DNA from: Alistipes sp.
Lineage (GTDB): Bacteria; Bacteroidota; Bacteroidia; Bacteroidales; Rikenellaceae
NCBI GenBank assembly: GCA_017558115.1
Contig: JAFYWG010000034.1
Location: forward strand, 1-43,593
DNA: 43,593 nucleotides
Reading direction: 5' to 3'
Part shown: positions 1-43,593 of the stretch, one piece after another
Numbering within the stretch: position 1 is the stretch's first letter
Layout of the letters: every line of letters starts with the position of its first letter
Position numbers and translations under genes: made by a program
The notes under the pieces: generated by a model
The model's database searches: none
What the model saw: the letters and a program-made list of their open reading frames with translations, nothing else
What the model was told of the DNA's origin: nothing

Positions 1-771
1 ACCGATGTATACAAGTTCTGCTATTCGGCAATTGACCTCACAACACTCTCATGTACCGACTCCGTGGAGTCTGTGCAGGCTTTTGTGCGCAAGGCGGTAG
101 ACTTCTACGAGAAGTATCCCCATATCCCTAACGTGGCATCTATCTGCGTCTACCCCTCATTCGTTGAGACTGTGGGCCTCGAGATTGACGGCACACCCAT
201 GCGAATAACAAGCGTAGCAGGTGCCTTCCCCGCATCGCAGAGCTTCGTAGAGGTAAAGGCCCTCGAGGTGGCTATGGCCATCGAGAATGGTGCAGACGAG
301 ATCGATATCGTCCTCAACCCCGGTATGATGCTCTCGGGCCATGAGGCAGAGGCTGCAAGCGAGGTGGAGCTGCTCCGCGAAGAGGCAGCAGATGTTGTCC
401 TCAAGGTCATCATCGAGTCGGGCGCGCTCAAGACCCCCGAACTTATCCGTCGTGCATCGCTCATCTCTATGTTTGCGGGTGCGGACTTCATCAAGACCTC
501 TACAGGTAAGATAGACGTAGCAGCAACGCCCGAGGCGGCATTTGTGATGTGTCACGCCATCAAGGACTACTACAACCTCACTGGCCGCAAGGTGGGCTTC
601 AAGGCTGCAGGTGGCGTTAAGACCCCCGAGGATGCAGCGCTCTACTACACCATCGTTGAGGAGATTCTCGGTGAGGAGTGGCTCACAACCGACCTCTTCC
701 GCATTGGTGCATCGTCAGCAGCAAATAATCTGATTTCAGCGATTGAGGATAAAGATATCAAATACTTTTAA
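1..771 (+). CDS. deoC: Deoxyribose-phosphate aldolase, 5' end cut by window
   Basis: Cytosolic class I aldolase that splits 2-deoxyribose 5-phosphate into acetaldehyde and glyceraldehyde 3-phosphate in deoxynucleoside breakdown. The frame is open from base 1 (reading TDVYKFCYSAIDLT), so the start lies upstream and 256 residues are visible. A GTG at 64 is internal and not the start. Family motifs seen are FIKTSTGK, which carries the Schiff-base lysine, and GFKAAGGVKT, which carries the second active-site lysine, plus the early IDLT segment typical of the barrel's first strand. The C-terminus ends naturally in IKYF. Its TAA stop (769-771) overlaps the left end of an inverted-repeat element (770-900). 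Identification is secure; the upstream context is not visible. Confidence 0.95.
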   Translation, partial: TDVYKFCYSAIDLTTLSCTDSVESVQAFVRKAVDFYEKYPHIPNVASICVYPSFVETVGLEIDGTPMRITSVAGAFPASQSFVEVKALEVAMAIENGADEIDIVLNPGMMLSGHEAEAASEVELLREEAADVVLKVIIESGALKTPELIRRASLISMFAGADFIKTSTGKIDVAATPEAAFVMCHAIKDYYNLTGRKVGFKAAGGVKTPEDAALYYTIVEEILGEEWLTTDLFRIGASSAANNLISAIEDKDIKYF

Positions 772-900
772 TTTGTTGTGATAAGCCGCAATCTGCGGCA
801 CATCCCTAAAAGTAAACCTCCCAAGGCTGTACCTCAAAGTACTATCCTTGGGAGGTCTCTTTTGTGATGCACCACATCTCACGACTTCTGACAACAAATT
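770..900 (+). repeat. Inverted-repeat element copy 1, abutting deoC stop
   Basis: A 131-base element bounded by perfect 10-base inverted ends, AATTTGTTGT (770-779) and ACAACAAATT (891-900); the similarity extends imperfectly inward for about 30 bases. Inside are a small hairpin, GCCGCA/TGCGGC (785-799), and an 11-base-pair stem, ACCTCCCAAGG/CCTTGGGAGGT (816-856), followed by CTCTTTT. The second stem looks like a rho-independent terminator for deoC. The stem's loop contains GTAC-6 bases-GTAC. The element starts inside the deoC stop codon. Other copies lie at 30649, 32942 and 36914. No transposase is nearby. Confidence 0.8.
816..863 (+). terminator. Terminator-like hairpin inside element copy 1
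   Basis: Perfect 11-base-pair stem (816-826 with 846-856), 19-base loop, then a pyrimidine/T-rich tail CTCTTTT. It lies 45 bases after the deoC stop, so it is well placed to end deoC transcription. Confidence 0.65.
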
Positions 901-919
901 GGTGTTGTCGCTTGGCGTT

Positions 920-1010
920 GTCATTCTGAACGCAGTGAAGAATCTCTCGGTGTGTGTTGACGTTCGACTGCTGTGCTATCACGAAGATCCTTCGCTTCGC
1001 TCAGGATGAC
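920..1010. repeat. Imperfect palindromic intergenic repeat
   Basis: The arm at 920-945 (GTCATTCTGAACGCAG then tgaagaatct) is the near reverse complement of the arm at 985-1010 (agatccttcgc then ttcgctcaggatgac), with about 39 bases between. Related arms of the form 'gtcatt..gag' and 'aatctc' occur at 25301-25415. This looks like a dispersed intergenic hairpin repeat. No coding sense was found. The surrounding 901-1160 stretch also holds a 9-base tandem array but no gene. Confidence 0.6.
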
Positions 1011-1056
1011 ATTCTGTGAGTGGGGGCTAAAGCTCAGCGCTCGACCGATCCAAATC

Positions 1057-1088
1057 ACCCTACAGACCCTACAGACCCCACAGAACCC
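1057..1088. repeat. Short 9-base tandem array (CCCTACAGA)
   Basis: About three and a half copies of a 9-base unit CCCTACAGA, the later copies degenerate, between the 920-1010 palindrome and the ribosomal-protein terminator. It has the same period as the arrays at 25252, 30713, 33092 and 37088 but a different unit sequence. No gene is visible here. Confidence 0.55.
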
Positions 1089-1169
1089 AGCCATCGACAA
1101 CGCCACTACTAATTACTCACTACTAATTATATTAACCCTTCTACGTTGCCCCCCCCCTCTAAAAACACC

Positions 1170-1193
1170 AAAGGCGGCTCGAAAGCCGCCTTT
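1170..1193 (-). terminator. Rho-independent terminator after the rpmB-rpmG-DUF4295 cluster
   Basis: Stem AAAGGCGGCT/AGCCGCCTTT with a four-base CGAA loop. On the minus strand it follows the last gene of the ribosomal cluster by about 30 bases. The symmetric A/T flanks mean it could also stop rightward transcription. Confidence 0.75.
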
Positions 1194-1225
1194 AGTATTA
1201 GTTCCCGAGGGAAGCTAATCCAAAA

Positions 1226-1384
1226 TTATTTCTGTGCGAAGAATGCCTTAATCTCCTCATCCTCCAAGATGTTCTGTGTCTGGAAAACGTAAGCACCAGT
1301 CTTCTCTGACTTAACCATCTTGATGCACTTTGTGTACTTCTTTGCGTTACCCGTTTTGAGGGTTGCAACTACTTTCTTTGCCAT
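1226..1384 (-). CDS. DUF4295 small basic protein (52 aa)
   Basis: A 52-residue lysine-rich protein beginning MAKKVVATLKTG and ending AFFAQK. Small proteins of this size and start are known in Bacteroidetes as DUF4295 and sit directly downstream of rpmG. That genomic position and its basic character suggest a ribosome-associated role, but no function is established and this is inference. It lies 20 bases after rpmG, the last gene of the cluster before the hairpin at 1170-1193. The ATG at 1384 is the only sensible start. Confidence 0.85.
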   Translation of the reverse strand: MAKKVVATLKTGNAKKYTKCIKMVKSEKTGAYVFQTQNILEDEEIKAFFAQK

Positions 1385-1404
1385 ACTTTACTGCTTAGTT
1401 AAAA

Positions 1405-1587
1405 TTACTTAATCTCACGGTGTAAAGTTACTCGCTTCAAGTAAGGATTGTACTTCTTACGCTCCAAACGGTCGGGAGTATTCTTCTTGTTCTTAGTGGT
1501 GATGTAGCGTGACATGCCTGCAACGCCGCTCTCCTTCTGCTCGGTGCACTCAAGGATCACCTGCACTCTGTTACCTTTCTTTGCCAT
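1405..1587 (-). CDS. rpmG: 50S ribosomal protein L33
   Basis: A 60-residue large-subunit protein. The order [14 protein letters not shown], then YITTKNKKN and the ending [11 protein letters not shown], matches L33. It has a single cysteine and lacks the two CxxC pairs, so it is the zinc-independent (C-minus) form. L28 upstream is likewise C-minus, so this ribosomal pair would not need zinc. It lies 16 bases after rpmB in the usual Bacteroidetes order rpmB-rpmG-DUF4295. Confidence 0.96.
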
Positions 1588-1603
1588 TTTCTGTTACCTT
1601 TTT

Positions 1604-1837
1604 TTAGTAAACCTTCTTTGCGGCCTTTGCCTCACGGAGTGCTACTGCAAGACCCTTCTTGTTAATTGTTTTGATGCCGGCTGCTGAAACCTTCAAAGTG
1701 ATCCAACGGCCCTCCTCCTCTGACCAAAAACGCTTTGTTCTCAAGTTTGGAGAGAACTTACGCTTGGTGCGGATGTGCGAGTGAGAAACGTTGTTACCCA
1801 CCATCGCTACCTTACCAGTGATTTCACAAACTTTCAT
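1604..1837 (-). CDS. rpmB: 50S ribosomal protein L28
   Basis: A 77-residue L28. MKVCEITGK, the segment [14 protein letters not shown] and the ending in AAKKVY are family-typical. It is the first gene of a three-gene cluster (rpmB, rpmG, DUF4295). A good Bacteroidetes promoter lies 46-75 bases upstream at 1883-1912. No CxxC zinc motifs are present, which is consistent with the C-minus form. Confidence 0.96.
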
Positions 1838-1882
1838 TGTACTTTATTTTTACCTTTCATGCCACCGTGGCACAAAAGCGCA

Positions 1883-1912
1883 CAAAGATACGCAAAATAT
1901 TTTATTCTGCAA
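1883..1912 (-). promoter_or_regulatory. Promoter of rpmB
   Basis: On the minus strand, TTG at the -33 position, a 19-base spacer and TATCTTTG at -7 (plus-strand complement 1883-1890) match the Bacteroidetes consensus. The leader to the ATG is about 45 bases. Confidence 0.75.
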
Positions 1913-1953
1913 GCATTTGCCCCATCCTTTTGATTTTTTATGGCAATAAAAGT

Positions 1954-1985
1954 GGGGGTAGTGAGCATTTTAGCCCGCTACCCCC
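1954..1985 (-). terminator. Hairpin, probable terminator of the pyrD-like/cinA/pncB operon
   Basis: Eight-base inverted repeat GGGGGTAG/CTACCCCC with a 16-base spacer. On the minus strand it is followed by ACTTTTATT. It lies downstream of the pncB region and upstream of the rpmB promoter. Confidence 0.5.
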
Positions 1986-2010
1986 GCATATATTATACTC
2001 ATTGTGGCCG

Positions 2011-2173
2011 TTACAGCATCACAGTAAGCACATATGCCTTGTCGCCAAGGCTTATCTCAATGCGATATGTTCCAGGCGCCCTAAATGGTCTCTACGCTAT
2101 CCACCTTTATATTGTCTCGCGCACATGCTGCCGCCATCGTTGCTACGAGTAGGTAAAGCAATACTCGTAGCAT
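2011..2173 (-). pseudogene. Frameshifted remnant of a small lipoprotein
   Basis: A minus-strand ATG at 2173, five bases after the pncB stop, starts MLRVLLYLLVATMAAACARDN, which has a lipoprotein signal with lipobox AAAC. The frame reaches TAG after 30 codons (2081-2083). In the next frame the sequence continues sensibly as APGTYRIEISLGDKAY and ends VLTVML at a TAA (2011-2013). This looks like one short lipoprotein of about 50 residues broken by a single-base indel. It could instead be a real 30-residue lipopeptide, or chance. A perfect 10-base inverted repeat (2142-2171) overlaps the start region. Confidence 0.35.
2142..2171. repeat. Perfect 10-base inverted repeat after pncB
   Basis: GCTACGAGTA (2142-2151) and TACTCGTAGC (2162-2171) with a 10-base loop, 7 bases from the pncB stop. 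On the minus strand no T-run follows, so it is a weak terminator at best; it may stabilise the 3' end of the pncB message. Confidence 0.55.
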
Positions 2174-2177
2174 ATAT

Positions 2178-3359
2178 TTATTGCTCGTTTTGTTTGTTTC
2201 CCTGGTTACGCAACAGGTAGCGATATACTGCAACCTCCTGGGGATCGCCCATCTCCTTGCCCTCCACGTCAGAGAGCTTCACACACAACTCCTTGGGCTT
2301 GCGTGAGTTAATTTGGCATGATGAGAGCTTCATGACGATGTTGCACGATGCGTGACCTGTGTCGCACGTGAGGTTTGTGCCGATGCCGAACATACACTTG
2401 ATGCGGCCCTCGCACGCCTTCTTAATCTGCACGCACTTCTCGAAGTTGAGCGAGTCGCTAAAGACTATAGACTTGGTCATGGGGTCGATGCCGAGCTCCT
2501 TGTAGCGGTTGATAGCCATGTCGATAAAGAGGATGGGGTCGCCCGAGTCGTGGCGCACACCGTCGAAGAGGCAGGCGTGCTTCTTCGAGAAGTTGTTGAA
2601 GAATACCTCCGAGCCGAAACTATCCGTGAGGGCTGTGCCGAGGTAGCCGTCGTAGACCTTAACCCAGTCCTCCATGGTGAGGTAGTTGGCATTACGTGGT
2701 CCACCATTCACCGCAGCAATGAACATGGGTAACTCGTGGGGGTATGTGCCTATCATCTTCATGTCTAACTCCATGGCGAGGTGACAGTTAGATGTGCCAG
2801 TGCAGCCACATGGGTTGTTCTTAAGGTGCTTAACTACCATGCGCTGAACGTCGTACGAGAAGCGGCGGCGTGTGCCGAAGTCCGAGAAGATAATATTGTT
2901 GTCGCGCGCTATCTGCTCCTTCTTTTCGAGGCGCTCGATCATAGCCTCAGCGTCGTAGCTGTTGCGTAGGTGGAAGAGCTCCGATACGGTGGCGAGGATG
3001 GGTATCTCGTAGAGCGTTACCTTATACATGTAGTCCGTAACGTTGATCTGAAGGTGGCGCTCCTCGTCGAGCCACACGTTAATCTTAGAAAAGTCGAAGT
3101 GGAAGCCCTTGAGCCACTCGAAGTAGTTCTGAGGGATATACTTGCAGTTGTGAATCATATACTGGAACTCATCCTCCGAGAGTGCTATGCGCTCCAAGGC
3201 CTTAAGTTCCGCCTTGAGGTCCTCGAGGAAATCATCGTCAAACTGCGTCTTTGCGCGGTCGTTGAAGGTGAACGTGCCTATCGCCTGTGGGTATAGCTTG
3301 AAGTAGGCGTAGGATGTAGTAAACTTGTAAAGGTCTGTGTCTAAGATTGAACGTATCAT
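2178..3359 (-). CDS. pncB: Nicotinate phosphoribosyltransferase
   Basis: A 393-residue enzyme that joins nicotinate with PRPP to give nicotinate mononucleotide in NAD salvage, in the cytosol. Family signatures are the N-terminal LDTDLYKFT, the central GTYPHELPMF with the histidine region that is phosphorylated in this family, FSDSLNFEK, and GIGTNLT near the phosphate site. Length is normal. It lies 19 bases downstream of cinA. CinA carries the PncC-type amidohydrolase domain, which makes nicotinate mononucleotide from nicotinamide mononucleotide. The pair therefore looks like a small NAD-recycling unit, which is an inference from adjacency. Confidence 0.95.
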   Translation of the reverse strand: MIRSILDTDLYKFTTSYAYFKLYPQAIGTFTFNDRAKTQFDDDFLEDLKAELKALERIALSEDEFQYMIHNCKYIPQNYFEWLKGFHFDFSKINVWLDEERHLQINVTDYMYKVTLYEIPILATVSELFHLRNSYDAEAMIERLEKKEQIARDNNIIFSDFGTRRRFSYDVQRMVVKHLKNNPCGCTGTSNCHLAMELDMKMIGTYPHELPMFIAAVNGGPRNANYLTMEDWVKVYDGYLGTALTDSFGSEVFFNNFSKKHACLFDGVRHDSGDPILFIDMAINRYKELGIDPMTKSIVFSDSLNFEKCVQIKKACEGRIKCMFGIGTNLTCDTGHASCNIVMKLSSCQINSRKPKELCVKLSDVEGKEMGDPQEVAVYRYLLRNQGNKQNEQ

Positions 3360-3378
3360 AGTTGTAGTTTTTTGTTTC

Positions 3379-4629
3379 TTAGTGTGTTAGGTTCTTGAGT
3401 TCGTTGTATAGCATCTCGATGGCATATGCCGAGGCGCGGCTGATGATCTGTCCGCGGTCGGTGCCGCAGTTGCGCAACGCAGCGATGGTCTTGGTGGGTG
3501 TCGCTACGGCCATCCATACTGTGTCCACGGGCTTTGCCTCGCTGCCACCGCCTGGGCCTGCAATACCCGTAGTGGCTATGGCATAGTCGGCATGCGCAGC
3601 TTTGCGCACTCCCTCGGCCATCTCGCGTGCCACCTGCTCGCTCACGGCGCCGTAGGCCTCGAGGCTCTCGTTGCTAACGTATATGATGTCGTGCTTTGCG
3701 GCGTTCGAGTAGCTCACCACGCCCGCCATGAAGTATGCCGAGGCGCCCGCCATGGCTGTGAACTTCGAGGCTATAGTGCCTCCCGTGCAGCTCTCGGCAA
3801 CGGCAAGGGTCTCGCCACGCGCTGTGAGTATGTCGTGTATCTGTGCCTCGACGGTGCTACCTTCATAGCCCACGATGTTGTCGCCGATGATGGTGTGTAG
3901 GGTGTCGAACTGCGCTCGAATCTCCGCCTCGGCAGCCTCACCCTCGACGTCGTATGCCGAGAGGCGTAGGCGCACCACGTTAGGTGCGGGAAGGTAGGCG
4001 AGGTGTAGGTGCTTGGGTAGTGCATCCTCCCATGCAGATATGCGCTCCGCGAGGATAGACTCGGGGATGCCGCGTGTGATGAGTGTGCGGTGTACGATAG
4101 CCTTAAGCTCGAAGCGCGCCTTCAGGCGTGGTACAACCTCGTCATCCATAAGGTGCTCCATCTCGAAGGGTACGCCAGGGAGTGAAACAACGACGCCACC
4201 ACGAGGTGTGTCGAACCACATGCCTGGTGCTGTGCCGTGGGCATTGTGTAGCACGGTGCAGCATGCGGGGAGCATCGCCTGACCGCGATTTAGGTCGGTG
4301 AAGGCTATGCCACGTCGCTCAAGTAGCCTGCGCACGTGCTCGCCCTCAGCCTCGTTGTATACAAGTTCGGAGTTGAAGATGCTCGCGAGGGTATGCTTGG
4401 TGATGTCATCCTTCGTGGGGCCGAGGCCGCCAGTGATGATGGTTATGTCACACTCCTCGATAGCACGCTCCACAGCCTCTGTGATAGCCTCGCGCGTGTC
4501 TCCTATTGAGAGCTTCGTGGCTATGGTGATGCCCGCAGCGTTGAGCTTGCGCGAGATAGAGGCGCTGTTTGTATCTACTATCTGGCCGATAAGTATCTCG
4601 TCGCCTATAGTTATTATCGTTGCTTTCAT
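3379..4629 (-). CDS. cinA: CinA: nicotinamide-nucleotide amidohydrolase family protein
   Basis: A 416-residue two-domain protein. The N-terminal molybdopterin-binding-like (COG1058) domain covers about residues 1-170 with IGDEILIGQIVDTN and GGLGPTKDD. The C-terminal PncC-like deamidase covers about residues 255-410 with AVAESCTGG and TGIAGPGGG. The C-terminal domain hydrolyses nicotinamide mononucleotide to nicotinate mononucleotide. The N-terminal domain in relatives has ADP-ribose pyrophosphatase activity. Its ATG overlaps the PyrD-like stop by four bases (ATGA), showing translational coupling, and pncB follows. The old name 'competence/damage-inducible' reflects other organisms; nothing here points to competence. 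Confidence 0.93.
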   Translation of the reverse strand: MKATIITIGDEILIGQIVDTNSASISRKLNAAGITIATKLSIGDTREAITEAVERAIEECDITIITGGLGPTKDDITKHTLASIFNSELVYNEAEGEHVRRLLERRGIAFTDLNRGQAMLPACCTVLHNAHGTAPGMWFDTPRGGVVVSLPGVPFEMEHLMDDEVVPRLKARFELKAIVHRTLITRGIPESILAERISAWEDALPKHLHLAYLPAPNVVRLRLSAYDVEGEAAEAEIRAQFDTLHTIIGDNIVGYEGSTVEAQIHDILTARGETLAVAESCTGGTIASKFTAMAGASAYFMAGVVSYSNAAKHDIIYVSNESLEAYGAVSEQVAREMAEGVRKAAHADYAIATTGIAGPGGGSEAKPVDTVWMAVATPTKTIAALRNCGTDRGQIISRASAYAIEMLYNELKNLTH

Positions 4630-5708
4630 TGCTCCGTAGTTGTCTCTGTATTAGGTGTTTCGGTGATCTCTGCGATCTCTTGTATCTCAGGTGTGTTGAG
4701 TAGTTTCGTTGTTGCCTTTAGTAGGCGCATGCCATTCTCGCGTAGGCCCGTGTTGAGTGCCACGAGCGATGCTCCAGCTTCGAGCATGCGCTTTATATCC
4801 TCGGGTTGCATCATGCCTCCCGAGCCGATGATGGGGTAGTTGTGCTCGGTCTTCTGGGCGATGTAGCGCACGGTCTCTATGGCCTTCTCGGTGAGCATAG
4901 CACCTGATACGGCACCTCCCGTTGTGCAACCCATCTCGCGAGCCATGGCGCTTGAGCCAGCCACGGCCTCTATGCCATCGAGGGGTGTTTCGATAAGGAT
5001 GTCGATGATGGCATCGAGCTCCTCGCGTGTGAGGTCGGGTGATACCTTGAGTAGTACGGGGCGGTAGTCGAGCTGACCGCGGCGGAACTCAAATAGTGGG
5101 TCTATAATTGCGCGTATCTCATCGGGTGTGCGAGGCTCGTAGGGCTTTGCCGATGTGGCACACGCAATGTTTATTACGAAGAAGTCGACATATTGATACA
5201 TGTTGCGGAATACGCGGAGGTACTCCTTGACTATATCCTCGGGGTGAGTAGATGTCATCTTCGATATGTTGCAGCCGATTACGAGGTGCTTGGTGTGCTT
5301 ACGGCGCTTGCGCACCTTACCTAAGGCGTGCTCCAATCCGAGGCTGGGGTATCCCGACCTGTCGAGGAGCGACTGCTTGCCCGATATACGCTTTAGGCGT
5401 GGGCGGGGTGTGCCAGGGTGGCGGCGCGACATAACCGAGCCTATCTCCACAAAACCGAAGCCCATTGCTCCGAGGTTTTGGAGGTTGTCGCCGTCGGGGT
5501 CGAAGCCTGCGGCTACGCCTATGGGGTTGCGGAATGTTAGGCCGAGCACCTGGGGGTGTGGCTCCTTGTTCTTGGGGGCATAGAGCATCTTCATCCACAT
5601 GCGACCCATGGGCATAGCGCCCGCAGCGCGCATCAGGCGCATGCGAAGGTTGTGTGCAACCTCTGCGGGTAGCACCGATAGTATATGCTGAAATAGTGAG
5701 ACTCTCAT
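4626..5708 (-). CDS. pyrD: PyrD-like dihydroorotate dehydrogenase with altered orotate site
   Basis: A flavoprotein with the fold and length (360 aa) of class 2 (quinone) dihydroorotate dehydrogenase: N-terminal helices, then NPIGVAAGF, GFGFVEIGSV, LKVSPDL with the FMN lysine, and IIGSGGM. However, positions that contact orotate in the E. coli enzyme differ. The LDKDG lysine is proline (FDPDGD), GFNN is GYPS, NISSPNT is NIACATS, and ATNTT is AVAGSS. The catalytic-base position is a cysteine. It may therefore act on another substrate, or be a strongly drifted PyrD. The start chosen is the ATG at 5708. The longer frame begins with a TTG at 5741 that lies inside the promoter -7 box. It is the first gene of the operon with cinA and pncB. 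Confidence 0.75.
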   Translation of the reverse strand: MRVSLFQHILSVLPAEVAHNLRMRLMRAAGAMPMGRMWMKMLYAPKNKEPHPQVLGLTFRNPIGVAAGFDPDGDNLQNLGAMGFGFVEIGSVMSRRHPGTPRPRLKRISGKQSLLDRSGYPSLGLEHALGKVRKRRKHTKHLVIGCNISKMTSTHPEDIVKEYLRVFRNMYQYVDFFVINIACATSAKPYEPRTPDEIRAIIDPLFEFRRGQLDYRPVLLKVSPDLTREELDAIIDILIETPLDGIEAVAGSSAMAREMGCTTGGAVSGAMLTEKAIETVRYIAQKTEHNYPIIGSGGMMQPEDIKRMLEAGASLVALNTGLRENGMRLLKATTKLLNTPEIQEIAEITETPNTETTTEQ

Positions 5709-5729
5709 TGTCGTAACTATATAATTATA

Positions 5730-5737
5730 CAAAGGTA
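5730..5737 (-). promoter_or_regulatory. Promoter -7 box of the PyrD-like operon
   Basis: On the minus strand, TACCTTTG lies 21 bases before the ATG at 5708. No clear TTG at 19 bases spacing was found, so the -33 side is weak. It overlaps codons of the longer open frame, which excludes a start at 5741. Confidence 0.6.
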
Positions 5738-5820
5738 GCAAAAAAAATTAGTAATGAGTAATTTGTAGTGGGTAATTTTGGGTTTGGAGGGTGTTTTTGC
5801 ATTAGTTAAGTGGCCAAAAT

Positions 5821-5868
5821 GTTCAAAAGGGTTCCAAAGAGTGATTTACCCTTTAGAACCCTTTGAAC
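5821..5868 (-). terminator. Inverted repeat, likely terminator of the 5913-8315 gene
   Basis: GTTCAAAAGGGTTC (5821-5834) pairs with GAACCCTTTGAAC (5856-5868), with one bulge and a 21-base spacer. It lies 45 bases downstream of the minus-strand barrel gene and is followed on that strand by ATTTTGG. Confidence 0.55.
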
Positions 5869-5912
5869 TTTTACGAACCTTTTATTCGTTGTTCAATGAA
5901 TATTACTCATTA

Positions 5913-8315
5913 CTATTGGTTTCCCGTATTACCAAGGCGGCCACGGTCCTCGGCTGAGCCGCTCTCTACGCTTTTGGCGCGGAACTGCTTACCCGAGTTG
6001 AAGTTGTACGACACGGAGAAGTTTACCATGGGGCGCATCCAGGGCTGATCTACGTTCATCATGCGCTTGAACGAAGGCTCTTCGATGGTAATATCCTGCG
6101 TCTGTGGTATGAGGTTGTCGACACCGAGCTTCAAGGTGAGCTTATTATCCAAGAGGCGCTTCTTGACGCTGATATTCATGTTACCCATATCTGCCATTTT
6201 GGTGTTACCTGCCACAAGACCATGCATATATCTGCCGCTAAGCTCAATATAGAACTCCTTGGGTAGGGCGAAGGTCATCTGTGCATTTGTAAATGCCATA
6301 AAATTGTGGCGTACGGCCTCGTCGGGATATATGCGCTGACCCATATACATGCCCATAAGGTTGATGTTCGCTTGCCACCACTTAGTAAACTGGAAGGGTA
6401 GGTTTGCCGATGCGAAGTAGCTGTTGAGCGTGGGGTAGTTGATAGTCTGCAAGATGAGCAGCTCGGGGTTTTCCTGGTCAACTATCGTAGTCTGCTGTAT
6501 GGCGTTCTGCTTAATCTGCACTCCTAAGGTTATGGTATACTTGTATTTAAGTACTGCCGTTACCGATACCGAGTTGTCGTAGGCGGGCTTAAGGTTGGGG
6601 TTACCGCGCTGTATCATATACTCCGAAATCTTTGTTTCGTTGGGCGATAGTGCCCAGAACGAGGGGCGAGATATGGTGCGCGCATACTGCGCAATGAGCG
6701 AGTATGCACCATCCTTTGTGATGGCATACGAGATGTTGGCATTGGGGAAGAGGTCGAAGTAGTCCTGTTTGATGTCGCCCGTCTGATCCTGGAAGTTGGT
6801 GTACTCGCCACGCAGGCCACCCACAAGGCTAAAGCGACCGAGGCGTGCCGATGCTATGATGTATGCCGCGCCGATATTCTCGGTGTAGCCTACGTCGTAG
6901 CTCTTCGTTGTATTGGGTTGCCATGCCTCGCCCATAAGGTACTCATAGTCGGCGCTGTTGCTATTGTTGTTGTAGGTATATTTTACACCAGCCTTGAGTG
7001 TTACCTTTGGTGATAGCACCTTTTCCAATGCTACGGTAGCCGTTCCTAACTGGTATAGACTCAGTGAGTTGTTGCGGTATGTAGAGTCGCGCAATAGAAG
7101 TGTTACGGGGTCTATCTGTGTGTCGAAATAGTTATTGTGGTCGGGTGAATTCGAATATGTGTAGTCGCCGATAAATTTCAGTGTCGATCCCTTATCGTCG
7201 AGCTTATAGATGTAGTTCAGCGTTGCAGTTGTCATGTGATTGTCGCCTCGACTCGTGTAGCGACCATCGGTGCGTGTAGTGATGTCGGCCATGGTGTGCT
7301 CAGTCCACGTGTTGTTTATGTCGCTGCCACCGTAGTAGTTATATTGCACCTCTAAGCCCAATGAGTGCTTGTCATTGATGTCGTAGACAACACCCACGTT
7401 TGCGCCGCCCCACTGCGAGTTATCATCCATGTTGGATGCTGCGTCGATGATGCTTCCCGAGTTGTAGTCGGTATGCTCGGTTGATAAGTAGTTGTTGCCC
7501 TGTGCACCCAGCCATGCACGGCCGTAGGCGTTGAGCTTGCCGCGGTTGTAGTTGAGCGATACCGAGGGCATCACGTTATACATGCCCTTTGTACCCTGTG
7601 CTACGAGCGATGCCGAGCCTTGAAGACCAGAGTCGAGGCGCTTCTTGGTTGTAATCTTGATGATGCCACCCGAAGATGCTGCGTCGTAGTCGGCACCCGA
7701 CTGTGGCACAACCTCGATGCGCTGTATGTCGTTGGCATTCAACGAGCGGAGGTATGCAATAAGCTGTGCGTCATCTAGCTTCACCTCGCGCTCGTTGAGG
7801 TATATCTTCGAGCCAGATGAGCCGTTAATCGAGATCTTGTCGTCCTGAATCCATACGCCAGGTGCGCTCTTCAAAAGCTCCTCGCCATCCTTACCCATGG
7901 CAAGGGGTGAGTTAGCTACATCCACAACGAAGCGGTCGGCCTCACGGCGTATGAGCTGTGCCGTCACAACCACCTCCTCTATAGCTTCAGACTCGGGCTC
8001 AAGAGTGATGTCGCCGAGGTCTGTTGCTGCGGATATGCTAATTGTAAGATCGGTGCTCTTATAGCCGAGGAAGCGTGCGCTAAGTGTGTAGTCGCCCACG
8101 GGCACAGAGAGTGTGAAGCGACCCTCGTCGTTTGTTGAGCCACCCGTCACCTGACTATCCTGTGCGAGTACTACAACGGTAGAGTAGGGTATGGGGTTAT
8201 TGTCGGTGTCGATGATGCGACCCGTGAGGTCATATCGTTGTGCCGAAGCCGAAATAGCAGTTAGGAGCACAAGAAGTGCCGAGAGAGAAAGTGTTGTCAA
8301 ACGCCTCATAATCAT
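5913..8315 (-). CDS. Outer-membrane beta-barrel protein, TonB-receptor-like
   Basis: An 800-residue outer-membrane protein. A signal peptide (to about residue 26, ending SASAQ) is followed by a carboxypeptidase-regulatory-like beta-sandwich (about 28-110: TGRIIDTDNNPIPYST through GDYTLSARFLGYKS). A plug-like segment (about 115-230, with VVVTAQ, IQRIEVVPQSGADYD and GGIIKITTKK) follows, then a long barrel of alternating aromatic strands. This is the architecture of the OMP_b-brl_3/TonB-dependent family common in Bacteroidetes. No SusD partner is adjacent, so polysaccharide uptake is not supported and the cargo is unknown. A second ATG two codons in (8309) is an equally good start. It is transcribed alone, divergent from the 8531 lipoprotein. 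Confidence 0.85.
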   Translation of the reverse strand: MIMRRLTTLSLSALLVLLTAISASAQRYDLTGRIIDTDNNPIPYSTVVVLAQDSQVTGGSTNDEGRFTLSVPVGDYTLSARFLGYKSTDLTISISAATDLGDITLEPESEAIEEVVVTAQLIRREADRFVVDVANSPLAMGKDGEELLKSAPGVWIQDDKISINGSSGSKIYLNEREVKLDDAQLIAYLRSLNANDIQRIEVVPQSGADYDAASSGGIIKITTKKRLDSGLQGSASLVAQGTKGMYNVMPSVSLNYNRGKLNAYGRAWLGAQGNNYLSTEHTDYNSGSIIDAASNMDDNSQWGGANVGVVYDINDKHSLGLEVQYNYYGGSDINNTWTEHTMADITTRTDGRYTSRGDNHMTTATLNYIYKLDDKGSTLKFIGDYTYSNSPDHNNYFDTQIDPVTLLLRDSTYRNNSLSLYQLGTATVALEKVLSPKVTLKAGVKYTYNNNSNSADYEYLMGEAWQPNTTKSYDVGYTENIGAAYIIASARLGRFSLVGGLRGEYTNFQDQTGDIKQDYFDLFPNANISYAITKDGAYSLIAQYARTISRPSFWALSPNETKISEYMIQRGNPNLKPAYDNSVSVTAVLKYKYTITLGVQIKQNAIQQTTIVDQENPELLILQTINYPTLNSYFASANLPFQFTKWWQANINLMGMYMGQRIYPDEAVRHNFMAFTNAQMTFALPKEFYIELSGRYMHGLVAGNTKMADMGNMNISVKKRLLDNKLTLKLGVDNLIPQTQDITIEEPSFKRMMNVDQPWMRPMVNFSVSYNFNSGKQFRAKSVESGSAEDRGRLGNTGNQ

Positions 8316-8336
8316 GGTTTGTTATGGTTTACGATA

Positions 8337-8365
8337 CAAAGTTAATAAATCCCCCCCCCTTCCAA
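8337..8365 (-). promoter_or_regulatory. Promoter of the 5913-8315 barrel gene
   Basis: On the minus strand, TAACTTTG (8337-8344) is at -7 and TTG (8363-8365) lies 18 bases further upstream. It is separated from the divergent promoter at 8456-8485 by about 90 bases, including a run of C and a T-rich stretch. Confidence 0.65.
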
Positions 8366-8455
8366 AATTTTTGCTAACTTTTTTAAGGTGCGGGGTGTTT
8401 TTTTTTCTATATAACGTCCTTAAAGCAGTGTTTGTAACATCTCTTTAGCTGTTTT

Positions 8456-8485
8456 TTGTAGTTCTCGCGTTTTTTCTTACCTTTG
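8456..8485 (+). promoter_or_regulatory. Promoter of the leucine-rich-repeat lipoprotein operon
   Basis: TTG (8456-8458), exactly 19 bases, then TACCTTTG (8478-8485): a full match to the Bacteroidetes promoter. The ATG is at 8531, giving a leader of about 40 bases. Confidence 0.75.
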
Positions 8486-8530
8486 CTCTATAATTTAAGG
8501 ACAAACGATTAATTTTATAAAACAAACACT

Positions 8531-10555
8531 ATGAAAAGACTCTACTTACTTCTTATCGTAGCCATGGCATTTGTGGCGTGCGATAGCAAGGAGCCTGCAG
8601 TGAAGCCTCAGCAGGGGCTTAAGCTTCATGGCGACCAAACCACTGAACTAAACTTTGAGGGCTGGGAAGACTTTCAGGTTGTAGCATTCACCTCTCCCGT
8701 GAACTGGATGGTGCAGATGGACGAGAGCATCGACTGGTTTGAGGTGTCGCCAATGTATGGTGAGGCGGGAGATAAGGAGATACGCATCAGCGTATCGGAC
8801 TACGATGGCGACAAGACCCTTGAGGGTGGCTTTGCTATTGTGGCGGGTGATGAGCGCTTGGAGTTTACCGTAACACAGCTATCGTCGTCGGATCCCAACA
8901 GCGAGTTCGTAAATATCGAGGATGAGAACCTTGAAAAGTTCCTCATTAAGCACTTCGATACTAACGATAATGGCCGCATCGAGCGCTCTGAGGCCGAGGC
9001 TGTTACAGGTATCGACTGCAACGAGCAGGGCATCCGCTCAATGGAGGGTATCAAGGCCTTCAAAAATCTTACGATGCTCGACTGCTCGTACAACAAAATT
9101 GAGGGCGAGCTCGACCTCTCGGGCATGACAGAGCTCCGCGAGGCATACGTAGACCACAACATCTACACAAGCCTAAACCTCGCTGGTTGTGAGAACCTTG
9201 TAATTCTCGAGGCGAACGATAACGTTGCCAAGGATGAGAACTACGTCTCAATCTTCTATACCAAGAGCGTGGATCTTACAGGTTGTAGCTCACTTACCTA
9301 CATCGAGCTTACCGACAACGCCATCAGCGAGATCGACCTTAGCGACTGTCCCAAGTTGCAGGTGTTGCGCATGACATGGAACGCACTTACGTCTATTGAC
9401 GTGACCAACAACCCAGAGCTCACACACTTCTACGTGCGTAAGAACCCAGACCTTGCAGGTGTTATCGACCTCTCGAACAACACTAAGCTTCAGGAGGTGT
9501 GGTGCGCAGAGAGTAAGGTGGAGGGCTTGAACCTCGCAAATGACCACTCGGCATTGACTAAGATTGTGTCGTACTACTCTGATATCGCATCACTCGACCT
9601 CTCGACTTGTCCCAACCTCACATACCTCGAGGCACACGGCATGAAGCTTAAGGAGTTGGATGTTACGCCATGTAGCAAGCTTGAGTATTTGTGGCTTAAG
9701 TTTAACGAGTTGGAGGCTCTCGATTTGACCAACTGCCCAAATATCGTAGAGGTGCAGATTGGTGGCAATAAGATTGGCTCACTCGATATGTCGAAGTGTC
9801 CAAACATCAAACTTCTGGAGGTGGCATCTAACGCCCTAACAGAGGTGAATTTGAAGGGTTGCTACTTCCTTGAGTCGCTCGATTTGAGCGCAAACAAGCT
9901 CACAGAGGTAGATCTCACAGACTGCTACTTGCTCTTCTCGGTTAGCGTTAGCGAGAATCAGCTCACATTGCTCGACTTCTCGGATATGAGAGAGTTGGTT
10001 GTGGTAGGTTGCTCGTTCAACAACCTTACAGAACTTCGAACAGAGGGTTGCGACAACCTTCGCTGGTTGTATGCCGACAACAACAAACTATCGCACCTCG
10101 ATCTTCGTCACAATAGCGCACTCGAGGAGCTTGCGTTGACAAACAACGAGCTTGAGGAGTTGCTTGTAAGTGGCCTCCAGGCGTTGTCGCTCTGCGAGTT
10201 CAATGGCAACCGCCTTGAGCGCCTCGACCTCTCGGGCTGCCCCTCAGTCTACGAGCTCTACGTGCACGACAACCCCCTTGCATACTTTAGTGCTTACGAC
10301 TGCGCAGCGCTCTACCAGATAGATGTGCGCCGCACAGCGATGAAGTCTATCGACCTCTCGAACAACAAGAACGTGGCCTTCATCTTTGCGGAGGAGAACC
10401 CACAGCTTATGACCATCTACATCCACCCCGAGGCTCCAATCAACACCATCTCTTACGATGAGCATGTTCAGGTATACCTCTACGATGCTAAGGAGCACAA
10501 CGATGTAAACAGTGGCAACTGGGGTGATGAGGATATCAATCCATGGGCAGCATAA
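8531..10555 (+). CDS. Surface lipoprotein: BACON, EF-hand and leucine-rich repeats
   Basis: A 674-residue lipoprotein. The signal peptide ends at lipobox FVAC (Cys17). Residues about 40-117 look like a BACON beta-sandwich (ISVSDYDGD, ending LEFTVTQLSS). Residues 143-154 (DTNDNGRIERSE) form a textbook calcium-binding EF-hand loop. About residues 160-650 are roughly 20 leucine-rich repeats of 21-23 residues with the pattern LDLSxCxxLxxLxxxxNxL, like the bacterial internalin-J type. The end NDVNSGNWGDEDINPW is not repetitive. A role in surface binding of proteins or glycans is inferred from the architecture only. The next gene, a fimbrillin-like lipoprotein, starts within 30 bases and is probably co-transcribed. 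Confidence 0.85.
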   Translation: MKRLYLLLIVAMAFVACDSKEPAVKPQQGLKLHGDQTTELNFEGWEDFQVVAFTSPVNWMVQMDESIDWFEVSPMYGEAGDKEIRISVSDYDGDKTLEGGFAIVAGDERLEFTVTQLSSSDPNSEFVNIEDENLEKFLIKHFDTNDNGRIERSEAEAVTGIDCNEQGIRSMEGIKAFKNLTMLDCSYNKIEGELDLSGMTELREAYVDHNIYTSLNLAGCENLVILEANDNVAKDENYVSIFYTKSVDLTGCSSLTYIELTDNAISEIDLSDCPKLQVLRMTWNALTSIDVTNNPELTHFYVRKNPDLAGVIDLSNNTKLQEVWCAESKVEGLNLANDHSALTKIVSYYSDIASLDLSTCPNLTYLEAHGMKLKELDVTPCSKLEYLWLKFNELEALDLTNCPNIVEVQIGGNKIGSLDMSKCPNIKLLEVASNALTEVNLKGCYFLESLDLSANKLTEVDLTDCYLLFSVSVSENQLTLLDFSDMRELVVVGCSFNNLTELRTEGCDNLRWLYADNNKLSHLDLRHNSALEELALTNNELEELLVSGLQALSLCEFNGNRLERLDLSGCPSVYELYVHDNPLAYFSAYDCAALYQIDVRRTAMKSIDLSNNKNVAFIFAEENPQLMTIYIHPEAPINTISYDEHVQVYLYDAKEHNDVNSGNWGDEDINPWAA

Positions 10556-10580
10556 CACTAACTAAATGACAACTAAGAGT

Positions 10581-12011
10581 ATGAATAAGAAGATATTGAC
10601 AATTTTGGCTGCGGCAATCTCGCTTGTTTCGGTGTCGTGCCAGAAGGATAATACAAACCTCGCCGTGGGCGAGGAGACTCGCGCCGTGGAGGTGTATGCG
10701 GCAGAGACACGCACAACGATAGGCTACGAGGCATCGGACGTATCGCGCCTCGAGTGGCAGGAGGGTGATAGAGTGGCATACATCACAGATGTTGAGGGTG
10801 ACACCTTCAAGAGTGCCGAGATGACCAAGGGTGCCGATGGTTGGTACTTCGTGAGCGACGTGGCTAAGAGTGCTACTTCTATATATGTAGTATACCCTGT
10901 GGGTGATAACGTTGGTAAGAGCCTTGCCGAGGCTAAGGCTTCGCTCGTAGCCGAGGTAACTCAGGTGGCTGGTGAGCACTTCGATGGCGAGATGCTTCCT
11001 ATGTTTGCTGCGGCAGCCCTCACATCTGAAAAACGCATCGACGTGGTGTATAACGTCTTGGCATCTGTGGTGCGCTTCACCGTTAGTGGTAGTGGCCATG
11101 ATGTGGAGAGCCTACGTAGCGTAACGCTCACTACAACAGAGTCTTTGGTGGGTGACTACACTGTGGATGTGACCTCTGGTGAGGTGGCATTCGCGGGTGT
11201 GGCAAATAGCATCAAGGTGGAGTATAAGAGTGCCGCTGAGGCTGGTGAGGATGTGCTTCTTGCTAACGAGCACAACATCTATATGGTGGTCCCCTCTCAG
11301 GCATTTACTGGTGTTAAGGTTGTTGTTGAGACCGACGTAGACACATACACTTGGAGCGATGGCGCAATGGACCTCTCGCACCCCGAGCGCAGACTCTTCC
11401 GTGTGGCTCTCGACCTCAATACTTCGGAGGGTGCTCCCGTGCCCGTTAACCGCTACTTCACCCCCGTAACCTCTACTAGCGAGATTACTGACGAGGGTAC
11501 ATACCTTATCGCTACGAAACTCGGCGGTAAGTACTACGTGACAAACAACGTGCCTACAAACAGCTCTAACTACTACTGGGTTACGGGCGTAGAGCTCCCA
11601 TCGGATGAGTTTGGCGTGCTCCATAGCGATGATGCTATGAACTACACATGGAGCATCACCAACCACGACCAGGGTTATATGTTCTACTCGGCAAATATGG
11701 AGAAGCAGGGCACTATGGGTGTATACCTTATTTCACAGGGTGGCACAGGTGCATTCTCTGGCGAGAGTGGCAATGAGGGTAAGGCTTGGTATGTTACCCA
11801 GGACAAGCTCCCCTCGGGCGATGGTGCATTGCGCGCATACTGGGATATTGTCCCAGATGGTAATGGCTCGGCTACGCTCTACAACTTGTATGACCGCGAA
11901 GTGGATGGTAACGTGTGCTACAAATATTGCACCTCATGCAACTACTTCACGCTCTGTATGGAGAATGCTCCCGACAAGGCCGATGTATCTATCTTGAAGC
12001 TTATGGAGTAG
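10581..12011 (+). CDS. Fimbrillin-like (Mfa/FimA-type) lipoprotein
   Basis: The start is placed at the ATG at 10581 (MNKKILTILAAAIS), because the five codons from 10566 would only extend the signal peptide. A lipobox at VSC (Cys20 from this start) follows. The N-terminal half has the pattern TRTTIGYE, LEWQEGDRVAYI, then SIYVVYP, as seen in fimbrillin-like proteins. The C-terminal part (from about residue 290) is rich in Tyr, Ser and Trp and has short beta-strand motifs (GTYLIATKLGG). It could be a pilus subunit or only a pilin-fold lipoprotein; no chaperone, Mfa2-type anchor or protease is adjacent. The 23623 gene has the same N-terminal plan. It ends 20 bases before a strong terminator. Confidence 0.7.
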   Translation: MNKKILTILAAAISLVSVSCQKDNTNLAVGEETRAVEVYAAETRTTIGYEASDVSRLEWQEGDRVAYITDVEGDTFKSAEMTKGADGWYFVSDVAKSATSIYVVYPVGDNVGKSLAEAKASLVAEVTQVAGEHFDGEMLPMFAAAALTSEKRIDVVYNVLASVVRFTVSGSGHDVESLRSVTLTTTESLVGDYTVDVTSGEVAFAGVANSIKVEYKSAAEAGEDVLLANEHNIYMVVPSQAFTGVKVVVETDVDTYTWSDGAMDLSHPERRLFRVALDLNTSEGAPVPVNRYFTPVTSTSEITDEGTYLIATKLGGKYYVTNNVPTNSSNYYWVTGVELPSDEFGVLHSDDAMNYTWSITNHDQGYMFYSANMEKQGTMGVYLISQGGTGAFSGESGNEGKAWYVTQDKLPSGDGALRAYWDIVPDGNGSATLYNLYDREVDGNVCYKYCTSCNYFTLCMENAPDKADVSILKLME

Positions 12012-12031
12012 ATTTAAGACTCCGAAATCAA

Positions 12032-12065
12032 AACAGAAAAGCGCCCTTCGGGGCGCTTTTCTGTT
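12032..12065. terminator. Bidirectional terminator between convergent genes
   Basis: A 15-base-pair perfect stem (AACAGAAAAGCGCCC with its complement) and a TTCG loop, flanked by A-run and T-run on the two sides. It serves the fimbrillin-like gene on the plus strand and the zinc-ribbon gene on the minus strand. Confidence 0.9.
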
Positions 12066-12081
12066 GCTATATAGCTCGTTA

Positions 12082-12411
12082 TTACTTCTTTAGGAAGCAA
12101 GTCTTAAGTACGATGCTGCTGCCGTCGATTTTGCAGTCTACCTCCTCGGGGTTGTCCGTGAGGCGGATGCTCTTAACCTTTGTGCCGCGCTTGATGACCA
12201 TAGATGAACCCTTAACCTTGAGGTCTTTGATTACTGTTACGGCGTCGCCATCCATAAGCTCTGCGCCATTGCTGTCGCGTGCTACATTGTCGGCGGGTGC
12301 TGTCTCCTCACCTGCGTGGAACTCGTGGCCACAGTCGGGACATACGTTGAGTGAGCCGTCGAAATAGGTGTTCTCGCCACCACATACGGGGCAATTTGGT
12401 GTCTCTGTCAT
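12082..12411 (-). CDS. yjdM: YjdM/PhnA-type zinc-ribbon protein
   Basis: A 109-residue protein. The N-terminal zinc ribbon (CPVCGG at 8-13, CPDCGHEF at 24-31) is followed by a small beta domain (DGDAVTVIKDLKVKGSS, ending VLKTCFLKK). This matches the YjdM family, formerly called PhnA although it is not the phosphonoacetate hydrolase and is not needed for phosphonate use. The molecular function is unknown. It is transcribed alone, convergent with the fimbrillin-like gene, and shares its terminator. A -7 box is at 12436-12443. Confidence 0.9.
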   Translation of the reverse strand: MTETPNCPVCGGENTYFDGSLNVCPDCGHEFHAGEETAPADNVARDSNGAELMDGDAVTVIKDLKVKGSSMVIKRGTKVKSIRLTDNPEEVDCKIDGSSIVLKTCFLKK

Positions 12412-12435
12412 AGTGTTTCGATATTAGTTTCGCCG

Positions 12436-12443
12436 CAAAGGTA
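12436..12443 (-). promoter_or_regulatory. Promoter -7 box of yjdM
   Basis: TACCTTTG on the minus strand, 25 bases before the ATG. The -33 side is not clear. Confidence 0.5.
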
Positions 12444-12551
12444 ACGAAAATTATTGGAATAGGAAATTTTCGATTCCCAGCGAGGTGTTTTGAAGCGATA
12501 GAGGAGTGGTGTGCTCCTCCAAAATTGTTAATAACTTTCAATCTATATACT

Positions 12552-12581
12552 TTGTATATCCATGAAAAATGTCTATCTTTG
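12552..12581 (+). promoter_or_regulatory. Promoter of the plsC-parE-parC operon
   Basis: TTG (12552-12554), exactly 19 bases, then TATCTTTG (12574-12581). The ATG of plsC is at 12620. It is the only convincing promoter seen before the eight co-directional genes up to 23291, though internal promoters were not searched exhaustively. Confidence 0.75.
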
Positions 12582-12619
12582 CCAAATTGAAGAAATAGCC
12601 TATAAAAACAACGTTTATT

Positions 12620-13357
12620 ATGTTAAGTATACTCTACTACATCACAACTTTTGTTGTTGCAATCGTGCTCTACACACTCTCTTGGGTGGCTTTCATTCTC
12701 TGTTATCCCTTCGATAAGCGCCGCGTAGTGGTACACACCCTCAGCAAGTGGATTACCGATGTGACATTCGGTCTACCACCACACATGGGTCGCGACATCA
12801 TCGGCAAGGAGAATATCGACCCCAAGCAACCCTACGTCATGGTGTTGAACCACAACTCTATGATGGATATCATGTGTCCATATGTCTTGCCTCTTATCTT
12901 TAAGTGGGTGTCGAAGCGCGAGGCATACAAGATTCCGCTCGTGGGTCGCTTGCTGTTTATGCACGGCGATATTGTCATCAACCGCTCTAACCCCAAGGAG
13001 GCGATGCGCTTTGTGCACACTCAGGGCTTGAAGTGGCTTAAGAAGGGCGCTTCGGTGGCAATCTTCCCCGAGGGTACACGCTCTAAGAATGGCGAGATGG
13101 GTAACTTCAAGGCGGGTGCCTTCATCTTGGCTAAGGAGGCGGGTGTTCCCGTGTTGCCCATCGTCATCGACGGTACAACCACTATGTTGCGCAAGGGTCC
13201 ATGGATGAATTGGCGCAACCGCATCACACTTAAGGTGCTTAAGCCAATCTCTGCTGAGGAGATTGAGGAGCGCTCAATTAAGGAGGTGATGGAGGATGTT
13301 CACACCAACATGGTGAACACATTGGCAGAGATACGCGCTAACAAAAAGCAAAAATAA
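12620..13357 (+). CDS. plsC: 1-acyl-sn-glycerol-3-phosphate acyltransferase
   Basis: A 245-residue inner-membrane enzyme that acylates lysophosphatidic acid to phosphatidic acid in phospholipid synthesis. An N-terminal membrane segment (about residues 3-28) is followed by the catalytic NHNSMMD (NHx4D motif, about residue 77) and FPEGTRSKNG (about residue 150), which binds the glycerol phosphate. It is the first gene of the operon and ends 15 bases before parE. Confidence 0.93.
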   Translation: MLSILYYITTFVVAIVLYTLSWVAFILCYPFDKRRVVVHTLSKWITDVTFGLPPHMGRDIIGKENIDPKQPYVMVLNHNSMMDIMCPYVLPLIFKWVSKREAYKIPLVGRLLFMHGDIVINRSNPKEAMRFVHTQGLKWLKKGASVAIFPEGTRSKNGEMGNFKAGAFILAKEAGVPVLPIVIDGTTTMLRKGPWMNWRNRITLKVLKPISAEEIEERSIKEVMEDVHTNMVNTLAEIRANKKQK

Positions 13358-13372
13358 GAGAAACACAGCTAT

Positions 13373-15244
13373 ATGGCAGAACAGAATCAGGCAACAACAG
13401 CAGCGTATGGCAAAGATGCTATCGTCACGCTAACGCCACGCGAACATATACGCTTGCGCCCAGGTATGTACATCGGCAAGCTCGGTGATGGCACGCAGAG
13501 CGACGATGGTATCTATGTGCTCATCAAGGAGGTCGTAGATAACTCCATCGACGAGTTTATCATGGGTGCGGGTAAGCGCATCGAGATTACCATTGAGGGT
13601 GATAAGGTCTCGGTACGCGACTATGGTCGTGGTATTCCACTCGAGGCACTCGCCGATGCGGTGAGCAAGATGAATACGGGTGGTAAGTATGGTGGCGACG
13701 CCTTCAAGAAGACTGTAGGTTTGAATGGTGTCGGCGTCAAGGCCGTAAACATGCTCTCGAGTCACTTCCTCGCGCGCTCGGTGCGCGATGGCGAGGCACG
13801 CAGCGTGTCGTTCTCGCAGGGCTTGGAGCTTTCTGATCGCACAGAGAGTGGCGTAGCGGAGGCTAATGGTACATACGTGGAGTTCGTTGTAGACCGAGAG
13901 GTATTTGGTGACTATGCCTACAACCTCGAGTATGTAGAGCAGATGGTAAAGAACTACACCTACCTCAACCTCGGTCTTACGGTGGTGCTCAATGGCAAGC
14001 CATATATCTCGAAGAATGGTCTCTTGGACTTGGTCAACGACAACCTCTCGAGCGAGCCCCTATATGCCCCTATCCACATCTCGGATGAGGATATCGAGGT
14101 GGTTATAACCCACGGCAATGGCTATGGTGAGTCTTACTACTCATTCGTAAATGGTCAGTACACCCCTCAGGGAGGTACGCACCAGGCGGCACTACGCGAG
14201 GCTGTGGCAAAGACCATCAAGGAGTTTTATCATAAGGACTACGACCCCTCGGACATACGTACGTCAATCATCGCGGCGGTGTCGGTACGTATAAATGACC
14301 CTATCTTCGAGTCGCAGACAAAGACGAAGCTCGGCTCAAAGGATAAGGAGGCGGGTGTTACTATGCGTCAGTTCGTAGGCGACTTCCTCGCTACGCACCT
14401 CGACAACTATCTGCACAAGCATCCCGAGGCGGCACAGATACTCCAAAAGAAGATCGTGGAGAACGAGAAGGAGCGTAAGGCGATTTCGGGCGTGCAGAAG
14501 AAGGCACGTGAGGCAGCAAAGAAGGTGTCGCTAAACAATAAGAAGTTGCGCGACTGCAAGATACACTATACGGACAAGCATGAGTTGGCGGAGGAGACCA
14601 TGATATTTATCACGGAGGGTAACTCTGCGTCGGGCTCAATCACTGCAAGTCGCGATCCCCGCACGCAGGCCGTGTTCTCGTTGCGTGGTAAGCCACTCAA
14701 CTGCTACGGACTAAAGAAGCGCATCGTCTACGAGAACGAGGAGTTTAACCTCTTGCAGGCGGCACTCAACATCGAGGAGGATATGGATAACTTGCGCTAC
14801 CGCAAGGTGATCATCGCCACGGATGCCGATGTCGACGGCATGCACATCCGACTGCTATTGACAACCTTCTTCTTGCAGTTCTTCCCCGATGTTATACGCT
14901 TGGGTCACCTCTACATCTTGCAGACGCCTCTGTTCCGTGTGCGAAACAAGAAGGAGACGCACTACTGCTATAGCGACGAGGAGCGCCAGAAGGCGATTAA
15001 GAAGTGTGGCGCGCAGGCTGAGATTACCCGCTTTAAGGGTCTTGGTGAGATCTCGGCTGCTGAGTTTAAGGAGTTCATCGGCGAAGGAATGCGTCTGGAC
15101 AAGGTGCGCCTAACGAAGGAGGACCCCATTCAAGACCTCTTGGACTTCTACATGGGCAAGAACACACCCGACCGCAAGGACTTCATCGTGGGCAACCTAC
15201 GTGTGGAGGAGGATATTGTTGAAAACTTGAAACTTGTTGACTAA
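13373..15244 (+). CDS. parE: DNA topoisomerase IV subunit B
   Basis: A 623-residue type IIA topoisomerase ATPase subunit. The GHKL ATPase (about 20-210) has VDNSIDE, DYGRGIP and the lid [11 protein letters not shown]. The TOPRIM domain (about 415-530) has TEGNSASG and DADVDGMH, which bind magnesium. It pairs with the adjacent parC product to unlink daughter chromosomes. ParE rather than GyrB is preferred because of its length, the missing gyrase-specific insert, and the partner's lack of a canonical GyrA box. The stop overlaps the parC start by one base (TAATG), so the two are translationally coupled. Confidence 0.9.
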
Positions 15245-18000
15245 TGGCTAAGGATATAATCGAAGTTGAGGATGCTCAGTTGGAGGATGCAGACGTTGTG
15301 ACTCCAGAGGCTGACGAGGAGACAGATGAGGTGGTCGATACTCCGAAGGGTAAGTATGGCGCGTTGACCTCGGCTGAGGATGGCGTGCGCCGCCTCTCGG
15401 GTATGTACAAGAATTGGTTCTTGGACTACGCCTCGTATGTTATCTTGGAACGTGCTGTGCCCCACTTGGCCGATGGTCTTAAGCCCGTGCAGCGCCGTAT
15501 TTTGCACGCCATGAAGTGCGTGGAGGATGGTCGTTACAATAAGGTTGCCAACGTCGTGGGTCAGGCTATGCAGTACCACCCCCATGGCGATGCCTCAATC
15601 AAGGATGCCTTGGTGCAGCTGGGCCAGAAGGGTCTGCTTATCGACATGCAGGGTAACTGGGGTAACATCCTCACGGGTGACGAGGCTGCGGCGGGCCGAT
15701 ATATCGAGGCGCGCTTGTCGAAGTTCGCCTTGGATGTGGTCTACAACAAGAAGACTACGGAGTGGATGTTGGCGTACGACGGCAGAAAGGAGGAGCCTGT
15801 TACACTACCTATCAAGTTCCCATTGCTCTTGGCGCAGGGTGCTGATGGTATCGCCGTAGGTCTTGCCTCGAAGATTCTGCCTCACAACTTTGTGGAGCTC
15901 ATCAACGCCTCTATTGCCTACCTACGTGGCGAGGAGTTTATGCTCGTCCCCGACTTCCAGACGGGAGGTATCATGGACGCAAGCAACTACAACGATGGCT
16001 TGCGTGGCGGTGCTGTGAGGGTGCGTGCCCGCATCTCGAAGATTGACAAGCGCACGCTGGCCATTACGGAGATTCCCTATGGCACAACCTCGGAGTCGAT
16101 CAAGGAGTCTATCATCAAGGCCAACGACAAGGGTAAGATAAAGATACGTAAGGTCGATGATAACACCGCAGAGAAGGTGGAGATTGTCATTCAGGTAGCG
16201 GCGGATGAGTCTTCAGACAAGACCATCGACGCACTCTACGCCTTCACCGACTGCGAGGTATCTATCTCGCCCAATGCCTGCGTCATTGTCGACAATAAGC
16301 CAGTGTTTATGGGTGTTAGCGACATCTTGCGCTACTCGACAGATCACACCAAGGCCTTGCTTGGTCAGGAGTTGCAGATAAAGCTCGACGAGCTGAACGA
16401 GGCGTGGCATGCCGCATCGTTGGAGCGCATCTTCATCGAGAATAAGCTCTATCAGCTTATCGAGGGTTGCCGCACACGCGAGGCAGCATACGAGGCAGTG
16501 GATAAGGGTTTGGAGCCCTTCAAGTCGAAGCTCCGACGCGAGGTTACGATGGAGGATGTGCAGCGCCTTACGGAGTTGAAGTTCATTCGTATCTCGCGCT
16601 ACGATAGCGAGAAGGCTGACAACGAGATTAAGCAGATTGAGAAGGATATAAAGCAGACGCAGTACGACCTCGACCACCTCACCGACTATGCTATCGCCTA
16701 CTTTGAGCGCATCAAGAGCAAGTATTCGGAGGGCAAGGAGCGCCGCACGGAGATTCGCGAGTTCGACACCATCGAGGCTTGGAAGGTGGCGTCGTCGAAT
16801 GCTAAACTCTACGTAGATAGGGCAGAGGGCTTCTTTGGCTTCGGTAAGAGCATGAAGGACTCGGAGTTTGTATGCGACTGCTCGAACCTCGACGATGTGA
16901 TAATAATCCTTAAGGATGGCCGTTATAAGATTACCAAGATCTCGGAGAAGGCATTCTTCGACAAGGGTATATATTATATAGGTATATATAAGCGTAACGA
17001 CGAGCGCACAATCTACAATATGCTCTACCGCGATGGTCGTGGTGGTGCTATCATGATGAAACGATGCGCCATTAAGTCGGTTACGCGCGACAAGGAGTAC
17101 GACCTCACAAAGGGTACGGCAAAGAGCGAGTTGTTGTATCTCTCTGTCAATCCCAATGGTGAGGCTGAGATTTTGAAGATATATCTGCGTCCTCGTGCAC
17201 GTCTTAAGAAGTGCATTATCGACCTCGACCTCTCGACCCTCGCAATCAAGGGTCGTCAGAGTGTGGGTAACCTCGTCACACGCCATCAAATCAACAAGAT
17301 TGTGCTTAAGGAGCGCTGCGCTTCGACGCTCGGTGGCCAGAACATCTGGTACGACGAGGATGTGCGCCGCCTAAATACCGACGGCCGTGGTATGCTCCTC
17401 GGCGAGTTCAAGGGCGAGGATAAGATTGTGGTGTGGACGGCAAAGAACCAGTACTACATCACGGGCTTCGATGTGCAGCAGCACTTCCCCGACGACACGA
17501 TACGTGTGGAGCGCTACATAGCAGGTAGGGTATATGCCCTATGCTACTACGATGGTGAGCAGAACTACTACTACATGAAGCGCTTCCAGCTTGAGGAGGG
17601 CGACAAGATACAGTTCTTCTTGGAGGAGGGTGCACCCATGCGCTTTGAGGGTATTACCTACCGCAAGGGTGCTCAGCTCGAGATTACCTTCGGTGGTCAG
17701 CATGAGCAGCGTCCCGCGGAGATGGTCGATGTCGACGAGTTTATCACCATCAAGAGCCACAGAGCTAAGGGTAAGCGCCTATCAACGTATGAGATTGCCT
17801 CGCTCCGCTTCATAGAGCCCGAGGAGCCCGAGATGGATGAGGAGTTGGAGGATGATTCACTCATGGATGACGACATGGGCGATGCTATCGACATGGAGGA
17901 TATCGTAGGCCAGGAGATTAGTGCCGACCCAAATGTCGACTATAACGAACGCGCTGAGGTGGGTGATATCATGGGTGCTTCGCAGCTTAACTTATTCTAA
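15244..18000 (+). CDS. parC: DNA topoisomerase IV subunit A
   Basis: A 918-residue DNA-cleaving subunit. The winged-helix region has YVILERAVPHLADGLKPVQRR. The catalytic tyrosine is in GRYIEARLS (about residue 152). A coiled-coil tower and a C-terminal beta-propeller follow (about 560-840). The canonical gyrase QRRGGRG box is absent (IKGRQSVGN stands in a comparable place), which favours ParC. The last 70 residues are strongly acidic (EEPEMDEELEDD) and end ASQLNLF. A long open frame on the opposite strand (16213-17289) is a shadow. Confidence 0.9.
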   Translation: MAKDIIEVEDAQLEDADVVTPEADEETDEVVDTPKGKYGALTSAEDGVRRLSGMYKNWFLDYASYVILERAVPHLADGLKPVQRRILHAMKCVEDGRYNKVANVVGQAMQYHPHGDASIKDALVQLGQKGLLIDMQGNWGNILTGDEAAAGRYIEARLSKFALDVVYNKKTTEWMLAYDGRKEEPVTLPIKFPLLLAQGADGIAVGLASKILPHNFVELINASIAYLRGEEFMLVPDFQTGGIMDASNYNDGLRGGAVRVRARISKIDKRTLAITEIPYGTTSESIKESIIKANDKGKIKIRKVDDNTAEKVEIVIQVAADESSDKTIDALYAFTDCEVSISPNACVIVDNKPVFMGVSDILRYSTDHTKALLGQELQIKLDELNEAWHAASLERIFIENKLYQLIEGCRTREAAYEAVDKGLEPFKSKLRREVTMEDVQRLTELKFIRISRYDSEKADNEIKQIEKDIKQTQYDLDHLTDYAIAYFERIKSKYSEGKERRTEIREFDTIEAWKVASSNAKLYVDRAEGFFGFGKSMKDSEFVCDCSNLDDVIIILKDGRYKITKISEKAFFDKGIYYIGIYKRNDERTIYNMLYRDGRGGAIMMKRCAIKSVTRDKEYDLTKGTAKSELLYLSVNPNGEAEILKIYLRPRARLKKCIIDLDLSTLAIKGRQSVGNLVTRHQINKIVLKERCASTLGGQNIWYDEDVRRLNTDGRGMLLGEFKGEDKIVVWTAKNQYYITGFDVQQHFPDDTIRVERYIAGRVYALCYYDGEQNYYYMKRFQLEEGDKIQFFLEEGAPMRFEGITYRKGAQLEITFGGQHEQRPAEMVDVDEFITIKSHRAKGKRLSTYEIASLRFIEPEEPEMDEELEDDSLMDDDMGDAIDMEDIVGQEISADPNVDYNERAEVGDIMGASQLNLF

Positions 18001-18011
18001 TATAAGATGCT

Positions 18012-18524
18012 ATGACAATATTCTTGGTGGGATATGCTGGCTCGGGTAAGAGCTCGTTGGGTAAGCGCCTGGCACGTCGCATGGGCTTGCGCTTTGTCGA
18101 TACGGACAATGTCGTGGAGCAACGTGTGGGTGCACCCATTGCAGATATCTTCCACTACGAGGGCGAGGAGTACTTCCGCATCGAGGAGCGCAGAGCCGTT
18201 GAGGCCTTGGCAAATGAGGGTATGGATCATATCATCGCCACAGGTGGCGGACTACCCACGTGGAGGGACAATATGGAGTGGATGCTCCGCTCGGGAGTAA
18301 CCATATATCTGCGTCGCACGCCCGAGCAGATTCTCTCGCGCCTCTCGGCTTATGGCAGAGAGAAGCGCCCCATGTTTAGGGGTAAGAGCGATGAGGAGCT
18401 CCTGGAGTTTATGCACCAGCAGATGGCCGAGCGTGAGAAGTACTACTCCCAGGCTCATATCTCGGTGGACTGCACAACGCTCAGCGACGATCAAGTTGTA
18501 GAGTATATAGTTAACAAATTGTAA
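18012..18524 (+). CDS. aroK: Shikimate kinase
   Basis: A 170-residue kinase that phosphorylates shikimate at the 3-OH in the chorismate pathway. The P-loop is GYAGSGKSS (about residues 7-15). A shikimate-binding aspartate sits in FVDTDN, and ATGGGLP is the second substrate loop. The lid region carries EKRPMFRGK, and length is normal. It begins 11 bases after parC and ends five bases before murI, so it is part of the operon. Confidence 0.95.
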   Translation: MTIFLVGYAGSGKSSLGKRLARRMGLRFVDTDNVVEQRVGAPIADIFHYEGEEYFRIEERRAVEALANEGMDHIIATGGGLPTWRDNMEWMLRSGVTIYLRRTPEQILSRLSAYGREKRPMFRGKSDEELLEFMHQQMAEREKYYSQAHISVDCTTLSDDQVVEYIVNKL

Positions 18525-18529
18525 CACAG

Positions 18530-19315
18530 ATGAATAATGCACCCATAGGAGTCTACGACTCAGGTTTTGGAGGCCTCTCGGTATGGCGCGAGCTACGTCG
18601 ACTGCTTCCCCATGAGTCGCTGCTCTATCTCGGCGATGGTAAGAACTGCCCATATGGAGGTAGGTCGCGCACAGAGATAGAGGGCTTCGCCATAGAGGCT
18701 GTAGAACGCCTCGTGGAGGAGGGTGTGAAGATGGTTGTTGTGGGGTGTAACACTGCCACTACAGCAGCCGTGGAGACCTTGCGCAAGCGCTGGCCCGATA
18801 TGCCCATCGTGGGCTTGGAGCCCGCCGTGAAGCCTGCATGCCTCACCACCGCGAGTCGCAAGATTGCGGTGCTGGCAACGGCGCATAGCCTCTCGAGCGA
18901 TATGTTCCTCGACACGGCGGCACGCTATGCTGAGGATGTAGAAGTAGTGAAGGTTGTGGGTGAGGGCTTCGTGGAGCTCGTAGAGGGCGACATGGAGTGT
19001 ACGGCGGAGGCAGAACGCCTTGTGCGTAAGGCTGTTGGACCACTTGTAAGTATGGGTGTAGATAAGTTGGTGTTGGGATGTACGCACTACCCATTCTTAC
19101 GCCCAACGATAGAGCGTGTTGTGGCTGGCTCGGGCATAGAGGTTATCGACTCGGGTGCTGCCGTGGCACGTAGGGTAGAGTGGCTCTTAGAGCGCTACGA
19201 CATTGCCGCAGAGTGCGATTCGCAGCCAGTCATGCGCTTCATAACCTTTGCGGATGAGGGCTATCGTCATCGCTTGGAGGCTAAGGCTGAAAGAATTATG
19301 AATATTGATAGATAA
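18530..19315 (+). CDS. murI: Glutamate racemase
   Basis: A 261-residue enzyme giving D-glutamate for peptidoglycan. DSGFGGLSV is the N-terminal signature. The two catalytic cysteines are in VGCNTATT (about residue 74) and LGCTHYPF (about residue 184). It lies five bases after aroK and five before ftsK. Confidence 0.96.
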   Translation: MNNAPIGVYDSGFGGLSVWRELRRLLPHESLLYLGDGKNCPYGGRSRTEIEGFAIEAVERLVEEGVKMVVVGCNTATTAAVETLRKRWPDMPIVGLEPAVKPACLTTASRKIAVLATAHSLSSDMFLDTAARYAEDVEVVKVVGEGFVELVEGDMECTAEAERLVRKAVGPLVSMGVDKLVLGCTHYPFLRPTIERVVAGSGIEVIDSGAAVARRVEWLLERYDIAAECDSQPVMRFITFADEGYRHRLEAKAERIMNIDR

Positions 19316-19320
19316 GATAT

Positions 19321-21960
19321 ATGGCAAAGAGTAAAAATAGTAAGCAGAGTGATGCGGTTAGTGCCGAGAGCCTAACACGCAAGGAGAATGTACGCCTTAT
19401 TGCGGGCTTTTCGCTTGTGATACTCGGCATATTCCTCATCTGCTCAATCATATCGTACCTATTCTACTGGAAGGTGGATATGAGTGCGATAAACAATGTT
19501 AACCCACGTATTGATGTTGAGTTTAGCAACATCTGTGGTCCTATGGGTGCTCGCGTAGCACAGAAGATGGTGGGTGGTGGCTTCGGCCTCTTTGCCATTA
19601 TTATACCACTTTTTATCACCGTTTTGGGTTGGCGTCTCTTCCGCTTTAAGTCGTTGCGCTTGTACCGCTTCGGCCTTATCTGTGCCTTGACGCTGCTAAT
19701 GGGTTCGCTCACGCTCGGTGCAACGTTCGATACGGCATGGGAGCTCTTCGGCTCGGGCCTTGGTGGTGACTATGGCCTTGCGCTAAACAACTGGTTGACA
19801 GCGCATATTGGTACTATTGGCACGATCCTCGTTATCATCATAGGCTGGATTAGCATCGGCATACTTATCAACCGCAACTTCTTGCAGCTGCTTGGCAACT
19901 GGTGCGTAGCGGGCTACGAGCGGGCTATGGCGTATGCTAAGGTCGAGATTGCTAAGCTTCGTGACAGACGTAGAAGAAGAGATGTTGAGGATGAGTTTGA
20001 GGCTGAGACACTCGCTGCAGAGGCGGCTAAGGTTGAAGAGCCCGTTGCAGAGGTTGCTGTGAGCGCGGAGGAGCCTTCAAAGGCTGTGGCCGTGGCGTGT
20101 GATGAGGATGATATCTTCGTTGTGCAGCCTCGCGACGATATTGAGACCGAGGAGATTGTTCCCGACGAAGAGGATGTGACAGAGAAGGTTGTAATGCCTG
20201 CAGAGGAGGTTGCTGAGCCTACTCCTCAGCCCATGTCTGCGCCCGTCTATCCCGAGGATGATTTCTATGTTGTGCCACGTGACGAGGAGGAGGGTGGCGA
20301 TGTCCCCGTTTCACATAATGCTGCAGCCAACATCTTGGGCATCGAGGATAGCCCTGCCGAGGGTGAGGGCATCGTGGTTACGGTTACTGAGAATGGTGTG
20401 AAGGAGGTGGACGAGGATGACATCAATAGCGACCTCTACGACCCTATGCGTGACCTGCATAACTATCAGGCACCCACGCCCGCGCTACTTCGCGACCATA
20501 AGTCGCAGTCGGCATTCGACGAGGAGGAGATATTCCGCAATAAGGAGCGTATCCGCGAGACGTTGCTCCACTTCCACATACCCATCATCAGCATGCACGC
20601 CACGGTGGGTCCAACTGTCACGCTCTACGAGATTGTACAGGAGCCTGGCGTTAAAATCTCGCGCATCCAGGGTTTGGAGGATGATCTTGCGCAGAACCTC
20701 AAGGCTGAGAAGGTACGTATCATCGCTCCCATTCCTGGTAAGGGTACTGTCGGCATCGAGGTGCCTAACCAGACAAAGCAGACCGTATCTATGCGCTCGG
20801 CGATATGCAGCGAGGAGTTCCAAAACTCTAAGGCTGAGCTTCCCGTGGTCATTGGCCGCACCATACAGAATGTAAACTACACCTTCGACCTCGCAAAGAT
20901 GCCGCACTTGTTGGTGGCGGGTGCTACAGGTCAGGGTAAGTCAGTGGGTCTCAATGCTATCATCACCTCGTTGCTCTATCGTAAGCACCCCGCGGAGCTT
21001 AAGTTCGTGCTCATCGACCCCAAGATGGTGGAGTTCTCGCTCTATAACAAACTCGAGCGCCACTTCCTTGCAAAGATGGAGTCGGAGGATGAGTCTATCG
21101 TGACGGATCCGAAGAAGGCGGTATATACGCTCAATGCCCTCTGCACAGAGATGGCTAACCGCTTGGAGCTCTGCAAGGCTGCCCATGCGAAGAATATCGT
21201 GGAGTACAACGAAAAGTTTGTGGCGCGCCGCCTCAACCCTGAGAATGGCCACCGCTACTTGCCATATATCGTGGTCATTATCGACGAGTTCGCTGACCTT
21301 ATCATGACGGCTAAGGAGGTCGAGGCTCCCGTTATGCGCCTCGCTCAGAAGGCACGTGCTATAGGTATTCACCTCATCGTGGCTACGCAGCGACCCGATG
21401 TCAAGGTCATCACGGGTGGTATCAAGGCCAATTTCCCTGCGCGTATCGCCTTCCGCGTGATGCAGATGACCGACTCGCGCACGATTATCGACCAGCCGGG
21501 TGCTAATCAGCTTATTGGTCGTGGCGATATGCTCTTCTTGAGTGGCGGAGAGCCTACACGTATACAGTGTGCCTTTGTCGACACGCCCGAGGTGGAGAAT
21601 ATTGTCGAGCATATCGGCGCACAACAGGGCTACTCTTCGGCCTATAATCTCCCCGACTACGTCCCCGCAGATGGCGCTGGCGAGGCTTCCGTGGGCTTTG
21701 GCTCGGAGGAGAGTGGCGCACCCCAGAAGTTTGATGCTAAGTTTGGCGAGATTGCTCGCGAGGCGGTGTCGAGTGGCGCTATCTCTACGTCTATGATTCA
21801 GCGTAACTTCGAGGTGGGCTTTAACCGTGCGGGCCGCATCATGTTGCAGCTCGAGCGTGCTGGCATCGTAGGCCCTCAGATAGGCTCTAAGCCACGCGAA
21901 ATAAAGTATTACGATCTACAATCTCTTGAGGCGCGCCTCCAGGAGTTGGGTGTATTCTAA
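19321..21960 (+). CDS. ftsK: FtsK/SpoIIIE DNA translocase
   Basis: An 879-residue septal DNA pump. Four membrane segments lie in the first 185 residues (about 28-52, 85-108, 113-134, 158-182). A Glu/Val-rich acidic linker runs from about 205 to 385. The motor has Walker A GATGQGKSVG (about 532-541) and Walker B VVIIDEFADLI (about 645-655). The winged-helix gamma domain (about 815-865: QRNFEVGFNRAGRIM) recognises orienting sequences in relatives. It resolves chromosomes at division together with topoisomerase IV, whose genes are in the same operon. Confidence 0.95.
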   Translation: MAKSKNSKQSDAVSAESLTRKENVRLIAGFSLVILGIFLICSIISYLFYWKVDMSAINNVNPRIDVEFSNICGPMGARVAQKMVGGGFGLFAIIIPLFITVLGWRLFRFKSLRLYRFGLICALTLLMGSLTLGATFDTAWELFGSGLGGDYGLALNNWLTAHIGTIGTILVIIIGWISIGILINRNFLQLLGNWCVAGYERAMAYAKVEIAKLRDRRRRRDVEDEFEAETLAAEAAKVEEPVAEVAVSAEEPSKAVAVACDEDDIFVVQPRDDIETEEIVPDEEDVTEKVVMPAEEVAEPTPQPMSAPVYPEDDFYVVPRDEEEGGDVPVSHNAAANILGIEDSPAEGEGIVVTVTENGVKEVDEDDINSDLYDPMRDLHNYQAPTPALLRDHKSQSAFDEEEIFRNKERIRETLLHFHIPIISMHATVGPTVTLYEIVQEPGVKISRIQGLEDDLAQNLKAEKVRIIAPIPGKGTVGIEVPNQTKQTVSMRSAICSEEFQNSKAELPVVIGRTIQNVNYTFDLAKMPHLLVAGATGQGKSVGLNAIITSLLYRKHPAELKFVLIDPKMVEFSLYNKLERHFLAKMESEDESIVTDPKKAVYTLNALCTEMANRLELCKAAHAKNIVEYNEKFVARRLNPENGHRYLPYIVVIIDEFADLIMTAKEVEAPVMRLAQKARAIGIHLIVATQRPDVKVITGGIKANFPARIAFRVMQMTDSRTIIDQPGANQLIGRGDMLFLSGGEPTRIQCAFVDTPEVENIVEHIGAQQGYSSAYNLPDYVPADGAGEASVGFGSEESGAPQKFDAKFGEIAREAVSSGAISTSMIQRNFEVGFNRAGRIMLQLERAGIVGPQIGSKPREIKYYDLQSLEARLQELGVF

Positions 21961-21966
21961 AGTGCT

Positions 21967-22569
21967 ATGAGAAATATATTTATACTATTAGTTGCAGTGC
22001 TCTCGTCGTTTGGTGTGGTGAGCGCACAGACAGCCTCGGAGTGGCTGACGAAGCTCAACGACTCGCTTGGCGAGCGCTATGCTATGCACATCAGCGTAAC
22101 CGTGGGTGAGGAGGCTCCGCTTACGGGCTATTTTATGGTCGATGGCGATGCCTACTACATCACGCTCGGCGTTATGGAGGTGTATAGCGACGGTAAACTA
22201 CGCTACGAGGTGAACAATGAGCGCAAGGAGGTTGTAGAGGATAGGGTAAACCTCGAGGCCTGCGACCTGCTTACAAACCCTACGCGTGCCTTTACGTTTG
22301 TGCCCAACGAGTTCTCGTCTCAGGTGGTCTCTACCTCGAATGAGCGTGTAGTGGTGAAGCTCACGCCCAAGAGTGCCGCTATGGGCATCGACTCTATCAC
22401 GCTTACACTTAGGCGCAATGGTGCTAAGGTCTCTCCCGAGGCCATAAGCTACGACTACGATGGTGAGGCTGTTTCTATCGCCCTCACTGCGGCAGATGCC
22501 ACCGCATCGAAGCTGCCACGTTGGGATAAGGCGGCATATCGTGCCTACGATATTGTGTCATTTTTATAA
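21967..22569 (+). CDS. LolA-like periplasmic lipoprotein carrier
   Basis: A 200-residue secreted protein with a signal peptide ending VVSAQ (about residue 20). The body has the LolA/LolB-like half-barrel pattern: GYFMVDGDAYYITLG, then MEVYSDGKLRYEV, VVVKLTPKS, and a late SLTL-type strand. The likely role is shuttling lipoproteins through the periplasm or a similar lipid-binding job. It is shorter and more diverged than proteobacterial LolA, so the symbol is left blank. It starts six bases after ftsK. Confidence 0.75.
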   Translation: MRNIFILLVAVLSSFGVVSAQTASEWLTKLNDSLGERYAMHISVTVGEEAPLTGYFMVDGDAYYITLGVMEVYSDGKLRYEVNNERKEVVEDRVNLEACDLLTNPTRAFTFVPNEFSSQVVSTSNERVVVKLTPKSAAMGIDSITLTLRRNGAKVSPEAISYDYDGEAVSIALTAADATASKLPRWDKAAYRAYDIVSFL

Positions 22570-22586
22570 CTACTAAATAACTGTAT

Positions 22587-23291
22587 ATGAGAAAGTTTAT
22601 GTTTGCAGTTGCCCTTATGGGTGCTGTGGCGTGTAGCCCCGAGGATCTACTTTTGGGTCCTGAGAAGCATGTCGAGGAGTTTGAGAAGACAATCAATGGC
22701 GAGTACTCGTTTGGCTACGAGAACGAGCATATGAAGTTTGAGTACTTCTATAATGAGGAGTATGCCTACTGGGGCGGTTTTATGCAGTCGTGCGTTGTGG
22801 ATGACAATGCTGCAAACGGCACCTTCGCCAACCAGTATGCCGTGTATAATGACGATGCATGGTCTGGTGATGGCTTCCTTCTCTACTACTACGATGCCTA
22901 TAACGATCCATGCGACATCGTTATGAAGACCTCGGGTATGTACCTCAATAGCGTGCGCCTCAACCTCACAACCTACACCTACGCCTCAATCACCAACGAG
23001 CCTATCAACGACTTCGCTCGCGTATTTGCCGAGGGTGACTACCTCAAGGTGGTGTTTACATCGATGAAGGGCAAAGATGTTAAGAGAGTCGTAGAGTGCT
23101 ATGTTGTTGATTATCGTGATGGTAAGCGCTATATGGCTACCAACTGGGATAGGTTCGATCTTGAGGACCTTCGCCTTGGTGAGGAGTACGACCGCGTGCG
23201 TGTGACAATAGAGACTTCGGACGTTGGTGAGTGGGGTGCAAACACACCTCTCTACATCGCTATGGACGATCTTACGTATCAGATCTTGTAA
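22587..23291 (+). CDS. DUF4465 lipoprotein
   Basis: A 234-residue predicted lipoprotein: the signal ends at lipobox AVAC (Cys16). The body has WGGFMQSCVVDD, then the Asn/Tyr-rich YYDAYNDPCDI, and ends in IAMDDLTYQIL, resembling DUF4465. From memory, some DUF4465 proteins in gut Bacteroidetes are surface vitamin B12 binders (BtuH type). Nothing here shows cobamide binding directly, although methylmalonyl-CoA mutase, implied by meaB and mce in this window, is B12-dependent. It is the last gene of the plsC operon and is followed by a terminator. Confidence 0.7.
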   Translation: MRKFMFAVALMGAVACSPEDLLLGPEKHVEEFEKTINGEYSFGYENEHMKFEYFYNEEYAYWGGFMQSCVVDDNAANGTFANQYAVYNDDAWSGDGFLLYYYDAYNDPCDIVMKTSGMYLNSVRLNLTTYTYASITNEPINDFARVFAEGDYLKVVFTSMKGKDVKRVVECYVVDYRDGKRYMATNWDRFDLEDLRLGEEYDRVRVTIETSDVGEWGANTPLYIAMDDLTYQIL

Positions 23292-23312
23292 AGTCATAAA
23301 ACCTCAAATTCA

Positions 23313-23339
23313 GAGTCCGAGCATATCGGGCTCTTTTTT
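23313..23339 (+). terminator. Terminator of the plsC-to-DUF4465 operon
   Basis: Stem GAGTCCGA/TCGGGCTC (one G-T pair) with a 5-base loop, followed by TTTTTTG. It lies 22 bases after the DUF4465 stop. Confidence 0.85.
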
Positions 23340-23392
23340 GTTGTGTCCCATTATCAAAATCGCCCTATTTGTTGAAAAAAGAGAAAATTAGT

Positions 23393-23422
23393 TTGCTGCT
23401 GAGGAAATTATTGGTACTTTTG
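23393..23422 (+). promoter_or_regulatory. Promoter of the 45-aa peptide and fimbrillin-like pair
   Basis: TTG (23393-23395), exactly 19 bases, then TACTTTTG (23415-23422), a match to TAnnTTTG. The first ATG downstream with a sensible frame is that of the small gene at 23463. Confidence 0.75.
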
Positions 23423-23462
23423 GCGCGCTAAATATTAAAGTAGAAAAAAACTATAAAACAAT

Positions 23463-23600
23463 ATGACGGTTAGATGTAGTAGATACGAGGCTCCCGCAAT
23501 CGAGGTTATCGAGATTGAGGTTGAGGCAGGTTTCGCCCTAAGTGGTGTTATTGGTGGCGAGGATTATGGCGACGGAGGTGAGGGCTCCGAGATGGAATAA
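23463..23600 (+). CDS. Small acidic peptide (45 aa) ahead of a fimbrillin-like gene
   Basis: An open frame from the ATG at 23463 to the TAA at 23598 encodes 45 residues. It has a basic start (MTVRCSRYEAP), a regular IEVIEIEVEAGFALSG segment, and an acidic glycine-rich tail (GGEDYGDGGEGSEME). No signal peptide is seen. It is the first gene after a strong promoter and lies 22 bases before the lipoprotein at 23623, so it is very likely translated. I recall similar 40-50 aa proteins with a YxxPxIEVIEIExExG core and an acidic Gly-rich tail scattered in Bacteroidales; none has a function known to me. The GFALSG step before the Gly/Asp tail could be a leader/core boundary, which is speculation. Confidence 0.65.
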   Translation: MTVRCSRYEAPAIEVIEIEVEAGFALSGVIGGEDYGDGGEGSEME

Positions 23601-23622
23601 CTTCTTAAATAATTCACAGAGT

Positions 23623-25185
23623 ATGAAGAAGATTTTTGCATCATTGGCCATTGCGGCTACCTTTGTGGGTTGTGTCAAGGAGTCAACCCCATCAAGTTCT
23701 AATGTTCACGAGGCTATGTCTATCGTTGCCTCTATTGAGTGCGGCGATACGCGTGTCTCTGTCGAGGGCGAGAAGTTCACAGATGTCAAGTGGGAGATGG
23801 GTGATAAGATTACCCTTGTATCTGAGGCTGGCGTTAATGTCGTTATGCAGTCGGAGTCTGCTGGCGATAGCGATGTGCGTTTTAAGGGTGACAGCGCATA
23901 TGTAGGCGATGTAGACACCTACTATGCAGTCTATCCCGCTGTTGCTATTGATAATTACGTGGCTACTATCGACCTCCGAGAGCAGTCTGGTGACGACGCA
24001 GCTATGCTTGTATCTGTTGCACGAGAGGTGGCAAAGGGTGTTGTCCCTATGTCGTTTACTCCCGCAAATGCACTCTTGCACGTTGCGGTGAGCGGTGCTG
24101 AGTCACTCGCAAAGGCTGAGTTTAGCGCTTTTGATGGCTCTGCTATTGCCTCTACATTTAGCTACGACTTTACTACCGAGACCACATCAATGGGCGGTAG
24201 CACCGAGGCCTATGTAGTTAAGATGCCCGCTACTGAGGGCTTCTTCTTCTCGTTGCCCGCAGATCTTGATATGGCTAACGGCTATGTCGTAACTCTTACC
24301 GATGCTGCTGGTAACGTATGCTCGAAGGCATACAATGGCAAGACATTTGCGCGTGGCACAACTACCCGCGTTGAGATAGCATGGTCTACCCCTGTAGTCA
24401 CCCTCGTAGCACCCAAAACATCATATAGCTACTATGCTGAGGGTAACTCTTCAAAGGCAAATAGCTGCGCAAACAACGTAATCTACTTCGATGGCGCATC
24501 TACATATGCCAACATCCAGAGCGCAATGGTTGCTGAGGCGGGCTTTATCGTGGATGGCACGGAGTACGCCGCAACCATCGACACAGCCTCTAAGAGCTTC
24601 ACTATGGGCAACGTAACCGTAGCGTCATGGGGTGCAAAGAGTGTCGAGGCATATATCAAGACCAAGGATGGTCGCACCATCAAGAGTGCCGCTGAGACGG
24701 TTTATATCACTGGCTTGCCATATAGCTATGAGTTTTACCAGAAGTCAGACGAGAATGTTGATGCTGAGGGTTGGAAGCGTAATGGTGAGGCGTCAATAAA
24801 GGAGAAGTTGATGACCCTTAAGGAGGGTGGTGCTGCAGGTGATGATAGTGGTTGGGTAGCAAGCCCTGCATATTACGCGCCTGCAACTATCTCAACCAAT
24901 GTGACTATCAACGCTAAATATTATGTTGCGGCTTTATCACCAAGTAGTAAGAAAGCAACACTATATGTAGGTGAGACCACATCAAACACGTCTAGTTCTT
25001 CATCTGCATCATCAATCGAACTTATCGGTAGTAATAATACCTCCTCAGGAAGCAAGTGGACTGCTAAGACAGTTAGTATAGACTTACATGAAGGTACGCG
25101 ATATGTGTCGATAAATCATAACAATGCTACTTATATAACAGGTTCACGTATATACTTGTGTTCATTTAAATTGGAATATAAGTAG
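23623..25185 (+). CDS. Fimbrillin-like lipoprotein
   Basis: A 520-residue lipoprotein from the ATG at 23623 (MKKIFASLAIAATF, lipobox FVGC with Cys18). The frame is open from 23542, but that upstream part overlaps the small gene in another frame and lacks a signal. The N-terminal domain has the Mfa/FimA-like pattern TRVSVEGEKFTDVKWEMGDKI, DTYYAVYP and the later SFTPANALLHV. The C-terminal 150 residues include a Ser/Thr-rich run (SSSSSASS), and the last 300 bases are more A/T-rich than the rest. It shares its plan with the 10581 gene. It could be a pilus subunit or a pilin-fold surface lipoprotein. Confidence 0.7.
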   Translation: MKKIFASLAIAATFVGCVKESTPSSSNVHEAMSIVASIECGDTRVSVEGEKFTDVKWEMGDKITLVSEAGVNVVMQSESAGDSDVRFKGDSAYVGDVDTYYAVYPAVAIDNYVATIDLREQSGDDAAMLVSVAREVAKGVVPMSFTPANALLHVAVSGAESLAKAEFSAFDGSAIASTFSYDFTTETTSMGGSTEAYVVKMPATEGFFFSLPADLDMANGYVVTLTDAAGNVCSKAYNGKTFARGTTTRVEIAWSTPVVTLVAPKTSYSYYAEGNSSKANSCANNVIYFDGASTYANIQSAMVAEAGFIVDGTEYAATIDTASKSFTMGNVTVASWGAKSVEAYIKTKDGRTIKSAAETVYITGLPYSYEFYQKSDENVDAEGWKRNGEASIKEKLMTLKEGGAAGDDSGWVASPAYYAPATISTNVTINAKYYVAALSPSSKKATLYVGETTSNTSSSSSASSIELIGSNNTSSGSKWTAKTVSIDLHEGTRYVSINHNNATYITGSRIYLCSFKLEYK

Positions 25186-25206
25186 TATTCTACTTCTCTA
25201 ATATAT

Positions 25207-25240
25207 GGGCTGTTCAACGAGAGTTGGATGGCCCTTGTTA
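25207..25240 (+). terminator. Probable terminator after the fimbrillin-like gene
   Basis: GGGC...CAAC gaga GTTG...GCCC is an imperfect stem (25207-25234), then TTGTTATTT. It lies 21 bases after the stop. Confidence 0.55.
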
Positions 25241-25300
25241 TTTATAGCGTGTTTAGGGAGTTTAGGGAGTTTAAGGAGTTTAGGGAGCGCATACCCGCTC

Positions 25301-25415
25301 CGTCATTGCGAGGAGGACATCGTCCGACGTGGCAATCTCAAATCGTCATTGCGAGGCTTGAAAAGACGTGGCAATCTCATGCCATTTGGAGATTCCCACG
25401 CTTCGCTCGGAATGA
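25301..25415. repeat. Dispersed hairpin repeat
   Basis: CGTCATTGCGAGG occurs at 25301 and 25344 and GTGGCAATCTC at 25329 and 25368 as direct repeats. The segment 25388-25415 (gagattcccacg, ending cggaatga) is an imperfect reverse complement of the second unit. It is related in style to 920-1010. Repeats with these arms occur in intergenic DNA of many bacteria, from memory. Confidence 0.6.
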
Positions 25416-25435
25416 ACGTTGTATGTGGCGACGAT

Positions 25436-25530
25436 AAAACTACGACGAACGGACGAACGGACAAAACGACAAATACGAACACGCTTCCCAAATGCAGTTC
25501 GCTCCCTCGTCTGCTTGTCTGCTTGTCTGC
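25436..25530 (+). repeat. 94-base interspersed repeat, copy A
   Basis: Essentially identical to the reverse complement of 37163-37256. It starts AAAACTACGACGAACGGAC and ends in copies of the 8-base unit TGTCTGCT. It contains two GAACGGAC units. Open frames across it are by-products. Confidence 0.85.
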
Positions 25531-25602
25531 CCTAAATTCCCTAAATTCCCTAAATTCTCATTAGTGTGATAGCGCTTACGAAAACTTTTCTCGTTACAAA
25601 TT

Positions 25603-25632
25603 TTGTAAGTTTTACTTTTTTTTGTACCTTTG
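25603..25632 (+). promoter_or_regulatory. Promoter of the 25667 gene and rsmI operon
   Basis: TTG (25603-25605), exactly 19 bases, TACCTTTG (25625-25632). The ATG is 35 bases further on. Confidence 0.75.
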
Positions 25633-25666
25633 ATACGTTGTATATACCTATATGTAGTTACGAAAT

Positions 25667-26851
25667 ATGGCACTAAAGAGAGTAGAAGAGCGTTTGTCGC
25701 GCCTTGCGAACATAGTCGAGAAGTGGAACAAGAGTGGCGATGTGCCACGCATCGAGCGCGATATGGCACTCGAGGAGTTGCGTCATCTGTATGACGAGCT
25801 ACTCGACTATAACCCCCAGCACGAGGCTAAGCCCGCGGTGGAGGCCGTAGTCCCAGTTGTTGAGCAGAAGGCTGAGGCCGCAGTTGCAGAGGAGTCGTGC
25901 GTCGTTGTTGAGCCAAGCGCTGAGAGCGTTTCAGAGGAGGTTGTAGAGGTTGATGCACCCGCTGTCGTGGCTGTACACGAGGATTTGGGTGACGCCTTTG
26001 ACGATGCTCTCGATATCGACGCGCTACTCGGACTCTCGGGCGAAGATAGCATAGAAGAGGCAGAGGCAGCACTCTCGGTAGAGGATGAGGTTGTGGAGCC
26101 TATTACTCCTGTCGAACTCATAGAACCCACCGAAACAATAGCGACCACAGAGCCAGAGGTAGAGGAGCAACCCATAGTTGAGGAGCCCATAGTTGAGGAG
26201 CCTGCAGTTGAGGAGCCCGCAGTTGAGGAGCCCGCAGAGAGCAAGGCTGAGGAGGTAGTGGAGGTTGCTGCGGTTGTGGAGGAGCAGCCCGCGGAGCGTC
26301 CGGCGGGAGGTGGTCTCTTCGATATTGACGATATACCCGTGCGCGCCAAGCGAGGACGCAAGATGATATCGCTATATGACGCCCCCATTAAGCCATCTGC
26401 ACCCGTAGAGGAGGTAGCATCAGAACCTGACGAGGATATTGTGGTGATAACAAATAGCGTAGAGCCAACACCCGAACCCGCACCAGTGCCAAAGCCTGCG
26501 CCAAGACCTATCCCCGCCCCCGCACCTCGCGAGGAGGTGCCACAGCGCTTGGGTGATGTGATAGCAAAGGGTGTGACAACGCTTGCCGACAAGATGGCTG
26601 AGGAGCAGCCCACAGCGCCATTCAACCGCATAACCGACATTCGCAAGGCGATAGGCCTAAACGATAAGTTCTTGATGATACGCGACCTCTTTGGTGGCGA
26701 CGTGAACCTCTACGAGGATACCATAAACCACCTCAACGAGTTTGACGACCTCGACGAGTGCATGATATTCATCGTTGAAAACTTCCGCTGGAATCCCGAC
26801 TCGGAGGGAGCAAAGCTCCTCGTGTCGCTTCTCGAACGCAAACTATCATAA
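25667..26851 (+). CDS. Acidic low-complexity protein with conserved C-terminal domain
   Basis: 394 residues, no signal peptide. Residues 1-50 are a charged helical region (RVEERLSRLANIVEKW). About 55-330 is Glu/Val/Pro/Ala-rich and probably disordered; it includes tandem VEEPx repeats (DNA period 15 bases, 26177-26236) and a proline-rich run near 285. The last 75 residues look folded: ITDIRKAIGLNDKFLMIRD, then FGGDVNLYEDTI and IFIVENFRWNP. I recall this C-terminal domain as conserved in Bacteroidetes proteins of unknown function; I assign no role. It is upstream of rsmI with nine bases between, so probably co-transcribed. Confidence 0.8.
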   Translation: MALKRVEERLSRLANIVEKWNKSGDVPRIERDMALEELRHLYDELLDYNPQHEAKPAVEAVVPVVEQKAEAAVAEESCVVVEPSAESVSEEVVEVDAPAVVAVHEDLGDAFDDALDIDALLGLSGEDSIEEAEAALSVEDEVVEPITPVELIEPTETIATTEPEVEEQPIVEEPIVEEPAVEEPAVEEPAESKAEEVVEVAAVVEEQPAERPAGGGLFDIDDIPVRAKRGRKMISLYDAPIKPSAPVEEVASEPDEDIVVITNSVEPTPEPAPVPKPAPRPIPAPAPREEVPQRLGDVIAKGVTTLADKMAEEQPTAPFNRITDIRKAIGLNDKFLMIRDLFGGDVNLYEDTINHLNEFDDLDECMIFIVENFRWNPDSEGAKLLVSLLERKLS

Positions 26852-26860
26852 TGTAATAAT

Positions 26861-27580
26861 ATGGCAAAACTATATATTGTACCCACGCCCATTGGCAACC
26901 TCGAGGATATAACCCTGCGTGCCATAAACGTACTCAAGGAGGTAGACTTCATCCTCGCAGAGGATACGCGCACCTCGTCACACCTTATGCGCCACCTCGG
27001 CATAGAGAAGCCTATGCACTCGCACCATAAGTTCAACGAGCACGCCACGGTAGGCCGTGTCGTTGAGGCTATCGCTGCGGGTAAGGATGTCGCTTTGGTG
27101 TCGGATGCTGGCACACCTGGCATCTCCGATCCCGGTTTCTTGCTCGTTCGCCGCTGTGTGGAGGAGGGCATCGAGGTGGTGACGCTGCCTGGTGCTACAG
27201 CCCTCATCCCCGCCGTTGTGCAGAGTGGCTTTCCGTGTGATAGGTTCTGCTTCGAGGGTTTCCTACCCCAGAAGAAGGGTCGCATGAAGCGCTTGGAGGA
27301 GCTATCGTCGGAGCGTCGCACAGTCATCCTATACGAGTCGCCCTACCGCGTTGTAAAGTGCTTGGAGCAGATTGCCGAGACCTTTGGTGCGGAGCGCCGT
27401 GTGGCTGTGGTTAGGGAGATAACAAAGAAGTTTGAGGAGACAGTGCGTGGCACCGTAGCTGAGGCTATTACCCACTTCAAGGCCCACGAGCCCAAGGGTG
27501 AGTTTGTGATTGTGGTGGAGGGTTACGACCCCAAGGCGGAGCGTAGTGCCGACACCGATGAAGCAGACGAGGAGGAGTAG
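26861..27580 (+). CDS. rsmI: 16S rRNA (cytidine-1402 2'-O)-methyltransferase
   Basis: A 239-residue SAM-dependent methyltransferase of the tetrapyrrole-methylase fold that modifies C1402 in the decoding centre. The motifs VPTPIGNLEDITLR, AEDTRTS, LVSDAGTPGISDPG and LPGATALIPA are all present in order. The tail is acidic (DTDEADEEE). It ends two bases before the next glycosyltransferase. Confidence 0.96.
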   Translation: MAKLYIVPTPIGNLEDITLRAINVLKEVDFILAEDTRTSSHLMRHLGIEKPMHSHHKFNEHATVGRVVEAIAAGKDVALVSDAGTPGISDPGFLLVRRCVEEGIEVVTLPGATALIPAVVQSGFPCDRFCFEGFLPQKKGRMKRLEELSSERRTVILYESPYRVVKCLEQIAETFGAERRVAVVREITKKFEETVRGTVAEAITHFKAHEPKGEFVIVVEGYDPKAERSADTDEADEEE

Positions 27581-27582
27581 CG

Positions 27583-28584
27583 ATGGCACGACTTAGCGTA
27601 GTCCTACTCAACTGGAATGGTCGTCGCCATCTGGAGCGATACCTGCCGAGTGTCGTTGCCCATACCGAGGGTGACGCCGAGGTCATCGTGGCAGATAATG
27701 GCTCTGCGGACGACTCGTTGCAGTGGCTACGCCTGAACTATCCCGAGGTTGGTGTCATACGCCTCGACCGCAACTATGGCTTCGCGGGAGGCTACAACCG
27801 CGCGCTAAAGGAGATAAAGAGCGAGTATGTGCTGCTCCTAAACTCCGACGTTGAGGTGACAGCAGGGTGGTGGCAGCCCCTTGTTGAGGTGCTAGACACA
27901 GAGAGTGACGTAGCGGCTGTGGCACCAAAGCTTTTGGCCGACATGGAGCGCACAAAGTTTGAGTATGCAGGAGCTGCGGGAGGCTTTATCGACTATCTCG
28001 GTTATCCATTCTGTCGTGGTCGCATACTCTCATATGTTGAGGAGGATGGAGGTCAGTACAACGACCGCAGAGATATATTCTGGGCAAGTGGCGCTGCTAT
28101 GTGTTGCCGTAGGGAGGTGTTCGAGAGCCTTGGAGGCTTCGACGAGGATTTCTTCGCCCACATGGAGGAGATAGACCTGCAGTGGCGCATGCAGCTGGCG
28201 GGATGGCGCATCGTCGTAGAGCCCAAGTCGGTGGTATACCACCTCGGTGGTGGCACGCTCCCAGCATCGTCGCGCAAGATATTCCTCAACCACCGCAACA
28301 ACCTCGCCATGCTCTTTAAGTGTGCCTCGCCCATGCAGCGTGCTGTAGTGGCCGTGGTGCGCCCCGCAACAGATATGCTCGAGGCCTTTGTAAACCTCGT
28401 TGCGCTGCACCCGCAGCGTGCATGGGCCATTGTGCGTGCGTGGGGTGAGTTCATTGCGTGGCATGGCGTGCTCAGCTGCAAGCGTAAGGCTGTGGTGCGC
28501 ACCAAAAAGGTGGATAACATATACCGAAACTCTATCATCTTGCGTTACATCTTCGGCAGACGCAAGTTTAACAATATTATGTGA
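27583..28584 (+). CDS. Glycosyltransferase family 2
   Basis: A 333-residue GT-A enzyme. SVVLLNWNG, VADNGSADDS and LLNSDVEV supply the nucleotide-sugar site, and GGFDEDFFAHMEEIDL is the acceptor/catalytic-base region typical of WbbL-like rhamnosyl or related transferases. A weakly hydrophobic region lies near 250-270. The likely role is adding a sugar to a cell-surface polysaccharide; donor and acceptor cannot be told from the sequence. Its stop overlaps the next start (TGATG). Confidence 0.87.
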   Translation: MARLSVVLLNWNGRRHLERYLPSVVAHTEGDAEVIVADNGSADDSLQWLRLNYPEVGVIRLDRNYGFAGGYNRALKEIKSEYVLLLNSDVEVTAGWWQPLVEVLDTESDVAAVAPKLLADMERTKFEYAGAAGGFIDYLGYPFCRGRILSYVEEDGGQYNDRRDIFWASGAAMCCRREVFESLGGFDEDFFAHMEEIDLQWRMQLAGWRIVVEPKSVVYHLGGGTLPASSRKIFLNHRNNLAMLFKCASPMQRAVVAVVRPATDMLEAFVNLVALHPQRAWAIVRAWGEFIAWHGVLSCKRKAVVRTKKVDNIYRNSIILRYIFGRRKFNNIM

Positions 28585-29315
28585 TGAAACGCCTGATTAT
28601 TATACCCACATACAACGAGTGCGAGAATATCTCAAAAATGGTGGAGCGCGTGATGGCAGATGAACTGATGTTTGACCTGCTCATCGTCGACGATGGCTCG
28701 CCCGATGGTACAGCCGACCTTGTGCGTGAGGCACAAGAGCACTATCCCGAGCGCCTACACATGATTGAGCGCAAGGGAAAACTCGGCCTCGGCACGGCAT
28801 ATATCGCGGGCTTCAAGTATGCCTTGGAGCATGGCTACGACCGCATCTTCGAGATGGACTGCGACTTCTCGCACAACCCCGACGACCTCACACGCCTCGA
28901 TGCCATGCTCGAGGAGCGCGACATGGCCATAGGCTCACGCTACTCGAAGGGTGTCAACGTTGTGAACTGGCCCATGGGACGACTCCTGATGTCCTACTTC
29001 GCATCGAAGTATGTCAAGATCGTGACTCGCATGCCCGTGTGTGATGCCACAGCGGGATTTGTGGGCTACCGCCGCGAGGTGCTCGACGCCATAGACTTCG
29101 ATCGCGTAAAGATGAATGGATATGGCTTCCAGATAGAGATGAAGTACTCGGCATGGAGGCTCGGCTTCAAGATTGGTGAGGTGTCGATAATCTTCATAGA
29201 CCGCGTGGAGGGCACATCAAAGATGTCGTCAGGCATCTTTGGCGAGGCATTCTTCGGCGTTATGAAGTTGCCATTTAGACGAATTAAACGCAAAATAACA
29301 AAAAAAGAGAAATGA
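28584..29315 (+). CDS. Polyprenol-phosphate glycosyltransferase (DPM1-like)
   Basis: 243 residues from the ATG at 28584, which overlaps the upstream TGA by one base; a GTG one codon earlier is possible. IIIPTYNE, VDDGSPDGT and MDCDFSHNPDD (DxD) match dolichol/polyprenol-phosphate mannose synthase-like GT2 proteins. There is no C-terminal membrane domain, so it is the short catalytic form. The end is very basic (RRIKRKITKKEK), which would suit membrane-surface binding. It probably charges undecaprenyl phosphate with a hexose for use outside the cytosol. It overlaps mazG by four bases. Confidence 0.87.
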   Translation: MKRLIIIPTYNECENISKMVERVMADELMFDLLIVDDGSPDGTADLVREAQEHYPERLHMIERKGKLGLGTAYIAGFKYALEHGYDRIFEMDCDFSHNPDDLTRLDAMLEERDMAIGSRYSKGVNVVNWPMGRLLMSYFASKYVKIVTRMPVCDATAGFVGYRREVLDAIDFDRVKMNGYGFQIEMKYSAWRLGFKIGEVSIIFIDRVEGTSKMSSGIFGEAFFGVMKLPFRRIKRKITKKEK

Positions 29316-30112
29316 AGAGAGAGGAAGCTAAGATAGCAACATCGCGATTGCTCGATGTCATGGATAAGCTCCGCGCGGAGTGCCCATGGGATAGAGAGCA
29401 GACATTCGACTCGCTACGCAACAATACCATCGAGGAGACATACGAACTGGCGGATGCCATCACGGACAAGAACATGGAGGGCATAAAGGAGGAGTTGGGC
29501 GACCTGCTCCTGCACGTTGTCTTCTACTCGAAGCTCGGCGAGGAGGCTGGCGCTTTTAACTACACCGACGTGGCTAATGGCGTGTGCGACAAGCTGATAT
29601 ATCGCCATCCGCACGTATATGGCGACATACATGCCGACACCCCCGAAGAGGTGAAGCAGAACTGGGAGGCACTCAAGCTACGCAAGAAGAACCGCAAGAG
29701 CGGTGCGCTGGGTGGCGTGCCCGTGTCGCTCCCCGCCATGGTCAAGGCATTCCGCATCGGTGAGAAGGCCGCAGCAACGGGCTTCGACTGGGAGAAGAGG
29801 GAGGATGTATGGTCAAAGGTCAAGGAGGAGCTCATGGAGGTGGATGCCGAGCTTGAGGCTAAGGACACCGAGCGCCTAACAGACGAGATGGGCGACCTCT
29901 TCTTCGCTCTTATCAACGCCTGCCGTCTCTACGGCATCGACCCTGAGGGAGCACTCGAGCGCACAAATAAGAAGTTTATTCGCCGCTTCAACCACGTTGA
30001 GTTGCGCGCCGAGGAGCAGGGTAAGACGCTCCACGACATGACCCTTGCTGAGATGGACTCATACTGGGATGAGGCAAAGGCAATAGAGAGACAAGCATCT
30101 GAAAATAAGTAA
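29312..30112 (+). CDS. mazG: Nucleoside triphosphate pyrophosphohydrolase
   Basis: A 266-residue house-cleaning enzyme hydrolysing non-canonical or excess NTPs to NMP and PPi. There are two tandem MazG domains: the first with CPWDREQT, EETYELADAI and EELGDLLLH, the second with KEELMEVDAEL and DEMGDLFFAL. It is coupled to the preceding glycosyltransferase by an ATGA overlap. Confidence 0.95.
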   Translation: MKREEAKIATSRLLDVMDKLRAECPWDREQTFDSLRNNTIEETYELADAITDKNMEGIKEELGDLLLHVVFYSKLGEEAGAFNYTDVANGVCDKLIYRHPHVYGDIHADTPEEVKQNWEALKLRKKNRKSGALGGVPVSLPAMVKAFRIGEKAAATGFDWEKREDVWSKVKEELMEVDAELEAKDTERLTDEMGDLFFALINACRLYGIDPEGALERTNKKFIRRFNHVELRAEEQGKTLHDMTLAEMDSYWDEAKAIERQASENK

Positions 30113-30125
30113 AATATAAAATACT

Positions 30126-30650
30126 ATGGCATTAATTAGAAGCGTACGTGGCTACGAGCCCGAGATTGGTAACGACACATGGTTGGCAGAGAACGCCGCA
30201 ATCATAGGTAACGTAAAGATTGGTGAGAACTGCTCTATTTGGTACAACGCCGTGCTTCGCGGCGATGTAAACGCCATCACCATCGGTAATCACTCAAACA
30301 TACAGGATGGCGTGGTGATCCACACCCTCTACGACGGCTCGCCAAAGCCTTCGCAGACACACATCGGCAACTACGTATCTGTAGGTCACAACGCCGTGAT
30401 TCATGGCGCTATCATCGAGGACGACTGCCTCATTGGCATGGGTGCAACAATCCTCGACAACGCCGTAGTCGGCACTGGTTGCATCGTGGCAGCTAACGCC
30501 CTCGTCCTCTCTAACCAGAAGCTCGAGCCCAACTCAGTATATGCTGGTGTGCCCGCAAAGAGGGTTAAGGATGTGACGCCCGAGCAGCGTGAGCAGATCA
30601 TCAAGCGCACGGCACGCGACTACCGTACATATGCCAGCTGGTACGAGTAA
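30126..30650 (+). CDS. Gamma-carbonic-anhydrase family protein
   Basis: A 174-residue left-handed beta-helix of hexapeptide repeats (IGNVKIGENCSIWYNAV, VNAITIGNHSNIQDGVVIH and onward). The metal-ligand histidines in VIHTLYDG and SVGHNAVIHG are kept. It belongs to the YrdA/PaaY/CaiE-like gamma class, where carbonic anhydrase activity is proven for only some members. It lies 13 bases after mazG. Its TAA stop is the left edge of an inverted-repeat element. Confidence 0.88.
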   Translation: MALIRSVRGYEPEIGNDTWLAENAAIIGNVKIGENCSIWYNAVLRGDVNAITIGNHSNIQDGVVIHTLYDGSPKPSQTHIGNYVSVGHNAVIHGAIIEDDCLIGMGATILDNAVVGTGCIVAANALVLSNQKLEPNSVYAGVPAKRVKDVTPEQREQIIKRTARDYRTYASWYE

Positions 30651-30713
30651 TTTGTTGTGATAGTGGCGCTCCTTCGCCACCTCAATCATTGACGCCTTAC
30701 GTGTCTGAAAACT
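30649..30713 (+). repeat. Inverted-repeat element copy 3, shortened
   Basis: It begins AATTTGTTGTGATAG inside the stop codon of the upstream gene, has a hairpin GTGGCG/CGCCAC (30663-30680), and ends in a decayed right end (tctgaaaactt instead of tctgacaacaaatt). The central terminator-like stem found in the other copies is missing. A 9-base array starts directly after it. Confidence 0.65.
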
Positions 30714-30809
30714 TAGGGAATTTAGGGAATTTAGGGAATTTAGGGATTCTGCTCTCTAAATCCTTAATTTCCTTAACTTCCTTAAACTCCTTAAACTCCT
30801 TAAAACTCC
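30713..30809. repeat. Inverted pair of 9-base tandem arrays
   Basis: The left arm is four TTTAGGGAA units (30713-30748). After a 7-base spacer, the right arm has about six degenerate units of the inverse type (CTTAATTTC to CTTAAACTC, 30756-30809). Together they could fold as a long hairpin just upstream of the histidine kinase gene. Read through in one frame they give an artificial NLG/SLN-repeat extension of the kinase, which I reject. Confidence 0.75.
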
Positions 30810-30844
30810 CCCTATACTTAAACACTAATCATAAACTTTCGTTT

Positions 30845-32188
30845 ATGCGTCGCGTACGTCAACACTTCATCATACACATCTTGGTGGCAATAGTCCTTAG
30901 CCTTGTCATCAACTTCTCGTATCTGCTGATGCCCATAATCACCGAGAGTGGCATGGGAGAGCGCAAGATGAGCAACGCCCCCGTGGGTGAGCACAACTCT
31001 GGCGTGCTTCACCTCGAGCGCGACATGCACGGATACATCGTCTGCGACTGCGAGCAACGAGACAGCGTATACACCTCGGCATGGCAGGTATTAAACTTCA
31101 AGCTCAAGGAGGGTGATCACATAACATTCTCTGTGCGTGAGGCACGCGAGTATGAGACTGGAAATGAGGCTCTTGCACCACATCCACGCCTCGAGGAGGT
31201 ATACGAGATAAATGGTGAGCCCTTCGACTTCGACGCACTCTTCGACCGCCCCAGTCGCACCGTGGAGCTCGTATGGCAGATACTCTACTATGCGGTGCTC
31301 TCGTTCCTCATGATAGCGATACTCGCATATGGAGGTGGGGCACAGCGCAACCGCCGCTGGGTGGTGATACGTCGCATACTGCTACTTCTAACACTCGCCG
31401 CCGTGGCTATATCCTTCGCACCAGTGATGTCGTTCAACCATGGCGAGATGAAGCTTGACTTCTTCTTCCGCAGTGGCCCCCACGACAACGCATACATCAT
31501 AGTGCTCACGAAGTGCTTGTTTATGATTGTGGTAACAGCGCTATACTCACGCATTTACACCCTTATGCGTCACCAGCAGACAATAGTGGTGGAGAACGAG
31601 AGACTTAAAACCGAGAACCTATCGACGCGCTACAACATGTTGATGGGACAGATAAACCCGCACTTCTTCTTCAACTCCCTCAACTCGCTCGCCATGCTTG
31701 TGCGTGAGGGTGACCAGAAGCGCTCGTTGGAGTATGTCGACCAGCTATCCTACACCTTCCGCTACATCATACAGAATGGTAAGTCGAGTACAACGACGCT
31801 TAAGGAGGAACTTGAGTTTGCCGAGGCATATGCCTACCTCTTCAAGATACGCTATGCCGACAAGCTCTTCTTCAATTTCGACATTGACGAGAGGTATAAG
31901 GAGTGGGTGCTCCCTGCGCTATCGTTGCAGCCGCTAATTGGTAATGCGGTGAAGCACAATAGCATAACGACGAAGAACCCACTACATGTAGATATTCGCG
32001 TGGTGGATGGCGTGCTCGAGATTGAGAATGCCAAGCACCCGAAGCTCGATGTGGAGCCATCAACGGGCATAGGACTCGACAACCTACGCAGCCGCTGGCA
32101 GATAATTGCGGGTAAGGATATAGAGATAATAGACGAGGCGGAGCGCTTCATGGTGCGCCTACCGCTCGAAAACCCAGGTAAGAGATGA
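30845..32188 (+). CDS. LytS/YehU-type sensor histidine kinase
   Basis: 447 residues from the ATG at 30845 (MRRVRQHFIIHILV). The frame is open from 30689, but the first 52 codons are translated repeat array. A membrane segment at about 8-32 is followed by an extracytoplasmic domain to about 135, then three membrane segments (about 140-162, 172-193, 212-233) and a short coiled region. The His_kinase domain has NPHFFFNSLNSLAML (phospho-accepting His about residue 280). The ATPase has NAVKHNS and GIGLDNLRSR. It is coupled to the LytTR regulator by an ATGA overlap. The signal is unknown. Confidence 0.9.
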   Translation: MRRVRQHFIIHILVAIVLSLVINFSYLLMPIITESGMGERKMSNAPVGEHNSGVLHLERDMHGYIVCDCEQRDSVYTSAWQVLNFKLKEGDHITFSVREAREYETGNEALAPHPRLEEVYEINGEPFDFDALFDRPSRTVELVWQILYYAVLSFLMIAILAYGGGAQRNRRWVVIRRILLLLTLAAVAISFAPVMSFNHGEMKLDFFFRSGPHDNAYIIVLTKCLFMIVVTALYSRIYTLMRHQQTIVVENERLKTENLSTRYNMLMGQINPHFFFNSLNSLAMLVREGDQKRSLEYVDQLSYTFRYIIQNGKSSTTTLKEELEFAEAYAYLFKIRYADKLFFNFDIDERYKEWVLPALSLQPLIGNAVKHNSITTKNPLHVDIRVVDGVLEIENAKHPKLDVEPSTGIGLDNLRSRWQIIAGKDIEIIDEAERFMVRLPLENPGKR

Positions 32189-32943
32189 TAAATAGGGTAG
32201 TCATAGTGGAGGATGAGACCGCTGCAGCGGTAAACCTCCGTAGCATGCTCAAAAGCATAAACCCCAATGTCGAGGTGCTCGACGTATTGGAGTCGGTGGA
32301 GGAGGCCGTGGAGTTCTTCTCGAAGGGCGTGGAGGCAGATGTCGTATTTATGGATATACACCTTGCCGATGGCGACTCCTTCCGTATCTTCCAGAGTGTG
32401 GACATCACCGTACCCATCATTTTCACCACCGCCTACGACGAGTATGCCCTGCAGGCATTCAAGGTAAATAGCATCGACTACCTCCTTAAGCCCTACAAAG
32501 AGGAGGACCTAAAGCGTGCCCTCGAGAAGCTACAGCGCCTAACGGCTACCGAGCGTGCCACAGCCACCGAGCGCGTGGAGGCAATGGCGACAACGGCCGA
32601 AACAGATGCGCTACGCACCATCCTCGTTCGCTTCAAGGATAAGCTCATACCCATCTCGATGGAGGATGTGGCATACTTCTACACCTTCTCGGAGCGCGTG
32701 ACGCTGACGACACTCGTTGGCGCAACATACACCATTGACAAGACTCTTGAGACGTTGACAAACATGCTCGATGCTGGAAAGTTCTTCCGTGCCAACCGCC
32801 AGTTTATCGTGTCGCGTAAGGCTGTTAAGGATATCGCCGTGTGGTTTGGCTCGCGTCTGGCACTCAATCTTGTGATAGAGCCCCCCGAGCGCATAATAAT
32901 ATCGAAGGCACGTGTACCCGAATTCAAGCGCTGGCTCCAGTAA
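32185..32943 (+). CDS. LytTR-family response regulator
   Basis: 252 residues. The receiver domain (about 1-120) has the acidic pocket VEDE, the phospho-accepting Asp in VFMDIHLADG (about residue 55), and the lysine in LLKPY. A 30-residue Ala/Thr-rich linker leads to a LytTR DNA-binding domain (about 150-250: RFKDKLIPISMEDVAYFYTF, then RANRQFIVSRKAV). It is the partner of the upstream kinase. The small secreted protein and barrel gene downstream are plausible targets, by position only. Its stop codon is the left edge of element copy 2. Confidence 0.93.
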   Translation: MINRVVIVEDETAAAVNLRSMLKSINPNVEVLDVLESVEEAVEFFSKGVEADVVFMDIHLADGDSFRIFQSVDITVPIIFTTAYDEYALQAFKVNSIDYLLKPYKEEDLKRALEKLQRLTATERATATERVEAMATTAETDALRTILVRFKDKLIPISMEDVAYFYTFSERVTLTTLVGATYTIDKTLETLTNMLDAGKFFRANRQFIVSRKAVKDIAVWFGSRLALNLVIEPPERIIISKARVPEFKRWLQ

Positions 32944-33068
32944 TTTGTTGTGATAGCGGCGCATCTGTGACGCTTCAATCAAAACCACCAATGGGACGTA
33001 CGTCAAGTACTACCCATCGGTGGTTTTTTCATGTCAGCGCCACATCTACACCACTCTGACAACAAATT
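32942..33068 (+). repeat. Inverted-repeat element copy 2
   Basis: 127 bases with perfect ends AATTTGTTGT (32942-32951) and ACAACAAATT (33059-33068). It starts inside the LytTR-gene stop codon. The centre has a stem AAAACCACCAATGGG/CCCATCGGTGGTTTT (one mismatch, 32981-33027), then more T. The inner core is GTAC-5 bases-GTAC. The stem sequence is unrelated to that of copies 1 and 4, but the position, pairing and inner GTAC core are shared. Confidence 0.8.
32981..33029 (+). terminator. Terminator-like hairpin inside element copy 2
   Basis: A 15-base-pair stem with one mismatch and a T6 tail, about 37 bases after the LytTR stop. It is a strong candidate for ending the two-component operon. Confidence 0.75.
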
Positions 33069-33091
33069 GGGGGGGTGTTAAGTGTTTAATG

Positions 33092-33191
33092 AGTTTAGGG
33101 AGTTTAGGGAGTTTAGGGAGTTTAAGGAGTTTAAGGAGTTTAAGGAGATTTCAGTACAACACTAAATTCCCTAAATTCCCTAAACTCCCTA
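33092..33191. repeat. Second inverted pair of 9-base arrays
   Basis: Three AGTTTAGGG then three AGTTTAAGG units (33092-33145). After 16 bases come three inverse units (ctaaattcc, ctaaattcc, ctaaactcc; 33162-33191). It follows element copy 2 after a short G-rich spacer. The rest of 33192-33400 has no clear gene; a doubtful 38-aa frame is listed separately. Confidence 0.75.
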
Positions 33192-33203
33192 TATTCTTTA
33201 ATC

Positions 33204-33320
33204 TTACCTCTCTTCTTTAGGCGTAAATGCCCATAGCTCCCACGTCACTTCACCACCGTGTTCCTGCCACTTCAGCCCGCAATAAGGGCGGTTGGCCGAG
33301 GGCGTAGCTCTAAATCGCAT
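33204..33320 (-). CDS. Doubtful 38-aa open frame
   Basis: A minus-strand ATG at 33320 to a TAA at 33204-33206 encodes 38 residues starting MRFRATPSANRPYCG and including EVTWELWAF, with three tryptophans. No ribosome site or promoter is evident, and it sits between a repeat array and a plus-strand promoter-like box. It may be the tail of a lost gene or chance. Confidence 0.2.
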   Translation of the reverse strand: MRFRATPSANRPYCGLKWQEHGGEVTWELWAFTPKEER

Positions 33321-33330
33321 CTTCGTAGCG

Positions 33331-33338
33331 TAACTTTG
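33331..33338 (+). promoter_or_regulatory. Possible -7 box of the 33404 gene
   Basis: TAACTTTG, 65 bases before the ATG. There is no TTG at the expected distance, so it may depend on an activator such as the nearby LytTR regulator; that is inference. Confidence 0.4.
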
Positions 33339-33403
33339 CAATAGGAAAACAGAGAAATCCTACGAAACTAAACAGAGTTATAAACCCTTTAAAACCAACA
33401 ACT

Positions 33404-33793
33404 ATGAAGAAGATGATGTTCTTAGGCCTTGTGCTATCAGTTGTATCACTCGGCTCTGCTATGGCAAACGACGCTAACCTCTCACTCGAGCGCAAGCCAA
33501 AGAGTCCAAAGAAGGTTGTAATAAATGTGAATATGCCCCCAGTGGGTGGTGGTGCGGAGCACTTCAATCCTGGCGGTTGTCCTCCTCCCCCTCCAAAGGA
33601 GTGTGATTGCAAGGTCGTAGTAAAGCACCAGAAGAGGGGTCACAACCACAGCAAATTTAATAAGCCACGCCCACCAAAGAAGCACCACTGCCGAGGTGAG
33701 CACCGAGCCGATGGCGCACCTATTGGCGCACCCGTAGGCTCTCCTGGTGGCCCAGGTGAGGTTCCCAATGGCGCTCCTGGTGGCAGAAAATAG
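33404..33793 (+). CDS. Small secreted Pro/Gly/His-rich protein
   Basis: 129 residues with a signal peptide ending SAMAN (about residue 22). The mature part is strongly basic, with CPPPPPKECDC, then HQKRGHNHSKF and PKKHHCRGEH, and a Gly/Pro tail APIGAPVGSPGGPG. Three cysteines and several histidines could bind metal, but no known motif is matched. I do not recognise a family. It lies between the LytTR operon and a large barrel whose own tail and loops are Gly/Met/Pro-rich. A terminator follows, so it is probably its own transcript. Confidence 0.7.
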   Translation: MKKMMFLGLVLSVVSLGSAMANDANLSLERKPKSPKKVVINVNMPPVGGGAEHFNPGGCPPPPPKECDCKVVVKHQKRGHNHSKFNKPRPPKKHHCRGEHRADGAPIGAPVGSPGGPGEVPNGAPGGRK

Positions 33794-33806
33794 TAACATA
33801 ATGCAT

Positions 33807-33835
33807 GGGTGTTGGGCGACTGACACCCTTTTTTT
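33807..33835 (+). terminator. Terminator after the small secreted protein
   Basis: GGGTGT/ACACCC stem with a 10-base loop and a run of seven T, 14 bases after the stop. Confidence 0.8.
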
Positions 33836-33933
33836 GCCGTTTCACCCTCCTGTAATACATTTATTAAATAAATTGTATTAAATTCGTGGCGTAATATTGT
33901 GCAATAACTGAAAAAACAAAAACATTATACAAC

Positions 33934-36915
33934 ATGAAGAGATTAATTACATTTGTTGCCTTTGTGCTCTTGGCTATTCCCGCCATGGCGCAGTCGGGTA
34001 AGGTGACAGCGCGCATCGTGGATGGCGATACCAAAGAGGGTATTATTGGTGCTATCATGGAGGTGCGCAAGGAGGGTAGCCAGGCGGCTGGTCGCCACTC
34101 AGTATCGGGTGCCGAGGGTAAGGTTACTGTATCGGGCCTCGCAGCGGGTGACTACACCGTGACCATTTCGTTCATCGGTTACGCAACGCAGACACAGAGC
34201 GTGAAACTCGAACCAAATGCCGACCTCGGCGTGGTGGAGCTTATGCCCGAGGCTGTGGCTATCGACGCCGTAGTCAAGGAGGTGCAGGCGCTACGTACAT
34301 CGCAGAATGGCGACACCGTGGCATACAACGCTGCGGCATTTAAGGTCTCGGCAGATGCCGACGTGGAGGGCCTCTTGAAGAAGATGCCTGGTATCACCAT
34401 CTCTAATGGTCAGGTAGAGGCTCAGGGTGAGCAGGTTAAGAAGATCTTCGTAGACGGCAAGGAGTTCTTTGGTGAGGATGTATCAACAGCCCTCAACTCA
34501 CTCCCCGCACAGGCGGTAGACCGCATCGAGGTGTTCAACAAGCTCTCGGATAATGCCGAGTTCTCGGGTATGGATGATGGTGAGGGCTTCAAGGCCATCA
34601 ACATCGTTACGCACTCGAATATGCGTCAGGGTGTCTTTGGTAAGGTATATGGTGGCTACGGCTATCAGCCCGATATTGATGGTGGTAGCCCAGAGCCAAA
34701 CTTCAATAACGCTGATGGCTTCGACTCGGAGGTTAGCAGCGTGACATCGCACCACAAGTTCAACCTCGGTGGTAATGTCAACATCTTCCAGGGCTCGAGC
34801 CGTATCTCGGTTATCGGTCTGTTCAACAACGTCAACCAGCAGAACTTCTCATTCGAGGATATCCTCGGCGTCACCGGTGGCGGTAGCGGTCATGGTGGCG
34901 GTATGGGCGGCGGCATGGGCATGGGTCGTGGCGTAGGCCAGTACATGGTGCGCCCCCAGAGTGGTGTTGCTCGCGTAGGCTCTATAGGTGTTCAGTACTC
35001 TGACGCGTGGGGTGAGGGCGACAAGGTTAAGCTCAACGGCTCATACTTCTTCAACGACACCAAGACACGCGATAAGAACTACCTCCAGCGTTGGTACGAG
35101 ACACCATCACCCGATGACTACCTCGAGCAGGAGGGTGAATCGGAGTCGCACAACTACAATCACCGTCTCAACGTGCGCCTCGACTGGACCATCAGCAAGA
35201 ACATGTCGTTGATGTCGCGTACGAACTTCAGCTTCCAGGGTAACGACCCCTACAGCAAGCAGTATGGTGAGCTTACGGGCGAGTCGGCAACAGAGAAGGG
35301 TCTTCCCTATGAGATGATTCTCAACGGCACAGATGCCTCATCATACTCACGCGGCTTGCGCTTTAGCGAGTTCTTGCAGTACCGCGTGAAGCTCGGTAAG
35401 GATGGTCGTACCATCACCGTGGATGGTCGCTTCTCTATGCGTAACACGCCTAAGTCGGTGACTAATAGCTTCTCTACGCTCTCTACAACCTTCGATGAAC
35501 TTACAGGTGTCACATCGCCCGTAATCCGCTACGTTTCGGCTCTCGCACCTCAGAACGAGACCGACATCAGTGCAAATGTGACATACACAGAGCCCGTGGC
35601 TAAGCATGCGCAGGTGAGCATGCAGTATCGCTTCGACATGGAGAATCAGGACATCAACAAATCTGCCTATATCACTGGTGCAGACTTCAACTTTGAGGGT
35701 CTCACTCCCGATGCTTCGCTCTCGTCATACACCGATAGCCGCAGCACGGAGCACCGCGTAGGTCCAGGCTTCCGCTGGGCGAAGAACCGCAATACCTTCA
35801 TTGCGAATGTCTACTACCAGCACTCTACGCTCGATGGCTTGGTTAAGGGCGAGAACATCAAGCGCGACTACGACCATGTGACATACTTCATGATGGGTAA
35901 CATTGCGTTCAACCCCCAGAACTCTATCCGTGTATTCATCAACTCGTACACGCATAATCCCGATGTGCGCAACTTGCAGGATATCTTCGACGTGTCTAAC
36001 GCGCAGTATATCTCTAAGGGTAATCCCAACCTTAAGTCGTCGTACAACCACCGCGTGAACTTCCACTACATCCGCTCGAACATAGAGAAGGGTCGCACCT
36101 TCATGTGGATGTTCTCGGGTAACATCACCCAGGACTACATCGGTCAGAGCATCTACTACAACAAGCCCGTGACCATTGATGGCGAGGAGTACAACCCCTT
36201 GCAGTACTCTACATACGAGAATATGAATGGCTCGAGCTCATTGCGTACGCACCTCAGCTATGGCTTCCCCATCGCGCCTATCAAGTGTAACTTGAACCTT
36301 ATGGTGGGCTACAGCTGGACACGTACACCCTCGAAGATCAACGACCAGCTCAACATAACTAACAACATGGGCTACGACGCTATGATCTCGCTCGGTAGTA
36401 ACATCTCGGAGAACATCGACTTCACAATCCAGTGGAACGGTGCCTATAACGATGCTAAGCAGTCGCTCGCGGGTAAGAACAGCAAGAACCAGTACTTCAA
36501 CCACACTGCATCGGGTACGTTGAAGTGGGTATTCTGGAAAGGCTTCACCATCACCGCAGCGGTTAACTACAACCAGTATATCGGCTTTACAAACAACTAT
36601 AACGAGGACTACCTCATCTGCAACCTCTACCTCGGTAAGAAGCTCTTCAAGAACCAGCAGGGCGAGATTCTCATCGGTGTGAACGACCTTCTTAACGAGA
36701 ATGCGGCCTTCGCGCGCACCGTGGGTAGCGGTTACACCCAGAACGCATGGAACAGCGTTGTAGGTCGCTACTTCACCGTGCAGTTCAACTACAACCTCCG
36801 TTTCTTCGGTAAGAAGGGTTCAAAGAATGCCGAGGACTACGGTATGGATGTTAAGCCCGGTATGGGCATGCCTGGAGGCTTCCCAGGTGGACGTCCTCCT
36901 ATGATGCCCAGATAA
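33934..36915 (+). CDS. Outer-membrane beta-barrel protein, Gly/Met-rich loops
   Basis: 993 residues. The signal peptide ends AMAQ (about 20). A carboxypeptidase-regulatory-like domain (about 22-105: RIVDGDTKEGIIGAIMEV, FIGYATQTQS) is followed by a plug-like region (about 125-225: LLKKMPGITI, KKIFVDGKEFFGEDV, DRIEVFNKLSDNAEF) and then a barrel. A loop near 308-330 is GGGSGHGGGMGGGMGMG, and the C-terminus is GMGMPGGFPGGRPPMMPR. Barrels of this kind with Gly/Pro-rich tails are common in Bacteroidetes; the substrate is unknown. The Met/His/Gly loops hint at metal contact, but weakly. The stop codon is the left edge of element copy 4. No SusD gene follows. Confidence 0.83.
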   Translation: MKRLITFVAFVLLAIPAMAQSGKVTARIVDGDTKEGIIGAIMEVRKEGSQAAGRHSVSGAEGKVTVSGLAAGDYTVTISFIGYATQTQSVKLEPNADLGVVELMPEAVAIDAVVKEVQALRTSQNGDTVAYNAAAFKVSADADVEGLLKKMPGITISNGQVEAQGEQVKKIFVDGKEFFGEDVSTALNSLPAQAVDRIEVFNKLSDNAEFSGMDDGEGFKAINIVTHSNMRQGVFGKVYGGYGYQPDIDGGSPEPNFNNADGFDSEVSSVTSHHKFNLGGNVNIFQGSSRISVIGLFNNVNQQNFSFEDILGVTGGGSGHGGGMGGGMGMGRGVGQYMVRPQSGVARVGSIGVQYSDAWGEGDKVKLNGSYFFNDTKTRDKNYLQRWYETPSPDDYLEQEGESESHNYNHRLNVRLDWTISKNMSLMSRTNFSFQGNDPYSKQYGELTGESATEKGLPYEMILNGTDASSYSRGLRFSEFLQYRVKLGKDGRTITVDGRFSMRNTPKSVTNSFSTLSTTFDELTGVTSPVIRYVSALAPQNETDISANVTYTEPVAKHAQVSMQYRFDMENQDINKSAYITGADFNFEGLTPDASLSSYTDSRSTEHRVGPGFRWAKNRNTFIANVYYQHSTLDGLVKGENIKRDYDHVTYFMMGNIAFNPQNSIRVFINSYTHNPDVRNLQDIFDVSNAQYISKGNPNLKSSYNHRVNFHYIRSNIEKGRTFMWMFSGNITQDYIGQSIYYNKPVTIDGEEYNPLQYSTYENMNGSSSLRTHLSYGFPIAPIKCNLNLMVGYSWTRTPSKINDQLNITNNMGYDAMISLGSNISENIDFTIQWNGAYNDAKQSLAGKNSKNQYFNHTASGTLKWVFWKGFTITAAVNYNQYIGFTNNYNEDYLICNLYLGKKLFKNQQGEILIGVNDLLNENAAFARTVGSGYTQNAWNSVVGRYFTVQFNYNLRFFGKKGSKNAEDYGMDVKPGMGMPGGFPGGRPPMMPR

Positions 36916-37057
36916 TTCCTTGTGATAATTTCTTGTGATAAGCCGCAATCTGCGGCACATCCCTAAAAGCAGACCTCCCAAGGCTGTACTATTATGTACT
37001 ATCCTTGGGAGGTCTCTTTTGTGATGCACCACATCTTACGGCTTCTGACAACAAATT
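36914..37057 (+). repeat. Inverted-repeat element copy 4, duplicated left end
   Basis: 144 bases ending ACAACAAATT (37048-37057). The left end is a 13-base tandem duplication, AATTCCTTGTGAT then AATTTCTTGTGAT, starting inside the barrel-gene stop codon. From AAGCCGCAATCTGCGGC onward it is nearly identical to copy 1, with a 12-base-pair terminator stem (36972-36983 with 37003-37014) and a GTAC-6-GTAC core. The small changes lie mostly in the loop. Confidence 0.8.
36972..37020 (+). terminator. Terminator-like hairpin inside element copy 4
   Basis: GACCTCCCAAGG/CCTTGGGAGGTC, 12 perfect pairs, then TCTTTT. It would end transcription of the 993-aa barrel gene. Confidence 0.7.
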
Positions 37058-37087
37058 GGGTAGTGGGGCGAGGGAAGAAAATTGTTG

Positions 37088-37184
37088 AGACAAAAGAGAC
37101 GAAAGAGACAAAAGAGACAGAAGAGACAAGCAGACAAGCAGACAAGCAGACAAGCAGACAAACAGACAAGCAGACAAGCAGACG
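37088..37184. repeat. Tandem array switching from 9- to 8-base units
   Basis: About four GAGACAAAA-type 9-base units (37091-37126), then about seven AGACAAGC 8-base units that run into the 94-base repeat (copy B). No spacers are present, so it is not a CRISPR array. No gene is seen in 37058-37305. Confidence 0.75.
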
Positions 37185-37256
37185 AGGGAGCGAACTGCAT
37201 TTGGGAAGCGTGTTCGTATTTGTCGTTTTGTCCGTTCGTCCGTTCGTCGTAGTTTT
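37163..37256 (-). repeat. 94-base interspersed repeat, copy B
   Basis: The reverse complement matches 25436-25530 essentially base for base. The match stops at the AAAAC end on one side and within the AGACAAGC units on the other, so the tandem units appear to be part of the repeated block. Confidence 0.85.
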
Positions 37257-37305
37257 CTCGTCCCTTACGGTTTAAATCTCTTGGGTCTCTTATATCCCTA
37301 AATAA

Positions 37306-37337
37306 AAGAGCATCAACCCTTTCGGATTAACGCTCTT
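37306..37337 (-). terminator. Terminator of the TlpA-like/meaB operon
   Basis: AAGAGC/GCTCTT outer stem with further pairing inside. On the minus strand it is followed by TTTATTT, 21 bases after the meaB stop. Confidence 0.65.
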
Positions 37338-37357
37338 ATAATCAAACCTATATCGCT

Positions 37358-38464
37358 CTATTTGAAGTAGATGTCCAGGAGCTCCTTGGCGGCGATGAAC
37401 GATGACAACTTCGCATCCAAAACCCTCTGCTCTACCTCTGCCATCTTTGCCTCAATCTCGGGGTTGTTATAGAAGCTCGACTTCAACGTCTCGTTGATAG
37501 TTTCGTACATCCAGTACTTATTCTGGCGGTTGCGGTTAGCCATAAAGTAGCCGTTGAGCTCTATATGCTGCAAGTACTGCTCCACGCCCTGCCATACCTC
37601 CTCGAGGCCTGTGCCCTCGAGCGATGAGCAGGTGTACACCTGTGGACGCCACTCCGACTCGGGCAAGGGGAAGAGGTGCAATGCACCCTGATACTGCGCC
37701 TTAGCAAGCTCCGCCTTAGTGATATTCTCGCCATCGGCCTTGGTGATAACCATCATGTCGGCCATCTCCATAATACCGCGCTTGATGCCCTGAAGCTCGT
37801 CGCCAGCACCCGATATCTGCAACATCATAAACATGTCGACCATAGAGTGTACTGCAGTCTCAGACTGTCCCACGCCCACGGTCTCGATGAAGATGACATC
37901 GTAGCCCGCAGCCTCGCACAACACGATGGTCTCGCGTGTCTTACGTGCTACGCCACCCAACGAACCCGCTGAGGGTGAGGGGCGTACAAAGATATTGGGG
38001 TTGTGGCAGATGCTCTCCATGCGTGTCTTATCGCCGAGGATTGAGCCACCGCTACGCTCCGAGCTGGGGTCGATAGCCAACACGGCCAACTTGTGGTTGT
38101 ACGACGTAACCATGTTGCCCACAGCCTCGATAAAGCTCGACTTACCAGCGCCTGGAACGCCTGTGATGCCGATGCGCACAGATCTTCCCGCATGGGGCAA
38201 GCAGCGCTCGATGATCTCCTGTGCCTGAGCATAGTGCGTGGGGTTGTTGCTCTCGATGAGCGTGATGGCCTGCGCCAAAATGGTGATGTTACCCGCGAGG
38301 ATGCCCTCTACATACTCATCCGTGGTCAAAAGGCGGCGCTTCTTGCGCACGAAATATGGGTTGACGACGGGCTTCTCCTCGACACCCTCGGTGACGTTGA
38401 GCGCGCTGTCGTGATGCTGGTCGAGATACTCCTTCTCGTAGTGTTCTATCTTGCTGAAAGCCAT
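37358..38464 (-). CDS. meaB: Methylmalonyl-CoA mutase-associated GTPase MeaB
   Basis: A 368-residue G3E-type GTPase that loads cobalamin into, and protects, methylmalonyl-CoA mutase. The P-loop is GVPGAGKSSF (about 101-110). AIDPSSERSGGSILGDKTRM is the family signature with switch region, and FIETVGVGQSE and ITKADGEN (base recognition) follow. Length is a little above the usual 320-340. The mutase genes are not in the window, but mce and the decarboxylase are 0.7-5 kb away. It is the second gene after a TlpA-like protein, 13 bases apart. Confidence 0.94.
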   Translation of the reverse strand: MAFSKIEHYEKEYLDQHHDSALNVTEGVEEKPVVNPYFVRKKRRLLTTDEYVEGILAGNITILAQAITLIESNNPTHYAQAQEIIERCLPHAGRSVRIGITGVPGAGKSSFIEAVGNMVTSYNHKLAVLAIDPSSERSGGSILGDKTRMESICHNPNIFVRPSPSAGSLGGVARKTRETIVLCEAAGYDVIFIETVGVGQSETAVHSMVDMFMMLQISGAGDELQGIKRGIMEMADMMVITKADGENITKAELAKAQYQGALHLFPLPESEWRPQVYTCSSLEGTGLEEVWQGVEQYLQHIELNGYFMANRNRQNKYWMYETINETLKSSFYNNPEIEAKMAEVEQRVLDAKLSSFIAAKELLDIYFK

Positions 38465-38477
38465 GATATAGTGTGTT

Positions 38478-38951
38478 TTATTGTTTTCGAATTTTCTCTA
38501 ACATATAGTCGTCGACGTGGTGCATAGGGCCAAACCACTCGATGCGTGAATTTTTACTACGGTAGACAACGGCAAAGGGTACATACTGGATGCCAAAGGC
38601 ATTGAGCGTGTGGTTGTTGACGTCGAATGCGAGGATGTAGTCCTCGATGTCGAGGCGCTGGATAATATCCTTGCTGTTGGCGCTATCCTCGCCCGTGATG
38701 ATGACGATGGCGCATGCAAGGTCTATCTGCTTGGCAATGGCGTTAAACTCGCGCATGGCATCGACACATGGACCGCTCTCGGAGTGTGCGAAGATGAGGC
38801 ACGTATACTCGCGGTTGTAGAGCTCGAGGATGTTGCTTATCGATGGCTCCACGCTAATGGCGGGTATGGGCTCGTCGAGGCGTATGCTCTGGGCATGTGC
38901 CGTAGCGGAAGTTGCCACAAGTAGGGCAAGTATTGCAAGGAGGCGTCTCAT
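38478..38951 (-). CDS. Secreted thioredoxin-fold protein with one cysteine (SGPC)
   Basis: 157 residues with a signal peptide ending AHAQ (about 21). The fold resembles TlpA/thioredoxin: a strand CLIFAHSES, the active-site turn SGPCVDAMREF where the usual CGPC first cysteine is serine, and the cis-proline loop GIQYVPFAVVY. With one cysteine it cannot act as a normal dithiol oxidoreductase. It may bind or form mixed disulfides, or be structural. Two further cysteines lie in the body (YTCLIF and DLACAIV). It is co-transcribed with meaB; the link is unexplained. Confidence 0.75.
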   Translation of the reverse strand: MRRLLAILALLVATSATAHAQSIRLDEPIPAISVEPSISNILELYNREYTCLIFAHSESGPCVDAMREFNAIAKQIDLACAIVIITGEDSANSKDIIQRLDIEDYILAFDVNNHTLNAFGIQYVPFAVVYRSKNSRIEWFGPMHHVDDYMLEKIRKQ

Positions 38952-38971
38952 CGGCTCTAAGGTTTAATATG

Positions 38972-39001
38972 CGAAGGTAGCGATTTTTCTGCAATAATCA
39001 A
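38972..39001 (-). promoter_or_regulatory. Promoter of the TlpA-like/meaB operon
   Basis: On the minus strand, TTG (38999-39001), 19 bases, then TACCTTCG (38972-38979), a one-base variant of TAnnTTTG. The ATG is about 21 bases downstream. Confidence 0.6.
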
Positions 39002-39116
39002 ACCCTCGGCTCTATCTTTTTTTACCTGATATGCTAAATTCGCGCTGCGACCTTGTCGTAGTATAAATTATTTGAAAAAAGAGGGTAAAATATTTCGTGC
39101 CTTCAAAAAAAATAAG

Positions 39117-39124
39117 TATCTTTG
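39117..39124 (+). promoter_or_regulatory. Promoter -7 box of mce
   Basis: TATCTTTG about 76 bases before the ATG. A TTTCG stretch about 20 bases upstream may serve as the -33 element. It is divergent from the meaB operon promoter. Confidence 0.6.
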
Positions 39125-39200
39125 GGTGATTTTTGTAGATATGTATTGTATTGACAATAACAAACAAATATTAAGTTAAACTTTATAAAAACAAAACAAA

Positions 39201-39611
39201 ATGAAAGTATCACACATCGAGCACCTCGGCATCGCAGTTAACAGCCTTGAGGAGGCAATTCCTTACTGGGAGAACGTATTGGGTCTTAAGTGTTACGCTA
39301 TCGAGGAGGTAGCTGACCAGAAGGTTAAGACAGCATTCTTCATGCTTGGTCAGACAAAGATTGAGCTCTTGGAGCCTACATCACCTGAGTCTACTATCGC
39401 TAAGTACCTCGAGACTAAGGGCGCTGGTATCCACCACATGGCTCTCGCTTGCGAGAACATCGAGGAGCAGCTCGCTGACGCTGAGGCACACGGCATCCGT
39501 CTTATCGACAAGACACCTCGTAAGGGCGCTGAGGGTCTCACTATCGCATTCCTCCACCCAAAGTCTACACAGGGTATCCTCACAGAGCTTTGCGAGAACA
39601 AAAATAAGTAG
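39201..39611 (+). CDS. mce: Methylmalonyl-CoA epimerase
   Basis: A 136-residue vicinal-oxygen-chelate enzyme interconverting (R)- and (S)-methylmalonyl-CoA between the mutase and the decarboxylase. Metal ligands are visible: His in SHIEHLGIAV, Gln in MLGQTKIEL, His in GAGIHHMAL and Glu in ILTELCE. Length is typical. Like mmdA downstream it favours T-ending codons (GCT, CGT, GGT) more than the genes at 12-30 kb, which suggests high expression. A 100-base hairpin separates it from mmdA. Confidence 0.95.
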   Translation: MKVSHIEHLGIAVNSLEEAIPYWENVLGLKCYAIEEVADQKVKTAFFMLGQTKIELLEPTSPESTIAKYLETKGAGIHHMALACENIEEQLADAEAHGIRLIDKTPRKGAEGLTIAFLHPKSTQGILTELCENKNK

Positions 39612-39614
39612 TCT

Positions 39615-39714
39615 AACAAGGCTATTTTGTCGTTACGCTTGCCTTCGAGATCCTCATTTACGCTAAGTAAACTCCGGTCTCTCAGGCTGCGCAAGCCTAA
39701 AACTAGCTCTTGTT
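39615..39714. repeat. Long imperfect hairpin between mce and mmdA
   Basis: AACAAG (39615-39620) and CTTGTT (39709-39714) close an imperfect inverted repeat. Inside, CTTGC (39638) pairs with GCAAG (39691), and a weaker stem closes on ATTTAC/GTAAAC around GCTAA. A smaller inverted repeat TTATTAG/CTAATAA follows (39722-39749). Neither has a good T-run on the plus strand. The 200 bases between the two genes have no open frame of note. A role in processing or partial attenuation is possible. Confidence 0.6.
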
Positions 39715-39811
39715 ATACAACTTATTAGATAAGCGGGGTGGGCTAATAAAGTATTGCTAAAAACCATTCCGCACAAACTGAAAATTAACTAAACTAAAAT
39801 AGAAAAACACT

Positions 39812-41374
39812 ATGAGTGAGATTCAGAAAGCGATTGAGAAATTGATGGACAACCGCCAGACAGCACGCATGGGTGGTGGCCAGAAGGCAATCGACAAGCA
39901 GCACGAGAAGGGTAAGTATACAGCTCGTGAGCGTATCGCTATGCTCTTGGATGAGGGTAGCTTCGAGGAGTTCGATATGTTCGTTACACACCGTTGCTAC
40001 GACTTCGGTATGGACGCGAAGCATACATTCGGTGATGGCGTTGTAACTGGTTACGGTACCATCGCTGGTCGTCTTGTTTACGTCTTCGCACAGGACTTCA
40101 CCGTTACTGCAGGTTCTTTGTCAATCTCTTTGGCTGACAAGATCTGTAAGGTTATGGATATGGCAGTTCGCAATGGTGCTCCCTGCATCGGTCTTAACGA
40201 CTCAGGTGGCGCACGTATCCAGGAGGGTGTAAACGCTTTGGCAGGTTATGCTAACATCTTCCAGCGCAACGTGATGGCTTCTGGTGTTATCCCCCAGATC
40301 TCTGCTATCTTCGGCCCCTGCGCAGGTGGTGCTGTTTACTCTCCCGCATTGACCGACTTCATCATCATGCGTCGTGAGACTTCTAACATGTTCTTGACTG
40401 GTCCTAAGGTTGTTAAGACCGTGACTGGCGAGGATGTAACTCAGGAGCAGCTTGGTGGTGCAAACATGCACACAACAAAGAGTGGTGTTGCTCAGTTCGC
40501 AGTGGACTCAGAGGAGGAGGGATTGCAGCTTATCCGCGACCTTCTCTCATACATGCCTCAGAACTACACAGCGTTGGTTCCCGACCAGCCCTGCACCGAC
40601 GACATCGCACGTAAGGAGGATATCTTGAACGACATTATCCCTGACAACCCCAACAAACCTTACGACATGATGGAGGTTATCAAGGCTATCGTTGACGATG
40701 GTAAGTTCTTGGAGAGTGCAGCAGCATACGCAAAGAACATCATCACAGGTTTCGCACGCTTCAACGGCCAGAGCGTAGGTATCATCGCTAACCAGCCTAA
40801 GTTCATGGCGGGTGTACTCGATATCAACGCTTCACGTAAGGCTGCTCGTTTCGTACGTTTCTGCGACGCGTTCAACATTCCTTTGGTGACATTGGTAGAC
40901 GTTCCTGGCTTCTTGCCCGGTACAGCTCAGGAGTACGGTGGTGTTATCACTCACGGTGCTAAGCTTCTCTTCGCATATTGCGAGGCTACTGTTCCCAAGA
41001 TCACTGTTACATTGCGTAAGGCTTACGGTGGTGCATACATCGTTATGTCATCTAAGCACATCCGTGGTGATGTTAACTACGCATGGCCTACAGCTGAGAT
41101 CGCAGTTATGGGCGCAAGCGGCGCAGTTGAGGTATTGCACGCTAAGGCATTGTCTGCATTCGAGAACAAGGAGGATAAGGCTAAGTTCGTGGCAGAGAAG
41201 GAGCAGGAGTACCGCGACAAGTTCTCTAACCCCTACAACGCAGCACGCTACGGCTATATCGATGACGTTATCGAGCCTCGCAACACTCGTTTCCGCGTGA
41301 TCCGTGCTTTGGAGTCATTGCGCAACAAGCGTTTGGAGAACCCCGCAAAGCGTCACAACAACATTCCGTTGTAG
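39812..41374 (+). CDS. mmdA: Methylmalonyl-CoA decarboxylase alpha (carboxyltransferase) subunit
   Basis: A 520-residue acyl-CoA carboxyltransferase. It moves the carboxyl from methylmalonyl-CoA to the biotin carrier, giving propionyl-CoA. Crotonase-type halves have [14 protein letters not shown] and [13 protein letters not shown] (first oxyanion hole), then DVPGFLPG and [12 protein letters not shown] (second). On its own the sequence could equally be a propionyl-CoA carboxylase beta subunit. The downstream OadG, biotin-carrier and OadB genes make the sodium-pumping decarboxylase the better call. There is no biotin carboxylase gene nearby. Confidence 0.92.
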
Positions 41375-41397
41375 TCTTATAATAATATAAGTAAGTT

Positions 41398-41715
41398 ATG
41401 ATGATTCTTGCAACTAATTGGGTTAATGCAAGCCTTATCGCACTTGTGAGCATCGGTTTGGTGTTCGCTGTGCTTGTCCTCCTTATCTTCGTATTGAAGC
41501 TCTTCGGAGTTATCTTTAAGGAGCGTAAGAGCGCTGCACCAGCACCCGCAGCAGCAACATCATCTGACGAAATCTCTGACGAGGAGGTGGCAGCCATCGC
41601 TATGGCTGTCAACCTCTTCTTCAATCGTCACGATGAGGAGAGCGATGTGCTCACCTTCCGCCAGAACCACGACGTGTCGGCATGGCAGGTGCGTAACATC
41701 CACAAACAATTGTAA
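41398..41715 (+). CDS. OadG-like membrane subunit of the decarboxylase
   Basis: 105 residues. One membrane segment (about 12-38: SIGLVFAVLVLLIFVLK) is followed by an Ala/Pro linker (APAPAAATSS) and a short soluble end (AIAMAVNLFFNR, then VSAWQVRNIHKQL). It anchors and assembles the carboxyltransferase, the biotin protein and OadB, as the gamma/delta subunit does in oxaloacetate and methylmalonyl-CoA decarboxylases. It lies 23 bases after mmdA. Confidence 0.88.
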   Translation: MMILATNWVNASLIALVSIGLVFAVLVLLIFVLKLFGVIFKERKSAAPAPAAATSSDEISDEEVAAIAMAVNLFFNRHDEESDVLTFRQNHDVSAWQVRNIHKQL

Positions 41716-41745
41716 AACTAACACCATTACACTAAACACGCAATT

Positions 41746-42174
41746 ATGCAGAAATTCAAATTCAATATTAACGGCAAGAGCTACGAGGCTATCGTTGAGG
41801 AGACTGAGCGCAACACGGCTCGTGTCGAGCTTAATGGTAAGAGCTACACCGTTCAGGTTGAGAAGGAGGAGGCTATCGTATCTCCTAAGATTGCAGCTGT
41901 TAAGCCTTCACAGTCTGGTGGCGACTTCGTAGATGTTCCCGAGCAGGTTATCACTGGCAACGCTGGCTCAATCAAGTCACCACTTCCAGGTAACGTATCT
42001 AAGATCAAGGTACAGGAGGGTCAGGCAGTTAAGGCTGGTGAGGTTCTTATGACCTTGGAGGCTATGAAGATGGAGAACGAGATCATGGCTCCCGCAGCTG
42101 GTAAGGTTAAGAAGATTTACGTTACTGAGGGTAAGGCTGTACAGCAGGGTGAGGCTCTCATCGACCTCGAGTAA
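41746..42174 (+). CDS. mmdC: Biotin carboxyl carrier protein of methylmalonyl-CoA decarboxylase
   Basis: 142 residues. The C-terminal biotinyl domain (about 70-142) has the biotinylation site LEAMKMENEI (Lys about residue 108) with PLPGNVSKI and KKIYVTEGKAV around it. The N-terminal 55 residues form a small beta module (KFNINGKSYEAIVEE, VELNGKSYTVQVE) where many homologues have only a Pro/Ala linker. The swinging biotin arm carries the carboxyl group from MmdA to OadB. Confidence 0.92.
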   Translation: MQKFKFNINGKSYEAIVEETERNTARVELNGKSYTVQVEKEEAIVSPKIAAVKPSQSGGDFVDVPEQVITGNAGSIKSPLPGNVSKIKVQEGQAVKAGEVLMTLEAMKMENEIMAPAAGKVKKIYVTEGKAVQQGEALIDLE

Positions 42175-42201
42175 TACTAACTCTTTAATTATTAACGTAA
42201 T

Positions 42202-43593
42202 ATGAAGAGTGTAAAACTATATTTTTCATTGCTTCTCTCGGCAATGATGCTCGCAGTAGCTGTTCCCGCTATGGCTCTGGAGGCTGAGATTTCCGAGGTG
42301 GAGCAGATTGACAACACTCGCCAGGATATCGCCTACCCCGAGGCTGGCGAGAACAACGCCGACACTTCTTATGTAGATGAGGAGACACAGGATGGAGCAT
42401 CTGAGGCTGAGAAGGGTGTAGAGGAGCCTACTGCTGATAGTGAGGCTAATGAACCTGTTTACAGCGGTTCTGAGGGTCGCCCCAATGAGCTTATCGACGA
42501 CAACTTTAGTGTAGGTCAGGCTGTTGAGGACTTCGCAGATCAGTCAGGTTTAAGCGGCTTTGCTGATGACTGGCGCTATGCTGTCATGCTTCTTGTATCG
42601 TTCGTACTCCTTTACCTCGCTATTGTAAAGAAGTTTGAGCCATTGCTCTTGATGCCTATCGCATTCGGTATGCTTTTGACCAACCTTCCTGGTGCTGGTA
42701 TGTTCCACTCTGAGCTCTTTGCGGGTGGTCATGTACACTGGGCAGACTTCGCTGCAGGCTCTGGCGCTGGTCTCTTGGATTACCTCTACCTCGGTGTTAA
42801 GCTCGGTATCTATCCTTGCTTGATCTTCATCGGTGTAGGTGCTATGACTGACTTTGGTCCATTGCTCGCTAACCCTAAGAGCTTGTTGCTCGGTGCTGCT
42901 GCGCAGATCGGTATCTTTGCTACATTCATCGGTGCGTTGGCCCTTGGCTTCAACTACTGGGAGAGTGGTTCTATCGGTATCATCGGTGGTGCTGATGGTC
43001 CTACCGCTATCTACCTCACTTCGAAGCTTGCTCCCCACTTGCTCGGTCCTATCGCGGTGGCTGCATACTCATACATGGCACTTGTGCCCGTTATTCAGCC
43101 CCCTATCATGAAGCTCTTGACTACTAAGAAGGAGCGTATGATCGAGATGAAGCAGCTTCGTACTGTATCACAGCGCGAGAAGATTATCTTCCCTATTGCT
43201 ATCACCGTTATCATCGCTATCCTCTTGCCTTCTGCAGCTCCACTTATTGGCTGTTTGATGTTGGGTAACCTCATGAAGGAGTGTGGTGTTACAGAGCGTC
43301 TTTCAAAGACTGTGCAGAACGAGTTGATGAACATCGTAACCATCTTCCTCGGTATCTCTGTAGGTGCTACAGCTACCGCTGATGCCTTCCTTAACTGGAA
43401 CACTCTCGGCATCCTCACATTGGGTATCGTAGCATTCTCATTCGGTTCAGCATCTGGCGTTATCTTGGCTAAGATCATGAACCTCTTCAGCAAGGAGAAG
43501 ATCAATCCACTTATCGGTTCTGCAGGTGTATCTGCTGTGCCTATGGCAGCACGTGTATCTCAGACCGTGGGTCAGCAGGCTAACCCCAGCAAC
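42202..43593 (+). CDS. oadB: Sodium-pumping decarboxylase beta subunit, 3' end cut
   Basis: Open from the ATG at 42202 to the window edge, 464 codons, no stop reached. The membrane body (from about residue 130) has the OadB/MmdB signatures: [21 protein letters not shown], then [12 protein letters not shown] with the conserved aspartate for the sodium path, and [11 protein letters not shown]. It decarboxylates carboxybiotin and exports sodium. It has an extra N-terminal part: a signal-like peptide (1-26, VPAMALEAE) and about 80 acidic residues ([16 protein letters not shown]) before the first transport helix. The ATG lies 27 bases after mmdC. The downstream end is outside the window. Confidence 0.93.

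Follow-up and report, generated by a model that had tools for sequence, protein, structure and literature searches.

Why should a repeated hairpin begin, at gene after gene, inside the stop codon of the gene that precedes it? The question is raised by a 43,593-nt stretch of an Alistipes genome (here called the window, meaning the whole stretch of DNA analysed), in which an earlier note described an inverted-repeat element that always begins within a TAA. The copies placed at 770–900, at 32942–33068 and, in decayed form, at 30649–30713 are borne out, and the full part of a fourth occupies 36927–37057. Copy 1 (131 nt, reading AATTTGTTGT-GATA at its left end and TCTG-ACAACAAATT at its right) starts within the TAA (769–771) of deoC, a gene at 64–771 that Pfam PF01791 and its orthologues identify as encoding a DeoC/LacD-family aldolase. 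Copy 2, of which only the left arm and first stem survive, starts within the TAA (30648–30650) of a gene for a hexapeptide-repeat (LbH) protein (30126–30650; PF00132), and the same stop is abutted by copies in relatives' loci L316, L317 (weakly), L319 and L320. Copy 3 is full, measures 127 nt, has the top model score of the four (139.9 bits) and starts within the TAA (32941–32943) of a LytTR response regulator gene (32185–32943; PF04397 and PF00072). Copy 4 (131 nt) combines a C-type left arm with a G-type right arm, leaving one mismatched pair, and follows a gene for an outer-membrane beta-barrel protein (33934–36915; PF14905). Sequence comparison reveals a 13-nt duplicate of the left arm, a footprint, at 36914–36926, between the stop codon (36913–36915) and this copy; the TAA overlaps the duplicate, and the full copy begins 14 nt past the first base of the stop. 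All of these features lie on the forward strand, each copy being oriented as its upstream gene, and all four left ends (for copy 4, that of its duplicate) overlap the TAA of a different gene, as had been claimed. Pfam supports the names proposed for deoC, the LytTR regulator and the barrel, and gives a hexapeptide-repeat protein for the gene that the note called gamma-CA. The full copies fold much more stably than shuffled sequences (z-scores of −5.0 to −7.4), and decayed copy 2 no better than these (−0.2).

The four copies belong to a family of hairpin repeats of about 127 nt. The left-end 14-mer, with up to two mismatches, occurs 85 times in the 1.88-Mb genome from which the window comes (the own genome), against 15 times for the reversed pattern. 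A covariance model built from 23 copies (35 pairs, 20 of them compensated) gives 125 matches there, which include both strands of the near-palindrome and collapse to 80 places that do not overlap, with a few poor matches among them. Within the genus the model matches 27 of 41 genomes and none of the other 14, three of which are 98–99% complete; the genomes are mostly MAGs, many of them 80–90% complete. A matching genome holds from one to at least 80 matches, a number in which the two strands of one copy can each be counted. When named genomes were scanned with a pattern, at least 116 stretches were returned; the matches listed all carry the name Alistipes or Rikenellaceae, and the sample names are in most cases those of ruminants. 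Across the order, two further families match the model (3 of 295 genomes, the own included), and a scan with the pattern TTGTGATAA...TTCTGACAA matched 13 of 393 genomes, of which five were judged real by eye on the first 80 bases (the own, G248 and three of one genus) and eight, with single matches, were put down to chance. Judged from these sequences, two other families of the order harbour divergent relatives of the element. A comparison of 60 own copies shows identity above about 93% in one tandem pair only and hence no trace of very recent movement. Because a tail near GGGTCGTGGTGCTAAT is shared past the right arm by 36 of 222 copies at unrelated loci (e.g. L230, L355 and L271; control 0), the unit may extend beyond the hairpin. 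A variant with the same ends and another core (CTCATTTACG..GTAAACTCCG) is found at L351 (in genome G040) and at C61:9242-9377 of the own genome, and its core resembles that of the elements of G248. In own arrays on contigs C29, C17, C39 and C23, copies that have arms like AATTTNGCA and a changed first loop tend to stand next to the stop, with a left end of the main type directly behind them.

The position of the left end relative to stop codons can be tabulated for 234 deduplicated copies, using a simple open-frame search as ORF caller. A long-ORF stop lies within −33 to +9 nt of the left end in 176; the offset is −1 (the phase T|AA) in 111, −2 in 13, +9 in 13, −4 in eight, −3 in six, −7 in five, −5 in four and another value in 16, a table in which some decayed left ends are misplaced (C43_80069 stands at +9 and is elsewhere scored −1) and the weakest copies are poorly aligned. 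The remaining 58 comprise 20 second copies of tandem arrays, 12 copies at contig edges and 26 with no such stop. Most copies outside the −1 and +9 classes start 2–10 nt past the stop. The claim that the element always begins inside a TAA therefore holds for four of four copies in the window and gives way genome-wide to an exact phase in 111 of 234. Model R1, made from own-genome copies, includes four left flanking columns and leans slightly to T at −1, a bias avoided by a stop-blind pattern. With that pattern, the stop of an ORF of at least 80 codons falls at −1 in 33 of 73 relatives' copies, as against 25 of 1038 other AATTT words; the other offsets are −4 (nine), −2 (eight), −7 and +9 (three each) and others (five), with no stop in 12, and such a stop lies within −10 to +9 in 61 of the 73 (10 further copies, too close to an edge to judge, were left out). 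This is more than random landing would give, as the earlier note had supposed, and the spread of left ends with no excess at stop codons that would have told against it is absent. In the other families, GATA of the first copy follows the beginning of the stop of an ORF of at least 40 codons by 1–15 nt in 12 of 13 cases and by 29 nt in one, and further copies lie behind the first.

Two classes depart from the common phase. In the 13 copies at +9, the stop is the TGA of a conserved GTGATA, the left arm is itself coding sequence, and the left end carries no TAA. In several copies at −4 to −14, a remnant of an older left arm lies between stop and element. A 13-nt left-arm duplicate of the same kind as that before copy 4 occurs in another family of the order (locus L437). 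Remnants of 7–13 nt separate the stop codon from a full copy at window 36914–36926, near position 2952 of L437, and at L261, L460 and L466; in the two families of the order concerned they look as if older hairpins had been deleted. The stop codons at elements are TAA in 148 cases, TGA in 11 and TAG in eight, compared with 178, 23 and 86 in 400 kb of a relative. Several element-free orthologues end in TAG where the own genome has TAA and an element. From this the AA seems to come with the element, suggesting that it inserted behind the first T of the stop. A target preference of TAA/TTAA type, one of the explanations first offered, falls short, since AATTT words elsewhere are rarely at stops, element-free orthologues carry TAG and the +9 class has no left-end TAA.

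Comparison with element-free homologues indicates whether the stop was there before the element. At deoC, the C-terminal length in the window equals that of every element-free homologue compared. More generally, gene length is the same as in the closest element-free homologue in 34 of 44 cases; eight homologues are one codon longer, one is 12 longer and one is two shorter (three self-matches were dropped, and element-free and element-bearing homologues were told apart by a crude pattern). The LytTR gene of the window ends 4–5 codons before the genes of its closest relatives, which at 74–75% identity lie below the limit of the length test, and none of these relatives has an element at that place; here copy 3 seems to supply a new stop instead of sitting on the native one. 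With length unchanged in most genes and the LytTR gene as an exception, the element usually sits on a native stop but can create a new one. At a LytTR homologue in locus L180, another copy lies at nearly the same early place and is read as +9; in two species, therefore, a copy closes this gene (at 32938–32943 in the window) a few codons ahead of the stop in element-free relatives, and does so in two different frames.

Comparison between relatives also reveals gain, loss and change at individual stops. Of the 30 deoC loci closest to that of the window in 180 genomes, the own locus among them, the model finds a copy directly against the stop in 16 and no copy in 14. The best match is on the gene strand in all 16, the copies fall into many subtypes, and the closest relative (89% identity in gene DNA) carries a subtype different from that of the window; in relatives without the element, the same C-terminus is followed by unrelated hairpin terminators. 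The stop of the hexapeptide-repeat gene is occupied in four of 30 loci (one weakly, the own decayed copy being below threshold and uncounted) and that of the LytTR gene in one of 30. Sites of the kind for which the earlier note had proposed to look occur among relatives, as element-free orthologues of deoC and of the hexapeptide-repeat gene. Behind the latter, relatives without the element have the next gene at roughly 20–150 nt, measured by eye, so the element sits there between close neighbours. In 400 kb of genome G040, 16 genes are similar to own element-bearing genes, and three of them carry an element (one decayed). Conversely, of 111 first copies in relatives, 34 stand at a gene whose homologue in the own genome also bears an element; for random genes we estimate that an overlap of about 4% would be expected, assuming 1,600–1,700 genes. 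The likeness of the two copies stays within the 95th percentile (0.84) of 597 random pairs in 34 of 41 full orthologous pairs and exceeds it in seven. From this overlap of homologues, together with dissimilar copies at the same stops, it appears that the same stop codons tend to be occupied repeatedly, through new insertions or by overwriting. A second deoC fragment, with 98% protein and 89% DNA identity, lies at a contig end (G000:C7:1-521).

The ends of the element pair with each other. With wobbles counted, pairing is 0.88–0.96 at positions 1–9, 0.73 at position 10, 0.52 at position 11 and 0.36–0.49 from position 12 onward. Where the left base differs from the usual one, the right base changes with it in 93 of 107 cases at position 5 (against an expected 38.5), in 22 of 39 at position 9 (2.1) and in 13 of 46 at position 10 (4.5); at position 11 there is no excess (18 of 68, against 20.2). 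The same covariation is seen where coding sequence forms the left arm, and in the four copies at −1 with TAG, each of which has C in its right arm.

Folding also distinguishes the two strands. In computed folds, the strand antisense to the gene is the more stable in 190 of 195 copies with RNA parameters and in 189 of 195 with DNA parameters, in 34 of 37 (RNA) and 33 of 37 (DNA) cluster representatives, and in 18 of 18 sequences of the other families, several of which are near-identical; random 130-mers divide 104 to 91. A consensus of 44 diverse antisense sequences (from 50 cluster representatives, six of unusual length having been dropped by eye) has 38 pairs, of which 30 are compensated, and 92.7% of its cells pair, compared with 73.1% when shuffled and 40–48% when slid. 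It consists of a base stem of about 10 bp, a 3×3 loop (CAG/ATC), a stem of about 9 bp, a 2×2 loop, a further stem of about 9 bp and an apical hairpin, variable but ending in a conserved GTAC..GTAC tip. Because this structure was derived from the antisense strand, the wobble counts taken stem by stem and the folding of both strands are the fairer tests of strand. G.T wobbles outnumber A.C in the antisense consensus by 172 to 31, and in the second stem the sense strand has A.C where the antisense has G.T in 118 instances against 24. The outer arm has no such asymmetry (35 against 33), and in the apical stem the wobbles are mixed by position, A.C being commoner in sum, mostly from one position. 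By these computed folds, the strand under structural selection is most probably the one antisense to the gene.

The reading that we prefer, at a probability of about 0.4, is that of a single-strand hairpin element, resembling attC and REP and anchored to stop codons, which would be moved by machinery supplied in trans. It starts from features established by comparison between genomes, namely the phasing, the strand-specific fold, presence and absence, change of subtype, head-to-tail arrays starting at the stop and mostly unchanged gene length. Non-coding repeats conserved in structure would repeatedly be placed at the stops of resident genes, mostly after the first base and in one orientation. 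The element would move as a folded single DNA strand, recognized more by structure than by sequence, and would be attC-like in architecture and REP-like in genomic behaviour; a recombinase would act on it, and new insertions would re-use occupied stop codons, or other copies would overwrite them. Through insertion the mRNA would acquire a 3′-end hairpin, the core of which often resembles a terminator. Against this reading, re-occupation is uneven (four of 30 at the hexapeptide-repeat gene, one of 30 at the LytTR gene), the LytTR stop differs from the native stop of relatives, the wobble asymmetry is absent from the outer arm and mixed in the apical stem, and the attC triplets occur in none of 222 copies. 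Nor was a mobilizing enzyme found, a target-site duplication seen or very recent movement detected. For RAYT proteins (Y1_Tnp, PF01797), a search of 33 genomes, some of them rich in the element, gave no match, against 5 positives among 14 controls, and no integron integrase (TIGR02249) scores above cut-off in 36 (incomplete) genomes; weaker matches to TIGR02249 occur in all 36 and in all 14 controls, and we take these to be Xer-like. In a single scan of the loci fetched, no convincing long element with cargo, or with the same ends as an autonomous relative would have, came to light. No clear target duplication was remarked in the earlier note, and no constant one is visible in the right flank; the flanks are too diverged for both junctions to be aligned to an empty site. 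No recombinase of single-stranded DNA with stop codons as its target is known to us, and the turnover could be ectopic gene conversion.

A quite possible alternative, although we would wager against it, is that the hairpin acts at the level of the mRNA, as a terminator or 3′-end structure selected at the ends of expressed genes. In a scheme like that put forward for ERIC RNA, the outer 10-bp stem might then be melted by the terminating ribosome; or it might slow the ribosome, as with REPs lying within 15 nt of a stop. Copies elsewhere would be lost and subtypes swapped in place by gene conversion. Orientation with the gene and phasing to the stop are both properties of the sense strand, and the upstream genes include those for Hsp70, EF-P, FBP aldolase, PEPCK, SecA and GMP synthase (six of 65 own genes, picked because they were recognized). 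A run of at least four T follows the apical hairpin on the gene strand in 114 of 195 copies (at least five in 45 of 195), and among 138 copies with a called neighbour the downstream ORF is convergent in 89 and codirectional in 49. Excerpts of two papers offer precedents. In enterobacterial ERIC, a conformational change induced by the ribosome is proposed to destabilize the upstream transcript (PMC2229807), and a share of the high-copy palindromic REP/BIME repeats of Escherichia coli lies within 15 nt of a stop codon and affects translation (PMC12306157). On the other side, the sense strand is the one that folds worse in 190 of 195 copies, with A.C where the antisense has G.T, T-runs are not universal, and a terminator needs no exact abutment to the stop. 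Some copies also lie between genes that are closely adjacent in relatives. A terminator scanner reports one of the four window copies (copy 3, at 33009–33024). The stop-coupled terminator suggested from the window thus keeps the support of the T-runs and is weakened by the copies between close neighbours and by the better conserved antisense fold.

More ambitious, and in our judgement unlikely, is a system distinct from integrons that would append attC-like recombination hairpins, folding from the bottom strand, to the stops of resident genes in several families of the order. If this were true, ordinary chromosomal genes would become cassette-like units, and the element would offer a first glimpse of how a gene gains an attC. 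On this reading, the inverted match of the right arm to the last bases of the gene or to its stop codon points to a templated joining, fold-back or cDNA-like in manner. An attC site lies behind its gene and in the orientation of that gene, as the element does. According to an excerpt of PMC2727003, attC is an imperfect, gene-associated hairpin of 57–142 nt whose bottom strand folds, usually with 9–11 complementary boundary nucleotides, an unpaired central spacer, a variable tip and poor sequence conservation. The element likewise folds, by computation, from its bottom (antisense) strand, with a boundary stem of about 10 bp, an unpaired spacer and a variable tip. It is unlike attC in that AAC/GTT stands at the inner R-box edges in none of 222 copies (TGT/ACA does in 171), and in that copies are scattered behind core genes with no cassette array. 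With regard to the one-sided extrahelical bases of attC, the loops of its consensus fold are symmetric, and a few single columns stay unpaired. An integron proper was rejected on the missing triplets and the lack of an integrase above cut-off, and gene cassettes proper were rejected because relatives have deoC and the hexapeptide-repeat gene without the element.

An ordinary MITE with fixed terminal repeats and a target of T/AATT type, restricted by selection to gene ends because the AA it brings creates or preserves a stop there, is disfavoured, and we rate its chances as low. It would account for the inverted ends, the copy number, presence and absence, the AATT shared in some tandem copies, and the LytTR gene, where the element seems to give a stop 4–5 codons early. 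The ends nevertheless covary and pair with coding sequence, both copies share a strand in nine of nine own tandem pairs although AATT is palindromic, AATTT words elsewhere go unused and gene length is mostly unchanged; neither a transposase nor a duplication was identified. A duplication of AATT or TA was rejected, the right flank showing none.

Transcription of the antisense strand, with the element acting as an antisense 3′-end RNA, is improbable. It fits the covarying, G-U-rich fold of that strand and the larger strand difference given by RNA than by DNA parameters. The Bacteroidetes −7 box, a motif taken from general knowledge, occurs inside 34 of 222 copies on the antisense strand against seven on the other. 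A promoter for a whole antisense RNA would lie in the right flank, and there the box is not enriched (5 of 215 at +10 to +90, against 3–10 of 201–214 farther out), nor is a two-box pattern (3 of 215 against 1–5 of 201–214), so a promoter in that flank was set aside; in addition, 49 of 138 neighbours are codirectional. A REPIN population mobilized by a RAYT can be dismissed almost entirely, for although the repeats are palindromic, numerous and diversified without near-identical copies, Y1_Tnp has no match in 33 genomes when 5 of 14 controls are positive, and the element measures 127 nt against the 20–40 bp given for REPs in an excerpt of PMC3733652.

Other candidates were tried and rejected. 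For a phage or plasmid origin, one copy gave no blastn match, and none of 58 viral contigs with the 16-mer fits the model. No Rfam family reaches its gathering threshold in the window, and at E≤1 the four copy loci give three weak matches of eukaryotic type only, far under gathering scores. Stop-codon readthrough was set aside on judgement by eye only. As for an autonomous long element, locus L200 has half-copies flanking an unrelated reverse gene.

How, then, does the element stand to known repeats? We know of no exact stop-codon anchoring for ERIC, nor of any element for which stop codons serve as insertion sites. It is set apart from REP/BIME by its length of about 127 nt, its overlap with or abutment to the stop, its better-folding antisense strand and the lack of a RAYT in 33 genomes. 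REPINs are described, in an excerpt of PMC8049555, as repeat populations that persist in genomes, and the element differs from them in having no RAYT gene among the same 33 genomes and in its stop-codon position. ERIC/RU-1 is, by an excerpt of PMC2759123, a 127-bp mobile repeat of enterobacteria; the element belongs to a different phylum, and the likeness is one of descriptions, not of sequence comparison. With an attC-like fold but no AAC/GTT, integrase or array, and REP-like behaviour but no RAYT, the element is filed in neither the attC/integron nor the REP family. The best-ranked titles and abstract openings in the open-licence PMC literature on Alistipes, on Bacteroidales or Bacteroidetes repeats, on structured RNAs and on MITE, ERIC or YPAL at stops (the best 15 of 225 for palindromic repeats in Bacteroidetes and the best 10 of 182 for the last topic) hold no description of this family; the earlier note's statement that none was known stands with the caveat that E. 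coli REPs within 15 nt of stop codons have been described (PMC12306157).

That, from species to species, the element stands at the stops of the same genes in differing versions, while keeping one orientation and a conserved fold specific to one strand, requires either an insertion mechanism linked to translation or transcription or strong selection for a hairpin exactly at the stop. The element points to a hitherto undescribed way of marking gene ends. Why palindromic repeats cluster at gene ends, and how cassettes of integron type get their recombination site, are open questions on which it bears. The window also contains tracts in which a 9-nt unit (TTTAGGGAG, with its complement) is repeated in tandem, at 25254–25296, 25521–25567, 30714–30808 and 33087–33206, the last two directly behind element copies 2 and 3, and a tract of an 8-nt unit (AGACAAGC) at 37108–37194, about 50 nt past copy 4.
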